Assembly: GCF_029201445.1 (NCBI RefSeq)
Contig: NZ_CP102381.1
Coordinates: forward strand, 620,001-684,000
DNA length: 64,000 nucleotides
Source: Thiomicrorhabdus lithotrophica
GTDB taxonomy: Bacteria > Pseudomonadota > Gammaproteobacteria > Thiomicrospirales > Thiomicrospiraceae
Reading direction: 5' to 3'
Positions 1-64,000 of the stretch are shown in pieces (positions within the stretch are counted from its first letter, which is position 1; each line of letters opens with the position of its first letter). The notes below the pieces were generated by a model. It saw only the letters and a list, made by a program, of their open reading frames with translations, was not told the origin of the DNA and did no database searches. The position numbers were made by a program, and so were the translations under genes.

Positions 1-30
1 AAATAGAAAATTGAAAATAATTTACATTCT

Positions 31-175
31 TTATATCTTAGTTATAGAGGATATATCTTGCGGATTCAAGTTATTTGGATCCATTGATACGTAATCTTCA
101 TACTCGTTAAAGGCTTGCTTTAGGAGTCTAAATGAATCGTTGAGTAGTGAGTGCTTAAAAAAGAGTATTTTTCGT
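31..175 (-). pseudogene. Possible fragment of a Lon-protease-like N-terminal domain
   Basis: Just downstream of mgtE, one minus-strand frame reads as plausible protein up to a stop at 31-33. It contains LLKQAFNEYEDYV followed by SMDPNNLNPQDISSITKI. This resembles the end of the Lon N-domain, where family members have a pattern like QFExYVKLNKKIPPEVLxSLxxI. There is no start codon or ribosome site, and the frame runs back into the mgtE 3' end, so it cannot be an intact gene. It may be a relic of a partial lon duplication. The similarity is short and recalled by eye, so chance resemblance is a real alternative. Confidence 0.25.
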
Positions 176-179
176 AAAA

Positions 180-1541
180 TTATAGTAATACAATGGTTGC
201 AAGTCCTAAGAAAACAAAGAAGCCAAGTGAATCGGTTACGGTGGTGAGCATAAGCCCTGATGCTAATGCGGGATCAATTTTCATACGCTGTAAAATCAGA
301 GGAATCATCGCACCAGCAAATGCGGCGACTAATAAATTAATGAGCATAGCTGAAGCAAAAATTAAACTTAAAGCGACATCACTAAACCAAAATAATACCG
401 CTAGGCCTGTTAACACGGCCCAAATAACACCGTTAAATAAACCTACAGTGGTCTCTTTAATTAAAAGAGAGCGACTGTTACTACGTGCCAGTTTACCAGT
501 TGCTAAAGCTCGAATAACGATAGTTGCCGTTTGTGTACCGGCAATCCCACCCATGCTGGCTATGATTGGCATCAGTATTGCAAGAGCGACGATTTTCTCG
601 ATTGATGCATCAAATAGGCCAATGACCATGGATGCGAATATCGCTGTAAGTAGATTGATTCCTAACCAAAAAGTACGTCGTTTTGCCGCACGGCTAGCAG
701 GAGCAAAGATATCTTCGTCTTCATCAAGACCGGCGCTGGCCATTTGAGCATGTTCAGCTTCTTCACGGATAATATCAACAACATCATCGATGGTGATACG
801 GCCTAAAATTTGGTTGGTTTCATTTACAACCGCTGCGGAGAGTAAGTCATTTTTTTCGAAGAAATGGGCAACTTCTTTTGCTGGTGTGAAAGCTCTAATA
901 CCAGGAATGTGTGAATCCAAAACTGTTTGAACTAATGTATCTTCATCGTGAGTCAGTAATACGGTAAGTTTTAACGAGCCAACAAATTTTCCTTCACGAT
1001 CACGAACAAACAGTTCTGCAGTTGATTCAGGTAGTTCACCTAATGTTCTTAAGTAACGTAAAACAACATCTAAACTTACATCAGCACGGACGGAAATTAA
1101 GTCGGTACTCATTAACCCCCCAGCCGTGTCTTCTGGATAAGTTAAAGCCATCTCAACCGCATTACGGTCACCTTCATCAAGTGACGCAAGTAAGGTCTGT
1201 TGGTCAGAAGAATCTAATGATTGCGCAATGTCTGCAATATCATCGGTTTCTAAGTCTTCTGTAATTTCGACGATTTCATGCGCTTCTAGAGACCCTAAAA
1301 GGTTTGCGGTTACTTCATCGTTAGTGTGGGTTAGGATTTCACCTTGGCGGGTACTTTCAACAGCTTCCCAAAGAATTTGACGCTCTTTAAGTGGCGTTGA
1401 TTCAAGAATTTCAGCAATTTCTTCTTCAACTAGGTGGGAGAAGAGGTCTTTAATCTGTTCTAAATTGTGAGATTCAACAGCAGCAAGGAGTTGTTCGGTA
1501 AGCTTGGCTTTGTCAATGGCAGTATGTGTTTGTGTTGTCAT
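180..1541 (-). CDS. mgtE: Magnesium transporter MgtE
   Basis: MgtE is an inner-membrane Mg2+ channel gated by cytoplasmic Mg2+. The 453-residue product has the family order: a helical N domain (about 1-130, with the LESLDEGDR-type repeats), a tandem CBS pair (about 135-260, starting near YPEDTAGGLM) and a C-terminal membrane domain of about five helices (from about 290, beginning FWLGINLLTAIFASMVIGLF). The membrane part contains the family's GGIAGTQT sequence. An upstream ATG exists at 1547, but it lies directly against the AAGGAG ribosome site. The ATG at 1541 has a 6-nt spacing and is preferred. The gene appears monocistronic. I saw no M-box-like leader in the 190 bp upstream. Confidence 0.93.
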   Translation of the reverse strand: MTTQTHTAIDKAKLTEQLLAAVESHNLEQIKDLFSHLVEEEIAEILESTPLKERQILWEAVESTRQGEILTHTNDEVTANLLGSLEAHEIVEITEDLETDDIADIAQSLDSSDQQTLLASLDEGDRNAVEMALTYPEDTAGGLMSTDLISVRADVSLDVVLRYLRTLGELPESTAELFVRDREGKFVGSLKLTVLLTHDEDTLVQTVLDSHIPGIRAFTPAKEVAHFFEKNDLLSAAVVNETNQILGRITIDDVVDIIREEAEHAQMASAGLDEDEDIFAPASRAAKRRTFWLGINLLTAIFASMVIGLFDASIEKIVALAILMPIIASMGGIAGTQTATIVIRALATGKLARSNSRSLLIKETTVGLFNGVIWAVLTGLAVLFWFSDVALSLIFASAMLINLLVAAFAGAMIPLILQRMKIDPALASGLMLTTVTDSLGFFVFLGLATIVLL

Positions 1542-1740
1542 GACCATCTCCTTACTGGTTATTTAGAACGTGATAAGTTCTCAAGTTCAAGTAAACTGAA
1601 ATTTAAGTGTTTACTCTTTAAAATATTGGCAATAGCAGTATTGCTTTGTATTGTAGCAGGAGATTATACGAAGAGGATTTAAAACAGGCCGGTTTATTAA
1701 GAGAATTTTGGAAATGCCTGGATGGTTAATAGGCATAAAA

Positions 1741-1770
1741 AAACGCCCTAAACAATATGTTTGGGCGTTT
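1741..1770 (-). terminator. Rho-independent terminator of hpf
   Basis: The arms AAACGCCC and GGGCGTTT enclose a short AT-rich loop, with a T-run on the minus-strand side, 24 bp after the hpf stop. The A/T runs on both sides might also allow function in the other direction. Confidence 0.85.
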
Positions 1771-1793
1771 TATCGACTAATCTAAGCTGAATA

Positions 1794-2129
1794 TTATGCT
1801 TCAGCAGTAGAAGGCATGCTTTTTACACCGCCAGATTTTCTATTGTGATCAGTGATTTTTTCTTTATGTTTTACAATTTGACGATCTAGCTTGTCTACTA
1901 AGCCATCGATTGAGGCATACATGTCTTCTGTATTATGCTGAGCAAATAAATCTGTACCAGAGCAGTGAACAGTGGCTTCAGCTTTTTGAGCTTGTTTCTC
2001 TACTGTCAAAATCACGTGAACATTGGTAACGTGATCAAAGTGTCTTGATAATTTGCCTAATTTTTCTGTAACGTATGTGCGAAGAGCATCTGTAACATCG
2101 ATATGGTGGCCAGTAATATTAATTTGCAT
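1794..2129 (-). CDS. hpf: Ribosome hibernation promoting factor HPF
   Basis: HPF binds the 30S decoding centre in starved cells and promotes inactive 100S ribosome dimers. The 111-residue product is the short gammaproteobacterial form. It begins MQINITGHHIDVTDALRTYV and keeps the S30AE/YfiA fold pattern (EKLGKLSRHFDHV, then a DLFAQ..EDMYASID segment); it lacks the long-form C-terminal dimerisation domain. AAGGAG lies 7 nt before the ATG. In many gammaproteobacteria hpf follows rpoN in the lptB-rpoN-hpf-ptsN order. Here rpoN is missing and 258 non-coding bases separate hpf from lptB, so hpf probably has its own promoter. Confidence 0.92.
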   Translation of the reverse strand: MQINITGHHIDVTDALRTYVTEKLGKLSRHFDHVTNVHVILTVEKQAQKAEATVHCSGTDLFAQHNTEDMYASIDGLVDKLDRQIVKHKEKITDHNRKSGGVKSMPSTAEA

Positions 2130-2387
2130 AGTATCGCTCCTTTATTTTGTGTTTTGCGATTCCGCTCAGATGTGGCTTTGGATTTTGAGCCAATGATTTT
2201 GAGTCCTTCAAAATTCCTGAGTTCGATTTCAGTATACCATCAAGATTTCAAAATAGCAGGTCTGTTTGAATAAGAAAATTTGAGATTTGAAGATAGAAAA
2301 ATCAATGAAAGATAATAAATTCAGGCTATACAATAATTTGCGGGTAATTGTTGTTGGTTAAGCCTAATCGTATTTTTTTAAAGAAAG

Positions 2388-3110
2388 TTATTGAAAATGC
2401 TCACCCAAATAAACACGTTTTACTTCCTTGTGTTCAAGTACTTCTTTAGGCGTGCCAGCGGCCAGAATGGTTCCAGCATGAAGGATATAAGCGTGGTCAC
2501 AAACCCCTAAAGTTTCTCTCACGTTGTGGTCAGTAATTAATATGCCAATATCTTTGTCTTTAAGATGAGTAATGATGTTTTGAATGTCTTTTACTGAGAT
2601 TGGATCAACCCCTGCAAATGGCTCATCTAGAAGAATGAACTTTGGTTCCATTGCTAAAGCGCGGGCGATTTCTACTCGACGACGTTCACCGCCTGATAAG
2701 GCTTGTCCTGGTTGTTCTAGAATGTGACCAATCTGCAGGTCATCAATTAAATTTTCAAAAAGTAAATTGCGTTGGTCTTCAGACAGTTCTGGGCGCATCT
2801 CTAAAATGGCCATGATGTTTTCTGTCACGGTCAACTTTCTAAAAACCGAAGCTTCTTGGGGTAGGTAGCCTATACCTAATTTGGCGCGTTGATGAATTGC
2901 CAGTTTAGAAATTTCTTGTTCATCTAGATATATTTGACCATCATCGTTAGGTACCAGGCCGGTCATCATGTAAAAAGTGGTCGTTTTTCCCGCTCCGTTT
3001 GGGCCAAGTAAGCCAACAACTTGACCGCTAAACACGTCAATATCAACTGAAGTAACCACATGTCTTTTTTTATAGCTTTTAGCAAGCCCGCGTGCGTAGA
3101 AGTGAGCCAT
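2388..3110 (-). CDS. lptB: LPS export ABC transporter ATPase LptB
   Basis: LptB is the cytoplasmic ATPase of the LptBFG complex, which extracts lipopolysaccharide from the inner membrane and pushes it along the LptC-LptA bridge. The 240-residue protein has Walker A (GPNGAGKTT, about 35-43), a Q-loop near YLPQEASVF, the signature LSGGERRR and Walker B FILLDEPFAGVDP, then the H-loop in ITDHNVRE. FAGVDP is typical of LptB. The gene starts 12 bp after the lptA stop and is probably co-transcribed with kdsC-lptC-lptA. The permeases LptF and LptG are not in the window. Confidence 0.95.
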   Translation of the reverse strand: MAHFYARGLAKSYKKRHVVTSVDIDVFSGQVVGLLGPNGAGKTTTFYMMTGLVPNDDGQIYLDEQEISKLAIHQRAKLGIGYLPQEASVFRKLTVTENIMAILEMRPELSEDQRNLLFENLIDDLQIGHILEQPGQALSGGERRRVEIARALAMEPKFILLDEPFAGVDPISVKDIQNIITHLKDKDIGILITDHNVRETLGVCDHAYILHAGTILAAGTPKEVLEHKEVKRVYLGEHFQ

Positions 3111-3122
3111 AAACTGTAATAC

Positions 3123-3656
3123 CTATTTGTTTGCTGGAGCAGGCGTAAAGGTAACAGAAATACGTTTTTTCTCTGTTTCAGTGCTTTGTGCCTGCAATGT
3201 TTGATTGGCGATATCATAAAAAAGCCTTGGGCCTTTTATAATGTGTTTACCAGGTTGTTCAACTTGTGCATTACCAATCAGCAACACCGTTCTGTTTTGA
3301 GCATGATATTCAATTTTATTGGCTTTGCCCTTTAACCAGGCCTGGTCAATTTGACTGAAGCGCTTAAAACTAGCCTGCTTACCTGTGGCAATTACTTCTG
3401 TTACTTGATTGTTGGGGTGAGAAATATTAATCACATCTCCCTTTAACGTGAGGCTACCTTGGGTGACAATTACATTTCCGCTATAAAGACTTTTGCCTTC
3501 TTTTTCACTGGCTTTTAAACTGTTTGCAGAAATGTTTACTGGTTGTTGTTCATCTGGTTTACTAGGCGTGCTTTTGCTTTCGGTTGCCGCATTGGCCCCG
3601 CTTACAAAAATTAGGCTTAATAATAGGGTTGGAATAAAACGGTTCACTTTTTGCAT
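3123..3656 (-). CDS. lptA: Periplasmic LPS bridge protein LptA
   Basis: LptA polymerises into the beta-jellyroll bridge that carries LPS across the periplasm. The reading frame is open further upstream, but the start at 3656 is chosen: it gives a clean signal peptide (MQKVNRFIPTLLLSLIFVSG, ending ANAA), it sits one base after the lptC stop, and AAGGGA precedes it. The mature part (about 155 residues) has the OstA-like pattern KSLYSGNVIVTQGSLTLKGD and a C-terminal strand-rich region. One exact copy of the window's dispersed palindrome lies inside this gene and encodes DQAWL. Confidence 0.92.
   Translation of the reverse strand: MQKVNRFIPTLLLSLIFVSGANAATESKSTPSKPDEQQPVNISANSLKASEKEGKSLYSGNVIVTQGSLTLKGDVINISHPNNQVTEVIATGKQASFKRFSQIDQAWLKGKANKIEYHAQNRTVLLIGNAQVEQPGKHIIKGPRLFYDIANQTLQAQSTETEKKRISVTFTPAPANK
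3335..3346. repeat. ACCAGGCCTGGT palindrome, exact, inside lptA
   Basis: An exact copy read on the minus strand as GAC CAG GCC TGG TTA, coding DQAWL. Confidence 0.9.
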
Positions 3657-3657
3657 T

Positions 3658-4293
3658 TTATTGTCCCTTAGGGTGCGAGGATTGTGAAGAAGGCCACTTT
3701 TTTGGCTGCATATCATTAGGATGGTAAGTGCTTTTTACATCTAAAAGCAATTCAAATTCAGAGTTGGTTAAGTCCGCTTTAAGCCCAGTTCCTGTTGTCT
3801 CACCATTGTATTGTTTAATGAAAACTTTTGCATCTGTATAAGCTTGGTTTGTTTGACTGTTGTAGCTCAAGCTTTCGGTGTTTAAGGTCGTTTGTGATGC
3901 ACTATTTTGATCTGAATTTGTCATGCTGGTTTGAGTGATAACAACCTTACCCTTAAAGGTAACAACTTCATCGTTAGTGCTCTCACCCTTTAGACTAGAG
4001 AGGTTTGTTACAGAGTCTTTTTCAATTATCTGAACGCTAGGAGAGGTGAATTCACTTTTTTTAACTTCATCTTTGTAGTGAATGTTTTCAGCATGAATAA
4101 TGGTGTGTTTATCCTGTTCACCGGGTGCAATTTTCCAGATAGTCGTATCTTTTGCCTGCCAGCTGTAGGCCAGAGGCTGGCTAACAGCAACCTCAGTTTT
4201 TGAGGTCGATTGGTTTTGTTGATTGGCTATCCATAGAGCAACGGTTGCCAAAAGCAATGTAAGCAAAATAATGCGTAATCGGGAGAGGCGCAT
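3658..4293 (-). CDS. lptC: LPS export protein LptC
   Basis: LptC is the inner-membrane-anchored bitopic protein that passes LPS from LptBFG to LptA. The 211-residue product has one N-terminal membrane helix (about 7-24, IILLTLLLATVALWIANQ) followed by a periplasmic beta-rich domain with HAENIHYKD and a C-terminal TYHPN. It is about 20 residues longer than the E. coli protein, mostly in a Ser/Thr/Gln-rich stretch around 115-150. It lies between kdsC and lptA in the usual order. Sequence conservation in this family is low, so the call rests on topology and position as much as on motifs. Confidence 0.87.
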   Translation of the reverse strand: MRLSRLRIILLTLLLATVALWIANQQNQSTSKTEVAVSQPLAYSWQAKDTTIWKIAPGEQDKHTIIHAENIHYKDEVKKSEFTSPSVQIIEKDSVTNLSSLKGESTNDEVVTFKGKVVITQTSMTNSDQNSASQTTLNTESLSYNSQTNQAYTDAKVFIKQYNGETTGTGLKADLTNSEFELLLDVKSTYHPNDMQPKKWPSSQSSHPKGQ

Positions 4294-4315
4294 AGTGGTT
4301 TTAACTCAAAGCTAA

Positions 4316-4861
4316 TTAATTAGCTAAGTCTCTTAGGAAGAAGTCCATGTGCTGCTGCCAGCTGCCTTGCGAGCGCATAATGATTTCAGCAACTTCACGC
4401 ACACAACCTTGGCCGCCATTAAACTTAGAAATGTAGTCCACACGAGTTTTAACTTCATTATCGCCATCAAGAGGCGTAACGGCTAAGCCAATGCGCATTA
4501 AGATTGGTAAATCCAAAATGTCATCACCAATATAGGCAATCTCATCTAATTCAAGCCCAAGATCTTCAACCAGTTTTAAAAAAGTAGGGAGTTTGTCAGG
4601 AATGCCTTGAAAGACGTGTTTTACTTTTAAATCTTTCATGCGATTGGTAACAAGTTGTGATTTACGGCCAGTGATAATGCCAATCTCAACCTGGCTTTTT
4701 TGTAATAGAACGATACCGTGCCCATCACGAGTGTTGAAAGACTTATATTCAACACCGTTATCTCCATAAAATAGACGATTATCGGTTAACACGCCATCGA
4801 CATCTAAAATCAGAAGTTTAATTTTTTTTGCTTTTTCAGCCAGGTGTTGAGGGATGTTCAT
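4316..4861 (-). CDS. kdsC: 3-deoxy-D-manno-octulosonate 8-phosphate phosphatase KdsC
   Basis: KdsC removes phosphate from KDO 8-phosphate to give KDO for the LPS inner core. The 181-residue cytoplasmic HAD protein has motif I as LDVDGVLTDN (nucleophile and acid/base Asp), motif II as ITGRKS, the KdsC-type HVFQG segment and motif III/IV as YIGDDILDLPIL. This is a C0-type HAD with no cap, so the length fits. A GTG 10 codons upstream (4891) is open in frame. The ATG at 4861 is preferred because AAAAGGC precedes it at good spacing. The usual upstream partner kdsD is absent, and yrbG follows directly instead. Confidence 0.93.
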   Translation of the reverse strand: MNIPQHLAEKAKKIKLLILDVDGVLTDNRLFYGDNGVEYKSFNTRDGHGIVLLQKSQVEIGIITGRKSQLVTNRMKDLKVKHVFQGIPDKLPTFLKLVEDLGLELDEIAYIGDDILDLPILMRIGLAVTPLDGDNEVKTRVDYISKFNGGQGCVREVAEIIMRSQGSWQQHMDFFLRDLAN

Positions 4862-4939
4862 GTTTAAGCCTTTTTGATTGCTTTTAGGCACCTTAATTTA
4901 AAAGTACCTGAAAGTGTCATTGAATATTTGGCTTATACT

Positions 4940-5929
4940 TTAAACAGCTATAGAGCGGAAGTAAAGTAAGATTAAGAATGCAATAAATAGCAAGACCAGC
5001 AAAATACCTTGAGACCTTTGGATTACCGCTTTGCCTTTGCGAGGAATTGCCATTAATAACATTGCTAGTGTGAAGCCAAGCATGATTGGCATATCAAGAT
5101 AGAGTACCGATGAATCAAGCAATGACGGAGCAAGCAGGGCTGGAACGGCAAGTACGGCTAATATATTGAATAAGTTTGAACCAACAATGTTACCAATCAT
5201 TAAATCGGCTTCGTTTTTACGTGCTGCGGAAATCGCTGCGGCAAGTTCAGGTAAGCTGGTACCAATCGCAATGATGGTCAAACCAATTACCACTTCAGGC
5301 ACTTCAAAGTAATTGGCAATATCCACTGCGCCAGAGACCATCATTTTGGCACTAATCATTAAAATGACCAGCCCCACTACCAGGAATAATAAGGCTTTAT
5401 TTTTAGTTAACTCAGGCATTTCTTCGAGTTCGTGTTTAGTATCATCCACTAACGGATCTTTAGGGTCTAATGATTTGTTGGCTTTAATCATCCAACCCAT
5501 AACGGCAACTAGGGCAATAACAAGGATAATACCGTCATAGAAACCTAGTTGGCCGTCTAAAACCAATAGGTAGGCACCAATTGAGATAGCTAATAAAACG
5601 GGCAGTTCACGTTTTAAGATTGAAGACTTAACCACAATGGGTGCAATAAGGGCGGTAAAGCCTAACACTAAACCAATGTTTGCAATATTTGAACCTACAG
5701 CGTTACCAATTGCTAAGCCGGGACTATTGTCAAGAGAGGCTAAAGTAGCAACCACTACTTCAGGCATTGAGGTACCAAAACCTAGTACGACTACACCAAT
5801 AACGAGTGGTGAAATAGAGAGATGTTTGGCGGTACTGGCTGCTCCGTCAATAAAGATATCAGAACTCCATACAAGAAGCGCTAATCCAATAATGAGAAGT
5901 AAGCTAGGGAGCAACAACGTTGTTAGCAT
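4940..5929 (-). CDS. yrbG: CaCA-family calcium/sodium antiporter (YrbG type)
   Basis: This is an inner-membrane cation antiporter with about 10 helices. The two inverted alpha repeats that define the CaCA family are clear: GFGTSMPEVVVA..GNAVGSNIANIGL near 51-90 and AIGTSLPELAAA..GNIVGSNLFNIL near 220-260. A charged cytoplasmic loop (about 155-180, DPKDPLVDDTKHELEEMPEL) separates the halves. The start is either the ATG at 5929 or a TTG at 5932, with AAGG upstream. Its place beside kdsC-lptCAB matches the E. coli yrbG neighbourhood. The ion it moves in vivo cannot be read from the sequence. Confidence 0.9.
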   Translation of the reverse strand: MLTTLLLPSLLLIIGLALLVWSSDIFIDGAASTAKHLSISPLVIGVVVLGFGTSMPEVVVATLASLDNSPGLAIGNAVGSNIANIGLVLGFTALIAPIVVKSSILKRELPVLLAISIGAYLLVLDGQLGFYDGIILVIALVAVMGWMIKANKSLDPKDPLVDDTKHELEEMPELTKNKALLFLVVGLVILMISAKMMVSGAVDIANYFEVPEVVIGLTIIAIGTSLPELAAAISAARKNEADLMIGNIVGSNLFNILAVLAVPALLAPSLLDSSVLYLDMPIMLGFTLAMLLMAIPRKGKAVIQRSQGILLVLLFIAFLILLYFRSIAV

Positions 5930-5960
5930 CAATCTATCTGCCTTAAATAATTGTGGTTAA

Positions 5961-6291
5961 AAAACTCAATTCAGCATTATAACGAAAATCATTGTGGAAA
6001 TAAACTTGGTTTATGACTACGCATATCATTTTGTGTATTGAATGGTTATTTTATGGAGTATAGGTTGATTTTTTTATTTAAATTAAAATAAAAAAAGTTG
6101 CTTAGAAGATGGTTCAGTAATAGTAAGATACTAAAGCGACCTTTGCACCAGTTAATTCACGAACAAATGGCTAAAACGTATCTGGTTTTTGTTCATTTTT
6201 CTTTCGCGTCTAACTCATGCAAAGGTTTCTAAATCCGTTGCTTCTTGTTTGGATTGCCCAAAGGGTGAGCGTTTAAATTAAAGGTTTTTGA
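5961..6291. other. Intergenic region between divergent genes, no gene seen
   Basis: About 330 bp between yrbG (minus) and the half-DUF72 gene (plus). It is AT-rich around 6068-6100, as expected for divergent promoters. An 8-bp inverted repeat CCTTTGCA / TGCAAAGG lies at 6140-6147 and 6218-6225, too far apart to read as a hairpin. No gene, RNA or strong promoter match was seen. Confidence 0.5.
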
Positions 6292-6894
6292 GTGGAAAAT
6301 TTACAAGTCGGTACCTATGGTTGGCAATATGAATCTTGGATAGGAGGGTTTTATCCAGAAGATATTCCTGAAGATTGGCAGCTTGACTATTACAGCAATG
6401 CTTATCGTGTACTTTTAGTGCCCGAGCAGGCCTGGTTAAGTTGGAATGAAGTTGATTTTGAAGAGATTCTAGATGCCGTAGAGGGAGATTTTGGATTCTA
6501 TTTTGAAGTGGTTGATGACTTAGATAGTAATAAAGAAGTGCAGTTAACCAAAATCGTTGGTGTATTCTCAGAAACAGCTAAGGGTGTCGTGATGTTTTCA
6601 GAGAAAGAGAGATTTGAAAGCTCATGTTGCGGTTTACCGGTGACCCTTATTTCCAAAAGTCAGGTTCTACCGGGTTGGCAATGGAAAGTGCAAGGATTTA
6701 CCTGTTCTGGTGAGCCTTGCGGAGTGGTGATTGAATTAACTTCTCAGCCTAAAGAGCAGACTGCGCTTTTAAAATCTTTTGTGGGAGGCTTTCCTGATGG
6801 GTGTCAAGGTGCGCCACTGTTTGTTAAAGGTAGCGATATAGATATGACACAAGTCTATAATTTGAAAACGATTGGTGAGTTTTTAGGTTATTGA
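6292..6894 (+). CDS. Uncharacterised protein with a partial DUF72/YecE-like N terminus
   Basis: I do not recognise this 200-residue protein as a named family. The first 45 residues (VGTYGWQYESWIGGFYPEDI, then a DYYSNAYR segment) resemble the start of the DUF72/YecE TIM-barrel, where a GTSGWxYxxWxGxFYP pattern is followed by LxYYAxxF. The rest does not look like a TIM barrel and the usual DUF72 length is about 240-280. The middle has many acidic residues. Cysteines occur as SSCCG (about 105) and TCSGEPCG (about 141), with a last one near 166. The start is GTG with AAAGG 7 nt upstream. No signal peptide or membrane helix is present. The gene stands alone between yrbG and mla. Confidence 0.7.
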   Translation: MENLQVGTYGWQYESWIGGFYPEDIPEDWQLDYYSNAYRVLLVPEQAWLSWNEVDFEEILDAVEGDFGFYFEVVDDLDSNKEVQLTKIVGVFSETAKGVVMFSEKERFESSCCGLPVTLISKSQVLPGWQWKVQGFTCSGEPCGVVIELTSQPKEQTALLKSFVGGFPDGCQGAPLFVKGSDIDMTQVYNLKTIGEFLGY

Positions 6895-6971
6895 GTTTTA
6901 TTGATGGGTTTTTAGGTTATGAAACATGAATAAAGTGTTTAGAAATACCTGAAAATTTCGGTCAGGGTGTT

Positions 6972-6993
6972 GTCACTTTTTACAGAGAGTGAC
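6972..6993. promoter_or_regulatory. Dyad next to a -10 box upstream of mlaF
   Basis: GTCACT-N10-AGTGAC forms a perfect 6-bp dyad directly before a TATAAT at 6998-7003. The layout suits an operator over a promoter for the mla operon. No good -35 sits at 16-18 bp, so a regulator-assisted promoter is possible. The regulator is unknown. Confidence 0.4.
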
Positions 6994-7028
6994 TTTGTAT
7001 AATAGATTATTAATAAATACGTTAAAAT

Positions 7029-7040
7029 ACCAGGCCTGGT
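7029..7040. repeat. ACCAGGCCTGGT palindrome, exact, before mlaF
   Basis: An exact copy extended to TACCAGGCCTGGTA, about 50 bp before mlaF and downstream of the -10 candidate. It would therefore be transcribed in the mla leader. Confidence 0.9.
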
Positions 7041-7088
7041 AGCTTCAAGAAGTTTGTTTTACGCTAATTAAAGTGTCTTGCATGACAC

Positions 7089-7919
7089 ATGGTAAAAAAA
7101 AGTAAAAGCATGAGTGATCAAATATTAATTGAAATCAAAAACCTTACTTTTATGCGTGGTGATAGAAAAATCTTTGATGATATTTCATTCACTATTCCTA
7201 AGGGTAAAGTCACGGCAATCATGGGTCCAAGTGGTTCAGGAAAAACCACATTGCTTAAATTGATTGCGGGTCAGTTACAGCCAGACTCAGGTGAGGTTTT
7301 TGTTGAAGGTTTGAATGTTCATGAATTACCTCGTAAAAAACTGTATCAATTACGTCGTAAAATGGGCATGCTTTTTCAAAGTGGTGCTTTGCTAACGGAT
7401 TTGTCGGTTTTTGATAATGTAGCTTTTCCGTTACGAGAGCATACAAAGTTGCCTGAATCGGTGATTTATCCATTAGTGTTGATGAAGTTACAAGCAGTAG
7501 GTTTACGTGGTGCCAAAGATTTAATGCCTGCTGAGTTATCTGGAGGAATGTCTCGACGAGTGGCTTTGGCTAGAGGTATTGCTTTGGATCCTGAAATGAT
7601 TTTTTATGATGAGCCTTTTGTAGGGCAAGATCCAATTACTATGGGTGTTTTGGTTGAATTAATTCGTAAGCTGAATGATAGCTTGGGCTTAACAAGTGTT
7701 GTGGTTTCGCATGATGTTAATGAAGTCTTATCTATAGCTGATAACGTTTGTGTCTTGTCTGAAGGTAAAATTATTGCCAAAGGTACTAAAGAAGAACTTT
7801 TAAATGAGAAGTCAGGTTATGTAAATCAGTTTATAAATGGTTTGCCTGACGGGCCTGTTCCATTTCACTATCCTGCAGAATCGTATATGAATGATATGGT
7901 GCAACGTGATGAAAAATAA
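7089..7919 (+). CDS. mlaF: Phospholipid transport ATPase MlaF
   Basis: MlaF is the ATPase of the MlaFEDB complex, which moves phospholipids between the inner membrane and the periplasmic carrier MlaC to maintain outer-membrane asymmetry. The 276-residue protein has Walker A GPSGSGKTT (about 45-53), signature LSGGMSRR, Walker B MIFYDEPFVGQDP and the switch His in VSHDVNE. The C-terminal tail has the family's GLPDGPVPFHYP, which in MlaF contacts the partner subunit. Neither the ATG at 7089 nor that at 7110 (MSDQILIEI) has a strong ribosome site, so the start is uncertain by 7 codons. A short dyad GTGTC-N6-GACAC (7073-7088) abuts the first ATG. Confidence 0.93.
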   Translation: MVKKSKSMSDQILIEIKNLTFMRGDRKIFDDISFTIPKGKVTAIMGPSGSGKTTLLKLIAGQLQPDSGEVFVEGLNVHELPRKKLYQLRRKMGMLFQSGALLTDLSVFDNVAFPLREHTKLPESVIYPLVLMKLQAVGLRGAKDLMPAELSGGMSRRVALARGIALDPEMIFYDEPFVGQDPITMGVLVELIRKLNDSLGLTSVVVSHDVNEVLSIADNVCVLSEGKIIAKGTKEELLNEKSGYVNQFINGLPDGPVPFHYPAESYMNDMVQRDEK

Positions 7920-8712
7920 AAATGCACAATATCCAGTCGGATTGAAGTTTATACAAAAAATTGGCCAGGATGCTTTGTCTGTTTTAGCATCTTTGGGTCG
8001 AGGTGCTTTTTTCCTATTTTCATTGCTGCCGGCCCTACCCCATTCGTTATGGCGTCTTGACCTATTAATTAAACAAATTTATGTGGCTGGCGTTTTATCG
8101 CTGCCTATCATTCTAACTGCGGGTCTATTTGTCGGAATGGTGTTAAGCCTGCAGGGTTATAATGTGTTGGTTGATTATAATTCAGAGGAAGCGGTTGGAA
8201 CGATGACCGCGTTGTCCTTATTGCGAGAGTTAGGTCCTGTGGTTGCGGCGTTGCTTTTTGCTGGGCGAGCGGGTTCTGCTCTAACGGCTGAAATCGGTTT
8301 AATGCGCTCTACAGAACAAATCTCAGCCTTAGAGATGATGGCGATTGATCCGTTAAAATATATCTACGCACCGCGATTAATGGCTGCCATTATTGCTCTA
8401 CCGCTTTTAACTCTGTTATTTACAGCACTGGGGATTATTGGTGGATATTTAGTCGCCGTGGGTTGGTTAGGGGTTGATGAAGGATCTTTTTGGTCGCAAA
8501 TGAATAGTCACGTTGATTGGCAAGAAGATGTAATGAACGGCATAATTAAATCCATTGCTTTTGCAATTTTAATTGCCATTATTGCATTGTTTCAAGGTCA
8601 TGATGCAATCCCTACCTCTGAGGGTGTGAGTAGCGCGACTACTCGAACCGTTGTACACAGTTCTTTAGGTGTGTTGGGATTGGACTTTGTTCTTACAACA
8701 CTGATGTTTTGA
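7909..8712 (+). CDS. mlaE: Phospholipid transport permease MlaE
   Basis: MlaE is the inner-membrane permease of the Mla system. The start at 7909 (MKNKNAQYPVGL) overlaps the mlaF stop by 11 bp, which suggests translational coupling. The 267-residue product has the MlaE/YrbE features: the amphipathic N-terminal segment, membrane helices from about 55, the conserved LRELGPVVAALLFAGRAGSALTAEIG region (about 100-125) and EQISALEMMAIDPLKYI. The C-terminal half (ATTRTVVHSSLGVLGLDFVLT) ends in the family pattern. An upstream in-frame ATG at 7891 lies inside mlaF and is not favoured. Confidence 0.94.
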   Translation: MKNKNAQYPVGLKFIQKIGQDALSVLASLGRGAFFLFSLLPALPHSLWRLDLLIKQIYVAGVLSLPIILTAGLFVGMVLSLQGYNVLVDYNSEEAVGTMTALSLLRELGPVVAALLFAGRAGSALTAEIGLMRSTEQISALEMMAIDPLKYIYAPRLMAAIIALPLLTLLFTALGIIGGYLVAVGWLGVDEGSFWSQMNSHVDWQEDVMNGIIKSIAFAILIAIIALFQGHDAIPTSEGVSSATTRTVVHSSLGVLGLDFVLTTLMF

Positions 8713-8770
8713 TGGGTAAATTGGATTAACCGCTGTTAAATTAAGTCGAAAACTTTAAGGAAATAACCGC

Positions 8771-9241
8771 ATGAAACGACAAGCAAAAATTGAAATATGG
8801 GTAGGTGCTTTTGTATTGATGAGCTTTGCCGCCTTAGTTATGATTGCTTTTCAAGTGAGTAATTTTAATAGCTGGAAAGAGCGTCCAAGCTACCATATTA
8901 CTGCTTTGTTCGACAATATTGGGGGGTTGAAAGTTCGTGCGCCCGTCAAAATGAGTGGTGTGGTTATTGGTCGAGTTACTGCAATTACGGTTGATCCAGT
9001 CTCTTTTAAAGCAAAAGTCATGATGAAGATGGACAGTGTTTATAATGAACTGCCAATGGATAGTTCGGCTTCTATCCTAACTTCGGGGCTTTTAGGTGAT
9101 CAATATGTTGGCCTAGATATTGGTGGTGATGAAGAGTATTTGGCTGATGGCGGGCAAATTGAGATAACGCAGTCGGCACTGGTTTTAGAAGAGTTGATAG
9201 GTCAGTTTTTAGTGAAGTTTAGTGAAAGTGGAGATAAATAA
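8771..9241 (+). CDS. mlaD: Mammalian-cell-entry lipid-binding protein MlaD
   Basis: MlaD forms a hexameric MCE ring on the periplasmic side of MlaE, through which phospholipids pass. The 156-residue protein has one N-terminal membrane helix (about 8-27, IWVGAFVLMSFAALVMIAFQ) and one MCE domain (about 38-118, FDNIGGLKVRAPVKMSGVVI), followed by the GLLGDQYVGLDIGG end of the fold. The size matches single-MCE MlaD proteins. AAGGAAAT precedes the ATG. The gene follows mlaE by 58 bp and abuts mlaC. Confidence 0.94.
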   Translation: MKRQAKIEIWVGAFVLMSFAALVMIAFQVSNFNSWKERPSYHITALFDNIGGLKVRAPVKMSGVVIGRVTAITVDPVSFKAKVMMKMDSVYNELPMDSSASILTSGLLGDQYVGLDIGGDEEYLADGGQIEITQSALVLEELIGQFLVKFSESGDK

Positions 9242-9242
9242 T

Positions 9243-9899
9243 ATGCGCCTTATCCGCACCAAATCATTGAAATTAGCTTTTATTGGACTGTTGGGTTTTG
9301 TGTTTAGTGTAGTAGCTTGTGCCCAAGTAGAAACGATTTCTCAAGATGACCCAGAAAAAATGGTGTTGTCAGTCTCCAATAAAGTGATTTCAGAACTTAA
9401 TGAGAATCGTGAGCTTTTAGAGTCCAGTTCAGCGGATGTTAAAGTGTTTGCTATAAAGCATGTTTTACCCTATATAGATACTGAAAAAATGGCGCGTTAC
9501 GTTATGGGTAAATATTGGCGTGTGGCAACGGATTTACAAAAACAAGCTTTTGTAGATGCATTCACCAACACCATGATTCGTTCATATTCACAAAGTTTAC
9601 TTAAATTACGTATTGAATCTGTTGAGGTGGAAAAAGCGCGTGAAGAGAAGCCTGGTAGGGTGACGGTTGCCTCTAAGGTAACTCAGTCTGACGGTAATAA
9701 GTCAGATGTTATCTATCGCGTTTATTTAAATAAGTCTACCAAAAAGTGGATGCTTTATGATGTCGCCGTGGAAGGGATTAGTATGCTGTTAAGCTATCGT
9801 AAAGCTTATGGTTCAGATATCAGTAAAAAGGGATTAGATGCAGTAATTGCAGAAATGCAGGAAAAAAACTCTGACTTTAATGGTCAAGTTTCATCGTGA
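9243..9899 (+). CDS. mlaC: Periplasmic phospholipid carrier MlaC
   Basis: MlaC (Ttg2D) shuttles phospholipids between the outer-membrane MlaA complex and inner-membrane MlaFEDB. The start at 9243 follows the mlaD stop by one base and has GGAG upstream; a longer frame from 9222 would begin inside mlaD. The 218-residue product has a signal segment ending VVACAQVE and a Tol_Tol_Ttg2 domain with YIDTEKMARYVMGKYWR and the GRVTVASKV strand. The signal end is ambiguous: ACA-Q fits signal peptidase I, but VVAC also fits a lipobox, which would give a lipoprotein. Confidence 0.92.
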   Translation: MRLIRTKSLKLAFIGLLGFVFSVVACAQVETISQDDPEKMVLSVSNKVISELNENRELLESSSADVKVFAIKHVLPYIDTEKMARYVMGKYWRVATDLQKQAFVDAFTNTMIRSYSQSLLKLRIESVEVEKAREEKPGRVTVASKVTQSDGNKSDVIYRVYLNKSTKKWMLYDVAVEGISMLLSYRKAYGSDISKKGLDAVIAEMQEKNSDFNGQVSS

Positions 9900-10198
9900 A
9901 TAGCTCAGTAGTTATGAACGATAACGGACAGTGGCATGATGCTGAGGCTAGGCTGGTTTTACCTGCTCAGCTAACGATAGATGTCTTAGCCGTTATGCTA
10001 AAAAAAAATAAATGGTTAGCTCTACCAGTAAAACAAGTTGATTTTAGCCAAGTTGAAAAAGCAGATAGCGCAATTTTAGCTGTTCTATTAGTCTGGGCGT
10101 CAAACATTGAAGGTAAACTCCAAGTTAAGCAACTTCCTGACGAGTTATATACCCTTGTCAATCTTTATGACTTGGATTCAGAGTTTTCACTTATTTAG
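9896..10198 (+). CDS. mlaB: STAS-domain protein MlaB
   Basis: MlaB is the small cytoplasmic STAS-domain subunit that stabilises the MlaFEDB ATPase. The 100-residue product is weakly conserved, but has the STAS-like core with LPVKQVDFSQVEKADSAIL and a following helix (AVLLVWASNIEG). The GTG start at 9896 overlaps the mlaC stop by 4 bp; an ATG at 9914 is an alternative. It is the last gene of the mla operon, with a terminator about 55 bp downstream. The call relies mainly on position and size. Confidence 0.82.
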   Translation: MNSSVVMNDNGQWHDAEARLVLPAQLTIDVLAVMLKKNKWLALPVKQVDFSQVEKADSAILAVLLVWASNIEGKLQVKQLPDELYTLVNLYDLDSEFSLI

Positions 10199-10252
10199 TC
10201 TTTTGGTTCTCATAAACGTAACCAATTAAGACTTTAAAACAATATTTAAACG

Positions 10253-10277
10253 AATAGGGCTTTAGGCCCTATTTTTT
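10253..10277 (+). terminator. Rho-independent terminator after mlaB
   Basis: The arms AATAGGGC and GCCCTATT close on a TTTAG loop and are followed by a T-rich run. It ends the mla operon before the ABC-2 genes. Confidence 0.85.
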
Positions 10278-10302
10278 ATCTAACAAACACAAAGGTTTAT
10301 TA

Positions 10303-11220
10303 ATGGCGTTAGCTGTGCAGTTCAATCAAGTTGTCAAAAACTATGAAGATTTACAGGCATTAAAAGGCGTGAGCTTTGATGTTGAAGAGGGGGCTTTTTT
10401 TGGGTTGTTAGGACCTAATGGTGCCGGCAAATCCACCTTGATTAATGCTATGTCAGGGCTGGTTGTTCCAACGTCTGGAAATATTCAGGTACAAGGTTAT
10501 GATGTCATTGATGACTATCGTCAAACTCGTCGCCTACTGGGTCTGGTTCCACAAGAGTTGATCGCGGATCCCTTTTTTTCAATCAAAGAATTATTGGAAC
10601 TGCAGTCCGGTTATTTTGGGATGAAAGGAGCTGAACAAAAACGTTGGATAGGTGAACTATTAGAAAGATTAGCGCTCTCGGATAAGGCTGATGCTAATAC
10701 TAATCAACTTTCAGGTGGAATGAAGCGTCGAGTGCTGATTGCTATGGCGCTGGTGCACAAACCAAAAGTATTAGTGTTGGATGAACCAACGGCGGGTGTG
10801 GATGTGGATTTACGCCGTACTCTTTGGGAATTTACCAAAGAGCTTCACCAGCAAGGCCATACGATTATTCTGACCACACACTATTTGGAAGAGGCTGAAG
10901 CTTTATGTGATCGTGTTGCGATTATGCAAAAAGGTCAAATAAAGGCTTTAGATGATACGCAGACTTTATTGTCTAAACACCCTTATCGCTATTTGCGAGT
11001 GAATGTGTCTAATCCAAAAGTCGATTTAATTGCGCCACTTGCTGAACGTTTAGTAGAAAAAGAATCCAATGGTTTTGTGTTTCAAGTGGATAAAACCAGC
11101 TCGATGACCGAAACGCTAGGGTTGATGGAAAAGTCAGGGTTGGATGTTACTGATGTCAGTAGTCGAGATGCCACGTTGGAAGAGGTCTTTTTAGACTTAA
11201 CTTCAGAAGGGGGCGTTTAA
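10303..11220 (+). CDS. yadG: ABC-2 type exporter ATP-binding protein (YadG-like)
   Basis: This is the ATPase of a two-gene ABC exporter. It has Walker A GPNGAGKST (about 39-47), Q-loop LVPQELI, signature LSGGMKRRV, Walker B VLVLDEPTAGVD and a switch His in TTHYLEEAE. About 85 C-terminal residues follow the nucleotide-binding domain, ending DATLEEVFLDLT, which is common in the drug/polysaccharide ABC-2 group. The permease gene starts at the next base. The substrate is unknown. YadGH homologues next to mla-ibaG-murA occur in other gammaproteobacteria, which suggests but does not prove an envelope role. Confidence 0.88.
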   Translation: MALAVQFNQVVKNYEDLQALKGVSFDVEEGAFFGLLGPNGAGKSTLINAMSGLVVPTSGNIQVQGYDVIDDYRQTRRLLGLVPQELIADPFFSIKELLELQSGYFGMKGAEQKRWIGELLERLALSDKADANTNQLSGGMKRRVLIAMALVHKPKVLVLDEPTAGVDVDLRRTLWEFTKELHQQGHTIILTTHYLEEAEALCDRVAIMQKGQIKALDDTQTLLSKHPYRYLRVNVSNPKVDLIAPLAERLVEKESNGFVFQVDKTSSMTETLGLMEKSGLDVTDVSSRDATLEEVFLDLTSEGGV

Positions 11221-11985
11221 ATGTTTAACTTTACCGGTTTTTGGGCGCTTTTTATTAAAGAAATACGTCGTTTTTATTCTGTAGTAGTACAAACGGTGTT
11301 TGCGCCAGTCGTGTCGACTTTGCTGTATTTATTGGTTTTTGGCCAAGTTATTGCCTCTCAAATAGAAACCTATTCTGGTCTTTCATACAGTCAGTTTTTA
11401 ATACCAGGCCTGGTGATGATGGCAATTTTGCAAAACGCCTTTGCTAATACATCATCAAGTCTAATCCAGTCAAAGATGCATGGTAATTTAACCTTTGTGC
11501 TATTAAGTCCTATTTCACCGTTTGAATTTTATCTAGCTTTTGTTGCAGCTTCTATTGTACGTGGTCTTGCTGTTGGCTTAGGGATATTGGTGGTGGGTGC
11601 ATTTTGGTTTGATTTGACCTGGCTTGAACCTGGCTGGATTATTCTATTTGCGGTGTTAAGTGCTGCAATGATGGGTGGCTTAGGAATGTTGGCTGGTATT
11701 GTTTCGGAAAAATATGATCATTTAGCCGCGTTTCAAAATTTTATTATCATGCCTTTGACCTTTTTAAGCGGCGTGTTTTATTCCATTCATGCTTTGCCTG
11801 AGTTTTGGCAGCAGGCTTCACACTTTAATCCTTTCTTCTATATGGTAGATGGGTTTAGATACGGATTTTTTCAGCAGTCTGACGTATCAATTTATCTAAG
11901 TTTAACGGTGACAACTATTTTTGTGGTTTTGGTTTCTGCGATAAATCTGATTTTATTGAACAAAGGCGTTAAAATACGCCAATAA
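11221..11985 (+). CDS. yadH: ABC-2 type exporter permease (YadH-like)
   Basis: A 254-residue inner-membrane protein with six predicted helices and the ABC-2 pattern: an N-terminal FIKEIRRFY elbow helix, PGLVMMAILQNAF, and the signature region PLTFLSGVFYSIHALPEFWQ before the last helices. It directly abuts its ATPase gene and is surely co-expressed. The exported molecule cannot be told from the sequence. An exact copy of the dispersed palindrome lies in codons 61-65 (IPGLV). Confidence 0.88.
   Translation: MFNFTGFWALFIKEIRRFYSVVVQTVFAPVVSTLLYLLVFGQVIASQIETYSGLSYSQFLIPGLVMMAILQNAFANTSSSLIQSKMHGNLTFVLLSPISPFEFYLAFVAASIVRGLAVGLGILVVGAFWFDLTWLEPGWIILFAVLSAAMMGGLGMLAGIVSEKYDHLAAFQNFIIMPLTFLSGVFYSIHALPEFWQQASHFNPFFYMVDGFRYGFFQQSDVSIYLSLTVTTIFVVLVSAINLILLNKGVKIRQ
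11403..11414. repeat. ACCAGGCCTGGT palindrome, exact, inside yadH
   Basis: An exact copy read as CCA GGC CTG GTG, a different reading frame from the lptA, xerD and valS copies; it encodes PGLV. Confidence 0.9.
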
Positions 11986-12006
11986 AATTTTTAGAGAAAA
12001 TAAAAA

Positions 12007-12225
12007 ATGTCACCTGATAAAATTAAAGAGATGATTCTAGCTGAGATTCCAAACAGCACGGTTGAGTTGAGTGGTGCTGATTGCACCTCTACGATTGTCG
12101 TGACAAGCCCTGCTTTTGAAGGGGTAAGTTTGCTTAAACGTGAACGTATGGTTACCGATATTTTTAAAGCGCAGTTTGCTAGCGGTGAACTACACGCATT
12201 GTCAGTTAAGACAAAAACAGCCTAA
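12007..12225 (+). CDS. ibaG: BolA-family protein IbaG
   Basis: IbaG (YrbA) is a small BolA-fold protein that pairs with monothiol glutaredoxins and acts in iron-sulfur or envelope stress biology. The 72-residue product has the BolA core (a helix, then STVELSGADCTSTIVVTSPAFEG) and the closing LLKRERMVTDIFKAQFASGELHALSVKT. The Cys of SGADCT lies in a position often used for metal binding in this family. Its place directly before murA matches the usual mla-ibaG-murA order. A separate BolA-like gene lies at 58.6 kb. Confidence 0.9.
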   Translation: MSPDKIKEMILAEIPNSTVELSGADCTSTIVVTSPAFEGVSLLKRERMVTDIFKAQFASGELHALSVKTKTA

Positions 12226-12276
12226 TTTAAAATCTTTTCATCTAAGCCAAAGTTTAAACCACTTTGGTTTAGCTAG

Positions 12277-13569
<1,293 letters not shown>

Positions 13570-13601
13570 AAAAATAGTGTTTTCGTAAGTTTTGATGAGT
13601 C

Positions 13602-13613
13602 ACCAGGCCTGGT
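13602..13613. repeat. ACCAGGCCTGGT palindrome, exact, murA-hisG gap
   Basis: Lies 33 bp after murA and 56 bp before hisG. There is no T-run, so it does not look like a terminator. Confidence 0.9.
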
Positions 13614-13668
13614 AACTTAAGTTTGCGAAAAGAAACCCAATTTAAATTATTAAAAGTTTAGTTAAGTT

Positions 13669-14310
13669 ATGAATGATCAGTTAACCATTGCGCTATCTAA
13701 AGGGCGTATTTATAAAGATACTTTGCCACTTCTTGAAGCAGCGGGTATTGAACCTTTAGAAGATCCGAGTAAAAGTCGTAAATTGATTTTACCGACCAAT
13801 CAACCTAATGTACGTTTACTTATAGTACGTGCAACGGATGCCCCAACTTATGTTGCGCACGGTGCCGCCGATATTGGTGTTGCTGGTAAAGATGTGTTGA
13901 TGGAAGCCCCAAGTGATAACTTGTTTGAGCTTTTAGACTTACATATTGCTAAGTGTAAATTAATGGTTGCAGGGCCAGAAGTTGAAAAGCCGCATGGTCA
14001 CCGTCTTAAGATTGCAACTAAATACCTTAAGTCAGCGCAAGCTTATTATGCAGAAAAGGGTGAACAGGTTGATCTAATTAAGTTATATGGTTCGATGGAA
14101 ATTGCACCGTTAATTGATTTAGCTGATCGTATTGTTGACTTGGTTGATACTGGAAACACACTTAAAGCCAATGGGTTGGTTCCAATGGAGCATATTGCTG
14201 ATATTAGTTCACGTTTAATTGTGAACCAGCACGCTTATAAAACAAAATATGATCAAATTGATAATATTATTCAACAGTTTAAAACAGTGATAGAGAAAGA
14301 AAATGCTTAA
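13669..14310 (+). CDS. hisG: ATP phosphoribosyltransferase, short form HisG
   Basis: HisG condenses ATP and PRPP in the first step of histidine synthesis. The 213-residue product is the short catalytic form, lacking the C-terminal ACT-like domain, so activity should need the regulatory subunit HisZ, which is not in this window. Motifs include [15 protein letters not shown], the GVAGKDVL segment and the PRPP loop region [14 protein letters not shown]. It overlaps hisD by 8 bp (ATGCTTAA), implying coupling. No ribosome site better than AGTTAAG precedes the ATG. Confidence 0.95.
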
Positions 14311-15604
14311 TATTCGTCGTTTATCTGCTAACGCAGAAGGTTTTAGAGAGGAATTAGATCGTTTGCTAGCCTGGGAAACGGTTTCTAATGGTTCTGTTAA
14401 TGATATCGTTACAGAAGTGGTGAACAATGTTCGCGCTAATGGTGATGCAGCTCTTTTAGAGTATACCGCTAAGTTTGACCGTTTAACGCTTAGCTCAGGT
14501 GCTGAACTTGAGATTTCAAAAGAGCGTTTACATGAAGCATTAAAGCGTATTCCTGCAGACCAGCGTGACGCATTACAGTTATCGGCTGATAGAGTTCGCG
14601 CCTATCACGAAAAACAAATACAAAATTCTTGGAGTTATGAAGAAGCTGACGGCACTATGCTAGGTCAGCAAGTGACTCCATTAGACAGCGTTGGGCTTTA
14701 TGTTCCAGGTGGAAAAGCAGCGTACCCATCTTCTGTAATTATGAATGCGATTCCCGCAAAAGTCGCGGGTGTTGAAAAATTAATTATGGTTGTGCCTACT
14801 CCAGATGGTGAAGTGAATGATATGGTATTGGCAGCAGCCGCTATCTGTGAAGTAGACGCAGTATTTACTCTAGGTGGTGCGCAAGCGGTAGCGGCGTTAG
14901 CTTATGGTACTGAAACGGTTCCAGCAGTAGATAAAATTGTTGGGCCAGGAAATATTTTTGTTGCCACCGCTAAGCGTATGGTTTACGGAACAGTTGGTAT
15001 CGATATGATTGCTGGGCCATCTGAAATCTTAGTCTATTGTGATGGGCAAACTAATCCGGATTGGATTGCAGTTGATTTGTTCTCACAAGCTGAACATGAT
15101 GAAGATGCACAGTCAATTTTGGTTACTCAAGATGCTGAATTTGCAGAAAAGGTTTACGAAAGTATGAATCGTTTATTGCCAACCATGCCGCGTCATGAAA
15201 TTATTCGCAAAGCCTTAGATGATCGTGGTGCGATTATAGTGGTTGATAATGAAGATCAAGCAATTGACATGATTAATGTTATCGCGCCTGAGCATTTAGA
15301 GTTATCAGTTGATGATCCAAAAGCTTTACTACCTAAAATTCGTCATGCTGGCGCTATTTTTATGGGGCGTTATACGGCTGAAGCGATTGGTGATTACTGT
15401 GCCGGTCCAAACCACGTTCTACCTACATCAAGAACAGCACGTTTCTCATCGCCTTTAGGGGTTTATGATTTCCAAAAACGTTCTAGCTTAATTATGTGTT
15501 CTCCAGAGGGGTCAAATACCTTGGGTCGTGTAGCTGGTATTTTAGCGGATGGTGAAGGCTTACAAGCTCATGCTATGTCTGCGCGTTACCGTGTAACTGA
15601 CTAA
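14303..15604 (+). CDS. hisD: Histidinol dehydrogenase HisD
   Basis: HisD oxidises L-histidinol to L-histidine in two NAD-dependent steps, using a bound zinc. The 433-residue protein is standard length. It has [35 protein letters not shown], the conserved [15 protein letters not shown] and [11 protein letters not shown], and the zinc-ligand and catalytic stretch [10 protein letters not shown] with the later VIAPEHLEL and [12 protein letters not shown]. hisC, which often follows in gammaproteobacteria, is absent; a terminator and NIF3 come next. Confidence 0.96.
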
Positions 15605-15623
15605 ATATTTTTGTTTGAATAAT

Positions 15624-15658
15624 AACCACCTTGTCCTACCAGGCCTGGTGGTTTTTTT
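15624..15658 (+). terminator. Terminator after hisD that uses half of the dispersed palindrome
   Basis: AACCACC (15624-15630) pairs with GGTGGTT (15647-15653), followed by seven T. The right arm is partly formed by the GGT of the ACCAGGCCTGGT copy at 15638-15649, so the transcript can fold either as the terminator stem or as the palindrome stem. Confidence 0.65.
15638..15649. repeat. ACCAGGCCTGGT palindrome, exact, inside the hisD terminator
   Basis: An exact 12-bp copy flanked by T and G, so the outward extension seen at other sites is lost here. Confidence 0.9.
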
Positions 15659-15686
15659 ATATCTGGTTTTTTAAGGGTTTATTGAC

Positions 15687-16427
15687 ATGTTACGTACAGA
15701 ATTAGAGAGTTATTTAAAGGCCTTTCTGAATATTGACGCATACAAAGACTATGCTCCAAATGGCCTTCAGGTAGAAGGGAAAAATGAGATACAAAAAATT
15801 GTCACAGGTGTTACAGCTTGCCAAGCATTGATTGATGCTGCGATTGAATTAAAAGCCGATGCAATATTAGTGCATCACGGTTATTTCTGGAAAAGTGAAC
15901 CTGAGGTCATTACTGGTTTTAAACAAAAGCGCATTAAAAGTTTACTGATGAATGATATGAGCTTGTTTGCTTACCACTTGCCGTTAGACGGTCATGAAGA
16001 ATTGGGTAATAATGCTCAGTTGGGTAAGTTGTGGCAATTGCAAGACATTACTCCTGAGCCAGGTCTGGTAAGATTAGGTGAGTTGAAACAGGCTTTATCG
16101 ATTAACGAGTTTGTTGAACAGGTCTCGGATACTCTTGACCGCCAAGTCTTACATCTTCCAGGTGGGCCAGAAATGGTTAAGACAGTTGCATGGTGTAGCG
16201 GTGGTGCCCAAGGCTATATAAATCAAGCCATTGATTGGAGTGCGGATGTTTACATTAGCGGTGAGGTTTCTGAGCAGACTACGCACTTGGCAAAGGAGTG
16301 TGGGATACATTACTTAGCTGCTGGGCATCATGCGACGGAGCGTGTGGGAGTTAAAGCCTTGGGCGAACACTTAGCAGAGCACTTTGGTTTGGAGTGTATC
16401 TTTGTAGATATCGGTAATCCGGTGTAA
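15687..16427 (+). CDS. NIF3 / YbgI-family metal-binding protein
   Basis: A 246-residue NIF3-family protein (GTP cyclohydrolase I type 2 homologue by database habit; the true activity is unclear). It has the N-terminal LNIDAYKDYAPNGLQVEG, the His-rich metal site ILVHHGYFWKSEP, FAYHLPLDGHEELGNNAQL and the C-terminal ISGEVSEQTTHLAKE followed by AAGHHATERVG. These His/Glu residues bind a dinuclear metal in the family. In gammaproteobacteria this gene commonly precedes petABC, as here. The nearly neutral flanks and separate terminator suggest its own transcript. Confidence 0.9.
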   Translation: MLRTELESYLKAFLNIDAYKDYAPNGLQVEGKNEIQKIVTGVTACQALIDAAIELKADAILVHHGYFWKSEPEVITGFKQKRIKSLLMNDMSLFAYHLPLDGHEELGNNAQLGKLWQLQDITPEPGLVRLGELKQALSINEFVEQVSDTLDRQVLHLPGGPEMVKTVAWCSGGAQGYINQAIDWSADVYISGEVSEQTTHLAKECGIHYLAAGHHATERVGVKALGEHLAEHFGLECIFVDIGNPV

Positions 16428-16613
16428 ATATTTTTAAAATTAAAAAGAAATTTAGATTTTTTGTATTTAACTAATTGATATAAAAGGTAAATAGTTTTTT
16501 TCTTATAGGTTGATAAAGATATTTTATGATTATATAAGAAGATACTGTTTAAGTTAGACGCAAGCTTCGGTAGAATAAACGGAATTTGCTTGTATATATA
16601 GGAAGACAATCAT

Positions 16614-17228
16614 ATGTCGACAGAAGAACAAAACGTATCGAGTGTGAATCTTCAGCGCCGTAAAATCTTGACGGGTGCTACAGGGGTTGTAGGAGCAACG
16701 GGGGCTACCTTTTTAGCCGTTCCGTTTGTGAGTTCATGGCAGCCAAGTGAGAAAGCCAAAGCGGCAGGTGCACCAGTTAATGCTGACGTTAGTCAGCTTC
16801 AACCTGGACAAATGTTAACCGTTTCTTGGCGTGGTAAGCCTGTATGGGTTGTACGTCGTACCCCTGAAATGGTGGATGGACTAGCACCTCTAGAGGGTGA
16901 GTTACGTGATCCCGCTTCTGAGCAGTCTGACCAGCCAGAGTATTGTCAAAATCCAACTCGTGCAATCAATAGTGAGTTTTTGGTTGTAGTCGGTATTTGT
17001 ACCCATTTAGGTTGTGCACCTTTATACCGCCCTGCAATTGGTTCACCTGATGTGGGTGCTGATTGGCAAGGTGGGTTCTTCTGTCCATGTCATGGTTCAA
17101 GATTTGATTTAGCTGGTCGAGTATTTCAATCGGTGCCAGCACCTACTAACTTAGAAATTCCTCCACACCACTATCTTTCTGATTCAATCATTCGAATTGG
17201 TGAAGAAGCAACAGAGGGAGCGGCATAA
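16614..17228 (+). CDS. petA: Ubiquinol-cytochrome c reductase, Rieske iron-sulfur subunit
   Basis: This is the Rieske subunit of cytochrome bc1 (complex III), which passes electrons from quinol to cytochrome c1. The 204-residue protein has a twin-Arg-like N terminus (LQRRKILTGATG) and one membrane anchor (to about 43). The two cluster motifs are CTHLGC (Cys129, His131, Cys134) and CPCHGS (Cys157, Cys159, His160). GGAAG precedes the ATG at good spacing. The gene is first of petABC, with petB starting on its stop codon. Confidence 0.96.
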   Translation: MSTEEQNVSSVNLQRRKILTGATGVVGATGATFLAVPFVSSWQPSEKAKAAGAPVNADVSQLQPGQMLTVSWRGKPVWVVRRTPEMVDGLAPLEGELRDPASEQSDQPEYCQNPTRAINSEFLVVVGICTHLGCAPLYRPAIGSPDVGADWQGGFFCPCHGSRFDLAGRVFQSVPAPTNLEIPPHHYLSDSIIRIGEEATEGAA

Positions 17229-18472
17229 TGTCAGATTTTAAGAAAAGTGATTCTCAAGTAAAGCAAGGTACTTTGTTAGCTTGGTTTGATAAGCGTTACC
17301 CACTTGTGAGTACTTGGAATGAACATGTTGGTGAATACTATGCACCTAAAAACTTTAACTTCTGGTACTTTTTTGGTTCTTTAGCGTTAATTGTTTTAGT
17401 TAACCAGTTTGTAACAGGTATTTGGCTAACCATGAGTTATAAGCCGAGTGCTTTAGAGGCTTTTAACTCAGTTGAATACATCATGCGTGATGTTGAGTGG
17501 GGTTGGTTAATACGTTATATGCATTCCACTGGCGCATCGGCATTCTTTATTGTTATCTATCTTCATATGACAAGAGGCTTGTTATATGGCTCCTATAAAG
17601 AACCTCGAGAGCTGGTATGGATTATCGGTATGTTGTTGTTCTTGGTACTGATGGCTGAAGCGTTTATGGGGTATTTATTACCTTGGGGTCAGATGTCTTA
17701 TTGGGGTGCTCAGGTAATTATTTCATTATTTGGTGCGATACCACTTATTGGTCCTGATTTGGCATTGTGGGTACGTGGAGACTTTGTTATCTCTGATGCG
17801 ACTTTGAACCGCTTCTTTGCTTTACATGTTATTGCTCTGCCTCTTGTATTATTAATTCTTGTGTTTATGCACATTGTGGCACTACACCAGGTTGGTTCAA
17901 ATAACCCTGATGGTATTGAAATCAAAAAAGTCAAAAACGCACACGGTTTACCAATGGACGGCATTCCGTTCCACCCATATTACTCTGTGAAAGATTCGAT
18001 GGGTGCGGTGTTCTTTATGGTGATATTTGCAGCGGTGCTGTTCTATATGCCAGAGGGTGGAGGGTACTTTATTGAGCCACCAAACTTTGAACCAGCAAAC
18101 CCACTGAAAACACCTGATCATATTGCGCCAGTTTGGTACTTCACACCATTTTATGCAATTTTAAGAGCTATCCCAGATAAGTTCTTGGGTGTGGTTGCGA
18201 TGGGAGCTGCAATTGCCGTACTATTTGCAATGCCTTGGTTAGATCGTTGTAAAGTCAAATCGATTCGTTACCGTGGTATCTCTTTTAAAGTACTACTAAC
18301 TGTACTGATTGTGAGTTTTGTAGTTCTTGGTTGGTTAGGTACACAGCCTTCAACGCCTGAATTAACAAAATTAGCACAGATTTTTACCGCTTTGTATTTC
18401 ATGTTTTTCTTGGTACTACCATTTACTTCGAAATATGAAAAGACTAAGCCAGTTCCAGAGAGGGTGCAATAA
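17228..18472 (+). CDS. petB: Cytochrome b of the bc1 complex
   Basis: Cytochrome b carries the two b hemes and both quinone sites of complex III. The 414-residue protein has eight helices in the usual pattern. The heme-ligand His pairs lie in RYMHSTGASAFFIVIYLH (helix B) and FALHVIALPLVLLILVFMHI (helix D). The Qo-site motif appears as PxWYFTPFYAILR, the PEWY region (here PVWY). The start overlaps the petA stop by one base. The protein is undivided, as in proteobacteria, not split as in b6f. Confidence 0.96.
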   Translation: MSDFKKSDSQVKQGTLLAWFDKRYPLVSTWNEHVGEYYAPKNFNFWYFFGSLALIVLVNQFVTGIWLTMSYKPSALEAFNSVEYIMRDVEWGWLIRYMHSTGASAFFIVIYLHMTRGLLYGSYKEPRELVWIIGMLLFLVLMAEAFMGYLLPWGQMSYWGAQVIISLFGAIPLIGPDLALWVRGDFVISDATLNRFFALHVIALPLVLLILVFMHIVALHQVGSNNPDGIEIKKVKNAHGLPMDGIPFHPYYSVKDSMGAVFFMVIFAAVLFYMPEGGGYFIEPPNFEPANPLKTPDHIAPVWYFTPFYAILRAIPDKFLGVVAMGAAIAVLFAMPWLDRCKVKSIRYRGISFKVLLTVLIVSFVVLGWLGTQPSTPELTKLAQIFTALYFMFFLVLPFTSKYEKTKPVPERVQ

Positions 18473-19132
18473 ATGAAAAAGTTACTTACTATTTTTAGCT
18501 TACTTTTATTGCCGCTTGTAACGCCTGTTCAAGCTGCAGGTGGATACGGTATTGAACTTAAGCCAGCAGAAAATAATTTGCGTGATCAAGATTCTTTACA
18601 GCGTGGAGCTATTTTGTTCTCTAACTACTGTATGGCTTGTCACTCTGTTAAATACATGCGTTATAACCGCATTGCGCGTGATTTAGGTTGGACAGATGAA
18701 GAGGTCGTCGCAAAAATGACCTATAATCAAAATCGAGTGGTTGATAACGTTATGACACGTATGCTTGATGGTGTTGCTATGGACGTTATGGGTGTTGAAC
18801 CACCAGATTTATCTCTGATGTCACGTTTGAAGGGTACGGATTATATTTATACATTCTTAACAGAGTACTATCAGGATGAAAAAGGTAATTGGAATAACCA
18901 TGCACTAAAAGGTACTTCTATGCCTAATGTCTTAGAAGGTATTCAGCGTCATGCTTCTCCTGAAGACTATGCTCAGGCAGCACGTGATATTTCTAATTTC
19001 TTAGAGTATGCTGGTGAGCCAGCTAAATTAGAACGTTTAGATTTAGGTTGGAAGGTTATCGCTTTCTTATTAGTGTTATTGTTACTGACTTACTTACTGA
19101 AGAAAGAGTATTGGCGAGATATTAAACATTAA
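18473..19132 (+). CDS. petC: Cytochrome c1 of the bc1 complex
   Basis: Cytochrome c1 accepts electrons from the Rieske protein and passes them to soluble cytochrome c. The 219-residue product has a signal peptide (LTIFSLLLLPLVTPVQAAGG), one heme-c site CMACHS (Cys53, Cys56, His57), the axial Met probably in GTSMPNVL, and a C-terminal anchor helix (VIAFLLVLLLLTYLL). It starts directly after the petB stop. A strong terminator follows, so petABC is one transcript. sspAB, which often follows, is absent. Confidence 0.95.
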   Translation: MKKLLTIFSLLLLPLVTPVQAAGGYGIELKPAENNLRDQDSLQRGAILFSNYCMACHSVKYMRYNRIARDLGWTDEEVVAKMTYNQNRVVDNVMTRMLDGVAMDVMGVEPPDLSLMSRLKGTDYIYTFLTEYYQDEKGNWNNHALKGTSMPNVLEGIQRHASPEDYAQAARDISNFLEYAGEPAKLERLDLGWKVIAFLLVLLLLTYLLKKEYWRDIKH

Positions 19133-19151
19133 TCAAACCATGAACTTATTG

Positions 19152-19175
19152 AAAACCCGCTCAGCGGGTTTTTTT
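19152..19175 (+). terminator. Rho-independent terminator after petC
   Basis: AAACCCGCTCAGCGGGTTT hairpin followed by a run of T, 20 bp after the petC stop. Confidence 0.9.
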
Positions 19176-19273
19176 ATACCTAGAGATTCTAAATAAATTC
19201 ACATATTTAATAGAGTGTTTACAATAATCTAAATGATTAAAAATAGTTAAATGCTTAATGGAAGCTGAAAACA

Positions 19274-20638
19274 ATGGCAAAAAACAAAACCGCTTATGTT
19301 TGTACCGACTGCGGTGCAGAATACTCTCAATGGCAGGGTCAGTGTAAAGCTTGCCACGCTTGGAACACGCTAAAGGAATTTAAGCTTAGCTCCGCCAAAT
19401 CATCTTCATCTACATCGGCGAAAGGATATACAGGGGCAACTGAAAACACAGTTAAATCAATTAGTGATGTAGATTTGGCTGAGGTGCCAAGGGTTTCATC
19501 GGGTATGTCAGAACTTGATAGAGTCTTGGGGGGTGGAATCGTTCCAGGCTCAGTGGTGCTGATCGGTGGCGATCCTGGAGTAGGAAAATCTTCAATACTT
19601 TTGCAGGTCATGTGTCATTTAAGTACTCAACAAAAAGTACTTTATGTTACGGGTGAAGAGTCTTTGCAGCAAGTGGCATCAAGGGCAAGACGTATGCAGT
19701 TACCGGATGAGCAGCTCAGGCTATATACTGAAACCGATGTGGAAAATATCACTATTGCTGCTGAAAAAGAGTTACCGAAAGTGATGGTGGTTGATTCTAT
19801 CCAAACTATGCAGTTAGCCGATGTCAGTAGTGCGGCAGGCGGGGTTTCACAGGTTCGTGAAACAGCCGCTTATTTAACACGCTACGCTAAACAAAACAAT
19901 GTGGCTATTTTTTTGGTGGGTCACGTTACTAAGTCTGGTGAAGTAGCAGGCCCTAGAGTACTAGAACATATTGTGGACACGGTGGTGTTTCTAGAAGGCC
20001 AATCTGATAGCCGATTTAGAACGTTACGAGCGATTAAAAACCGTTTTGGTGCTGTGAATGAACTGGGTGTATTTGCCATGACTGAAAAGGGTATGAAGCA
20101 GATTAAAAACCCCTCGGCTATTTTTCTGTCGCGTGGTGACGAAGCTGCTCCTGGTTCTGTTGTAATGGTAATTTGGGAAGGTTCTCGCCCATTATTAGTC
20201 GAAATTCAAGCATTGGTTGACGAATCACCTTATGGTGCACCAAGAAGAGTTACAGTTGGTTTAGATCAAAATCGAATGGCGATGTTATTAGCCGTCATGC
20301 ATCGACATGGCGGTATTCAAGCAAATGATCAAGATGTCTATGTGAATGTCGTTGGTGGCGTGAAAGTTTCTGAAACCAGTGTCGATTTAGCCGTTTTATG
20401 TGCCATTTTATCGAGTATGAGAAATAAGCCTTTGGCCCAAGACTTAATTGTGTTTGGTGAAGTCGGTTTGGCGGGTGAAATTCGCCCAGTGCCTAGTGGT
20501 CAAGAGCGTATTATTGAAGCTGCCAAGCATGGCTTTAAACGTGCGATAGTGCCTATCGGCAATGTACCCAAAGGAGGTGTTGCAGGTATGGAAATTATTG
20601 GAGTGAAAAGTCTTCAAAAAGCCTTAGATGTTCTGTAG
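19274..20638 (+). CDS. radA: DNA repair protein RadA
   Basis: RadA (Sms) is a RecA-like ATPase that helps branch migration in recombination. The 454-residue protein has a N-terminal zinc finger (Cys10, Cys13, Cys24, Cys27), a RecA core with Walker A GGDPGVGKSS (about 96-105), Walker B-like VMVVDSIQT, the RadA-specific KNRFG motif (about 256) and a Lon-protease-like C-terminal domain (from about 285) with VNVVGGVKVSETSVDLAVL. Length and domain order are standard. It is flanked by its own gap on both sides. Confidence 0.96.
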   Translation: MAKNKTAYVCTDCGAEYSQWQGQCKACHAWNTLKEFKLSSAKSSSSTSAKGYTGATENTVKSISDVDLAEVPRVSSGMSELDRVLGGGIVPGSVVLIGGDPGVGKSSILLQVMCHLSTQQKVLYVTGEESLQQVASRARRMQLPDEQLRLYTETDVENITIAAEKELPKVMVVDSIQTMQLADVSSAAGGVSQVRETAAYLTRYAKQNNVAIFLVGHVTKSGEVAGPRVLEHIVDTVVFLEGQSDSRFRTLRAIKNRFGAVNELGVFAMTEKGMKQIKNPSAIFLSRGDEAAPGSVVMVIWEGSRPLLVEIQALVDESPYGAPRRVTVGLDQNRMAMLLAVMHRHGGIQANDQDVYVNVVGGVKVSETSVDLAVLCAILSSMRNKPLAQDLIVFGEVGLAGEIRPVPSGQERIIEAAKHGFKRAIVPIGNVPKGGVAGMEIIGVKSLQKALDVL

Positions 20639-20660
20639 GTTTGATCTTCTTCCCTAAGTT

Positions 20661-20672
20661 ACCAGGCCTGGT
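20661..20672. repeat. ACCAGGCCTGGT palindrome, exact, after radA
   Basis: The longest perfect copy: symmetry extends to 22 bp (20656-20677), with arms AAGTT and AACTT outside the 12-bp core. It lies 18 bp after the radA stop. Confidence 0.92.
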
Positions 20673-20810
20673 AACTTGTGTTACTCTTTATATTTTCAAT
20701 AGCCAATTCAATTTATTTATATTAGGCACTGTTAAATTCATTATCTCTTAGAGGGAGAGATTGGTAAAATGACGCAAAATTTTTAAGTAGCTAAAATATT
20801 TGGAGAAAAA

Positions 20811-22052
20811 ATGTCATTCAATAAGTTAACTGGTGCGATTTTATTTGCCCTAGCCTCACAAACTGTTAGTGCATCAGGTTTCGCTTTAATCGAACAAAGC
20901 GCTAGTGGACAGGGCCTCTCTTACGCAGGAGCTGCAGCCAGTACTGAGGATGCAAGTGTAATGTGGTTTAACCCGGCTGGTTTAACTGAAATTGAAGGTC
21001 ATCAAATCATTGTTGGTGGACATGTTATTTCTCCTTCTGCCAAATTTAACAATGATGGATCTTATCTAGCCGTTCCTGTAAACACTTTACAAGGTGATGA
21101 AGATAACGGCGCGACCATTGGTTTTGTTCCTAATCTTTATTGGAAAGGAAAAACGGGCGATTACGATATTGGATTAGGAGTGAATGTACCATTTGGTCAA
21201 CATATTTCTTATGAGGATGACTGGGTTGGGCGTTACCATGCAACGGAAACTAATTTAAAAACCATTAACATCAATCCTGCGATAGCTCGAAAACTTAATG
21301 ATGAATTTAGCTTTGGTTTTGGTTTAAATGTTCAATATGTAGATTTATTAATGGAGCAGCAAGTTAATCTGGCGAGTTCTACAGGGACAGCGGGTGATGA
21401 CTCGTTAAAAATCGAAGCCGATAGTTGGGGGTACGGCTATAACTTTGGGTTCTTATGGAAACCGCAAGCCACTACAAATGTTGGGCTATCTTACCGTTCG
21501 AGTGTTACTCATAATGCAAAAGGAAACATTGATTACCCTGCTGTTATTCCTTTAGACGGAAAAATTAGTTCAGATGTTAGTCTTCCAGCGACAGCAAGTT
21601 TAAGTGCTGCACACGATTACGGAAAGTTCACATTGTTGGCTGATGCAACTTGGACTAAGTGGAGTGATTACGGTTCTTTAACTATTCAGAATGCAAGTGG
21701 TTCAACGATTACCGATACTAGACAAGATTTTAAAGACAGTTGGCGCTATTCTGTGGGTGGAATATATCAATTGAATGACACAACCAAATTACGTGCAGGT
21801 GTTGCTTTGGATCAGACTCCAATTTCAAATGAAACAAATCGTAGTCCACGAACTCCAGATTCAGATCGTAGATGGGTTTCTGTCGGTGTCGGTTATAAGT
21901 TAAGTTCAAACATTGATTTGGATTTGGCTTATAGTCATTTGTTTGCAGATAATTCAAAGGTTAACTATACAGTTGATGACGCTCATTACTTAGTGGGTTC
22001 TTATGATGCCTCAGTTGATATTTTTAGTGCCCAAATGATCTGGAAATACTAA
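20811..22052 (+). CDS. FadL / OmpP1 / TodX-family outer-membrane transport protein
   Basis: A 413-residue outer-membrane beta-barrel of the long-chain fatty acid and hydrocarbon transporter family. It has a signal peptide ending TVSASG and the typical mature N terminus FALIEQSASGQGLSYAGAAA, followed by the family's MWFNPAGLT. FGQHISYEDDWVGRYHA is another conserved stretch. The C terminus ends in a YSHLFADNS strand and an aromatic-rich IWKY, as Bam substrates do. Substrate is not deducible; hydrophobic compounds are the family theme. GGAG precedes the ATG. Confidence 0.9.
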   Translation: MSFNKLTGAILFALASQTVSASGFALIEQSASGQGLSYAGAAASTEDASVMWFNPAGLTEIEGHQIIVGGHVISPSAKFNNDGSYLAVPVNTLQGDEDNGATIGFVPNLYWKGKTGDYDIGLGVNVPFGQHISYEDDWVGRYHATETNLKTININPAIARKLNDEFSFGFGLNVQYVDLLMEQQVNLASSTGTAGDDSLKIEADSWGYGYNFGFLWKPQATTNVGLSYRSSVTHNAKGNIDYPAVIPLDGKISSDVSLPATASLSAAHDYGKFTLLADATWTKWSDYGSLTIQNASGSTITDTRQDFKDSWRYSVGGIYQLNDTTKLRAGVALDQTPISNETNRSPRTPDSDRRWVSVGVGYKLSSNIDLDLAYSHLFADNSKVNYTVDDAHYLVGSYDASVDIFSAQMIWKY

Positions 22053-22070
22053 GACTATTTGTTCATTATT

Positions 22071-22092
22071 AAGCTGCCAGGGCTGGTAGCTT
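22071..22092. repeat. Degenerate palindrome copy after the FadL-type gene
   Basis: AAGCTGCCAGGGCTGGTAGC, with two changes from the core but with the outer AAG...CTT symmetry kept over 22 bp. It lies 18 bp after the stop, the same distance as at radA. Confidence 0.75.
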
Positions 22093-22105
22093 AAATTTTA
22101 GTCCC

Positions 22106-22145
22106 AAAAAGCCTGTTTATTTATTAATGTAAACAGGCTTTTTTT
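22106..22145 (+). terminator. Rho-independent terminator after the FadL-type gene
   Basis: AAAAAGCCTGTTTA and TAAACAGGCTTTTT form a 14-bp stem with an AT-rich loop and a T-run. Confidence 0.9.
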
Positions 22146-22146
22146 G

Positions 22147-22655
22147 TATCTATTTATTGATTGATTGTTTGCACTATAAGGGGTTGCGAATCCTATAATC
22201 AATAGAAGATATATGTTCCTCCGCCTAAAAATAAAAGCGCTACTAGCATAATCATATGTTTTTTAGCCCGCTTAACTCCATTATTACTGGTAATAAAGTT
22301 AGCGTGTTAACCAACCGTAATTGTCATCCAGATTACCAGAGTAAGGTTAAGCTAGAGATGGATGAATGTCACCCATACTGCTATGTACTTTGATGAATAG
22401 AATTTTTTCAAGGCCATGTAAATGACTGATTGGAATCTTCTTAGAGAATGCCATAATTGATTTGAAAGTAATGATTTTAGTCAAAAATACCTTAACAGAT
22501 AGTAGGTGAGAAGGGCTTAATGATGCTGCTAAGGGAAATAATAAACTGAACTATATGGATTGGCTGAAGCTTTTGGGATGTTAATACAACTAGAAAAAAG
22601 ACCCTACTAATAAGTCTTAGTGGAACTTGTATATAAGAAAATAAAGTTCCAGGGT
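22147..22655. other. Gene-poor region, possible decayed sequence
   Basis: About 510 bp between convergent genes with no convincing gene. A short minus-strand frame ending near 22202 encodes MIMLVALLFLGGGTYIFY, a plausible membrane segment. It has no ribosome site and is preceded by a stop, so it may be a gene remnant. A 7-bp inverted repeat GGAACTT / AAGTTCC lies at 22622-22650 without a T-run. Confidence 0.4.
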
Positions 22656-23480
22656 CTAGTGGATTCCTAGAAAGTCTTGCCATTCAGCAAATAAATCTGG
22701 AGTGGTAGCCGCTACCGCTGAACGTTTAACTACCTTAGCAACTACAACGCTTTCATTGTTTAAGTCACAGCTGTAACCTCCAGCTTCTTCTAAGATTAGC
22801 CAGCCTGCAGCATAATCCCAAATATTCTGTGCGCCATGTAAATAAATTTGTCCACGACCAGCGGCAATCCAACACCAGTCTAAACAGACTGAACCAAAGC
22901 TTCGTTGAGAAGAGTAAGGACATTGTGTTGCAAGTTTGGTTGCAAGTTCAGGCGTTAGGCGTTTAAAATCAATAATTCCACTACACTGCTTTAAAGCTTG
23001 TTTAGCAGTATTCGCAATTAAAGGTTTATTGTTAAGTTCAGCCCCTTGTCCTAATCGAGCAGTGAATATCTCGTCTCTACTAGGGTCATATACCAGGCCT
23101 GCTACTAATTTACCTTTTACCATTAATGCTAAAGAGACCGAATAAACGGGGATGCCGATTGCAAAATTACTCGTGCCATCAACAGGGTCTAAAATCCAAC
23201 AGCCTGAATCGCTATTCATAGCTGCTTCTTGTTCATCTACTGAAGATTCTTCACCTAGAAAAGCGTATTGTGGCCAATTCTCTTCTAGAAAAGCCTGAGT
23301 CTTTTTTTGCATTTCAGTGTCGGCTTCCGTTAATAGAGAGCCGTCAGGTTTTTCTTGAGCAATAACTTGTTCAAAGCGCGCTAATACTTCTTTTTTTGCG
23401 AGTTCAATAATACCTGCTTGCAATGATTTCCACTGCGTATCATTTTGAAACGGGTGGTTAATAGAGATATTACTCGTCAT
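22656..23480 (-). CDS. Inositol-monophosphatase-family phosphatase
   Basis: A 274-residue member of the FIG/IMPase superfamily, which uses Mg2+ to hydrolyse small phosphomonoesters. It has the first metal motif GEESS, the second as ILDPVDGTSNF (usually DPLDGTTNF), and the late WDYAAGWLILEEAGG. These fit SuhB, HisN or CysQ-like enzymes; the sequence does not decide which. The start overlaps the 3' end of the CNNM gene by 11 bp, so the two are probably co-transcribed. A near-copy of the dispersed palindrome (23091-23104) codes AGLVYD. Confidence 0.87.
   Translation of the reverse strand: MTSNISINHPFQNDTQWKSLQAGIIELAKKEVLARFEQVIAQEKPDGSLLTEADTEMQKKTQAFLEENWPQYAFLGEESSVDEQEAAMNSDSGCWILDPVDGTSNFAIGIPVYSVSLALMVKGKLVAGLVYDPSRDEIFTARLGQGAELNNKPLIANTAKQALKQCSGIIDFKRLTPELATKLATQCPYSSQRSFGSVCLDWCWIAAGRGQIYLHGAQNIWDYAAGWLILEEAGGYSCDLNNESVVVAKVVKRSAVAATTPDLFAEWQDFLGIH
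23091..23104. repeat. Near-copy of the palindrome inside the IMPase-family gene
   Basis: TACCAGGCCTGCTA has one mismatch from the core. On the minus strand it reads GCA GGC CTG GTA, coding AGLV, as in murA and xerD. Confidence 0.75.
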
Positions 23481-24774
23481 GTTTGACCTTTTTCTTCTTC
23501 TTACTAGGTGTGAAAGTAGAGAGCTTAATCACTTCAATTGAGTTGGTAGAGGTTTCAACGACTTCTAGAATGTATTCATTCACTTTAATGCAAGTGCCAG
23601 GCAGAGGTAGTGATTCCAACTCTTCTTGTATTAAGCCATTGAGTGTTTTAGGACCTTCAGTTGGCAGCGTTAAGTTGAATTCTTTGTTCAAGTCACGAAT
23701 AAACTCAGAAGCGTCAATCGTCATGCTACCGTCTTCATGCAGAGCTACTGCGTCATTTTCAGGTTTAGACTTAGCATCAGTAGAGAGCTTGCCTACAATC
23801 TCTTCTAGTAAGTCTTCCATTGTGAGAAGGCCTTGTAGATCTCCATACTCATCTACAATTAATGCCATACGACGTTTGTGTTCATTAAACTTGCCTAACT
23901 GGACATTTAGAGAGGTTGTTTCTGGAATGTAGTAAGCAGGGCGGGTGATTTTAATGATATCTTTTAATGTCACTTCATCGCGCATCAATACAGGTAGTGC
24001 TCTACGTAAATTCAACATTCCAATCAAGTCTTCGTCTAAAGAACCACGATAAAGGGGAACGCGTGTATAAGGTGACTTTTGAATCTCTTTTAATATTTGA
24101 TCAATAGGCTGGTCAACATTAACAGCATAAATATCTTGTTTAGGAATCATGACGTCTTCAACAGTGACATTTTCAAGTTCAAGAACACTTGAAAGCATTG
24201 AACGGTACTGTTCAGGTAACTGGCTAGTGGCTTCGTCAATTAATGTTTGCAGTTCTTCATGCGTTAGGGCATGAGCATCTTCAACATTTCTAATGTTGAC
24301 ACCGAATAGCTTCAATAATCCATTGGCGAAAAAGTTTACTAGCCAAACAACAGGAGAGAGTACTTTCAGCAACGGAGTTAAGACGTAAGCCGCTGGATAA
24401 GCAATTTTTTCTGGATACAAGGCGGCTAATGTTTTTGGCGCAACTTCAGCAAATACTAAAACGACCATGGTTAATAAACCAGCGGCTAAGGCTATACCGG
24501 CTTCACCTATTAACTTCATAGCAATAATCGTGGCAATTGACGATGCAAAAATATTTACAAAGTTATTACCTAGCAGTATGACTCCGAGCAAGCGGTCAGG
24601 AGACTCTAAAAGCTTTTGAGCTAATTTCGCACCTTTGTGGCCTGACTTTACCTGGTGTTTTAGGCGATAGCGATTAAGCGCCATCATGCTGGTTTCAGAG
24701 CTAGAAAATAGAGCAGAAAGAATAATGAGTAGGGCTAAAATCCCAAATAGGATTGAAATGTCTAAGGAATTCAA
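23470..24774 (-). CDS. CNNM/CorB-type membrane protein with CBS and CorC domains
   Basis: A 434-residue inner-membrane protein with the CNNM (DUF21) transmembrane domain (about 1-190, with FSSSETSMMALNRYRLKH and GNNFVNIFASSIAT), a CBS pair (about 205-330, starting VEDVMIPKQDIYAV) and a C-terminal CorC/HlyC domain (about 345-420). This order matches CorB / YfjD proteins linked to Mg2+ or Co2+ handling. The start appears to be TTG at 24774 with a weak ribosome site; no better in-frame ATG precedes the membrane domain. The Lys-rich tail (KKKKKVKHDE) overlaps the next gene. In other gammaproteobacteria it also sits near ypjD and ffh. Confidence 0.88.
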   Translation of the reverse strand: MNSLDISILFGILALLIILSALFSSSETSMMALNRYRLKHQVKSGHKGAKLAQKLLESPDRLLGVILLGNNFVNIFASSIATIIAMKLIGEAGIALAAGLLTMVVLVFAEVAPKTLAALYPEKIAYPAAYVLTPLLKVLSPVVWLVNFFANGLLKLFGVNIRNVEDAHALTHEELQTLIDEATSQLPEQYRSMLSSVLELENVTVEDVMIPKQDIYAVNVDQPIDQILKEIQKSPYTRVPLYRGSLDEDLIGMLNLRRALPVLMRDEVTLKDIIKITRPAYYIPETTSLNVQLGKFNEHKRRMALIVDEYGDLQGLLTMEDLLEEIVGKLSTDAKSKPENDAVALHEDGSMTIDASEFIRDLNKEFNLTLPTEGPKTLNGLIQEELESLPLPGTCIKVNEYILEVVETSTNSIEVIKLSTFTPSKKKKKVKHDE

Positions 24775-24897
24775 TGTCTTTTAAATCGGTTGTGAGTGAA
24801 AAAGAATTATACCTTTTCATTTAAGATGAAAAAAGCAAAGAATTCAAAAGATCGAAATAGAGTGACTTTATAAGCGGTTTTTACTTTAAATTACAGC

Positions 24898-25689
24898 TTA
24901 TACAAGAACGTATTCAATAATAATGGTTGTTCCAATGTAGCTCAAGATAAGTAGAAAATAAGCCCAAATAGTGTATTGTGCAGCCGTTTGCCCGCGCCAG
25001 CCGTATTTGGCTTGACCAAATAGGAAAAATCCATAAACAAGCCAAGCAGCAATAGCAAAAAAGGTTTTGTGAATTAGGTGTTGCTCAAATAAGTTTTCAA
25101 CAAAAAATGCGCCACTGATTAACGCAAAGGTTAAAAAGATAAAGCCAATTTTTACCAACTGTAAAAGTGTACTTTCCATAACTTGTAATGGAGGTAAGGC
25201 TTTCATGAGTTTACTTAAACGTTTAGCTTTAAAGTTACGCTCTTGTACGCCATATAAAATAGCCTGTGCAGTTGCTATGCCCATAATGCTGTATGCCGCA
25301 ATGGAAATTAGTACATGGCTACCTAGTTCAATAGGTAATTCAACAGAAGTTTCAATGGAAAGTGGAATAAGTGTACTCAAAGCGGCTAAAGGGTAAATAA
25401 ATACTCCAAGAGTTTCAGTCGGTTTATTTAAGTGGGTCACCAGTAGAATAGCTGCCGCTAGAATTGCCACTAAAGAAAGTCCGTTACCAATATGAAAGAA
25501 AATGCTGGAATCTAACCATAATGTGTCGCTTAGTGTGTAAGCATGTAAAGCTACCGCGAGAGCAATGATTTTGATTATCTTAGGTCTAATATCATTATGC
25601 GTAGAGGCCTGAATGTTTTTCCAGATGATTGCGCTGGCGTAAAAATATAGAAGGCTAGCAAGTACAGCAATGGATCCTGTTAATAACAT
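24898..25689 (-). CDS. ypjD: Cytochrome c assembly-family membrane protein YpjD
   Basis: A 263-residue inner-membrane protein of the CcsA/CcmC-like family with about eight helices. The family WxWxx-type segment is seen as YGWRGQTAAQYTIWAYFLL near the C terminus, and histidines lie in the membrane region (ELGSHVLISIAAYSIMG, LIHKTFFAIAAWLVYG). The ATG at 25689 is preferred over a TTG at 25698, because TTAGGG lies at usable spacing only for the ATG. It diverges from ffh, the standard gammaproteobacterial arrangement. Its biochemical role is not established. Confidence 0.85.
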   Translation of the reverse strand: MLLTGSIAVLASLLYFYASAIIWKNIQASTHNDIRPKIIKIIALAVALHAYTLSDTLWLDSSIFFHIGNGLSLVAILAAAILLVTHLNKPTETLGVFIYPLAALSTLIPLSIETSVELPIELGSHVLISIAAYSIMGIATAQAILYGVQERNFKAKRLSKLMKALPPLQVMESTLLQLVKIGFIFLTFALISGAFFVENLFEQHLIHKTFFAIAAWLVYGFFLFGQAKYGWRGQTAAQYTIWAYFLLILSYIGTTIIIEYVLV

Positions 25690-25847
25690 TGATTTCAAAC
25701 CCTAATAATCGAAATAAACAAAATAGTAATAAAAATTAATTTAAACAACATTGTAACTCAGGCTAGTAGCAAATAGACAATCTAAATGGTCAAATATTAC
25801 GTATTAATAACGAATTAATGACTTTAACTTAGGTGTTTTAAAAAGTT

Positions 25848-25859
25848 ACCAGGCCTGCT
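25848..25859. repeat. Near-copy of the palindrome between ypjD and ffh
   Basis: ACCAGGCCTGCT, one mismatch, preceded by AAAGTT as in the extended copies. It sits in a divergent gap, about 50 bp before a TATAAT (25907-25912) that could serve ffh. Confidence 0.75.
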
Positions 25860-25995
25860 AATCAATTCTAATTTCAGTCAAATCAGATTCTAATTTTTAT
25901 TTCCGCTATAATATGCGAATTATTTTTAAGTTATACAAAATCCAGCTTTAAGTTTTGTAAATAAAAACGCTAACAGAGCTGTTTTAGGAGTTTTC

Positions 25996-27381
25996 ATGTT
26001 TGACAATTTATCTGATCGTTTAAACAAAACCTTTAAGGTCATTCGTGGTCAAGGGCGTTTAACCGAGGCAAATATTAAAGATGCTTTGCGGGATGTGCGA
26101 CGTGCTTTATTAGAGGCCGATGTTGCTTTACCAGTTGTCAAAAGTTTTATTACTCAAGTTCAAGAGCGCGCCGTTGGTCAGGAAGTTTCTACTAGTCTAA
26201 ACCCTGGGCAAGCATTCATTAAAATTGTACGAGAGCAATTAACAGAAGTCATGGGGGCAGAAGCCGAGCCGCTTAAATTCAATGTTGAACCGCCAGCAGT
26301 AGTAATGGTTGCCGGTCTACAAGGTGCAGGTAAAACCACCTCTGTTGCTAAGTTAGCTAAATGGCTTAAAGAACGAGAAAAGAAAAAAGTCATGGTGGTG
26401 TCTGCTGACGTTTATCGTCCAGCGGCGATTAAACAGCTAGAGACTTTGGCTGAACAAGTTGATGTACTTTTTTACCCATCATCAGCGGATCAAGACCCAA
26501 TTCAAATTGCTAAGAACGCACACGCTGAAGCTAAAAAACAGTTTGCCGATGTCTTAATCTTGGATACTGCTGGTCGCCTGCACATTGATGATGAAATGAT
26601 GCAGGAAGTACAAAAGCTTCATAGCAGTATTAATCCATGTGAAACTTTGTTTGTTGTCGATGCGATGACAGGGCAAGATGCAGCTAATACCGCTAAAGCG
26701 TTCAACGATGCTTTACCTCTTACGGGTGTTATTCTTACCAAAACTGACGGTGATGCACGTGGTGGTGCGGCACTTTCTATTCGAGAGATTACTGGTAAAC
26801 CTATCAAGTTTATTGGTGCGGGTGAGAAAACCGATGCGCTAGAACCTTTCCATCCAGATCGTATGGCTGGCCGTATTTTAGGTATGGGTGATGTTTTAAG
26901 CTTAATTGAAGAAGCTGAAGCAAAAATCGACCATAAAAAAGCTGAGAAGTTTGCTAAGAAGGTTCAAAAGTCTGGTGCATTTGATTTAGAGGATTTTTTA
27001 GAGCAGCTACAACAAATTAACAACATGGGTGGTGTTGGTGGTCTGATGGGCAAGCTTCCAGGCATGGGACAGTTAGCAGGGCAGGTAAATGAAGATGTTG
27101 CGGCTAAAGAGTTTAAGCGTTTAGAGGCGATTATTCATTCTATGACGCGTAAAGAACGCCAGTTTCCTGCGGTTATTAAAGGGTCGCGTAAACGCCGTAT
27201 TGCGTTGGGTTCAGGTACGTCAGTTCAGGATGTGAATAAACTGTTAAAACAATTTACTCAAATGCAAAAGATGATGAAGAAAATGAAAGGCGGTGGTATG
27301 AAAAATATGATGCGCGGTCTAGCAGGTAAATTACCACCCGGCATGGGTGGAATGGGTGGGTTGCCACCTGGAATGCGCTAA
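25996..27381 (+). CDS. ffh: Signal recognition particle protein Ffh
   Basis: Ffh binds signal sequences of nascent membrane proteins and, with 4.5S RNA and FtsY, delivers ribosomes to the translocon. The 461-residue protein has the N domain (1-90), the G domain with GLQGAGKTT (G1), DTAGR (G3) and TKTDG (G4), and the Met-rich M domain from about 300, with the RNA-binding SRKRRIALGSG and a tail rich in Gly-Met-Pro. GGAG precedes the ATG by 6 nt. A TATAAT at 25907-25912 is a likely -10 element. Confidence 0.97.
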   Translation: MFDNLSDRLNKTFKVIRGQGRLTEANIKDALRDVRRALLEADVALPVVKSFITQVQERAVGQEVSTSLNPGQAFIKIVREQLTEVMGAEAEPLKFNVEPPAVVMVAGLQGAGKTTSVAKLAKWLKEREKKKVMVVSADVYRPAAIKQLETLAEQVDVLFYPSSADQDPIQIAKNAHAEAKKQFADVLILDTAGRLHIDDEMMQEVQKLHSSINPCETLFVVDAMTGQDAANTAKAFNDALPLTGVILTKTDGDARGGAALSIREITGKPIKFIGAGEKTDALEPFHPDRMAGRILGMGDVLSLIEEAEAKIDHKKAEKFAKKVQKSGAFDLEDFLEQLQQINNMGGVGGLMGKLPGMGQLAGQVNEDVAAKEFKRLEAIIHSMTRKERQFPAVIKGSRKRRIALGSGTSVQDVNKLLKQFTQMQKMMKKMKGGGMKNMMRGLAGKLPPGMGGMGGLPPGMR

Positions 27382-27420
27382 CACTTTTGAATTCTTATCA
27401 TTTAGAGTGATGAATAAAGA

Positions 27421-27449
27421 GCCACTGTTAATAATGCAGTGGTTTTTTT
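27421..27449 (+). terminator. Rho-independent terminator after ffh
   Basis: CCACTG and CAGTGG form a short stem followed by seven T; it separates ffh from the ribosomal operon. Confidence 0.8.
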
Positions 27450-27527
27450 GTTTTGAGACTGGACAAGGTAATAAAACCTGTTGAAAAATGAAGGAAAACT
27501 TTTCATAAAAAGAATGGTCTTATCTAT

Positions 27528-27556
27528 TTGAATAATAGACAAAATTTCTGTATAAT
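27528..27556 (+). promoter_or_regulatory. Sigma-70 promoter of the rpsP-rimM-trmD-rplS operon
   Basis: TTGAAT, a 17-bp spacer and a perfect TATAAT. The leader of about 110 nt contains the hairpin AAGAAAA-N9-TTTTCTT (about 27590-27613) and a second short stem GGGGAG/CTCTCC just before the rpsP ribosome site. These could affect ribosomal gene expression. Confidence 0.8.
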
Positions 27557-27674
27557 TCCGCGTCTCGTTCGTATGTGAGCGAAAAGTCTAAGAAAATCAA
27601 AGAGGTTTTCTTAAATAGAAGAAATTGTTGGGGAGTATTCTCTCCATCGCCTGATATAAATATTGGAGAAAAAA

Positions 27675-27911
27675 ATGGTTGTTATCCGTTTAGCCCGTGG
27701 TGGTTCTAAAAAGCGTCCTTTCTATAAACTAGTTGTAGCTGACCAGCGTAAATCAGCAACAGGTCGTTTCATTGAGCAAGTTGGTTTCTTTAACCCAGTT
27801 GCTAGAGGTCAAGAAGAAGCTGTACGTATTGATCAGGCGAGAATTGATCACTGGGTAGCTCAAGGTGCACAGATGAGCCCTCGTGTAAAAAGCATCATCA
27901 AAAACGCTTAA
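27675..27911 (+). CDS. rpsP: 30S ribosomal protein S16
   Basis: S16 is an early-assembly protein of the 30S 5' domain. The 78-residue product begins [20 protein letters not shown] and contains the standard [10 protein letters not shown]. The start at 27675 has GGAGAAAAAA directly upstream; a TTG four codons earlier overlaps that ribosome site and is rejected. It is the first gene of rpsP-rimM-trmD-rplS. Confidence 0.97.
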
Positions 27912-27942
27912 TTATAGTTAACCGGCAACTAAGGCTAGATTT

Positions 27943-28464
27943 ATGTCTGCAGAAAAATTAATTGTCGGTTCTATTAATGGTGTTTTTGGCGTTAATGGGT
28001 GGGTAAAGATTTTTTCTCATACCGACCCACGCGAAAACATTCTTAGTTATTCGCCTTGGTGGATTAAATGCAAAGGCGAATGGCGACAAGTCAATATAGT
28101 TGACTCAAAGGTACAGCAGGGTGGAAAAACTCTGGTGGCCAAGTTAGATAAAGTAGACGACAGAGATGTTGCTCGTGAATATATGGGCTGTGAAATTGCG
28201 ATTGAAGAATCACAATTAACAAACCGTAAAGAGTCACTCTATTGGATCGACTTAATCGGTTGCCAAGTGCTGTTACAAGACGGCACATTAGTTGGTACGG
28301 TGAAAGATTTAGTAGAAACGGGTGTGCATGACGTTTTGCGTGTTACTGGCGAACATAATGAATTGATTCCATTTGTTATGGATAAATTTATTTTGAGCGT
28401 TGATACCGACAAAAAACAGATTGTGGTTGACTGGGAATTGGAAGAAGCAGACGGTGAGATTTGA
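27943..28464 (+). CDS. rimM: 16S rRNA processing protein RimM
   Basis: RimM assists maturation of the 30S head, near S19. The 173-residue protein has the N-terminal RimM domain ([20 protein letters not shown]) and a C-terminal PRC-barrel ([19 protein letters not shown] ... HDVLRV), ending [13 protein letters not shown] and an acidic tail. It lies between rpsP and trmD, whose GTG start overlaps the rimM end by 11 bp. Confidence 0.95.
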
Positions 28465-29140
28465 TGTGATTACGTTGTTTCCGGAAATGTTTAGTGCATT
28501 GACGGAATCAGGAGTAAGTCGCCGAGCAAATCAATCTGGACTGTATAAGCTTCATACCTGGAACCCTCGAGAGTTTACTTTAGACAAACATAAAACGGTT
28601 GATGATCGTCCTTATGGGGGCGGGCCAGGAATGGTTATGATGTATCAGCCGTTAAAAGATACGCTGACAGCTATAGAATCTGCGTGTAAGGTTAAGCCTC
28701 ATGTTGTGTATTTATCACCTCAGGGGCAGCCTCTAACGCAACAGAAAGTGGCAGAGTTAGCTCAGTACAAAAATCTTACCCTGCTTTGTGGACGCTATGA
28801 AGGCGTTGACGAGCGTCTGATTGAATCATCGATTGATGAAGAAATCAGCATCGGGGATTTTGTGGTGAGTGGGGGTGAGCTCCCTGCAATGATGTTAATG
28901 GATTCAATGATTCGTTTGATTCCAGGCGCATTAGGTCATAACCAGTCAGCAGAGCAAGACTCTTTTTCCGATGGTTTGTTAGATTGCCCGCATTACACTC
29001 GACCTGAGACGGTAGATGAAATGACGGTTCCTTCAGTTTTACTGGAGGGTAATCACGCTAAGATTGATTCTTGGAGACAAGAACAAAAACTAGCAAGAAC
29101 ACAACAACGTCGGCCAGATTTACTCTCTGGTAAAAAATAG
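28454..29140 (+). CDS. trmD: tRNA (guanine-N1)-methyltransferase TrmD
   Basis: TrmD methylates G37 of tRNAs that read CNN codons and prevents +1 frameshifts. The GTG start at 28454 gives the conserved N terminus [20 protein letters not shown]; the upstream open frame lies within rimM. The 228-residue SPOUT protein has [14 protein letters not shown], the AdoMet knot [15 protein letters not shown] and [19 protein letters not shown]. It is somewhat shorter than E. coli TrmD (about 255), missing part of the C-terminal tail, while keeping the core. Confidence 0.95.
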
Positions 29141-29273
29141 TAAGAGATTTTTAATCTATTAGAAATTTCAAAAAACTTGGATTCAACCTCTGATTAGCGC
29201 TAAAGTTGATGAATGTTGGATAAAAATAAAATTCAGAAGGAATTGAATCTTTCTGGTTTGGAGTAGTTTTAAA

Positions 29274-29621
29274 ATGAAAAATGATATTATTCAGCGTATT
29301 GAATCTGAGCAAATGACTAAGGATGTTCCTGATTTTGCTCCTGGTGATACAGTTGTAGTACAGGTTAAGGTTGTAGAAGGTAAGAACGAGCGTCTTCAGG
29401 CATATGAAGGGGTTGTTATTGCTAAGAAAAACCGTGGAATTAACTCTAACTTCATCGTGCGTAAGATTTCACACGGTGTTGGTGTAGAGCGTACTTTCCA
29501 AACTTACAGCCCACTAGTTGACAGCATTGCTGTTAAGCGTAAAGGTGCTGTACGTCGTGCTAAGCTATACTACCTACGTGAACTATCTGGTAAAGCAGCA
29601 CGTATCAGAGAAAAAATCTAA
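29274..29621 (+). CDS. rplS: 50S ribosomal protein L19
   Basis: L19 lies at the 30S-50S interface. The 115-residue product matches the family: [26 protein letters not shown] N terminus, [20 protein letters not shown], and the Arg-rich C-terminal [18 protein letters not shown]. It is the last gene of the operon, 133 bp after trmD, and is followed by a strong terminator. Confidence 0.97.
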
Positions 29622-29672
29622 TCGACTAGAAGTTAATCTTCTAAACCGATTCAAGAATTTTTTTCTTGTACA

Positions 29673-29709
29673 AAAAACGCCTCGTAATCTTTTTGATTAC
29701 GGGGCGTTT
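29673..29709 (+). terminator. Rho-independent terminator after rplS
   Basis: AAACGCCTCGTAATC pairs with GATTACGGGGCGTTT around a five-T loop, with one weak pair, ending in TTTTGCTTTT. Confidence 0.88.
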
Positions 29710-29794
29710 TGCTTTTCAAGATAGTCAATTAGTTAAATAATAAGTATCTAGCTTTTACGGATTAATAACTTCACTTGAACCAAACGCTCTCCGC

Positions 29795-29800
29795 TATACT
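29795..29800 (+). promoter_or_regulatory. -10 element very close to the xerD start
   Basis: TATACT ends 7 bp before the xerD ATG (29808), which has no Shine-Dalgarno sequence. A transcript from here would be leaderless or nearly so. A poor -35 (TTGAAC at 29775, 14-bp spacer) weakens the call. Confidence 0.35.
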
Positions 29801-29807
29801 AATCAGT

Positions 29808-30731
29808 ATGACTAAATTACAGCCATCTAAAATAATCGTTCAACTGCATCCTAAAGTAGCCGAGTTTTTGAGTTATTTGCAACTTTCTGAAGGATTAAGC
29901 CCTAATACGCTTTCTGCCTATCAAAGAGATTTGAAGCTTTACCAGGCCTGGTTATCTGATATTCAACAGCAGACTGTTGAAATGGTTTCTGCTGAAGGTA
30001 TAGAGGCTTTTATGCTCTACCTTCAAGAAGAGGGACGTAAAGAGAAAAGTAATGCTCGATTACTCTCTACCTTGAAGCGTTTTTACCAGTGGGGGGCAAG
30101 TAACGAATATTTTGATGCCGATCCAACGGGTCTGGTCAAGGCACCGAAGCTACCGCAAAGTATCCCTAAGGTCATTACAGAAGCACAGGTTGAAGCATTG
30201 CTGTACTCGCCTGATGAATTCACACCTTTAGGTATAAGGGATAGAGCTATATTAGAGTTAATGTATGCTAGTGGTTTACGTGTTTCTGAAGTCGTTGAGT
30301 TACCGTTTGAGCAAATTAATTTGTCAGCAGGCCTGGTACAAGTGACAGGAAAGGGAAGTAAGGAGCGTATTGTTCCTATTGGTGAAGTGGCGATTGAGTG
30401 GATTGAAAAATACATTGCTGAAGCTCGTCCTACATTAACTAAAAATAAATGGGTGCATACGCTGTTTATTTCAAGAATTGGTCGTCCTATGACGCGTCAG
30501 ACTTTGTGGCATAGAGTTAAAAATTTAGCGTTTGATGCAGGCATTCACACCAAGCTTTCACCTCATACATTAAGGCATGCCTTTGCGACGCATTTAATCA
30601 ATCATGGTGCGGATTTAAGAACGGTTCAGTTGTTGTTAGGGCATAGCGATCTATCGACAACGCAAATCTATACACATGTGGCTAAAGAGCGTTTACATAA
30701 ATTACATCAACAACATCATCCACGCGGATAA
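29808..30731 (+). CDS. xerD: Site-specific tyrosine recombinase XerD
   Basis: XerD works with XerC at dif to resolve chromosome dimers. The 307-residue protein has the N-terminal SAM-like domain (LSEGLSPNTLSAYQRDLK) and the catalytic domain with Arg in ASGLRVSE, Lys in GKGSKERIVPIG, the HTLRHAFATHL box, the second His in LLGHSDLSTTQIYTHV and its Tyr nucleophile. The start at 29808 gives the normal XerD N terminus; a TTG frame from 29775 is open but has no support. dsbC follows, as in E. coli. XerC is not in the window. The gene carries one exact and one near copy of the dispersed palindrome. Confidence 0.94.
   Translation: MTKLQPSKIIVQLHPKVAEFLSYLQLSEGLSPNTLSAYQRDLKLYQAWLSDIQQQTVEMVSAEGIEAFMLYLQEEGRKEKSNARLLSTLKRFYQWGASNEYFDADPTGLVKAPKLPQSIPKVITEAQVEALLYSPDEFTPLGIRDRAILELMYASGLRVSEVVELPFEQINLSAGLVQVTGKGSKERIVPIGEVAIEWIEKYIAEARPTLTKNKWVHTLFISRIGRPMTRQTLWHRVKNLAFDAGIHTKLSPHTLRHAFATHLINHGADLRTVQLLLGHSDLSTTQIYTHVAKERLHKLHQQHHPRG
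29941..29952. repeat. ACCAGGCCTGGT palindrome, exact, inside xerD
   Basis: Reads TAC CAG GCC TGG TTA, coding YQAWL, in the same frame as the lptA and valS copies. A second near-copy GCAGGCCTGGTA in the same gene (30328-30339) codes AGLV. Confidence 0.9.
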
Positions 30732-30859
30732 AATGGTTCTTAATAGTTGTGTAATAGTTGTTTCTTAACGCTAATGTATTATTATGCTTAGAAATTAAAA
30801 ATACCTTATCCCTCAGAATGGTTTCTGAGATTAAGACAGAGAAGTTAAAGGGCTTTGTT

Positions 30860-31609
30860 ATGATTAGAACGATACAGAAGAAATTTTTAGTAAGCTTAGT
30901 AAGTAGTGCTATGTTGTTAACGGCAGCACCTATGATTCAAGCAGCGGATGACACATCGGCCATCCAAAAACGTTTACAAACGATTATTCCTAACGATGCT
31001 CAGAATGCTCAAATTACCTCTACGCCAGTACCTGGTTTATACCAGATTCAAATTGGTATGACGGTTGTTTATATGTCTAAGGATGGGCAATATTTGGTGA
31101 ATGGTAATGTCGTTAATCTGGAAACTAATCAAAACCTTACTAAAGAAGCCAAAGCCAAAACTAGAAAACTTGCTTTAAGTAAGATTTCTGAGAAGGGGAT
31201 GATTGTTTACCCTGCAAAAGGCGGTAAAGATAATGCGAAGCATACAATTACGGTATTTACAGATATTGATTGCCCTTATTGCGCTAAATTACACAAAGAA
31301 ATTCCTGCCTTAAATGATGCAGGAGTGAATGTTCGTTATTTAGCTTACCCAAGATCAGGTATGGGTTCTCCTTCTTACTTTAAAGCTGTATCTGTATGGT
31401 GTGCAAAAGATCCAGTAAAAAGTATGGATGATGCAATGGTTGGATTACCTCCAGAAAACAAGCAGTGTCAAAATCCTGTTAGAGATCATATGATGCAAGC
31501 TGAGGTATTTGAAGTAAATGGAACGCCTAATATTATTTTAGATAACGGTGATTTGTTACCAGGTTATGTACCGGCGAAAGAGTTGATTAAGTTGCTTAAG
31601 TCTTCTTAA
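30860..31609 (+). CDS. dsbC: Periplasmic thiol:disulfide isomerase DsbC
   Basis: DsbC is a V-shaped periplasmic dimer that reshuffles wrong disulfides and is kept reduced by DsbD. The start at 30860 gives a signal peptide (MIRTIQKKFLVSLVSSAMLL to AAPMIQAAD) and has AAAGGG upstream; the frame is open 34 codons earlier but has no support there. The 249-residue product has an N-terminal dimerisation domain and a thioredoxin domain with active site Cys138-Pro-Tyr-Cys141 (DIDCPYCAKLH). A second Cys pair, WCAKD and KQCQNP, matches the structural disulfide of the family. The cis-Pro is in VNGTPNII. Confidence 0.94.
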   Translation: MIRTIQKKFLVSLVSSAMLLTAAPMIQAADDTSAIQKRLQTIIPNDAQNAQITSTPVPGLYQIQIGMTVVYMSKDGQYLVNGNVVNLETNQNLTKEAKAKTRKLALSKISEKGMIVYPAKGGKDNAKHTITVFTDIDCPYCAKLHKEIPALNDAGVNVRYLAYPRSGMGSPSYFKAVSVWCAKDPVKSMDDAMVGLPPENKQCQNPVRDHMMQAEVFEVNGTPNIILDNGDLLPGYVPAKELIKLLKSS

Positions 31610-31686
31610 TTTTGAGGCTTAAGATCTCTTAAAGTAAAATCACCACTAGATGATTTTTTATGTTTATGGATTCAACTAGTAAGAAT

Positions 31687-31716
31687 AAAAAAAGTCCGCA
31701 AGTGCGGACTTTTTAA
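31687..31716. terminator. Bidirectional terminator between dsbC and the SH3 gene
   Basis: AAAAAGTCCGC AAGT GCGGACTTTTT is symmetric and serves both convergent genes. Confidence 0.9.
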
Positions 31717-31739
31717 AAAGGCGTAAAGCTTAATAGCCT

Positions 31740-32468
31740 TTATAGTTCGCCCCACTTTTTGCGTTTACCTGGTGCTCTGAAGAAAAACCCTATAATTAAA
31801 CCAAGTAGTAAAACCCCACCACCCGTTATAAACCATTGACGTTTTAGAGAGTCATTAGATTGATCAATCTGTTCTTTCATAATCGCATTTTGGTTCTCTA
31901 GTTGGCTTAAACGCATTTTCATTTCTTGGTTCTGCTCATCAAGTTCAACTGCATTGCTAGAAATAATTTTTAGACGTTCTAACTCTTTACCGATTTCAAA
32001 TTTTTCTTGTTTGATTGTAGAAAGTTGAGAGTCTGTGTCTTCATAACGTGTTTTTAAAGTAGATAATTCTTGTTGAAGGGCATTAAATTTTTCTTCAATG
32101 TCAGTTGTTTTCTTAATTTGTATTGCTAGACGATCTTTAGCAACAGGCTGGTTTTGCAAAACAATAGAGGGTAACCAGCCAATATAGGTTTTACCTGCTT
32201 TCTTGTATTGAACTTGTGCCCAACCCTTTTTGTCCACTTCTAAAATTTTGACGGCTTCACCAGATTTTAACATGCGTGAAATTTTGTATTTATATCCAGC
32301 AGCGCGTCGCATAGGGACTTCCAAAGAGTCACTGATATAATTGGTATAACCTTTTGTTGCGGCATGAGTTGTTGTAACAGGGGCTGAAACACCAAGCGTT
32401 GCAATCAAGAGCATACTTAAAGAAGTATGTTTTACAGAGTTAGCATTAAAGCTGCTGAATTTTGTCAT
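31740..32468 (-). CDS. SH3-domain membrane protein (YgiM / TIGR04211 type)
   Basis: A 242-residue envelope protein. It has a signal-like N terminus (about 1-36), a bacterial SH3 domain (about 42-108, [19 protein letters not shown] and [20 protein letters not shown]), a long coiled coil (about 120-208), one C-terminal membrane helix (about 212-228, [19 protein letters not shown]) and a basic tail [12 protein letters not shown]. This is the YgiM architecture. YgiM function is not settled. The start overlaps the valS 3' end by 23 bp; AGAGGC lies 6 nt upstream within valS, so the two genes are translationally linked. Confidence 0.87.
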
Positions 32469-35214
32469 GTTGAGCCTCTAAATTATTAAGAGCAATTTCG
32501 TAGTCGCTTAATTTTTTACGTTCATTTGCAACTACATCTTCAGGTGCTTTGGCTACAAAGCCAGCATTGTTTAATTTTCCACTTAGGCGTTTAATCTCAC
32601 CTTGTAGTTTAGCAATTTCTTTTGCTAAACGCGCTAGTTCAGCATCTTTATCAATTAAACCAGCCATTGGGATTAGTACTTTCATTTCGCCAACTAAAGC
32701 TACGGCAGATTCTGGCGCGCTCGCTTCATCTTCAAGTACTGTGATGCTTTCTAGTTTCGCTAAAGTCTGTAGGTATACACGATTGTTATTTAACCAGGCC
32801 TGGTCATTGTCATTTAAACCAGCAAGAAGAACTTCTAATGCCTTGCTTGGTGCAATGTCCATTTCTGAACGAATTTTACGAACACCAACAATAAATTGTT
32901 TTACCCATTCCAATTCTGCAATGGCTGCACTATCAATTTTGCTCTCATCAGCTTGTGGATAAGGTTCAAGCATAATTGTGTTACCATGCTGACCAGCTAA
33001 TGGACCTACCGCTTGCCAAGCTTCTTCTGTGATAAACGGAATAATAGGATGTAGCAAACGAAGTAAGGCTTCTAAAACACGAACTAACGTTTTGCGAGTT
33101 CCGCGTTTAGCGTTATCAGAACTGTCTTTGTTTAGAATTGGTTTTGCCAGTTCTAAATACCAGTCGCAATATTCGTTCCAAGTAAACTCGTATAAAGTTG
33201 TTGCAGCTAAATCAAAACGATAGTTTTCAAAATGTTTGGCCACTTCAGATTCTACTTCTTGTAAACGGGACGTAATCCAGCGGTCAGCAAGTGATAGCTC
33301 AACTTCTAGAGACTCATCAACACCAGTGTCAAAACCTTCAGTGTTCATTAATACATAACGTGTTGCGTTCCATAGCTTGTTACAGAAGTTGCGGTAACCT
33401 TCAGCACGGTTTAAATCAAAGCGAATATCACGTCCAGTAGAAGCTAAAGATGCAAAGGTAAAGCGAATAGCATCAGTACCAAAAGCAGGAATTCCGTCTG
33501 GAAACTGTTTGCGTGTTGACTTCTCGATTTTAGCGGCTTTCTCTGGTTGCATCATGCCGTAAGTACGTTTTGCTACTAGGTCTTCTAGCTCTATACCGTC
33601 AATTAAGTCGATAGGGTCTAAAACATTCCCTTTAGATTTAGACATTTTTTGGCCTTCGCCATCTCGTACTAAACCGTGTACATAAATTTGCTTAAATGGA
33701 ACTTCGCCTGTGAATTTAAGCCCCATCATAATCATTCTGGCAACCCAGAAGAAGATGATGTCAAAACCAGTAACCAAAACAGATGTTGGGTGGAATTTTT
33801 CTAGTTCCGGTGTTTTTTCTGGCCAGCCTAGAGTAGAGAATGTCCATAGAGCCGAGCTGAACCAAGTGTCTAGTACATCGTTGTCTTGGCTAAGTACGAT
33901 ATCTGTCGCTAGATTATTTTTTTCACGGACTTCAGCTTCATCACGGCCAACATAGACTTTACCATTGTTGTCGTACCAAGCTGGGATACGATGTCCCCAC
34001 CAAATTTGACGAGAGATACACCAGTCCTGAATATTATTCATCCATTCAAAGTAAGTGTTTTCCCAGTTCTTAGGAACAAATTCAATATCACCGTTTTTAA
34101 CGGCATCAATAGCGGGCTTCGCTAGCTCTTGAACTGCAACATACCATTGGTCAGTCAAGAACGGTTCAATAACAGCATGAGATCGATCACCACGCGGTAC
34201 CATTAATGTATGTGGCTTGATATCTTCCATTAAGCCAAGTTCTTCTAAGTCCGATATGATTTGCTTGCGAGCTTCATAACGATCAAGCCCTTGGTATTTC
34301 TCAGGCGCTTCGTCGTTAATAGCTGCATCAATGGTGAAAATATTTAGCATAGGTAAGTCGTGACGTTTACCCATTTCATAGTCATTGAAATCATGAGCTG
34401 GCGTAATTTTTACACAACCAGTTCCAAACTCAAGGTCAACATAGTCGTCTGCAATAATTGGAATTTCACGGCCCACTAACGGTAGTGTGATTGTTTTACC
34501 TATTAGATGCTGATAACGCTCGTCATCAGGGTGAACGGCTACTGCCTGGTCTCCCAACATGGTTTCAGGACGAGTTGTGGCTACGACTAAGTGACCAGAA
34601 CCGTCAGTTAGTGGGTAACGCATGTGCCAAAGATTGCCTTGCTCTTCTTCTGAAACAACTTCTAAATCTGATACTGCAGTGTGTAGAATTGGATCCCAGT
34701 TAACAAGGCGTTTACCACGGTAGATTAAATCTTCTTCATATAGCTTAACAAAGACTTCTTTAACGGCATCAGAAAGGCCATCATCCATTGTAAACCGTTC
34801 ACGACTCCAGTCAGGAGAAGCGCCCATGCGGCGAAGTTGTTTAGTGATCGTGCCACCAGATTCTTCTTTCCACTCCCAAATCTTATCAATGAATTTCTCA
34901 CGACCCAAGTCATGTCGAGTAAGACCTTGTGCGGCTAGCTGGCGTTCGACAACCATTTGAGTTGCAATACCTGCGTGATCAGTACCTGGTTGCCAAAGGG
35001 TGTCGTTACCTTTCATACGGTTGTAGCGGATTAAGGTATCCATTATGGTATCTTGAAAAGCATGACCCATATGAAGACTTCCAGTCACGTTTGGTGGTGG
35101 AATCATAATGCAATAAGGGTCAGCGTCAGGTTTTTGAGCTTTGAAATAACCTTGGTTTTCCCAGGTCTGGTACCACTTAGTCTCGATAGTATTGGGGTCG
35201 AAATGCTTTTCCAT
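32446..35214 (-). CDS. valS: Valyl-tRNA synthetase
   Basis: ValS charges tRNA-Val and edits threonine mischarging. The 922-residue class I synthetase has the HIGH-type motif in [16 protein letters not shown], the editing CP1 domain (about 190-340, [13 protein letters not shown]), [12 protein letters not shown], an anticodon-binding domain and a C-terminal coiled-coil arm (about 860-922). Length is normal. The start at 35214 is the family N terminus ([20 protein letters not shown]). holC and pepA, common upstream partners, are absent. One exact palindrome copy codes DQAWL, and a one-mismatch-per-half copy (CCAGGTCTGG, 35161-35170) codes YQTW. Confidence 0.97.
32793..32804. repeat. ACCAGGCCTGGT palindrome, exact, inside valS
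   Basis: On the minus strand it reads GAC CAG GCC TGG TTA, coding DQAWL, the same peptide as in lptA. Confidence 0.9.
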
Positions 35215-35354
35215 AAAACTGTTAATCTACTTGTGAATTTTTAAATTTAATAATCGCGTGATTATAACAATCAGTAGGGACTATGTCTTAAATAAGTTGA
35301 GTTTATGGGTTAAAAAGTCGTGAAATCGATTCTTATTAAATCGATCTGTAAGTT

Positions 35355-35366
35355 ACCAGGCCTGGT
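35355..35366. repeat. ACCAGGCCTGGT palindrome, exact, flagellin-valS gap
   Basis: Extended on the left (AAGTTACC) more than on the right (GGTAGGTT). It lies between the valS start and the flagellin terminator. Confidence 0.9.
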
Positions 35367-35404
35367 AGGTTTATATGAAGGTTTGACATAGCGGTGTATG
35401 CCAT

Positions 35405-35428
35405 AAAAAACGGCAGATAAACTGCCGT
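35405..35428 (-). terminator. Rho-independent terminator after the flagellin gene
   Basis: On the minus strand CGGCAG and CTGCCG pair around TTTAT and are followed by six T. It lies about 70 bp beyond the flagellin stop. Confidence 0.85.
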
Positions 35429-35497
35429 AGGGTTCTAGGAGGAGAGATTGGTATCTTTTACTTAAACATATCCTTCAAATCAGTCAGGTATGAATTT

Positions 35498-36289
35498 TTA
35501 ACTGTTTAATAGTTGTAATACTGATGCTCTTGATTGGTTCCCTTGTGCTTGCATGGCAATGGCACTATCTTGTAATACGTTTAAACGTACTTGCTCTGTT
35601 AATGAGCGGGCAATATTGGTGTCGTTGATTTGGCTTCGTGCCGCATAAGCATTAATGTTTTGGTTTTGCATGTTATCAACAGCGGAAGATAAGCCATTTT
35701 GTTGTGCCCCAAACTCACTTCTGCTGGTGCTAAGCTGCTCAATCGCAGATGAAAGGCCACTTAGTGCTGTAGCCGCATTAGCAGGGTTGCTAATGTCTAA
35801 ACTTGAAATGGCCAGTCCATCAGTAGTTAGATTAGGTAAATTAATTTGTGAGGCCGAATCGCCAAGTGCAATATTTAAACTACTGTTTTCATCATTTAAT
35901 AGGTTTTGGTTATTAAAGTTAGAGTTTTCTGCTACCTGGTTAATGCCTTGTAAGTTCTGTTGAAACTCTAAGTTAAGGATATTTCTTTGCGAGGCATTCA
36001 AGGTTCCGTTTGAAGCCTGAACAGCTAATTCATTCATTCTTTGTAATGAAGCATTAATCGATTCGCTGGCACCATCAGCAGTTTGCAATAGCGAAATACC
36101 ATCATTTGCATTTCGCGTTGCCATATCTTGAGTGTTGATTTGAGTACTTAATGAAGTGACAATCGCTTGACCGGCTGCATCGTCAGCAGACTGATTAATA
36201 CGTTGACCACTCGTTAAAGCTTGAGCTACTGAATCAATATTGGGATTGTATAAACTTGACGAAATTGGGGAGTAACCGGTTATTGCCAT
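35498..36289 (-). CDS. Minimal flagellin-family protein
   Basis: A 263-residue flagellin-like protein. The conserved D1 helices are clear: ALTSGQRINQSADDAAGQAI, NANDGISLLQTADGA, MNELAVQASNGTLN and the FNNQNLLND turn. The C terminus has the matching SQINDTNIARSLTEQVRLNV and QGNQSRASVLQLLNS. The variable central domain is nearly absent. The N terminus is about 20 residues shorter than usual flagellins, so part of the D0 helix is missing. It may be a minor filament or sheath-type component, or no longer fully competent. GGAG lies 8 nt before the ATG. No sigma-28 promoter match was found. There is no flagellar operon here, only an orphan FliL nearby. Confidence 0.85.
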   Translation of the reverse strand: MAITGYSPISSSLYNPNIDSVAQALTSGQRINQSADDAAGQAIVTSLSTQINTQDMATRNANDGISLLQTADGASESINASLQRMNELAVQASNGTLNASQRNILNLEFQQNLQGINQVAENSNFNNQNLLNDENSSLNIALGDSASQINLPNLTTDGLAISSLDISNPANAATALSGLSSAIEQLSTSRSEFGAQQNGLSSAVDNMQNQNINAYAARSQINDTNIARSLTEQVRLNVLQDSAIAMQAQGNQSRASVLQLLNS

Positions 36290-36361
36290 GATAAAATCTC
36301 CAAAAGAATATTTAAAATACTAAGTTTAGTTTACGCTTTTTTGTGAATGAAGGAAAGAAAA

Positions 36362-36796
36362 ATGTCTTGTTGTTCAGGTGGTTACTGTCAGTTTAAGTTC
36401 CCGGAAGGACCTCCGTTAGTTGATAATGCGGTGGCAAGTTTAAATGCCAATTATCAGTTTTTGCCTTATGGAACCTTGTTGCAAGCCGGAGAAACTGTAC
36501 GAATTTGGATGCAGTCTGGAAAGGCCAAGGTCGTTTTACTTGAGGAGAAAATTCCACTAAAAATAACCGATACTGGACCAAAGCCATTAGATGAGCAAAA
36601 TATTGAGGAATTTCCTTGGCAGTTAATTGCTATGGATAGTGGTTTTTCATATGAAGATTTGATGGATTGGAAAAACCATCCTTTATATAGTCCGGATGAA
36701 ACTGCGGTGTTACTACGCTTTAATCATCCAATAGAGGTTAAGCCAACACTTAAAATGATTTTATTAAATTGGTTATATAAGTTGCGTAACTTATGA
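36362..36796 (+). CDS. Small cysteine-rich protein of unknown function
   Basis: I do not recognise this 144-residue protein. It begins MSCCSGGYCQFKFPEGPPLV, an unusual Cys cluster (CC-x3-C) right at the N terminus that could bind metal or be redox-active. The rest has no cysteine and is a mixed acidic sequence with a GETVRIWMQSGKAKVVLLEE strand region, FPWQLIAMDSGFSYEDLMDW and a hydrophobic C-terminal LKMILLNWLYKLRNL. No signal peptide. AAGGA precedes the start at 36362; an ATG five codons earlier overlaps it. It lies between the orphan flagellin and the orphan FliL. Confidence 0.7.
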   Translation: MSCCSGGYCQFKFPEGPPLVDNAVASLNANYQFLPYGTLLQAGETVRIWMQSGKAKVVLLEEKIPLKITDTGPKPLDEQNIEEFPWQLIAMDSGFSYEDLMDWKNHPLYSPDETAVLLRFNHPIEVKPTLKMILLNWLYKLRNL

Positions 36797-36840
36797 ATGT
36801 AAAAAGATTAAAAGGTTATGTTGATTAAATGGTCGTATTT

Positions 36841-36852
36841 ACCAGGCCTGGT
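36841..36852. repeat. ACCAGGCCTGGT palindrome, exact, between convergent genes
   Basis: Preceded by TTT and followed by AGTTT; 44 bp after the Cys-rich gene and 16 bp before the shared terminator. Confidence 0.9.
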
Positions 36853-36867
36853 AGTTTAGATTTATAC

Positions 36868-36897
36868 AAAAATCCCGCATTTTGCGGGATTTTTTGG
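36868..36897. terminator. Bidirectional terminator between the Cys-rich gene and fliL
   Basis: AAAATCCCGC ATTTT GCGGGATTTTTT, with A and T runs on both sides. Confidence 0.9.
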
Positions 36898-36936
36898 TTA
36901 CAGCGTTTGGTATTTGTTCAAGTGCGCTTTTAATGT

Positions 36937-37422
36937 TTATTGCATAACAAAGCGGTCAAAATAAACATTTTCTAGTAAATCTGGATGGAGCCTGTGCTTT
37001 TCTAAAATATCTTTTGCAACTTTCAATACCTCGGTTCTAAGTTCATCTGGACCGTTAGGTGTTTTTAACTTGCTATAGGTTTGGTTTCGCAATAGCCGAT
37101 CAATGTCGTTTTTAAGAATAGGGCGTAGATGTTCCATTTCTGTTTCCACAATTTGCGGATAGTAAGACATAAATTTAAAGTCAACGGCTAAAAACTTTGC
37201 TTTACCTTCGCCGCGAAAGTTAACCACTACCTTTTCCATGCTGAAGTATTTAGGTACACGTGCTTCTGGTGCTTCAAACTGTTTGTATTTTGATGAGTAA
37301 TTTAAGTTTTCTGTTTCATTAGACGCATTTACCGCAGTGAAAGGTAAGCAGACTAGTGTAGTGATTAGTAATGGCTTTAAAAGGTTCTTAAATAGAATAA
37401 AGTTAATGGGTTTGAGGTTCAT
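36937..37422 (-). CDS. fliL: FliL-family protein (orphan)
   Basis: FliL associates with the flagellar basal body and stator and supports torque. The 161-residue product has an N-terminal hydrophobic segment (about 16-34, LLKPLLITTLVCLPFTAVNA) that looks more like a cleavable signal than the usual FliL anchor. It is followed by a FliL domain with YFSMEKVVVNFRGEGKAKFL, LRPILKNDIDRLLRNQTYS, and the typical C-terminal VYFDRFVMQ. It is far from any flagellar operon in this window and shares the area with an orphan flagellin. A secreted or lipid-free periplasmic paralogue is likely. Confidence 0.85.
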   Translation of the reverse strand: MNLKPINFILFKNLLKPLLITTLVCLPFTAVNASNETENLNYSSKYKQFEAPEARVPKYFSMEKVVVNFRGEGKAKFLAVDFKFMSYYPQIVETEMEHLRPILKNDIDRLLRNQTYSKLKTPNGPDELRTEVLKVAKDILEKHRLHPDLLENVYFDRFVMQ

Positions 37423-37581
37423 TGGGGCTCTCTTAACGTAATTTTGAATTATGGCCGTAATGCCAATAAATGTATGGCTTTATTTTGCCCTATTATAAGT
37501 TTTTTTAGAAGGTTTAAGTTAGTGGAATGAATTGTATTTGTATATGAGTTGATATTAGCTTTTAAAGAGTGACGTTTTAGG

Positions 37582-37610
37582 CAAAAAAAACCCCGCGGAA
37601 GCGGGGTTTA
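37582..37610 (-). terminator. Rho-independent terminator after amtB
   Basis: On the minus strand AAACCCCGC TTCC GCGGGGTTTTTTTT, about 70 bp after the amtB stop. Confidence 0.9.
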
Positions 37611-37678
37611 AACTAAGTCAATGAGGAGACTGTGTTTTTTAGAGAAACACTATTTAGTTTGTTTTTTTAGAGTTGAAT

Positions 37679-38923
37679 TTATTTTGTAAATTCAGGGTAA
37701 GCTTCCATTCCACATTCAGATTGGTCAACACCTTCGTACTCTTCTTCTTCTGTTACGCGGATTCCCATCACAGCTTTGATGATTCCCCAAACGATTAAGC
37801 TTGTTCCGAATACCCATGCAAAGATTACACCGATACCTGTTAACTGAGCTACGATTGAAGCATCAGGGTTTGTGAAAGTCACTGCGATTAGACCAAAGAT
37901 ACCTACAACACCGTGAACCGAGATAGCACCTACTGGATCATCAATTTTAAACTTAGAGTCGATAGCAAGGATAGCTAATACTACGATGATACCACCTACA
38001 AGACCGATTAAAGTTGCTTCTAGAGCTGAAGGAGTTAGAGGTTCAGCAGTAATTGCTACAAGACCAGCTAGAGCACCGTTAAGCATCATTGTTAAGTCCG
38101 CTTTACCAAACTTGATTTTAGACATAACAAGCGCACCGATAACACCACCAGCAGCTGCCATTAACGTGTTAACAAAAATCATTGCAACTGCGTTTGCTTC
38201 TTCAACGTTTGAGATTTTAAGCTCAGAACCACCGTTGAAACCAAACCAACCTAACCATAGGATAAATGTACCTAAAGTAGCTAGAGGAAGGTTAGCACCA
38301 GGAATCGCTTTAGATTCACCGTTAGAACCGTATTTACCTTTACGTGCACCTAGTAGTAATACACCAGCAAGAGCAGCAGAAGCACCAGCCATGTGAACAA
38401 CACCAGAACCAGCGAAGTCAAGGAAACCTAAACCATCTAGGAAACCACCACCCCATTTCCAGAAACCTTGCATTGGGTAGATGAATGCTGTAAATACAAT
38501 AGCAAATACGAAGAATGACATTAACTTCATGCGTTCAGCAACCGCACCAGAAACAACTGACATAGCAGTCGCAACGAATACAACTTGGAAGAAAAAGTCT
38601 GACATTCCTGAATAGTAGATTTCACCGCCACTTGCAAGAACATCTGCAGTTGCGTTGTCGCCACCAATTAGGAAGCTAATTCCAGGGAAGAAACTGTTTA
38701 CTGCTTCACCAGGGTACATGATGTTATAACCAACTAACATATACATAATACAAGCGATGGCGAAAAGCCCAACGTTCTTAGCTAAGATTTCTGTTGTGTT
38801 TTTTGTACGCACCATACCCGCTTCAAGCATAGCGAAACCTGCTGCCATCCACATTACTAATGCACCAGACATTAGGAAATAAAAGGTATCAAGGGCGTAA
38901 CTGACTTCTAATATTTGTTCCAT
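37679..38923 (-). CDS. amtB: Ammonium transporter AmtB
   Basis: AmtB is a trimeric inner-membrane channel for ammonium. The 414-residue protein has 11 expected helices, the Amt signature region (DFAGSGVVHMAGASAALAGV, about 170-190), the pore-lining histidine in that VVHMAG segment and the second in ISVHGVVGIFG. The C-terminal tail (ITEEEEYEGVDQSECG type) is the PII-contact region. AAGGA precedes the ATG. It lies 14 bp after glnK and is co-transcribed with it, so PII can block the channel. Confidence 0.95.
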   Translation of the reverse strand: MEQILEVSYALDTFYFLMSGALVMWMAAGFAMLEAGMVRTKNTTEILAKNVGLFAIACIMYMLVGYNIMYPGEAVNSFFPGISFLIGGDNATADVLASGGEIYYSGMSDFFFQVVFVATAMSVVSGAVAERMKLMSFFVFAIVFTAFIYPMQGFWKWGGGFLDGLGFLDFAGSGVVHMAGASAALAGVLLLGARKGKYGSNGESKAIPGANLPLATLGTFILWLGWFGFNGGSELKISNVEEANAVAMIFVNTLMAAAGGVIGALVMSKIKFGKADLTMMLNGALAGLVAITAEPLTPSALEATLIGLVGGIIVVLAILAIDSKFKIDDPVGAISVHGVVGIFGLIAVTFTNPDASIVAQLTGIGVIFAWVFGTSLIVWGIIKAVMGIRVTEEEEYEGVDQSECGMEAYPEFTK

Positions 38924-38937
38924 AATAATTTCCTTTC

Positions 38938-39276
38938 TTAAAGAGCGATGTCGCCAGTTTCTTCTGTACGAATTCGTACAGTCTGTTCTAGAGGCATAAC
39001 GAAGATTTTACCGTCACCAATTTTGCCTGTTTTAGCAGATGTGCTGATTGCTTCAATAACGCTATCAAGCTTTTCATCACTAACAGCAATTTCTAAGCGG
39101 ATTTTTGGTAAAAATTCAATCGCATATTCTGCTCCACGATAAATTTCAGTGTGACCCTTTTGACGGCCAAAACCTTTAGACTCTGTTACAGTCATACCTT
39201 GCACATCAATATCATGAAGTGCTTCGCGTACGTCATCGAGTTTAAAAGGTTTGATAATTGCAACTACCAGTTTCAT
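38938..39276 (-). CDS. glnK: Nitrogen regulatory protein PII (GlnK/GlnB)
   Basis: PII is the trimeric sensor of 2-oxoglutarate, ATP and glutamine status. The 112-residue product begins MKLVVAIIKPFKLDDVREAL. The T-loop carries the uridylylation site Tyr51 in RGAEYAIEF, and the B-loop/ATP site is TGKIGDGKIFV. The link to amtB makes GlnK the more likely identity. The sigma-54 promoter upstream and glnE-glnA a few kb away fit a nitrogen-control block. GlnD is not in the window. Confidence 0.95.
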   Translation of the reverse strand: MKLVVAIIKPFKLDDVREALHDIDVQGMTVTESKGFGRQKGHTEIYRGAEYAIEFLPKIRLEIAVSDEKLDSVIEAISTSAKTGKIGDGKIFVMPLEQTVRIRTEETGDIAL

Positions 39277-39323
39277 ACTAACCTCTCGGATAAATTAATA
39301 AATATAATGTTCACCTGGTTGTT

Positions 39324-39339
39324 AACAATCATTGTGCCA
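39324..39339 (-). promoter_or_regulatory. Sigma-54 promoter of glnK-amtB
   Basis: On the minus strand TGGCACAATGATTGTT. The -24 TGGCAC is perfect; the -12 is TTGT in place of TTGC at the correct spacing. The predicted start lies about 40 nt before glnK. Confidence 0.7.
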
Positions 39340-39425
39340 TTTTTATTAAAATACTTAATAAAACAATGGGTTATTATTAAAAAGTGTTATTTTTTAGTTT
39401 ATTTTAAGGTGTATATAATTTTTGA

Positions 39426-39463
39426 TTGACTATTATGGTGCACTTGCGTTCTCTCGCGGTGCA
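39426..39463. promoter_or_regulatory. Paired NtrC-like sites upstream of glnK
   Basis: TTGACTATTATGGTGCA (39426-39442) matches my memory of the NtrC consensus at 13 of 17 positions. A second GGTGCA half-site lies 21 bp further (39458-39463). They are about 100 bp upstream of the sigma-54 promoter, a normal enhancer distance, and also lie just before the divergent methyltransferase gene. Confidence 0.6.
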
Positions 39464-39483
39464 TTTATGAGAGGGTTTTTGAG

Positions 39484-40236
39484 TTGCAAAGGATTCCAAA
39501 GATATTTTTAGCGCTATTTATTCAGTTGTTAGTTTTATCCGTGGTGACGTTAGGTGTGTTTTTAGCGCCATCACTGATTGCGCCGCCATATCCTTATTGG
39601 GTATTGGTTTTAATTCAAGCGACCTTTGCTGCTTTAATTAGTTGTAAATTAGGTTTGCCATGTTGGTGGCGTTGGATACAGTTTTTTATCCCTATAGGGC
39701 TTTACCTTGGGGTGTTAATTGACTTTAATCCTTTATGGGCTTTGGCTCTTTTTGTTATTGTTTGGCTGGTTTTTGCTAATGCTTTTAAAGAGCGTGTGCC
39801 CCTTTATTTAACAAATGATACAACTCGCCAAGCATTCAAAGAATTAATTAAGCGCAAGCGCCAAGTCCGTTTTTTAGATTTAGGTTGTGGTTTGGGTGGA
39901 AACGTGGCATTTATGTCTCAGCAAAGGCAAGTTGCCGAGTCTCATGGGGTTGAAACAGCGCCCATTCCCTATCTGGTTTCTAAAATCATTACAGGCTTTA
40001 GAGGCGGGCGAACTTTTGCTATGGATATGTGGAAAACTGAGCTTGCTTACTATGATGTTGTGTATGCATTTTTATCTCCAGAACCTATGCCAAAGCTATG
40101 GGAGAAGGTAAAAGAAGAAATGTTGCCTGGTTCAGTCTTTGTTTCCAATAGTTTTGCAGTTCCAGGTGTTGAAGCTAGCGAGGTTTGGGAGTTATCTGAT
40201 TCGAGAAAAACCATTCTATACATTTATCATTTATAG
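39484..40236 (+). CDS. Membrane-anchored class I SAM-dependent methyltransferase
   Basis: A 250-residue protein of unclear specificity. The N-terminal 100 residues hold about three to four hydrophobic helices (from FLALFIQLLVLSVVTLGVFL). A short Rossmann methyltransferase domain follows, with motif I VRFLDLGCGLGGNVAFMSQ (about 120-138), an acidic motif II-like GVETAPIPYL and an MDMWKTELAYYDVVYAFLSP segment. The start is TTG at 39484 with AGAGGG upstream; no in-frame ATG fits. It lies between glnK (divergent) and glnE. Neighbours suggest nitrogen control at the promoter, but function is unknown. Confidence 0.75.
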   Translation: MQRIPKIFLALFIQLLVLSVVTLGVFLAPSLIAPPYPYWVLVLIQATFAALISCKLGLPCWWRWIQFFIPIGLYLGVLIDFNPLWALALFVIVWLVFANAFKERVPLYLTNDTTRQAFKELIKRKRQVRFLDLGCGLGGNVAFMSQQRQVAESHGVETAPIPYLVSKIITGFRGGRTFAMDMWKTELAYYDVVYAFLSPEPMPKLWEKVKEEMLPGSVFVSNSFAVPGVEASEVWELSDSRKTILYIYHL

Positions 40237-40307
40237 TGCTGCTTGTTGAATTTAATAAAATAGTGGGTGCTAGTCTTTAAAACACGCAGATTAATTGATG
40301 TTAAACA

Positions 40308-40319
40308 ACCAGGCCTGCT
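40308..40319. repeat. Near-copy of the palindrome before glnE
   Basis: ACCAGGCCTGCT, the same one-base change (G to C) as the copy between ypjD and ffh. It lies 53 bp before glnE. Confidence 0.75.
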
Positions 40320-40372
40320 AGAAAAAAGCATACAGTTAAAGTAATTAATATTTGTTTATCTCTGGAGAGAAA

Positions 40373-43120
40373 ATGTCCTATTCAGTTGAAAAAGTTTTGT
40401 CGTGGAGTCCGTTTGTTGAGCGCTTAACAGAGCGCTACCCAGATTTATTGGATTCAGAAAGTTTTAATAATCAGTGGGCACAAGGTGATTTGTATCATCG
40501 TGTATACAGTGATGTTTCAGCGGCAGAAGATGAAACCATGCTTTTGCAAAGATTAAGAGTGCAGCGTAATTGGATGATGGGGCGCATTGCGTTGCGAGAT
40601 TTGACGAAGCTTGCTGAGTTAGAAGAAACGGTTGCCGCAACGTCAGAGTTGGCAGATGCATTAGTGAGCTCAGCTTTAGATTGGCACTATGAGCGTTTTT
40701 GCGAGCGTTATGGAACGCCTATAGGGCGTGAATCAGACGAACCACAAAAATTGATTGTCATTGGTATGGGTAAGTTAGGTGGCCAGGAGTTGAACTTCTC
40801 TTCAGATGTTGACTTGATTTTTACCTATCCTGAGGGGGGTGAAACACAAGGTGCAGCCAAAAGCATATCTAATGAACAATTTTTCATTCGTTTAGGTCAA
40901 GCGCTTAATAAGTCATTGGTTGATGTTACTAATGATGGTTTTGTTTACCGAGTAGATATGCGTTTGCGCCCATTTGGTGATGCGGGACCATTGGCGGTCA
41001 ATTTTGCTAGTTTAGAGCATTATTATGAAATTCATGGCCGAGCTTGGGAAAGGTACGCTTTAGTAAAAGCTCGAATTATGGCAGGGGATAAAAAGCAAGG
41101 AGAAGAATTGTTTAATATCTTGCGCCCCTTTGTATATCGTCGTTATGTTGATTTTAGCGCAATGGACTCATTAAGAGAGCTTAAGCTGATGATTGCTGAG
41201 CAAGTTGCCAAAAAAGGCATGTTGGATAACGTTAAGCTTGGAGCGGGAGGGATTCGTGAAATTGAATTTATCGCTCAAGCTTTTCAGTTAGTGCATGGCG
41301 GGCGTGATAAAGGGTTGCAGTTAAAGTCGTTATTACCAACGCTGGCAGTATTAAATGACAGGGAGTTTCTTGATAATGAAGTGTATACAAAACTCGTTGA
41401 TGCCTATCGTTTTTTGAGAACGGCTGAAAACCGTTTGCAGATGTGGGGCGATCAACAAACTCATGATTTACCTAAGGATGAAAACCAACGATTGCTCACT
41501 GCAAACTCGCTTGGTTTTGAAAGTTATGACGATTTTTATGAGGTGTTGAATCAACATCGAGAGTTCGTTGAGGATCAGTTTAATAAGGTTTTTGCAGAGG
41601 AAGAGGATTGTTCTGTTAGAGATGAAATGACCGAGTTATGGTCAAGTGATTTTGGGAATTCTGAATTATTGGATTCATTTGATTTGCCTGAATCTATTGC
41701 GAATGAAGTGCTAAAGGTTATGCATGATTTTAAAGCGGGGCGTCAAGTGCAAACGCTAAGCAAGGATGGTGTTGAGCGATTGAATGAAACCATGCCTTTT
41801 GTATTGAAATCGGTGATTACACCCGAAATGAATATAGAGACATTAAAGCGTGTATTAGCTGTTGTAGAATCAGTGACAAAGCGAAGCGTATATTTAGTAT
41901 TAATTAAAGAGAATCCAGAAGCGTTACAGCATTTAGTTGCGCTGTGTAACGCCAGTGCTTGGCTGGCAGAGATGTTGGTTAAATATCCCGCTTTACTAGA
42001 TCAACTTCTTGATGAGAGAGAGTTGTATGCCCCTTTAAGTGCAGAGGAATTGCAATCAGAAGCGAATGCTTTATTGGTCGAGGTAGGTCTTGATGAAGAA
42101 TTGTTTATGGATAAGTTACGTCAGTGGCGTCATGCGCAGGTTTTTAAAGTCGCAGCGGCGGATATAACTGGGCATTTGCCTGTTATGAAAGTAAGTGACT
42201 ACCTGACTTGGATTGCTGAAGCGGTATTAAATGTTGCTGTAGAGTTTGCATGGCAATTGATGCAGAAGAAGAGTGGCTTGCCGGGAGGGCTTAAATCCGA
42301 AGAGATTAGAAATCCATTTATGGTCTTGGGTTATGGAAAGCTTGGCGGAATAGAGCTGGGTTACGGTTCGGACTTGGATGTGGTGTTTTTGTATCAAGGT
42401 GTCACCTCTAGTGATCAAACGGTTAATCCGGATGGTCGCACAATGGATAATGCAATTTACTTTATTCGTATGGGCCAAAAAGTCATTTCAATTTTATCTA
42501 CTATTATGCCATCGGGTCGATTGTATGAGGTAGACACAAGGTTAAGGCCTAACGGAAACTCTGGAATGTTGGTAACGGATTTTGCGAGTTTTATGCAGTA
42601 TATTGAAAATAAGGCATGGAACTGGGAGCATCAAGCCTTGGTTAGAGCTAGAGCGGTTACAGGGGATGAGCAAAGTGTTTCTGCCTATGAAGTCTTTAGA
42701 TCTGAGTTTCTAAATCGTAATCGAGATATTGCTGAAGTTCGTAATGAAGTGATTGAGATGCGTCAAAAGATGAAAGACTCGTTGGATAAAAGCTCTGAAA
42801 ATGTGTTTGATTTAAAGCAAGGTTCGGGCGGCATTGTTGATATTGAGTTTATGATGCAGTTTTTGGTTTTAGCTTATGCGGGTCAATTCCCGGGCTTGTC
42901 TGAATATACTGATAATGTACGAATTTTAGAAGCTGTGGCAGAATCAGGATTGTTGTCTACTGAAGATGTCGAGTCTTTAACTCATGCTTATAAAGTGTAT
43001 CGTTCTAAATATCATAGAGTTGCACTAGCAAATGAAAAGCCGTTAATTGGTTCAGGTTGTTATGAGGTAGAAAGGACTTCGGTAATCAAGGTTTGGAATC
43101 AATTAATGCTTGATGCATAG
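40373..43120 (+). CDS. glnE: Glutamine synthetase adenylyltransferase GlnE
   Basis: GlnE adds or removes AMP on a Tyr of glutamine synthetase, controlled by PII and glutamine. The 915-residue protein has two nucleotidyltransferase domains, each with the G-x-GKLGG motif: GMGKLGGQELNFSSDVDLIF (N-terminal, deadenylylation) and GYGKLGGIELGYGSDLDVVF (C-terminal, adenylylation). Each is followed by a VDxRLRP box and a GGIREIEF or GGIVDIEF helix. The start at 40373 has GGAGAG directly upstream. It converges on its target gene, glnA. Confidence 0.96.
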   Translation: MSYSVEKVLSWSPFVERLTERYPDLLDSESFNNQWAQGDLYHRVYSDVSAAEDETMLLQRLRVQRNWMMGRIALRDLTKLAELEETVAATSELADALVSSALDWHYERFCERYGTPIGRESDEPQKLIVIGMGKLGGQELNFSSDVDLIFTYPEGGETQGAAKSISNEQFFIRLGQALNKSLVDVTNDGFVYRVDMRLRPFGDAGPLAVNFASLEHYYEIHGRAWERYALVKARIMAGDKKQGEELFNILRPFVYRRYVDFSAMDSLRELKLMIAEQVAKKGMLDNVKLGAGGIREIEFIAQAFQLVHGGRDKGLQLKSLLPTLAVLNDREFLDNEVYTKLVDAYRFLRTAENRLQMWGDQQTHDLPKDENQRLLTANSLGFESYDDFYEVLNQHREFVEDQFNKVFAEEEDCSVRDEMTELWSSDFGNSELLDSFDLPESIANEVLKVMHDFKAGRQVQTLSKDGVERLNETMPFVLKSVITPEMNIETLKRVLAVVESVTKRSVYLVLIKENPEALQHLVALCNASAWLAEMLVKYPALLDQLLDERELYAPLSAEELQSEANALLVEVGLDEELFMDKLRQWRHAQVFKVAAADITGHLPVMKVSDYLTWIAEAVLNVAVEFAWQLMQKKSGLPGGLKSEEIRNPFMVLGYGKLGGIELGYGSDLDVVFLYQGVTSSDQTVNPDGRTMDNAIYFIRMGQKVISILSTIMPSGRLYEVDTRLRPNGNSGMLVTDFASFMQYIENKAWNWEHQALVRARAVTGDEQSVSAYEVFRSEFLNRNRDIAEVRNEVIEMRQKMKDSLDKSSENVFDLKQGSGGIVDIEFMMQFLVLAYAGQFPGLSEYTDNVRILEAVAESGLLSTEDVESLTHAYKVYRSKYHRVALANEKPLIGSGCYEVERTSVIKVWNQLMLDA

Positions 43121-43132
43121 CAAATAGAAGTT

Positions 43133-43144
43133 ACCAGGCCTGGT
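43133..43144. repeat. ACCAGGCCTGGT palindrome, exact, between glnE and glnA
   Basis: Extended to AAGTTACCAGGCCTGGTAGC, 13 bp after the glnE stop and before the shared terminator. Confidence 0.9.
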
Positions 43145-43161
43145 AGCTTTTAAAAGGGTAT

Positions 43162-43203
43162 AAAAAAACCCGCGTGATAAGAGTATCATCACGCGGGTTT
43201 TTT
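43162..43203. terminator. Bidirectional terminator between glnE and glnA
   Basis: AAAAAACCCGCGTGAT and ATCACGCGGGTTTTTT form a long stem with a short loop; it serves both convergent genes. Confidence 0.92.
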
Positions 43204-43225
43204 GTTTCCAATTAATCTTTAACGA

Positions 43226-44632
43226 TTAAGCAGAGTAGTACATGTCGAACTCGATTGGGTGAGTCGTTGCACGTAAACGTGTAACGTGTTCCATTTTAAG
43301 TTCAATGTAAGAATCGATAGCTTCATCAGTGAATACACCACCCATTTTCAAGAACTCACGATCTTGATCAAGTGCGTCTAGAGCTTCTTCTAAAGATGCA
43401 CAAACTGTGTTGTATTCCGCTTCTTCTTCTGGAGATAGGTCATATAGATCTTTCTCTGAAGGCTCGCCTGGCTCAATTTTGTTCATGATTCCGTCAAGAC
43501 CAGCCATTAACGAAGCAGCGAATGCTAGGTATGGGTTAGCTGTTGGATCTGGGAAACGTAATTCAACACGACGCGAACGCTCAGATGGAGCATAAGGAAT
43601 ACGGATTGAAGATGAACGGTTCTTACCAGAGTAAGCAATCAGTACAGGTGCTTCAAAACCAGGAACTAAACGCTTATAAGAGTTTGTACCAGGGTTAGTG
43701 AAAGCATTTAGTGCACGAGCATGCTTCATTAGACCACCGATGTACCATAGTGCTTCCTGAGAAAGACCAGAGTAAACATCACCAGCAAAGATGTTTTTAC
43801 CACCTTTAGATAAAGACATGTTGATGTGCATACCAGTACCGTTATCACCAACGATTGGCTTAGGCATGAATGTCGCTGTTTTACCTAAAGCGTGACATGT
43901 GTTGTGTACTGCGTACTTAAGAATTTGAACTTCATCAGCTTTAGCTGTAAGTGTGTTACCAGCAACCGCTAATTCACATTGTCCACCAGCCGCAACTTCG
44001 TGGTGATGAGCTTCAAGCTCAAGACCCATTGCTTCAGCCATTGCACAAATGTCAGCACGAACTTCGTGTAGCTGATCAACTGGAGGAACTGGGAAGTAAC
44101 CACCTTTAACCTTAGGACGGTGACCCATGTTACCACCTTCAAGTTCGCGACCAGCTTCCCAAGCAGACTCACCAGAATCTAGCTTAACGAAACATCCAGA
44201 CATGTCTTCACCCCAACGAACATTGTCAAAGATGAAGAATTCAGGTTCTGGTCCAAAGAATGCAGAGTCAGCTACACCAGTAGAAGAGAGGTATGCTTCT
44301 GCTTTCTTAGCGATACCGCGAGGATCTTTCTCGTAAGACTCCATGGTAGCTGGAGAAACAATCATCATACGAATGATGATTGTAGGATCATTTGTGAAAG
44401 GGTCTAAGAAAGCACCATCTGCTTGTGGGATTAACAGCATGTCTGAATCGTTAATGCCTTTCCAGCCTTCGATTGATGAACCATCAAAAGTTTCACCGTC
44501 AGTGAAGAAGTCTTCGTCTACTTTTGATGCAGGGATTGTTACGTGTTGTTCTTTACCGTGAGTGTCAGTAAAACGTAAATCTGCCCATTTGACATCATTC
44601 TCTTTAATCATATCGAAAATAGCTTGTGACAT
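43226..44632 (-). CDS. glnA: Glutamine synthetase type I
   Basis: GlnA makes glutamine from glutamate, ammonium and ATP. The 468-residue subunit is type I-beta. It has the [11 protein letters not shown] region, [11 protein letters not shown], the ATP-site [10 protein letters not shown] and [16 protein letters not shown], and the adenylylation loop [10 protein letters not shown] with the target Tyr near residue 397. Its presence agrees with GlnE next door. The GSAxE-type [17 protein letters not shown] is also clear. A sigma-54 promoter precedes it. No ntrBC follows. Confidence 0.97.
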
Positions 44633-44682
44633 TTTCTTATCCTTTTTAAGCTGAAAATAATAAATTTAATCACAGAGATAAT

Positions 44683-44698
44683 AGCGTGAACTGTGCCA
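44683..44698 (-). promoter_or_regulatory. Sigma-54 promoter of glnA
   Basis: On the minus strand TGGCACAGTTCACGCT: perfect -24 TGGCAC and the -12 GC dinucleotide at the exact spacing, although the -12 reads ACGC and not TTGC. The predicted start is about 40 nt before glnA. Confidence 0.65.
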
Positions 44699-44806
44699 GG
44701 ATTCCAATTATTTTTATTAATGTTTTAAACGTTCCGTTTATCAATGGGTTGCGCGCATGTGATTTTATGTGTGCAAATCGAACGCGAGTGCTAAAAGTAT
44801 TTGTTT

Positions 44807-44834
44807 GGTGCAAATTTAAAAAGATAATGGTGCA
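44807..44834. promoter_or_regulatory. Paired NtrC-like half-sites upstream of glnA
   Basis: GGTGCA at 44807-44812 and at 44829-44834, 22 bp apart and in the same orientation. They are about 110-135 bp upstream of the sigma-54 promoter, matching the layout at glnK. Confidence 0.5.
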
Positions 44835-44867
44835 ATCGTAATTTCACTAAGTGAAGTTTAGTATTAA

Positions 44868-44900
44868 ATGTTACAGAAATGTTACAGTTATGTGACTCGA
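44868..44900 (-). promoter_or_regulatory. Three-repeat Pho-box-like array in the glnA-pstC gap
   Basis: ATGTTACAGAA, ATGTTACAGTT and ATGTGACTCGA are three adjacent 11-bp repeats. On the minus strand they read CTGTAACATTT, close to the PhoB consensus CTGTCAT plus 4. The orientation points toward glnA, not pstC. A forward half-site CTGTCAC lies at 44922-44928, closer to pstC. Confidence 0.6.
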
Positions 44901-45032
44901 AATTTTTAAAATGCAATTTGCCTGTCACATTTGATTGTTAATATAAGTTTCAATTATTTTTCCAGGCCTCACAGTAATCAATTTATGGATTGTATATTGT
45001 GAAGAAATTAGTACTAAGGTAGGTTGTGCACT

Positions 45033-47306
45033 ATGTCAACAACAGTTCAAAGTAAATTGGATGCCGCGTTAAGCGGTCCAGCGTTTGAAAAGCGTATTCG
45101 TCGTCGAAATGCTAAGGATAGCGTTGCAAAATTTGGTATTTCTATCGGTGGTATGAGTGTTATTTTTGCCGTACTGCTTATTATGTTCTTTTTGTTATAT
45201 GTTGTGATGCCACTTTTTGTACCACCAACAATGGAAAAAAATGTTGAGTATGTTGTACCTGGTGGAACATCAGAGAAATCACTTTACTACGGAGTGGATG
45301 AGTATCAGTCATCAGCCATTCGTTTTACTGAATCAGGCAAGCTTATTGGTTTTAAAGTCGATGACGGTACAATCAATTTTAGTGACTCTTTACCATTAGA
45401 TGGCGCAACTGTTACCGCCTATACGGTGGTTGATGAAATTAAACAAATTATTGCTTTAGGTTTGTCGAACGGAAACGTTCTATTTGCTCAGTATGGCTAC
45501 GATGTGAGCTACCCTGATGATGTCAGAACCATTTCACCTAAAGTAACCTTTCCATTTGGTGAAGAGCCTCTAGAGGTTGCGGATGGAAAAATTTCATTGT
45601 TGGCTGTAAAAGCTTCAGACTCAGAAATTCGTTTAGCCTATCAAGTAGAGGGTTTTAAAACGATAGCTGTAAATGAGTACACCAAAACTGAATCAATGTT
45701 AACTGACTCAATTTCATTGGAACTTGAAACTCAAGGTCAGTTTGAATCGAATATTGAAGGTAAATGGTTAATGCTAGATACCAGTGGGCGTAACTTATAT
45801 GTTATTTCTAAAGAGGGTATCGCTGACTATTATGATATTGCTGGTATTGAGGAGCCTAAACTCATTCAGCATGTTAATTTATTAAAAGAGGGTGAGCAAC
45901 CTTCTGTGATTCGCTTTTTATTAGGTGATTATTCTTTAATGATAGGTACCAATAAAGGTAATGTTTATCAGTGGTTTCCTGTACGTGATGAACAAAATGA
46001 CTTCTCTTTAAAAGAAATTCGTAAATTTGAAGTAAGTGATTCTGAAATTCAGTCTATAGGGATTGAACTTGCACGAAAAGGCTTTGCTGTTACTGATGAA
46101 AATGGTGATTTTCATCTTTTACATTCAACTTCAGAGCGCCGTCTAGGAACACTTTCAGCCATTGAAAACGCACCTGCAAATATGGTAACGATGTCTCCTC
46201 GTGCAGATGGCGCTATTGTTGAAACAAGTGGCGGAAAATTGGTGCATTTTGACATTGAAAATGAACACCCAGATGTTTCAGTATCCAGCCTATGGGGCAA
46301 GGTTTGGTATGAAGGCTATGAAGAGCCTACTTACACTTGGCAGTCTTCATCTGCGAGTTCTGATTTTGAACCAAAATTCTCGTTAATGCCATTAACATTC
46401 GGTACGATTAAAGCTGCCTTATACTCTATGCTGTTTGCGGTTCCAATCGCTATTCTAGCCGCTATCTACACGGCCTTTTTCATGGATAAAGCGACTCGTC
46501 AGTGGGTAAAACCTTCGGTAGAGATGATTGAGGCATTACCAACGGTAATCTTAGGGTTCTTAGCGGGTCTATGGCTAGCTCCTTATATGGAGGCTAACCT
46601 TCCTGGTTTCTTTGCGATATTGCTCATTCTTCCCATAGGAATTATTTTATTTGGTTTTGCTTGGTCAAGAATGCCAGAGAATATTCGTTTAATGATTCCT
46701 GTGGGTCGTCGAGCTGTAGTGATGATACCTGTCATTGTATTTTTAGGTTGGTTTGCATTACAACTAAGTAGTCCAATTGAAGATTCGTTGTTTGATGGAA
46801 ATATGCGTCAGTGGTTAACCGTATCAGCCGGTATTGATTTTGACCAACGTAATGCGATGGTTATCGGCTTTGCAATGGGGTTTGCTCTTATTCCAACCAT
46901 ATTCTCTGTTACAGAAGATGCAATCTATAATGTCCCAAGTTATTTAGTTAACGGTTCACTTGCTTTAGGTGCGAGTGGTTGGCAAACCCTAGTCGGTGTA
47001 GTTATACCAACGGCTAGCCCGGGTATTTTCTCCGCAATTATGCTTGGTTTTGGTCGAGGTGTCGGTGAGACGATGATTGTCTTAATGGCGTCGGGTAACA
47101 CGCCATTAACTGAAGTAAATATCTTTGAAGGAATGCGTACACTTTCGGCTAACTTGGCTGTTGAAATGGCGGAAGCTGAAGTGTCGAGTTCTCATTATCG
47201 CGTTTTATTCTTATCAGGTTTAGTTTTGTTTATCTTTACCTTTTTCTTTAACACATTAGCAGAAGTTGTTCGCCAACGTATGCGCCGTAAATACGGTTCT
47301 TTATAG
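45033..47306 (+). CDS. pstC: Phosphate ABC transporter permease PstC, extended form
   Basis: PstC is one of two inner-membrane permeases of the high-affinity phosphate importer. The 757-residue protein is more than twice the E. coli size. One helix (about 48-75) is followed by some 375 residues of beta-rich periplasmic-type sequence (about 80-450) with WD/propeller-like repeats, and then the normal permease domain (from about 455) with the EAA loop in YLVNGSLALGASGWQTLVGVV. Long PstC proteins are known in marine and Pseudomonas-type gammaproteobacteria. The ATG at 45033 has AAGGTAGG upstream; a TTG at 45024 is open too. Confidence 0.93.
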   Translation: MSTTVQSKLDAALSGPAFEKRIRRRNAKDSVAKFGISIGGMSVIFAVLLIMFFLLYVVMPLFVPPTMEKNVEYVVPGGTSEKSLYYGVDEYQSSAIRFTESGKLIGFKVDDGTINFSDSLPLDGATVTAYTVVDEIKQIIALGLSNGNVLFAQYGYDVSYPDDVRTISPKVTFPFGEEPLEVADGKISLLAVKASDSEIRLAYQVEGFKTIAVNEYTKTESMLTDSISLELETQGQFESNIEGKWLMLDTSGRNLYVISKEGIADYYDIAGIEEPKLIQHVNLLKEGEQPSVIRFLLGDYSLMIGTNKGNVYQWFPVRDEQNDFSLKEIRKFEVSDSEIQSIGIELARKGFAVTDENGDFHLLHSTSERRLGTLSAIENAPANMVTMSPRADGAIVETSGGKLVHFDIENEHPDVSVSSLWGKVWYEGYEEPTYTWQSSSASSDFEPKFSLMPLTFGTIKAALYSMLFAVPIAILAAIYTAFFMDKATRQWVKPSVEMIEALPTVILGFLAGLWLAPYMEANLPGFFAILLILPIGIILFGFAWSRMPENIRLMIPVGRRAVVMIPVIVFLGWFALQLSSPIEDSLFDGNMRQWLTVSAGIDFDQRNAMVIGFAMGFALIPTIFSVTEDAIYNVPSYLVNGSLALGASGWQTLVGVVIPTASPGIFSAIMLGFGRGVGETMIVLMASGNTPLTEVNIFEGMRTLSANLAVEMAEAEVSSSHYRVLFLSGLVLFIFTFFFNTLAEVVRQRMRRKYGSL

Positions 47307-47317
47307 GAGTTTATGAC

Positions 47318-48955
47318 ATGAAAGAATGGTTAAACAAAGGCGAACATTGGATTTGGCTTAGTTCAGCGATGGTCAGCATTAGTGTGGTGCTGGTTTTCGG
47401 CCTAATGGCAATGATTACCTACAAGGGAGCCGTACATTTTTGGCCTCATGCGGTATATGAATTTCAAGTAGAGCAAAATGGTCAAACTGAGACTGTCATT
47501 GGTGAACTTCGTGATTCAAAATCTCGCGATGTGACTGATATGCAGACTGGTGAAGAGAAAGAATTAACTCAATCACTTATTAAAGTTGGTAACCGTGATG
47601 TATACGGAATTGACTTTAGATGGATCAATAATGACACGATTAAAAGCTCAATAGAAACACTTTCTAATGATGTTTTAGTTATTGAGCGTTATGAATATGG
47701 AAGTGTATTTGGTCATCTTGTAAGCGCAAAAATTGATGGCGAAACCGTTACGGATAAAAGTGTGCTTCTTGAGTTGCTTGAAGAACAAGTTGGTCAAAGT
47801 TCAGAAACACATGAGCAAATAGGTTACATAGAAAAACATTTAATTGGCGCAATTAATTACGAAATCGAAGAGTTACGATTTGAAGAGAAAAAATTACGTC
47901 TTGATGATGCATTTACGCCTGAAGAAGAAGCACGTTTAGCTGCTGAACGTGCTGAATTTCAAAGCCAGTTTGAAGCTTATCAAGCGGAGACAGCGGTTTT
48001 ATATAGCAAGTTAAACAACTTTGGTGAAGTCACTGTTGAAATTAGTAACGGACAAACACTCACAGTACCAATCAAGAAGATTGTTGATTTTTGGCGTCCA
48101 AATAACATGAGTTTTGTCGATAAGTTAGGTTTTTTTGGTCACTCTATCGGTAACTTCTTATTTGATGACCCTCGTGAAGCCAATACCGAAGGTGGGATTT
48201 TTCCAGCTATGATTGGTACCATCACCATGGTTCTTTTAATGACAATATTGGTAACGCCGATGGGTGTAATTGCAGCTATTTATATGCGTGAATATGCAAA
48301 AGATGGCCCTGTACTTCGTACGGTTAGAATCTCAATTAATAACCTTGCTGGTGTCCCTTCTATCGTATTTGGTATTTTCGGCCTTGGCTTTTTTGTTTAT
48401 ATCTTAGGGGGCTCAATTGATGAGTTATTCTATGGATATGCTTTACCAAATCCTACCTTTGGTACGCCTGGTCTCTTGTGGGCGGCCTTAACTATGGCAT
48501 TACTAACATTACCTGTTGTTATTGTCTCTACTGAAGAAGGTTTATCACGTATTCCGCGTTCATTAAGAGAAGGTGGATTAGCATTAGGAGCAACTAAATT
48601 CGAAACAATTATGAAAATTGTTTTACCTATGGCAACACCAGCCATCATGACCGGATTAATTTTGGCGATTGCACGTGCAGCAGGTGAGGTTGCGCCACTT
48701 ATGCTAGTGGGTGTTGTTAAGTTAGCGCCAGCACTCCCAGTGGATGCGATTGCACCGTTTGTACATTTAGATCGTAAGTTTATGCATTTAGGTTTTCATA
48801 TTTATGATGTTGGTTTCCAAAGTCCAAACGTTGAAGCTTCTCAACCGTTGGTATATGCAACGTCATTACTATTAGTCATTATTATCGTAGGCTTAAACTT
48901 GGGAGCTATCTCAATCCGTAACCGCTTACGCGAACGATATAAAGCATTAGATTAA
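47318..48955 (+). CDS. pstA: Phosphate ABC transporter permease PstA, extended form
   Basis: PstA pairs with PstC. The 545-residue protein has an N-terminal helix (about 14-35), then about 230 extra residues that include a charged coiled coil (about 170-225, EELRFEEKKLRLDDAFTPEE), and a C-terminal permease domain (from about 285) with the EAA motif in SLREGGLALGATKFETIMKI. The extra region matches the enlarged PstC, so both probably form a joint periplasmic structure. GGAG lies before the ATG, 12 bp after the pstC stop. Confidence 0.93.
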   Translation: MKEWLNKGEHWIWLSSAMVSISVVLVFGLMAMITYKGAVHFWPHAVYEFQVEQNGQTETVIGELRDSKSRDVTDMQTGEEKELTQSLIKVGNRDVYGIDFRWINNDTIKSSIETLSNDVLVIERYEYGSVFGHLVSAKIDGETVTDKSVLLELLEEQVGQSSETHEQIGYIEKHLIGAINYEIEELRFEEKKLRLDDAFTPEEEARLAAERAEFQSQFEAYQAETAVLYSKLNNFGEVTVEISNGQTLTVPIKKIVDFWRPNNMSFVDKLGFFGHSIGNFLFDDPREANTEGGIFPAMIGTITMVLLMTILVTPMGVIAAIYMREYAKDGPVLRTVRISINNLAGVPSIVFGIFGLGFFVYILGGSIDELFYGYALPNPTFGTPGLLWAALTMALLTLPVVIVSTEEGLSRIPRSLREGGLALGATKFETIMKIVLPMATPAIMTGLILAIARAAGEVAPLMLVGVVKLAPALPVDAIAPFVHLDRKFMHLGFHIYDVGFQSPNVEASQPLVYATSLLLVIIIVGLNLGAISIRNRLRERYKALD

Positions 48956-49060
48956 AGTATTAAGTATTAAATAAAGCTGGCGTAATTTATACGCTGTTTA
49001 TTAAAAGTTTAGATTATTAAGCGGTGGCTCAATAGAGTTCATCCACTTGAGGAAAAGTTT

Positions 49061-49879
49061 ATGAGTGAAAAAAACTTATCAATTTCATTAGATAGAGATG
49101 ATCGCGCCATGTCTTTAGAGAATGAAAAAATTGCGATTGAAGTAAAAGACTGGAATCTTTACTACGGCACAAAACAAGCTTTAAATAGCATAACGATGAA
49201 TGTACCTGAACACCGAGTGACGGCTTTCATCGGACCATCAGGGTGTGGTAAGTCTACTTTATTACGTTGTTTCAATCGCATGAATGATTTAATCGATATC
49301 GTTAAGGTTGACGGTGAAATGACTCTTCACGGTGATGATATGTATGCCAAACACATGGATGTATCTTCACTACGTCGTCGCGTTGGTATGGTATTTCAAA
49401 AGCCAAATCCATTTCCTAAATCAATCTATGAAAACGTTTGCTATGGTTTGAGGTTGCAGGGTGTTACCGATAAAAATACGCTTGATGAAACTGTTGAATG
49501 GGCACTTAAAGGAGCAGGCCTTTGGGAAGAAGTTAAAGAACGTTTAGATGAAAACGCTTTAGGTTTATCTGGAGGTCAACAGCAACGTCTATGTATTGCT
49601 CGTGCGATAGCCATCAAACCTGAAGTTTTACTATTAGATGAGCCAACTTCAGCTTTAGATCCAATTTCGACTTTGGCGATTGAAGAGTTAATTTTTGAAC
49701 TGAAAAAAGATTTTACAATTTTAATAGTCACGCACAACATGCAGCAGGCTGCACGTGTATCCGACTATACAGCATTTATGTATATGGGTGATTTAATAGA
49801 ATATACCGATACCGATAGTCTATTCACAAACCCACAAGTTAAACGTACAGAAGATTACATTACTGGTCGTTACGGTTAA
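49061..49879 (+). CDS. pstB: Phosphate ABC transporter ATPase PstB
   Basis: PstB powers PstCA. The 272-residue protein has Walker [10 protein letters not shown], the PstB-specific FNRMNDLI and [15 protein letters not shown], signature [16 protein letters not shown], and Walker [14 protein letters not shown]. About 25 residues at the N terminus precede the usual start of the domain. GAGGAAAAG is the ribosome site. A 105-bp gap separates it from pstA, without a terminator. Confidence 0.96.
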
Positions 49880-49924
49880 TTAAGTAGCTTAATGAGCTTA
49901 TTTGGATAGAACTAGGAAGTTATC

Positions 49925-50665
49925 ATGGAAAGAACAGAATTTAAATCACATATTTCTGGGCAGTATAACCGCAATTTAGAAGACCTTTTTAATCAAGTAC
50001 TAGAAATGGGTGGCTTAGTTGAAGGTCAATTAAGCAATACCGTTGAAGCAATTAAGTGCGAAAATAAAAAACTTGCAAAAGAAGTTAAGCAGATTGACAA
50101 AATCGTAAACAAAGAAGAGATTGAAATAGATCGTCTTTGTGCTCGTGTGTTGGCACGTCAGCAACCTACAGCTTCTGATTTACGATTGATTGTGAGTGCT
50201 ATTCGTATTGCGGTGGATTTAGAACGCATTGGTGATGAAGCCGTAAATGCTTCAAAATTGGCGATTAAAATGGCTAAAGTACAAGAGGTGCCTTGCGATA
50301 CTTTGCCAGGATTTAAATGTTTAATGGAAATGATTGCAATTGATTTGGATATGCTTAGAAAGGTATTAACAAGTTTTGCTCAATTAGATCTAGAGGGCAT
50401 ATCTGAAATTGTAGATGATGAACAGCGCGTCACGGAAATCAAAAATACAGCTTTAAGTGAAATTCAGTTTTCCTTAAATAAGGATACTGATGAAATAGCT
50501 GAGTACATGATGCAGATGATTTATTCAGTTCGTGCGGCAGAACGTATTTCTGCTCACATAGTCAATATTGCTGAAAGCATTGTATATTTAATAAAAGGGC
50601 GCGATGTACGTCATATGAATTCTGAAAAACTTTCCAGTTTTTTGGCTTCCGAGAACCAAGATTAA
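49925..50665 (+). CDS. phoU: Phosphate signalling protein PhoU
   Basis: PhoU links Pst transport to PhoR, holding PhoR in the off state when phosphate is high. The 246-residue protein has two PhoU repeats of three helices each. The metal-binding ExxxD signatures show as IAVDLERIGDEAVNASKLA (first) and YSVRAAERISAHIVNIAESI (second, with His in place of Asp). It lies between pstB and phoB in the expected position. Confidence 0.95.
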   Translation: MERTEFKSHISGQYNRNLEDLFNQVLEMGGLVEGQLSNTVEAIKCENKKLAKEVKQIDKIVNKEEIEIDRLCARVLARQQPTASDLRLIVSAIRIAVDLERIGDEAVNASKLAIKMAKVQEVPCDTLPGFKCLMEMIAIDLDMLRKVLTSFAQLDLEGISEIVDDEQRVTEIKNTALSEIQFSLNKDTDEIAEYMMQMIYSVRAAERISAHIVNIAESIVYLIKGRDVRHMNSEKLSSFLASENQD

Positions 50666-50694
50666 ATTCATTTAATCGTATTTAGGAGATCAGT

Positions 50695-51393
50695 GTGAGT
50701 CAAAGCAGAATTTTGATTGTTGAAGATGAAGCCGCTATTCGTGACATGCTCAAGTTTACGTTGACTGCTTCAGAGTATGACGTGAGTGAAGCCAGTAATG
50801 CTGAAGAAGGTTGGAAATCAGCTTTGGCTGATAAGCCTGATCTTATTCTTTTAGATTGGATGATGCCAGGTACTTCTGGCGTGGCTTTAGCTCAACGCCT
50901 ACGTCAAAATGATCAAACCTCTGACATTCCTATTATTATGTTAACGGCTCGTGGTGAAGAAGAAGACCAGGTACAAGGTTTTGATGCAGGTGCAGATGAT
51001 TATGTTATCAAGCCATTTTCGCCACGTGCTTTAGTGGCGCGTATTCAGGCGCTGCTTAGGCGTCAATCTAGTGAGAAGGTTCAAACCGATCAGATTTCGG
51101 CAGGAAACATGCGATTAGATCTTGAAAGTCATCGTTTTTATGTCAGTGATGAAGAGATTAAGTTAGGCCCAACAGAGTTTAAACTGGTACATTTTTTCAT
51201 GTCACACCCTAATAGGGTATTTTCTAGAACACAGCTATTGGATCATGTATGGGGTGTTAATGTGGTGGTTGAAGAGCGTACCGTTGATGTTCATATTCGT
51301 CGTTTACGTAAACTCCTTGAGCCGACAAATGTAGCAGATTATATTCAAACAATCAGAGGGTCGGGTTACCGGTTTTCTGTTATTGAGGGTTAG
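50695..51393 (+). CDS. phoB: Phosphate regulon response regulator PhoB
   Basis: PhoB activates phosphate-starvation genes by binding Pho boxes. The 232-residue OmpR-type regulator has a receiver domain with the acidic pocket in VEDEAA, phospho-acceptor Asp54 in LILLDWMMPG, Thr in MLTARGEEED and Lys in VIKPFSP. The winged-helix domain has GPTEFKLVHFFM, RVFSRTQLLDHVWG and the recognition helix VDVHIRRLRKLLEP. The GTG start at 50695 has TTAGGAGA upstream. Confidence 0.96.
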   Translation: MSQSRILIVEDEAAIRDMLKFTLTASEYDVSEASNAEEGWKSALADKPDLILLDWMMPGTSGVALAQRLRQNDQTSDIPIIMLTARGEEEDQVQGFDAGADDYVIKPFSPRALVARIQALLRRQSSEKVQTDQISAGNMRLDLESHRFYVSDEEIKLGPTEFKLVHFFMSHPNRVFSRTQLLDHVWGVNVVVEERTVDVHIRRLRKLLEPTNVADYIQTIRGSGYRFSVIEG

Positions 51394-51396
51394 ACA

Positions 51397-52680
51397 TTGT
51401 TATCAAACGGCGTTAAGCGAGAGTTAACTTGGGTTGTAACAAGTACTTGGTTGCTGTTGTTTTTTGCTTGGCTAACAGGATTTTGGGTTGAAACCTTTGC
51501 CTTTTTTATTCTTATTTATATTGCACGTAATTTGTGGAGTATGCACAAGTTTGAAAAATGGATGGAGGGACGTAAACAAAGTTCCTACCCTCCAGCTTCA
51601 GGGTTCTGGAGTGAGTTAACTTACCTTGTGTCTAAAAAACAGCGTGCTTTAGAAAAACACGCAGATTTAAATCTCTATAAGTCAGAACAATTTAAAGCCG
51701 CCTCCATGCTTATTCCTGATGCAATTGTCTCCTTAGATCAACGCAACGTCATTGAATGGTTTAACACGGTTTCAAAATCACTGCTTGGCGTTCGTCGTCA
51801 AGATGTTGGAAGTAAGATTGAATCAGTCATTCGCCAGCCAGAGTTTGTTCAATACTTAAAATCTCAAAAATTCCATAAGCCATTAACGGTTAATTCGAAT
51901 TATAGACAGTCTCGCACTGTTGAGATGCAAGTTATTCCTTATTTTGAAAACCATAAATTGTTAGTGGTTAGGGATATTACCGAGCTTTATCAATTGGCTC
52001 AAATACGCCGTGATTTTATCGCAAACGCCTCCCACGAACTCAGAACCCCTTTAACCGTGCTACGCGGTTATTTGGAGGTAATGATTGACACGCCAGGTGA
52101 ACATCATAAAGCCTGGGGTCTTCCTTTAGAGCACATGGAGACTCAATCTTTACGTATGCAGGCCATTATTGAAGACTTACTGACTCTATCTACAATCGAA
52201 GCTGAATCGATTACTGCAGTAAAAGAAGTGGTAGATGTTCCGTTGATGTTACATCAACTAGAGATTGATGCTAAACAATTAGGTAATGAAAATCATCAGT
52301 TTACTTTTGAAGTTGAAGAGGCATTAACCATAAAGGGTTATGCTGAGCCATTAAAAAGTGTGTTTATGAATTTGGTTTCAAATGCGGTTCGCTATTCGCC
52401 TGATGGGGGTGAAATTGATGTTCGTTGGTTTAAAGAGAATGCAAATATCGTCTTTGAAGTACAAGACAGTGGTTTAGGTATATCGCAAGAACACATCCCA
52501 CGCTTGACGGAACGTTTTTACCGGGTAGATAAAGATCGCTCTCGTGTCACAGGTGGTACAGGGCTTGGTTTAGCCATTGTGAAGCATGTTTTAGAGCGTC
52601 ATAACGCACGTTTATATATTGATAGTGTGTTGGGTAAAGGCAGTGTATTTCGTTGTGAGTTTCCTGTCGCTAAATCATAG
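51397..52680 (+). CDS. phoR: Phosphate regulon sensor kinase PhoR
   Basis: PhoR phosphorylates PhoB under phosphate starvation. The 427-residue protein has an N-terminal membrane hairpin (about 7-38, TWLLLFFAWLTGFWVETFAF), a linker with a PAS domain (about 95-190, PDAIVSLDQRNVIEWFN), HisKA with His213 in NASHELRTPLTVLRGY, and HATPase with N box NLVSNAVRYSPDGG, G1 DSGLGI and G2 GTGLGLAIV. The start appears to be TTG four bases after the phoB stop, with GAGGGT as ribosome site. The pair is co-transcribed. Confidence 0.95.
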   Translation: MLSNGVKRELTWVVTSTWLLLFFAWLTGFWVETFAFFILIYIARNLWSMHKFEKWMEGRKQSSYPPASGFWSELTYLVSKKQRALEKHADLNLYKSEQFKAASMLIPDAIVSLDQRNVIEWFNTVSKSLLGVRRQDVGSKIESVIRQPEFVQYLKSQKFHKPLTVNSNYRQSRTVEMQVIPYFENHKLLVVRDITELYQLAQIRRDFIANASHELRTPLTVLRGYLEVMIDTPGEHHKAWGLPLEHMETQSLRMQAIIEDLLTLSTIEAESITAVKEVVDVPLMLHQLEIDAKQLGNENHQFTFEVEEALTIKGYAEPLKSVFMNLVSNAVRYSPDGGEIDVRWFKENANIVFEVQDSGLGISQEHIPRLTERFYRVDKDRSRVTGGTGLGLAIVKHVLERHNARLYIDSVLGKGSVFRCEFPVAKS

Positions 52681-52733
52681 TATTTAATTATTGTAACTGT
52701 TTACATTCTTGTAGTTTACGCACTACCTAAGTT

Positions 52734-52745
52734 ACCAGGCCTGGT
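52734..52745. repeat. ACCAGGCCTGGT palindrome, exact, between phoR and pit
   Basis: Extended to a perfect 20-bp palindrome AGTTACCAGGCCTGGTAACT (52730-52749), 53 bp after phoR. Confidence 0.92.
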
Positions 52746-52815
52746 AACTACTTAATATTTGATAATTAAATCGCTTTATCTTGAGAACTTAAGGCATTGG
52801 TAAACCGTCTGATAC

Positions 52816-52844
52816 AAAAAAGGGCATTTAAAATGCCCTTTTTT
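52816..52844. terminator. Bidirectional terminator between phoR and pit
   Basis: AAAAAAGGGCATTT and AAATGCCCTTTTTT are perfectly symmetric and serve both convergent genes. Confidence 0.9.
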
Positions 52845-52874
52845 ATGGTTGAATCCTTGGGAAATAGTCATTCT

Positions 52875-54446
52875 TTAAGGTAGCATCATTCCACGGATTG
52901 CAAAGTAGATAATCGCCGCTAAAGTTGCAGAAGCTGGAACGGTAATGACCCACGCAGCTACAATTTTTAAAAAAGCAGAACGTTTTACAAGTTCTTTTTG
53001 GTAAACCTTGTCTAGCGACTTACGTTCTTTCTTACTTAAAGACACTTCAGCTTTTTTGGCTTTAAGCTGTGCAAGCATTTCTTTTTTCTCATCGAGAGAA
53101 GCTTTTTCAAAACGCTTAATGTAATCCTCAACCTCTTGTTGATCTGCTCCTTGGTGATGATCACGAATGTCTTGAATCGTTTTAGCGTAACTGCGTTTTA
53201 GGTATTCACGTAAAAATCCAACACCAAAGACTCCACCAACAGCGATATGAGTAGAGCTTACCGGTAACCCAAGCTGTGAAGCCACAATAACGGTAATGGC
53301 AGCAGCCATAGCAATTGCAAAAGCACGCATTTGATCAAGTTCGGTAATCTCTGTACCTACTGTGCGAATAAGCTTAGGCCCAAATAATAATAAACCTAAA
53401 CTGATACCAATCGCACCAATGAGCATAACCCATAGCGGGATTTCAGCTTTAGAGTGAATGCCGCCAGTTTGAACTGCGTCATAAATAGCTGCTAGAGGCC
53501 CAACGGCATTCGCCACATCATTGGCACCATGAGCAAAACTTAATAAAGCTGCAGCAAAGATAAGAGGCATGGTGAATAAGGTATTGACACTAGCTTTGGC
53601 ATTTTCCAAATTTCGAGCTTGACGGGCGATCATAGGCTTTACTGCCAAGAAGGCAATGGTTGCTATGACCAACCCAACACTCGCAGCGGTGAAGAAATCG
53701 ACTTTCCAAACCTTCTTAAGTCCTTTTAGGATAAGGTAGGTTGAAAAAGCAAACACCATGATGGCGATAAGAATAGGCAGCATCTTTTTCGCCGAAGCAA
53801 CCATGTCATCTTTATAGGTGATACTCCGCTTAATCCAATAGAGGAATCCTGCGGCAATGAGTCCTCCAATAACAGGAGAAATAACCCAGCTAGCGGCAAT
53901 AGCACCCATTTTGTCCCAGTTGGCAATAGACCAACCAGCGGCGGCAATCCCAGCGCCAAGAACGCCACCCACAATAGAGTGAGTAGTAGAAACAGGTGCG
54001 CCCATTGCCGTTGCAAGGTTTAACCATAAAGCACCAGCGAGTAAAGCAGCAATCATTAGCCAAATAAAGGTGTCAGTATCACCAATTAAGGCTGGATCTA
54101 TAATGCCTTTTTTGATTGTGTTTACGACGTCTCCACCCGCAATCAAAGCCCCTGAAGTTTCAAATATGGCGGCAATAATAATGGCACCCGTAAGGGTTAA
54201 TGCTTTTGAGCCCACGGCTGGGCCAACATTGTTAGCCACATCGTTTGCACCAATGTTTAGAGCCATGTAGCCTCCAATCATTGCAGCAACAACTAATTCA
54301 ATGCTTACTACTCCCGTGCCAGTTTGCAGGTTGGATGTAAACAGGATAATCATAATAATGAATAGTAGAGCTGTTCCAAAGCGGAACATCTCTTTACGGC
54401 CTTTAGAGGTCGCGTTTTCGATATCGTTTAAGTTACGGAATTCCAT
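52875..54446 (-). CDS. pit: Low-affinity inorganic phosphate transporter, Pit/PHO4 family
   Basis: Pit imports metal-phosphate complexes using the proton (or sodium) gradient. The 523-residue protein has two PHO4 half-repeats, each with the GANDVANxVGPxVGS/A signature: GANDVANNVGPAVGSKAL near 62 and HGANDVANAVGPLAAIY near 304. The matching VSTTHSIVGGVLGAG and VSSTHIAVGGVFGVG loops follow. About 90 charged residues (about 405-480), including a coiled-coil-like stretch with KKAEVSLSKKERKSL, precede the last helix. It sits between phoR and pstS, pointing against both. Confidence 0.93.
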   Translation of the reverse strand: MEFRNLNDIENATSKGRKEMFRFGTALLFIIMIILFTSNLQTGTGVVSIELVVAAMIGGYMALNIGANDVANNVGPAVGSKALTLTGAIIIAAIFETSGALIAGGDVVNTIKKGIIDPALIGDTDTFIWLMIAALLAGALWLNLATAMGAPVSTTHSIVGGVLGAGIAAAGWSIANWDKMGAIAASWVISPVIGGLIAAGFLYWIKRSITYKDDMVASAKKMLPILIAIMVFAFSTYLILKGLKKVWKVDFFTAASVGLVIATIAFLAVKPMIARQARNLENAKASVNTLFTMPLIFAAALLSFAHGANDVANAVGPLAAIYDAVQTGGIHSKAEIPLWVMLIGAIGISLGLLLFGPKLIRTVGTEITELDQMRAFAIAMAAAITVIVASQLGLPVSSTHIAVGGVFGVGFLREYLKRSYAKTIQDIRDHHQGADQQEVEDYIKRFEKASLDEKKEMLAQLKAKKAEVSLSKKERKSLDKVYQKELVKRSAFLKIVAAWVITVPASATLAAIIYFAIRGMMLP

Positions 54447-54592
54447 AGCATTGACTCTATTTGATTGATCTATATTTATGGGGCATTGTATAAAAAAAAA
54501 TCTGTATAGTGGGTTTTATTACAGAATTATTACGCATGATTAAGTTCTGATAATCTAGTTTGCTTGATTTGAGTATTGTTACTTATCGTTGA

Positions 54593-54647
54593 TGTCATGA
54601 ATCTGTCATATTAGTGTCAAGTTTGTTTTATGTAGAGTTTCTATAAT
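54593..54647 (+). promoter_or_regulatory. Three-repeat Pho box and -10 element of pstS
   Basis: TGTCAT (54593-54598), TGTCAT (54604-54609) and TGTCAA (54615-54620) are at exact 11-bp steps in the pstS direction, the PhoB spacing. TATAAT follows at 54642-54647 and the pstS ATG 50 bp later. Confidence 0.8.
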
Positions 54648-54696
54648 TTGCCACGTTAAGAAACAAAACGATTAAATTACATTTTTGGAGAATACC

Positions 54697-55656
54697 ATGA
54701 AAAAAGCTAATATCTTATTGGCAATGGGTCTTGCAGCTTCTGTTGCAACTACTACAACATATGCGGTCGACGATCTTCCTACTTACCAAAAAGTTTCAGG
54801 TGTTTCTGGTAACTTATCATCAGTTGGTTCTGATACTTTAGCTAACCTAATGACACTTTGGGCTGAAGAGTTCAAGCGTACTTACCCTAACGTAAATATC
54901 CAAATTCAGGCTGCTGGTTCTTCTACTGCTCCTCCAGCATTAAGTGAAGGTACTTCTAATATCGGTCCAATGAGTCGTAAGATGAAGTCAAAAGAAATTG
55001 CGATGTTTGAATCTAAGCATGGTTATAAGCCAACAGCGGTAGGTGTTGCGATTGATGCTTTAGCGGTATACGTCAACAAAGATAACCCAATTGACGGTTT
55101 GTCTATTCCACAAGTTGACGCTATTTTCTCTTCAACACGTAAGTGTGGTGCTAAAGAAGATATCACTACTTGGGGTCAAGCAGGTGCAACCGGTTCTTTA
55201 GCAGATAAGTCTATCCAGATTTATGGTCGTAACTCTGTTTCAGGAACTTACGGTTTCTACAAAAAGAAAGCACTTTGTAAAGGTGACTATAAGTCTTCTG
55301 TAAATGAGCAGCCTGGTTCAGCGTCTGTTGTACAGTCAGTTTCAGCGTCTTTAAACGGTATCGGTTATTCTGGTATCGGTTATAAAACAGCGGGTGTTAA
55401 GGCGCTTGCTATTTCTAAGAAAGCTGGTGGTAAAATGGTTTTACCTACGAATGAAAATGCATTAAACGGTACTTATCCTTTAGCGCGTGTTCTTTATGTT
55501 TATGTAAACAAAGCACCAAACAAGCCTATTGAGCCAGTAATGGGTGAGTTCCTTAAGTTGGTTCTTTCTAAGCAAGGTCAAGAAGCAGTTGTTAAAGATG
55601 GTTACGTTCCAGTTCCAGCAGCTTTAGCGGCTAAAGAATTAGCTAAACTTAAGTAA
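54697..55656 (+). CDS. pstS: Phosphate-binding protein PstS
   Basis: PstS captures phosphate in the periplasm for PstCAB. The start at 54697 has GGAG at good spacing and yields a signal peptide ([20 protein letters not shown] to TYAVDD). The 319-residue product has the binding-site residues in [11 protein letters not shown], the [10 protein letters not shown] and [11 protein letters not shown] loops, and [19 protein letters not shown]. The arrangement matches the Pseudomonas-type PstS more than E. coli. It is separated from pstCAB by pit and has its own Pho box and terminator. Confidence 0.95.
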
Positions 55657-55670
55657 TTAAGTTTCAAACT

Positions 55671-55705
55671 CAATAAAAAACCCCGTTTAACGGGGTTTTT
55701 TATTG
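55671..55705. terminator. Terminator after pstS
   Basis: AAAAAACCCCG TTTAA CGGGGTTTTTT, flanked by CAAT and ATTG; symmetric and could also act on ferredoxin transcripts. Confidence 0.92.
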
Positions 55706-55742
55706 TATCTAAAATTCAATAAAACCATTTAGAGCTTAAGTT

Positions 55743-55754
55743 ACCAGGCCTGGT
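55743..55754. repeat. ACCAGGCCTGGT palindrome, exact, between pstS and ferredoxin
   Basis: AAGTTACCAGGCCTGGTAAT, 20 bp after the ferredoxin stop on the minus strand. Confidence 0.9.
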
Positions 55755-55773
55755 AATTAAATGTTTTTACAGA

Positions 55774-56025
55774 TTAAATTAATTCAATCTCTACATCGCC
55801 AAGAGGGATGACGCTGCAGGTAAGAATCTCACCTTTTCTAGAGTCATAAGCAGGCGTTTGAATCTCTTCTACTTCACCAGAAACTAAACGTACTGTACAA
55901 GCACCACAGTTTCCGCCACGACAGCTATAAGGCATATCAAATCCATTTTCATCCAATGCTTCTAACATTGAAAATTGCCCGTCAAATTCACATTCACCTT
56001 GCCCAACTACTGTAATTTTTGCCAT
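55774..56025 (-). CDS. Plant-type [2Fe-2S] ferredoxin
   Basis: A small 83-residue electron carrier with the plant-type cluster motif: Cys in SCRGGNCGACTVRL (C-x4-C-x2-C) and the fourth in EILTCSVIP. The upstream part MAKITVVGQGECEFDG is the usual beta start, with LEALDENGFDMPYSC leading into the cluster loop. The ATG at 56025 has AAGG very close; an ATG eight codons earlier is the alternative. No partner oxidoreductase is adjacent, so the redox partner is unknown. It diverges from the ion channel gene. Confidence 0.9.
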   Translation of the reverse strand: MAKITVVGQGECEFDGQFSMLEALDENGFDMPYSCRGGNCGACTVRLVSGEVEEIQTPAYDSRKGEILTCSVIPLGDVEIELI

Positions 56026-56154
56026 GACCTTGTTTATTCCTGTTTGCATTAAAAAAATTTATTTTAACAATTAAATTAATGAATCAATACAGTAAAATAG
56101 CCAAAAAATTAAACAGTGCTACAAACGCTTTAAACAATAAGGTATTTACTCATT

Positions 56155-56991
56155 ATGACTTGGTTAGATTTTCAAAATCGTTTTCAAAAAATTCGTGATA
56201 ACAAGGCTTTTGAACTTTTTGTTATTTCGGTAATTATCTTTTCTTCACTAATGATTGGTATTAGAACTTATGAACTACCAGGCCTGGCAGAAACGATTTT
56301 AATTTCTTTAGATTATGCTGTGACGTTATTTTTTGTTTTAGAAATCACGATTAGAATGGCTGCAGAAGACCGTTTTAGAGACTTTTTTAAGAAGGGTTGG
56401 AATATCTTTGATTTTGTCATCGTAGTGGTTAGTTTAATCCCACTAGATGACTCTGAATACGCTTTGATTGCCCGAATGCTTCGTCTATTCCGTGTAATGC
56501 GTTTAATTTCTTTTATTCCAGAGCTTAGAGTGCTAGTCAGCGCACTTATCTCTGCATTGCCAAGAATGGGTTATGTCGCACTATTGATGTTTATTATCTT
56601 CTACCTGTATGCGGTTATCGGCAATATGATGTTTGCGCAGCTTAACCCTGTGCTATGGGGAGATTTGGGTGTTTCTTTGTTAACGCTGTTTCGTGTCGCC
56701 ACGTTTGAAGACTGGACGGATGTTATGTATGAAGCTATGACGTTATATAGTCTAAGTTGGATTTATTTTATTACCTTTATCTTCTTCTCAGCGTTTGTCT
56801 TCTTGAATATGATGATTGGTATTGTGGTTGAAGTATTGGACGAAGAACACAAGAAAATGGAAGCAGAAGCCGAAGGTGTCTCAGAGGAATTAACGGCTAT
56901 TCAAAATCATGAACAGAAAGTAGAAGCAGAAATTGCCTTGTTGCATCAAAAGTTAGATGCTTTGTTGGCACAACAACAAACAAGCAGATAA
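56155..56991 (+). CDS. Voltage-gated-type ion channel (one-domain, NaChBac-like)
   Basis: A 278-residue six-helix cation channel subunit that would form tetramers. The voltage-sensor S4 has Arg every third residue (Arg107, 110, 113, 116 in RMLRLFRVMRLISFIPELR). The pore has S5 MGYVALLMFIIFYLYAVIGN, then the selectivity filter Thr183-Phe-Glu-Asp-Trp-Thr-Asp189, then S6 ITFIFFSAFVFLNMMIGIVV. The C terminus (about 228-278) is a coiled coil. The filter has more acid than the sodium-type TLESWSM and resembles the calcium-channel repeat TxEGWTDVLY. A near-copy of the dispersed palindrome (56277-56288) codes PGLA. Confidence 0.88.
   Translation: MTWLDFQNRFQKIRDNKAFELFVISVIIFSSLMIGIRTYELPGLAETILISLDYAVTLFFVLEITIRMAAEDRFRDFFKKGWNIFDFVIVVVSLIPLDDSEYALIARMLRLFRVMRLISFIPELRVLVSALISALPRMGYVALLMFIIFYLYAVIGNMMFAQLNPVLWGDLGVSLLTLFRVATFEDWTDVMYEAMTLYSLSWIYFITFIFFSAFVFLNMMIGIVVEVLDEEHKKMEAEAEGVSEELTAIQNHEQKVEAEIALLHQKLDALLAQQQTSR
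56277..56288. repeat. Near-copy of the palindrome inside the channel gene
   Basis: ACCAGGCCTGGC, one mismatch at the last base, coding PGLA in the S1-S2 region. Confidence 0.75.
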
Positions 56992-57019
56992 ATTATCTCA
57001 TTCCGAAAGTTCTAAAATT

Positions 57020-57055
57020 AAAAAAGGCTTTTAACTTAGGTTAAAAGCCTTTTTT
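57020..57055. terminator. Bidirectional terminator after the ion channel gene
   Basis: AAAAAAGGCTTTTAA and TTAAAAGCCTTTTTT pair around CTTAGG; serves the channel and the VIT gene. Confidence 0.9.
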
Positions 57056-57125
57056 ATAGCAGAGTGTTTTATTTTAGTGTTTTACTAAGAAGGGTTCTAT
57101 GTAGCTTATAGTAGTTTTTTAAGTT

Positions 57126-57137
57126 ACCAGGCTGGGT
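57126..57137. repeat. Degenerate palindrome copy before the VIT stop
   Basis: AAGTTACCAGGCTGGGTGAT keeps the left half exactly; the right half is changed at two positions. It looks like a decayed copy. Confidence 0.6.
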
Positions 57138-57148
57138 GATACTGTGTT

Positions 57149-57874
57149 TTATGCAGTGACACCAAACATCATGCCTACTCCAGTGGTGATTGCCATAGCG
57201 ATGCCCCCCCAAATAACAACTCGCATTGCGCCTTTAAACATGTTGGCACCACCAACCCAGGCGGATAATGCCCCTAATGCCCCGAGTAATATTAAGGAAG
57301 AAATGGTCATGATAGTACCCAGATTGTTATCGGGTAAAATAGCGACCAATATTACTGGGATGACCCCTCCAACTATAAAGGATAGAGCTGAAGCAATCGC
57401 CGCTTGAATAGGGTTGGCACTATGAATATCAGATAATCCAAGTTCATCTCGTAAATGAGCGTCTAAAGCATCATGCTCCATTAGTTCATGAGCAACTTGG
57501 TGAGCCGTTTCTGCTGATACACCTCGTTCCATATAAATTAATGCAAGTTCATGTTTTTCAGTATCCCATTCTTCGGCTAAGGCCTTTTTTTCAATCTCTG
57601 AATCGGCTTTCTCAGTGTCGGATTGTGAGCTAACGGAAACATATTCACCGGCAGCCATCGATAGAGCGCCAGCGACAAGGGCGGCTATAGCCACTAAAAG
57701 AATGTGGTCGCGGTCTGCACCGGCGGCTATGACCCCAACGATTAAGCTAACGACCGAGATAATACCATCATTAGCACCTAAAACAGCTGCTCGCAACCAT
57801 CCCATTCGTTGGCTAAAATGCTGATGATCGTTAAGTTGATGTCGTTCTAGTTCATTGGATAGGTTTGGATGCAC
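57149..57874 (-). CDS. VIT/CCC1-family metal transporter
   Basis: A 241-residue inner-membrane protein of the VIT1/CCC1 family, which moves Fe2+ or Mn2+ out of the cytoplasm. It has five expected helices: GWLRAAVLGANDGIISVVSL (TM1, the family signature), the amphipathic AAGEYVSVSSQSDTEKAD, a cytoplasmic Glu-rich metal-binding region (EIEKKALAEEWDTEKHELAL to HELMEHDALDAH), then two more helix pairs. The GTG start at 57874 has a strong AAGGAAG 8 nt upstream, preferred to a TTG at 57895. No regulatory site is obvious. Confidence 0.88.
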   Translation of the reverse strand: MHPNLSNELERHQLNDHQHFSQRMGWLRAAVLGANDGIISVVSLIVGVIAAGADRDHILLVAIAALVAGALSMAAGEYVSVSSQSDTEKADSEIEKKALAEEWDTEKHELALIYMERGVSAETAHQVAHELMEHDALDAHLRDELGLSDIHSANPIQAAIASALSFIVGGVIPVILVAILPDNNLGTIMTISSLILLGALGALSAWVGGANMFKGAMRVVIWGGIAMAITTGVGMMFGVTA

Positions 57875-57920
57875 TTGATAATCTTCCTTCGTCAATGTAG
57901 TGAATATGCGTGCTCAGTAT

Positions 57921-58445
57921 TTACCAAACTAGAGGTTTATAGCCTTCTTCTTGTAGTTCCATTAAGGCTGCAGCCCCAACTTCTGCATACTCAGCAAAAG
58001 GGCGCATGTCAGAGTGTTCCCAATGAATGGTGTTCATGGTGTTACCACATGCAATCCAACGCACGTTATAGTCTTTAGCAAAGCTGGCTACACGCTCATA
58101 AGTCAATGCATCAACTTCACGTTTTGGTTCTTTGGCAAGAACATGCAAGCCTGGTCCAATGGCGACCACGGCAATTTCTACATTATCTCCATAACGTTTA
58201 ATCATGGCTTGAATTGAGTTTAAAATTCCTGTTTGATAACCGGCATCAGATTTATTGAACATATAAACAGCTTTATGTTCAGCTGGATCACCCGGGAAAC
58301 GGTCTGTTGGAGGGTCTTGTAGTTCTGGTACAGGTTTAAGCTGAAAATTATTGCTCGCAGTGCTAGTTGCATCGCTTGCGGCATGCACTGAATAACTTGC
58401 GGTTAATAGGCTAAGAGTCATAAGAGAGCTGATTAATAAACGCAT
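57921..58445 (-). CDS. Periplasmic DsrE/DsrF-like protein
   Basis: A 174-residue exported protein with a signal peptide (MRLLISSLMTLSLLTASYSV to HAASD) and a DsrE-like domain (about 58-170). The typical start is KAVYMFNKSDAGYQTGILNS, then IAVVAIGPGLHVLAKE and the single conserved Cys in VRWIACGNTMNTIHW. In cytoplasmic DsrE/TusD relatives the Cys carries persulfide; the periplasmic branch is less understood. AAGGAT precedes the ATG. A sulfur-oxidising host would fit, but no sox or dsr gene is near. Confidence 0.85.
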   Translation of the reverse strand: MRLLISSLMTLSLLTASYSVHAASDATSTASNNFQLKPVPELQDPPTDRFPGDPAEHKAVYMFNKSDAGYQTGILNSIQAMIKRYGDNVEIAVVAIGPGLHVLAKEPKREVDALTYERVASFAKDYNVRWIACGNTMNTIHWEHSDMRPFAEYAEVGAAALMELQEEGYKPLVW

Positions 58446-58634
58446 GATCTATCCTTGTATGGTTACGCGAGTAAAGTCTTTTACTGGTTTGATTTAAATA
58501 TTGTAAGGTGAAACTTTGCATCAATGCCGTAACTTGTAATAAAATTACTTATATCTAATATTAAATAAACTTATTAGGCTGTTGTGTTGTTGGGCACCGC
58601 ATGGCAGTAGATGACATACATTATGGAGAAGACA

Positions 58635-58934
58635 ATGATTCAACCTCAAATAGAAAAAGTGATGAATGAGACGTTTGATTTGCAGTTTATGGAGCTTTTA
58701 AATGAAAGTCATATGCACTCGGGCCCTGCGCCTGAGTCGCATTTTAAACTGACTTTAGTTTCTAAATCTTTTGATGGACTGAATAAAGTGAAAAGACAAC
58801 AGGCGGTATATAAAGCGTTATCTGATTTAATGCCGCAATTTCATGCGTTGGCTTTACATACTTACACGCCTGATGAGTGGCTCGCTTCAGAAAAAGCCAT
58901 CCCATCCTCACCTAAGTGTACTGGTGGCCATTAA
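58635..58934 (+). CDS. BolA-family protein
   Basis: A 99-residue BolA-like protein, larger than IbaG at 12 kb. It has ELLNESHMHSGPAPESHFKL, the His-rich loop typical of BolA, then LVSKSFDGLNKVKRQQAVY and HALALHTYTPDEW, ending in KCTGGH. This fits the BolA1/YP branch that pairs with a glutaredoxin and transfers or senses Fe-S clusters. The start at 58635 has GGAGAAG upstream; the open frame begins 8 codons earlier. Confidence 0.9.
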   Translation: MIQPQIEKVMNETFDLQFMELLNESHMHSGPAPESHFKLTLVSKSFDGLNKVKRQQAVYKALSDLMPQFHALALHTYTPDEWLASEKAIPSSPKCTGGH

Positions 58935-58941
58935 AACTCAG

Positions 58942-59517
58942 TTAGCGCTCTTGGTTGTCAAGAGAAGGAACGTATTCAGGATCGGTTTCTGGATAAGTTA
59001 AATACCATATACGTTTGAATTGCTCTGGTTCAAGTTTGTTTTGTAATAACAGAACCGCTTGAACATATTGCTCAATGTAATGATATTGACCTTTACGTAA
59101 AGATTGCCACAAGTGGCGGTATTTGTTGGGTAAAAAACTTTTGAAATGCGGAATTAGGCCAAATTCCCCTTCGATTTCTGCAATACGTCTTATGACTTCA
59201 TGTCGAGCAGCTATTTTATAATGGCGTTCTTGATTTTCAAACATCTTGCTAATCCAAAACAGCAGTCCTGCAGCCAATAAAAAACTGACGATTGGACGGT
59301 CAAACATAAAGCTACCAAGAAGAGTGAAGCCTACTAAAACACTGGCACTGACAGGTATTGTTAGAATAGAAACCCAAATCTGATTTCCCTTTAACTCGTT
59401 AGCAATCTCATTCATGTTAAATGTTTGCACATCTATACTTTGTAAGCGAGACAACATCTCCTCTGGTGAAGGGATGTCATTCTCAGCTGTGTTATTGGTT
59501 TGGTCTATTGCATCCAT
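58942..59517 (-). CDS. Uncharacterised two-helix membrane protein
   Basis: I do not recognise this 191-residue protein. It has an acidic N terminus (1-47), two hydrophobic helices (about 49-68, VSILTIPVSASVLVGFTLLG; about 76-89, IVSFLLAAGLLFWI), and a charged C-terminal cytoplasmic part with HEVIRRIAEIEGEFGLIPHF, YHYIEQYVQAVLLLQNKLEP and a TYPETDPEYVPSLDN tail. The gene ends only 8 bp after the convergent BolA stop and follows apaH on the same strand. Confidence 0.75.
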   Translation of the reverse strand: MDAIDQTNNTAENDIPSPEEMLSRLQSIDVQTFNMNEIANELKGNQIWVSILTIPVSASVLVGFTLLGSFMFDRPIVSFLLAAGLLFWISKMFENQERHYKIAARHEVIRRIAEIEGEFGLIPHFKSFLPNKYRHLWQSLRKGQYHYIEQYVQAVLLLQNKLEPEQFKRIWYLTYPETDPEYVPSLDNQER

Positions 59518-59574
59518 GATGATATGTTTGGGTCTATTATCCGTTTAGTGCCTGTTTAGGCTTTAATTTGAAAA

Positions 59575-60426
59575 CTATTTTTTCTTTTTTAATTTTGGTT
59601 TGCACTGCTGCTCACAATCTATTGTATAACGCTGCTTAGATTCTATGGCATAGGCCGTCAACTGACCACCCCATAAACAACCCGTATCGGTTGAATGAAT
59701 ATGATAAGCATCTATTGCACCAAGCGTTGACCAATGACCAAAAAATATTTCATAGTCTTTGTTGCGGCGGTTGGGAAACACAAACCAGGGTTGATACTCT
59801 GATTGACTCTCTGTTGGCGCTGATTTGAGCTTAAATTCTAGCTTACCATTCGCATCACAAAAACGCATGCGGGCAAAGGCATTTACAATATAACGTATTC
59901 GCTCATAGCCTGATAAACTATTGTCCCAAGTATTTGGTTCAGAGCCAAAAAGATGATTGACAACAAAATTCTGCCAGTCAGGCTGTGCAAGCTGCAGCTG
60001 AACTTCTTTAGCATAGCCTTTGGCTTCTTTGATGGTCCACTGGGGAGGAATACCAGCATGAACCATAACCGCCTGATAAACAGGGTGACTGACTAGTAGT
60101 GGTTGCAGTCTTAACCAGTCTAATAGATTGTCGACGTCAGGCGCATTCAAGATATCGCTTAGCGTATCTGATTTAGACGTAAATTTTTCTAATCCAGCAT
60201 AGGCAGCTAAGAGGTGAAAGTCATGATTACCAAGCACGGTGTCCGCTTTACCCTGCTCACTAAGTTCCTTTACGAAGCGTAAGCACTCTAATGACTTTGG
60301 GCCACGATTGACAATATCTCCTACAAACCATAGGTGGTCATTTTCGGATTGGTAGTTAATAGATTTAAGCAAGCTTTGTAATTCATCAAAGCAGCCTTGT
60401 AAGTCGCCAATTACATAAGTAGTCAT
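59575..60426 (-). CDS. apaH: Diadenosine tetraphosphatase ApaH
   Basis: ApaH splits Ap4A into two ADP and can also act on Np4-capped RNA. The 283-residue protein has the metallophosphatase motifs GDLQGC, GDIVNRGP and LGNHDFH, then HAGIPPQW and the later FGHWSTLGA. The ApaH-specific LPxxPxW-type segment and C-terminal Lys-rich tail (KPKLKKKK) are seen. It follows rsmA by about 50 bp. The apaG gene that commonly lies between rsmA and apaH is absent. Confidence 0.95.
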   Translation of the reverse strand: MTTYVIGDLQGCFDELQSLLKSINYQSENDHLWFVGDIVNRGPKSLECLRFVKELSEQGKADTVLGNHDFHLLAAYAGLEKFTSKSDTLSDILNAPDVDNLLDWLRLQPLLVSHPVYQAVMVHAGIPPQWTIKEAKGYAKEVQLQLAQPDWQNFVVNHLFGSEPNTWDNSLSGYERIRYIVNAFARMRFCDANGKLEFKLKSAPTESQSEYQPWFVFPNRRNKDYEIFFGHWSTLGAIDAYHIHSTDTGCLWGGQLTAYAIESKQRYTIDCEQQCKPKLKKKK

Positions 60427-60475
60427 AGTGTGTTTCGAATAGTTTTAATTTTTTGATTCAACGTTAAATAAACCT

Positions 60476-61306
60476 TTATCGCGCTGATTGTAATTTAATT
60501 TGGTGATAAAGATTGGCTAATTCAACAAACTTTTCCACACTGATTGTTTCAGCTCTGGCAGTGGGGTTGATGCCGCAAGACTCAATTTGTTCCACATCTA
60601 AATAGCCCTTTAGAGTATTGCGCAAGGTTTTACGTTTTTGACTGAACGCCTGTTTAACTAATTCGGCAAAAGAGTCTTCATTATCAGCGACAAACGGTTT
60701 TTGTTTATAGGGTAGTAAACGCACTATCGCAGATTCTACTTTCGGTGGCGGAGTAAAGTTTTCTGGGCCAACGGTAAATAAGTATTCGGTCTCGCAAGCG
60801 TATTGAATCATCACGCTTAAACGTCCATAGGCTTTAATGCCCGGGGTTGCAGTAATACGGTCGACCACCTCTTTTTGCAACATAAAATGCATGTCTTGAA
60901 TGTGGTCGCTAAAGTTCAGTAAATGAAACATTAATGGGCTAGAAATATTGTAGGGTAGGTTGCCGACAATACGTAATGGTTGTTCAGGTTCAAACTCTAA
61001 TAAACTGCTGTAGTCAAACTTAAGAGCATCCGTATGATGAAGATTAAAAGCGGGCTTGGTGGCAAAACGAATCTTTAAAGGACCAATTAAATCATTATCG
61101 ATTTCAATAATATCCATGCGTTTAACTACATCAATTAATGGTGTGGTTAAAGCGGCTTCACCTGGACCGATTTCCACTAAATGGTTCTCAGGTTTGGGAC
61201 GAATAGCTGCGACAATTTGATCAATGACTCGCCCGTTATTCAGAAAGTTTTGTCCAAATTGTTTTTTGTGTTTGTGTCCTGATGGACGGCCGCTATTTTT
61301 TGCCAT
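60476..61306 (-). CDS. rsmA: 16S rRNA dimethyladenosine transferase RsmA (KsgA)
   Basis: RsmA dimethylates A1518 and A1519 of 16S rRNA late in 30S assembly. The 276-residue protein has the N-terminal KKQFGQNFLNN, AdoMet motif I HLVEIGPGEAALTTPL, acidic IIEIDNDL, catalytic IVGNLPYNISSPLMF, and the C-terminal FxPPPKVESAIVRL and FSQKRKTLRNTL. The ATG at 61306 is preferred to one at 61333 because it gives the normal N terminus. It follows pdxA by 57 bp. Confidence 0.95.
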   Translation of the reverse strand: MAKNSGRPSGHKHKKQFGQNFLNNGRVIDQIVAAIRPKPENHLVEIGPGEAALTTPLIDVVKRMDIIEIDNDLIGPLKIRFATKPAFNLHHTDALKFDYSSLLEFEPEQPLRIVGNLPYNISSPLMFHLLNFSDHIQDMHFMLQKEVVDRITATPGIKAYGRLSVMIQYACETEYLFTVGPENFTPPPKVESAIVRLLPYKQKPFVADNEDSFAELVKQAFSQKRKTLRNTLKGYLDVEQIESCGINPTARAETISVEKFVELANLYHQIKLQSAR

Positions 61307-61362
61307 AATTTTTCCAATACGAGTTGTATGCAAGCCAGTTTAAATTTGAGCTAATGAGTAGT

Positions 61363-62349
61363 TTAGCTTGATGGTTGTCCATTAGCCATTTGCAGAGCGA
61401 CTTTAATCGCATATTCAAAACTGCGAACATCTGCTTTGCCAGTACCCGCTAAATCTAATGCTGTACCGTGATCAACCGAAGTACGAATAAACGGCAAGCC
61501 TAAAGTTATATTTACTGCATTGCCAAAGCCCATGTGCTTTAGAACAGGTAGACCTTGATCATGATACATCGCCAAAACGGCATCCGCTTTTTCTAGGTAT
61601 TTGGGCGTAAATAACGTATCTGCAGGAAGTGGGCCACTTAAATTCATGGTTGTACCAAGTTTTTCTAAAACGGGTTCAATCACATCAATTTCTTCACGTC
61701 CCATATGACCGCTTTCGCCAGCATGAGGGTTTAAGCCAGTGACTAAAATATGTGGGTTATCAATTCCAAATTGTGTTTTTAAAGCATGATTTGTTATGTT
61801 TAAAACGTCGGTTAATAAAGGTTGAGTGATTGCTTTTGGTACATCCGCTAGAGGTAGGTGAGTGGTGGCTAAAGCGACACGAAGGCCTGGTGTTGCTAAC
61901 ATCATGACAACTTGATCGGTATTGCTGTCCTCGGCAAGTAATTCTGTGTGACCAGTAAAAGGTAAGCCTGCCTCATTAATGACCCCTTTGTGTACTGGTC
62001 CTGTCACCATGCCTGCAAATTCATGTTTTAAACAGCCTTGAATTGCACGTTTTAACATTTTAATGACATAGTCGGCATTAGCGGGGTTTAATTGACCATC
62101 TACCACAGGTTCAGCCGTTTTGATTTCATCTAAAATAAGCGTATTTGCCTGGCTGGGCTTGGCAGCTTGGTTGGCATCATAGTCTATAAACTGAATGTTT
62201 AACCCTAATAGGTCGGCTCTATGAGCCAGTAAAGCTTTATCAGCAATCACAACCAACTCAACAGGCCAGTTCTTCTGTGCCAGTTGCAAGACTAAGTCAG
62301 GGCCGATTCCAGCCGGTTCGCCAGAGGTAATTACTAATCGTTGAGTCAT
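61363..62349 (-). CDS. pdxA: 4-hydroxythreonine-4-phosphate dehydrogenase PdxA
   Basis: PdxA oxidises 4-phosphohydroxy-threonine in vitamin B6 synthesis. The 328-residue protein begins [20 protein letters not shown]. It has the metal-binding His residues in [30 protein letters not shown] and [15 protein letters not shown], and the substrate loop [18 protein letters not shown]. Length is normal. It sits between surA and rsmA as in E. coli. A near-copy of the dispersed palindrome (AAGGCCTGGTG) lies near 61882. Confidence 0.96.
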
Positions 62350-62429
62350 GTTTTTTCCGTTGTTCTAGTAGGGGTTTGAATTATTATTCTGGTAAATATG
62401 GCATAAATAAGCACAAGCAAGTAACAACT

Positions 62430-62441
62430 ACCAGGCCTGGT
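62430..62441. repeat. ACCAGGCCTGGT palindrome, exact, pdxA-surA gap
   Basis: TACCAGGCCTGGTAA, 80 bp before pdxA and 47 bp from the long hairpin that follows surA. Confidence 0.9.
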
Positions 62442-62487
62442 AAAGCCCTAATTATTGAATTAGCTCGAAATATAAGTGACTAAACTA

Positions 62488-62559
62488 AAAAGCAGAACGC
62501 TAAACGAGCAACGCCTCACACTTGTCGTAAGGCTTTGTTACGATTAGCGTTCTGCTTTT
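62488..62559 (-). terminator. Long hairpin after surA, terminator-like
   Basis: AAAAGCAGAACGCTAA (62488-62503) is the exact inverse of TTAGCGTTCTGCTTTT (62544-62559). The 40 bp between them can extend the stem imperfectly. On the minus strand it ends in TTTTT, so it may terminate surA, 40 bp downstream. It is much longer than the other terminators here and may be a mobile-type repeat. Confidence 0.6.
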
Positions 62560-62598
62560 GAATAGGCTATAAAGGTTTAAACGCTATTCAATTGCGGG

Positions 62599-63897
62599 TT
62601 ACTTAATCTGAATAAAGGCTTCATCTTTAAGACGGCGTAACCATAAGTCAAACATCTCGTTAGCTTTACGCACACGGATGGCTTGAATCGCCTTTTGTGT
62701 TTCATTTTCACTCGCGGCATTAATCTCGCGAATGTCATCTAAATATAGAATCATCCAGCCTTTATCTGTTGCTAAAGGTGGTAGGGCATTTTTGGCTTTC
62801 AGTTTAGCCACGTCTTCACGAATAACACTTGGGATTTTGTCAAGTACACGCCAACCTAGATCACTATCGGCATTTACTTCTGCAGGGATGTCGGAGTATT
62901 TATCAAACAGTGCCTGGAAGTCTTGCATACTGTTCAGTGATTGAGATAAGGTCATTAAGCTTGCAGGAACACGCGTTCTATCGACATCATCACTGAGAAT
63001 AATAAAACGGTGAAGGTGGTATTCGGTGAAAACTCCAGCGGCACTACTATCTTGTTTGTCTGCTAATTTGATTAGGTGAAAACCACTGGCGCTTTCAATA
63101 ATCTCGCTCACTTGTCCTGGCTTTAAACCTTCAAGCGCATCGGCAAAAAAAGTTGGAATCTCTTCTTCTTGCATCCAGCCTAAATCCCCACCAGAAAGTG
63201 CTTTACCACCATTTGAATAACGCACTGCAAGTTGCGAGAAATCTTCACCTGTTTGTATACGTTTTTGTATGCTTTTAATATCGGATAACGCTTTTTCACG
63301 TTGTTGTGGTGTAGCAGACTCAGGCAGAGCAATTAAAATATGGTTTAACTTCACTTTGACGTTTTTATTCGCTAATTTCTGACGCTTTAAATAATTTTGA
63401 ATTTCACTTTCTGTTACTTGTGCTTGGCTAATGACTTCTGCCTCACGTAATTTTTGAATCAGTAACTGTTGTTTGATTTTTTCTCGTGCTTTTTGGAAGC
63501 CATCGGGCATTTCGATATTTAAACGATTGCGCAGTTCAAGCAGGGATAAGTTGTTTTGTGCTGCAATTTGCTGCATTTGTGCGTTCACTTCATCATCCGC
63601 TACATTCAAACCAATTTGATTAGCGCGTTCTTCTTGCAGCACTTCTAAAATTAAGCTGTCTAAAACTTTTGCTTTTAATGCTTCGGCATCATTAACGGGA
63701 ATGTTTTGAGCGGCTAATGCTTGTGCTTGCTCATACATTTTTGCAGTCAGTTCACTTTTAAGAATAACGCGATCATTCACTACCGCGACAACCTTGTCGA
63801 GCAAAACATCTTTAGCCATAACGGATGAGCTAGATGAGCCTATAATTGCAAGACTGGTAAAAAGAGAAAAGAGTGCTGAATGTAAAGTTTTTTTCAT
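62599..63897 (-). CDS. surA: Periplasmic peptidyl-prolyl isomerase / chaperone SurA
   Basis: SurA carries outer-membrane proteins through the periplasm. The 432-residue protein has a signal peptide (about 1-28, ending SSVMAKDVLL), the N-terminal chaperone domain (VDKVVAVVNDRVILKSEL to about 170), two parvulin domains (about 178-280 with VKLNHILIALPES, GGDLGWMQEEEIPTFFAD; and about 288-390 with a less typical ADSDLGWRVLDKIPSVI) and a C-terminal helix. The second parvulin domain is the weaker one. The usual upstream gene lptD is not visible in the last 100 bp. Confidence 0.94.
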   Translation of the reverse strand: MKKTLHSALFSLFTSLAIIGSSSSSVMAKDVLLDKVVAVVNDRVILKSELTAKMYEQAQALAAQNIPVNDAEALKAKVLDSLILEVLQEERANQIGLNVADDEVNAQMQQIAAQNNLSLLELRNRLNIEMPDGFQKAREKIKQQLLIQKLREAEVISQAQVTESEIQNYLKRQKLANKNVKVKLNHILIALPESATPQQREKALSDIKSIQKRIQTGEDFSQLAVRYSNGGKALSGGDLGWMQEEEIPTFFADALEGLKPGQVSEIIESASGFHLIKLADKQDSSAAGVFTEYHLHRFIILSDDVDRTRVPASLMTLSQSLNSMQDFQALFDKYSDIPAEVNADSDLGWRVLDKIPSVIREDVAKLKAKNALPPLATDKGWMILYLDDIREINAASENETQKAIQAIRVRKANEMFDLWLRRLKDEAFIQIK

Positions 63898-64000
63898 GCG
63901 TATGCCTTATAAGAGACCTTGGTAACATTTAACATTTAAGGGATTTAAATCTCGTTAAAAATTGAGTTTTTTAGTTAAAGCTTGCTTAAATTTTGATTTA

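What the first reader, a model, noticed from the sequence alone, without database searches (positions are those of the whole stretch)
3335..62441. Dispersed palindrome ACCAGGCCTGGT, 14 exact copies in 64 kb
The 12-mer occurs exactly at 3335, 7029, 11403, 13602, 15638, 20661, 29941, 32793, 35355, 36841, 43133, 52734, 55743 and 62430. Near-copies are at about 6427, 13447, 22071, 23091, 25848, 30328, 40308, 56277 and 57126. Chance would give about 0.004 copies at equal base use. Ten exact copies are intergenic, several between convergent genes, and several extend to AGTTACCAGGCCTGGTAACT (up to 22 bp). They are mostly separate from the T-tailed terminators. Possible roles: binding site of a nucleoid or chromosome-organising protein, a methylation or restriction target (core AGGCCT), an uptake signal, or an mRNA 3'-end stem. 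I do not recognise it as a named element.
Basis: seen in the sequence. Interest (0 to 1): 0.78.

Follow-up and report, generated by a model that had tools for sequence, protein, structure and literature searches.

The report
Genome-wide palindrome resembling DNA uptake signals
A 12-letter palindrome sits in about 450 places in this sulfur bacterium's genome, many relatives use the same or related versions, and the pattern closely resembles the self-recognition tags that some bacteria use to choose which free DNA to take up.

Summary
In detail: 14 exact ACCAGGCCTGGT in the window, 454 in the 2.52-Mb genome, reversed control 0. The genome is Thiomicrospiraceae, probably Thiomicrorhabdus. The palindrome is abundant (84-718 copies) in 26 of 60 family genomes and 0 or 1 in 35 outside. 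Eleven more carry another version: ACCGGCCGGT (G023, 1025 copies), AACAGGCCTG, RCCAGGTTGGG, AACAGGCCGGGT, CCAGGCTGGG (G053). Of the other 23, eight were sampled in 40-220 kb and showed none. Sites recur at the same orthologous places, sometimes in another version. They prefer non-coding DNA, arise by substitution, and perfect copies outnumber one-mismatch copies 98 to 39; over-representation falls 72-fold, then 11-fold, per mismatch, like published uptake sequences. Best reading: an uptake-signal family with dialects, a third family beside Neisseriaceae and Pasteurellaceae, and palindromic. Two published marks fail: density is lower and spacing is random. C5 methylation, REP transposition, polar signals and plain terminators fit badly; a chromosome-binding protein is not excluded. 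Uptake and receptor are untested.

The parts
3335..3346 (.). exact palindrome, in ORF 3123-3716 (frame reads D-Q-A-W)
7029..7040 (.). exact palindrome, intergenic, upstream of the MlaF-like ORF 7089-7919
11403..11414 (.). exact palindrome, in ORF 11221-11985 (I-P-G-L-V); same 12 bases in G014 and G015; three bases changed in G003 with the peptide kept
13602..13613 (.). exact palindrome 32 bp after the murA-like ORF; same gap occupied in G014, G015 and, as ACCGGCCGGT, in G023
15638..15649 (.). exact palindrome after the hisD-like ORF, inside a T-tailed terminator stem (AACCACC...GGTGGTTTTTTT)
20661..20672 (.). exact palindrome 22 bp after the radA/sms-like ORF, 22-bp extended form; AACAGGCCTG in the same gap in G025
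29941..29952 (.). exact palindrome, in ORF 29775-30731 (Y-Q-A-W-L); same 12 bases in G014, G015 and G025
32793..32804 (.). exact palindrome, in the valS-like ORF 32446-35214 near codon 805; same 12 bases in G014, G015 and G025
35355..35366 (.). exact palindrome, intergenic; ACCGGCCGGT in the same gap in G023, none in G014, G015, G003, G025
36841..36852 (.). exact palindrome between convergent genes, beside a separate terminator
43133..43144 (.). exact palindrome 12 bp after the glnE-like ORF, before a separate T-tailed terminator; CAGGCCTGTT at the same place in G025
52734..52745 (.). exact palindrome between convergent genes; two copies of the other dialect in the same gap in G025 and in G023
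55743..55754 (.). exact palindrome between convergent genes; same gap occupied in G014
62430..62441 (.). exact palindrome, intergenic; same gap occupied in G014 and G015
6425..6436 (+). one-sided variant AGCAGGCCTGGT, in ORF 6292-6894
13446..13457 (+). one-sided variant AGCAGGCCTGGT, in the murA-like ORF
23092..23103 (-). one-sided variant (ACCAGGCCTGCT on the + strand), in ORF 22656-23480
25848..25859 (-). one-sided variant (ACCAGGCCTGCT on the + strand), intergenic
30326..30337 (+). one-sided variant AGCAGGCCTGGT, in ORF 29775-30731
40308..40319 (-). one-sided variant (ACCAGGCCTGCT on the + strand), intergenic
56277..56288 (.). one-mismatch variant ACCAGGCCTGGC, in ORF 56155-56991

Best explanation
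ACCAGGCCTGGT, with soft flanks (AAnYT on one side, ARnTT on the other), is the genome-wide uptake signal of this species. A surface DNA receptor, most likely a type IV pilus minor pilin, binds the signal in free DNA and draws preferentially own-species DNA into the competence machinery (ComEC channel); incoming DNA recombines at its homologous place. Because DNA that carries the signal is taken up more often, recombination spreads near-matching sites that mutate into the perfect signal, mostly where coding constraint does not resist (gene ends, permissive codons). When the receptor's preference shifts, the sites are converted one by one, which gives related species their own 'dialect' at many of the same places; where preference is lost the sites decay. 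Shown here: abundance, dialects, shared places, point-change origin at three in-gene sites, strong consensus, gene-end preference, opposed pairs in three asymmetric-dialect genomes, presence of ComEC and pilin-type genes. Inferred: uptake preference, the receptor, the drive, and that genomes without a dialect have lost it.
For: 454 copies vs 0 control. Five other versions; four were counted in whole genomes and are abundant in genomes with 0-38 palindromes (G023 1025; G005 573, G017 496, G025 272, G008 232, G002 230; G055 363, G057 397; G020 482, G004 275); the fifth was seen in 94 kb of G053 (10 sites). Their cores are related (CAGG or CCGG) and they have A/T-rich flanks. Over-representation by mismatch 2787, 38.9, 3.6, 1.2, 0.9 for 0-4 mismatches: falls of 72 and 11 fold, against 92 and 9 (H. 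influenzae) and 82 and 7 (N. gonorrhoeae) in PMC1939737 (passages; word length and background model differ, so the likeness is rough). 54 of 98 sites are intergenic although 88% is coding (p 9e-25); depleted between divergent genes (3 of 49, p 0.003); frame-biased in ORFs (24/16/4, p 0.001). Opposed pairs 21-29 bp apart in G055, G057 and G020. Same orthologous gaps occupied: G014 6 of 10, G015 6 of 9, G025 5 of 7 (own dialect or related words), p 0.003-0.004 each; G023 4 of 5, p 0.075. Three in-gene sites are letter-identical in G014 and G015 and differ by substitution in G003. ComEC family in 56 of 62 family genomes, the own one included, and in 35 of 37 dialect carriers; 15 pilin-type N-terminal matches in the own genome at E up to 0.1.
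Against: No uptake data were found for this organism. ComEC is also present in genomes in which I found no dialect (G003, G019, G013, G026), so it does not discriminate. No receptor was identified: the pilin shared by all 20 genomes compared is there with or without the motif, and the GspH/FimT model matched only three of 62 genomes, none of them a carrier. [quoted passage not shown]), whereas known uptake sequences are reported as more regular than random (PMC1626085). One asymmetric-dialect genome, G025, has unequal strand counts (158 vs 114). No opposed pairs were seen in G053 (8 sites). The longest motif-free stretch among the first 100 listed sites is not foreign DNA but EF-Tu, RpoB, RpoC, EF-G, ribosomal L2 and SecY. 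USS is stated to be not palindromic (PMC12616744).
Confidence: 0.65

Rival explanations
1. Binding site of a chromosome-wide cytoplasmic protein (nucleoid-associated or segregation factor, or global regulator) that binds as a symmetric dimer.
For: Perfect palindrome with symmetric soft flanks whose scores correlate between the two sides (r 0.32, shuffle sd 0.10); gene-end location; even use of the chromosome.
Against: No clustering along the chromosome (20 stretches, dispersion p 0.75), unlike parS, matS or Noc-type sites (recalled). At least three versions are asymmetric. Change of hundreds of sites between species of one genus is hard under site-by-site selection, and in G003, which lacks the motif, terminators remain at the gaps printed.
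Confidence: 0.17
2. Target of a DNA methylase or restriction system (core AGGCCT or GGCC).
For: Core palindrome AGGCCT; the own genome has two C5-methylase matches.
Against: 17 of 26 palindrome-rich genomes have no PF00145 match; 12 bases plus flanks is longer than a usual recognition site, and such sites are usually avoided rather than enriched (both recalled); one dialect lacks GGCC. Other methylase families were not searched.
Confidence: 0.05
3. Transcription terminator or mRNA 3'-end stem.
For: Gene-end preference; convergent gaps enriched (16 of 49, p 0.03); mild pairing excess in the flanks of intergenic sites (2 of 8 positions at p 0.02); at 15638 the motif is inside a terminator stem.
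Against: 44 of 98 copies lie inside ORFs with the same flank preference and little pairing excess (1 of 8 positions at p 0.02); 4 of 98 are T-tailed; separate terminators stand next to it in several gaps.
Confidence: 0.06
4. REP-like mobile palindrome moved by a Y1 (RAYT) transposase.
For: Dispersed palindrome, mostly intergenic; the own genome has one Y1_Tnp match.
Against: No Y1_Tnp match in 7 of 26 palindrome carriers and 8 of 11 carriers of other dialects, G023 with 1025 sites among them; no indel is apparent in the 11-codon windows around three in-gene sites; the conserved unit is 12 bp plus soft flanks.
Confidence: 0.02
5. Polar recombination or segregation signal (Chi- or KOPS-like).
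For: Hundreds of dispersed short sites that differ between species.
Against: A palindrome has no polarity; asymmetric dialects show both orientations in every stretch read that holds more than one site (five genomes) and form opposed pairs.
Confidence: 0.02

Closest known systems
DNA uptake sequence (DUS) and its dialects, Neisseriaceae (PMC3630211, passages)
   Same: Short, hugely over-represented, dialects differing between related species, intergenic preference with many coding copies, inverted pairs tied to terminators
   Different: Other sequence; ours is palindromic in 26 of 37 carriers; about five times sparser in the own genome than one per kb; no transformation data; many relatives lack it
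Uptake signal sequence (USS), Pasteurellaceae (PMC1626085, passages)
   Same: Core plus AT-rich flanks, perfect copies outnumber one-mismatch copies, arises by substitution, clade-specific types
   Different: USS is not palindromic, is near one per kb and is reported as spaced more regularly than random; ours is spaced at random
HIP1 (GCGATCGC) of cyanobacteria (recalled)
   Same: Highly iterated palindrome
   Different: HIP1 is shorter and has been linked to methylation of its core (recalled); not compared here
matS / Noc / parS sites (recalled)
   Same: Palindromic protein-binding sites on chromosomes
   Different: Those are few and confined to ter or ori regions (recalled); ours is even over the chromosome

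Membership tests
DUS/USS uptake signals | Short motif over-represented genome-wide | tested here: met
   454 vs 0 control; 98 vs 0.035 expected in 464 kb
DUS/USS uptake signals | Copy density close to one per kb (PMC1626085 passage) | tested here: not met
   1 per 5.5 kb exact in the own genome; 1 per about 2.8 kb in G023
DUS/USS uptake signals | More perfect than singly mismatched copies, steep fall with mismatches | tested here: met
   98 vs 39; falls of 72 and 11 fold
DUS/USS uptake signals | Prefers non-coding DNA but has many coding copies | tested here: met
   54 intergenic and 44 coding of 98; 88% coding
DUS/USS uptake signals | No orientation bias | tested here: met
   asymmetric dialects, whole genomes: G020 242/240, G004 137/138, G055 166/197, G057 193/204, G005 289/284, G017 244/252; exception G025 158/114
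DUS/USS uptake signals | Some copies in close opposed pairs | tested here: met
   G055 3, G057 3, G020 2 pairs within 21-29 bp in 60-80 kb each; none in G053
DUS/USS uptake signals | More regular spacing than random | tested here: not met
   first 100 of 454 sites: CV 1.03, KS p 0.42
DUS/USS uptake signals | Arises by substitution, not insertion | tested here: met
   3 of 4 in-gene sites of the window have orthologues in G014, G015, G003 and G023; no indel apparent in the 11-codon windows printed
DUS/USS uptake signals | Species- or clade-specific dialects | tested here: met
DUS/USS uptake signals | Competence machinery in the genome | tested here: inconclusive
   ComEC and pilins present; other competence genes not searched, and ComEC is also in genomes without a dialect
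DUS/USS uptake signals | Motif raises DNA uptake or transformation | not testable with these tools
   needs an assay
DUS/USS uptake signals | Cognate minor-pilin receptor | tested here: inconclusive
   no candidate separated carriers from non-carriers
Methylase target | A cognate C5 methylase in all carriers | tested here: not met
   PF00145 absent in 17 of 26 palindrome-rich genomes; other methylase families not searched
REP/RAYT | Y1 transposase in the genome | tested here: not met
   absent in 7 of 26 palindrome carriers and in 8 of 11 carriers of other dialects
Intrinsic terminator | Stem followed by a T run | tested here: not met
   4 of 98

The most novel reading that the evidence does not exclude
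The motif is not an uptake tag but the address code of an unknown chromosome-wide binding protein whose recognition sequence is rewritten at hundreds of positions, many of them shared, between species of one genus: a kind of code drift that I know of for no nucleoid protein.
Probability: 0.18. Interest if true: 0.85.

Novelty: new variant of a known kind. Interest (0 to 1): 0.72.

Why it matters
Two papers describe self-recognition by uptake sequences as known only in Neisseriaceae and Pasteurellaceae (PMC1626085 of 2006 and PMC3630211 of 2013, passages). A third family, of sulfur oxidisers, with a palindromic signal, at least six versions and many relatives without any, would give natural comparisons for how such codes arise, switch and vanish, and a direct way to find the receptor by comparing sister species. 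It would also hand people who work on these bacteria a tag to add to donor DNA.

Tried and rejected
Looked for tRNAs and RNA families in the window: none. Searched print: no paper with the 12-mer; 396 papers hold one of two 9-mer halves, and the 20 listed are by title on unrelated subjects; none holds both 'DNA uptake sequence' and Thiomicrospira; two listings for Hydrogenovibrio with natural transformation, by title and abstract on other subjects; further searches, of which I read listings only, apart from passages of four papers. The library lacks most subscription journals, and the 2006 T. crunogena genome paper, looked for by recalled ids, is not held.

Receptor: tried the GspH/FimT model and pilin N-termini in 20 genomes, and read the shared pilin locus; the pilin common to all looks like a major subunit and does not sort by dialect by eye. 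The common pilin may not be the receptor; the minor pilins were not compared one by one.

Foreign-DNA test: of the first 100 listed sites the two longest motif-free stretches were read. The longest is the rpoBC and ribosomal gene region, so the prediction that gaps are foreign fails there; the second holds LapA-domain ORFs and a 4336-aa ORF that I did not scan, and whether it is foreign was not settled. Viral contigs: 36 stretches hold TACCAGGCCTGGTA, one copy each; chance was not computed.

Relatives without a dialect: 23 of the 60 family genomes. Eight were sampled: 200-220 kb of G003, G024 and G019, and 40-80 kb of G010, G012, G013, G026 and G045; none gave a comparable motif. The other 15 were not sampled or gave 20 kb or less, so a dialect there, or a rare one in the small samples, could be missed. 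G024 and G012 have 15 copies each of ACCGGCCGGT against controls of 2 and 3, too few to call. G031, a non-carrier 99% complete, is the one such genome without a ComEC match. Rows dropped: genomes with under 15 kb in hand, among them two short fetched contigs that read only N. The gap-sharing test does not correct for gap length, and for G025 I counted six related words; one of its five shared gaps holds the full palindrome. No tree was built; losses are inferred.


Full report
WHAT IS THERE. The 14 exact copies are at the stated places and none appears in 100 shuffles. The window is bases 620001-684000 of a one-contig genome of 2,516,205 bases that holds 454 copies; the reversed word has none. 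I read 464 kb of it (the window and 20 evenly placed stretches): 98 exact copies, 39 with one mismatch, 51 with two, against 0.035, 1.0 and 14.1 expected from trinucleotides. The genome is Thiomicrospiraceae: an 18-bp extended form was found in genome contigs only in records named Thiomicrospira or Thiomicrorhabdus (16 stretches), and relative G015, placed in the same genus, has a contig of the same length as one of Thiomicrorhabdus sp. Milos-T2. The genus of the own genome is therefore inferred.

ANATOMY. The core is followed on both sides, reading outward, by A, A or G, any, T, T. The same preference holds at coding sites, so it is probably read as DNA. Left and right flank scores rise together (r 0.32), as for a symmetric reader. 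In 45 one-sided copies (CAGGCCTGGT without the full palindrome) the flank preference is kept on the full side and in weaker form on the other. Of 39 single mismatches 25 are at the second or eleventh base.

WHERE. 44 of 98 lie in ORFs although ORFs make 88% of the sequence (p 9e-25). Of 49 placed in clean gaps, 3 are between divergent genes (p 0.003 for depletion) and 16 between convergent genes (p 0.03). In ORFs the frames are 24, 16 and 4 (p 0.001). All; ORFs are mechanical calls of at least 80 codons. Copies are even over the chromosome (2-9 per 20 kb, dispersion p 0.75) and the first 100 listed are spaced at random.

RELATIVES. In one search (95 genomes) the palindrome is abundant (84-718) in 26 of 60 family genomes, spread over four genera, and 0 or 1 in the 35 genomes of other families. 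Within the own genus it swings from 0 to 718. Eleven genomes poor in it have another version. G023: ACCGGCCGGT, 1025 copies, control 1, others 0-15. G005, G017, G025, G008, G002: AACAGGCCTG, 573 to 230, which palindrome carriers also hold at a lower level (64 in the own genome, 101 in G030). G055, G057: RCCAGGTTGGG, 363 and 397, others at most 5. G020, G004: AACAGGCCGGGT, 482 and 275, G038 8, others at most 3. G053: AAAATCTRCCAGGCTGGG, 10 sites in the 94 kb read. That makes 37 of the 60 family genomes with some version. Of the other 23, eight (G003, G019, G024, G013, G026, G010, G012, G045) were sampled in 40-220 kb and show none; 15 were not sampled to that extent. The asymmetric versions of G020, G053, G055 and G057 keep an A-rich arm on one side; opposed pairs 21-29 bp apart were seen in G055, G057 and G020, not in G053. 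Strand counts are near equal in six of seven genomes looked at, but 158 to 114 in G025.

SAME PLACES, DIFFERENT DIALECT. I compared the window with syntenic stretches of five relatives. G003 has none of the words there. Occupied gaps are shared with G014 (6 of 10), G015 (6 of 9), G025 (5 of 7, counting six related words) and G023 (4 of 5), with p 0.004, 0.003, 0.003 and 0.075, gap length not corrected for. After glnE the palindrome stands before a separate terminator in the own genome, G014 and G015; G025 has CAGGCCTGTT there, and G003 has the terminator and no motif. Other gaps differ: w35|w36 is occupied only in the own genome and G023. Three of four in-gene copies have orthologues in G014 and G015 and are letter-identical there; in G003 at 11403 the peptide IPGLV is kept but three bases under the motif have changed. 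This points to selection or drive on the DNA word, and to origin by substitution.

MECHANISM. Redfield et al. 2006 (PMC1626085, passages) list marks of known uptake sequences: near one per kb, no orientation bias, more regular than random, some close opposed pairs, preference for non-coding DNA with many coding copies, more perfect than singly mismatched copies, and origin by substitution. Five of these seven are met here; density and regular spacing are not. Bakkali 2007 (PMC1939737, passages) gives over-representation falls of 92 and 9 fold (H. influenzae) and 82 and 7 fold (N. gonorrhoeae) for the first and second mismatch; here they are 72 and 11, with another word length and background model. 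Frye et al. 2013 (PMC3630211, passages) describe dialects and inverted pairs at terminators in Neisseriaceae. I conclude that an uptake signal is the most likely role. A minor pilin as receptor follows from ComP and from the 2025 prediction for Pasteurellaceae (PMC12616744, passages); I did not identify it here. ComEC is present in 35 of the 37 carriers, the other two being fragmented assemblies, but also in most non-carriers.

RIVALS. C5 methylation: 17 of 26 palindrome-rich genomes have no PF00145 match. REP transposition: 15 of 37 carriers have no Y1 transposase match. Terminator: 4 of 98 are T-tailed, though single sites, such as 15638 in the window, have been built into terminators. Polar signals: both orientations in every stretch read that holds more than one site. 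A chromosome-wide binding protein stays possible; change of the word at hundreds of sites within a genus speaks against it but does not exclude it.

NOVELTY. The two papers that speak to it, of 2006 and 2013, say such signals are known only in two families. My searches found none in Thiomicrospiraceae, but the library lacks most subscription journals. As a kind it is known; the family, the palindromic form and the number of versions inside one family are new to me.

Noticed in passing
G000:C1 about 151800-176200 (L222 4827-14043, L223 1116-14126): Very large genes: ORFs of 2687 and 413 aa with LapA-domain repeats, and an ORF of 4336 aa that was not scanned, in a motif-free stretch.
   Followed up: partly
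L049 (G053:C1:1-20000): Words repeated about 28-55 times in one 20-kb stretch; may be a CRISPR array or another repeat array, not examined.
   Followed up: no
G024 stretches (L047, L066-L068, L187-L192): Many 11-12-mers shared by 8-10 separate places, suggesting a longer dispersed repeat family in this genome.
   Followed up: no
L160 6638-7254 and its orthologues in L161-L179: A pilin with a nearly invariant N-terminus (GFTLVEIAIVLVIIGLLLGG) and a highly variable C-terminus is present in all 20 genomes compared.
   Followed up: partly
window 15605-15660: The motif has been taken into a T-tailed terminator stem after hisD; G003 has a terminator at the same place without the motif.
   Followed up: yes
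G031 (relative, 99% complete): A non-carrier genome without a ComEC match, unlike nearly all its relatives.
   Followed up: no
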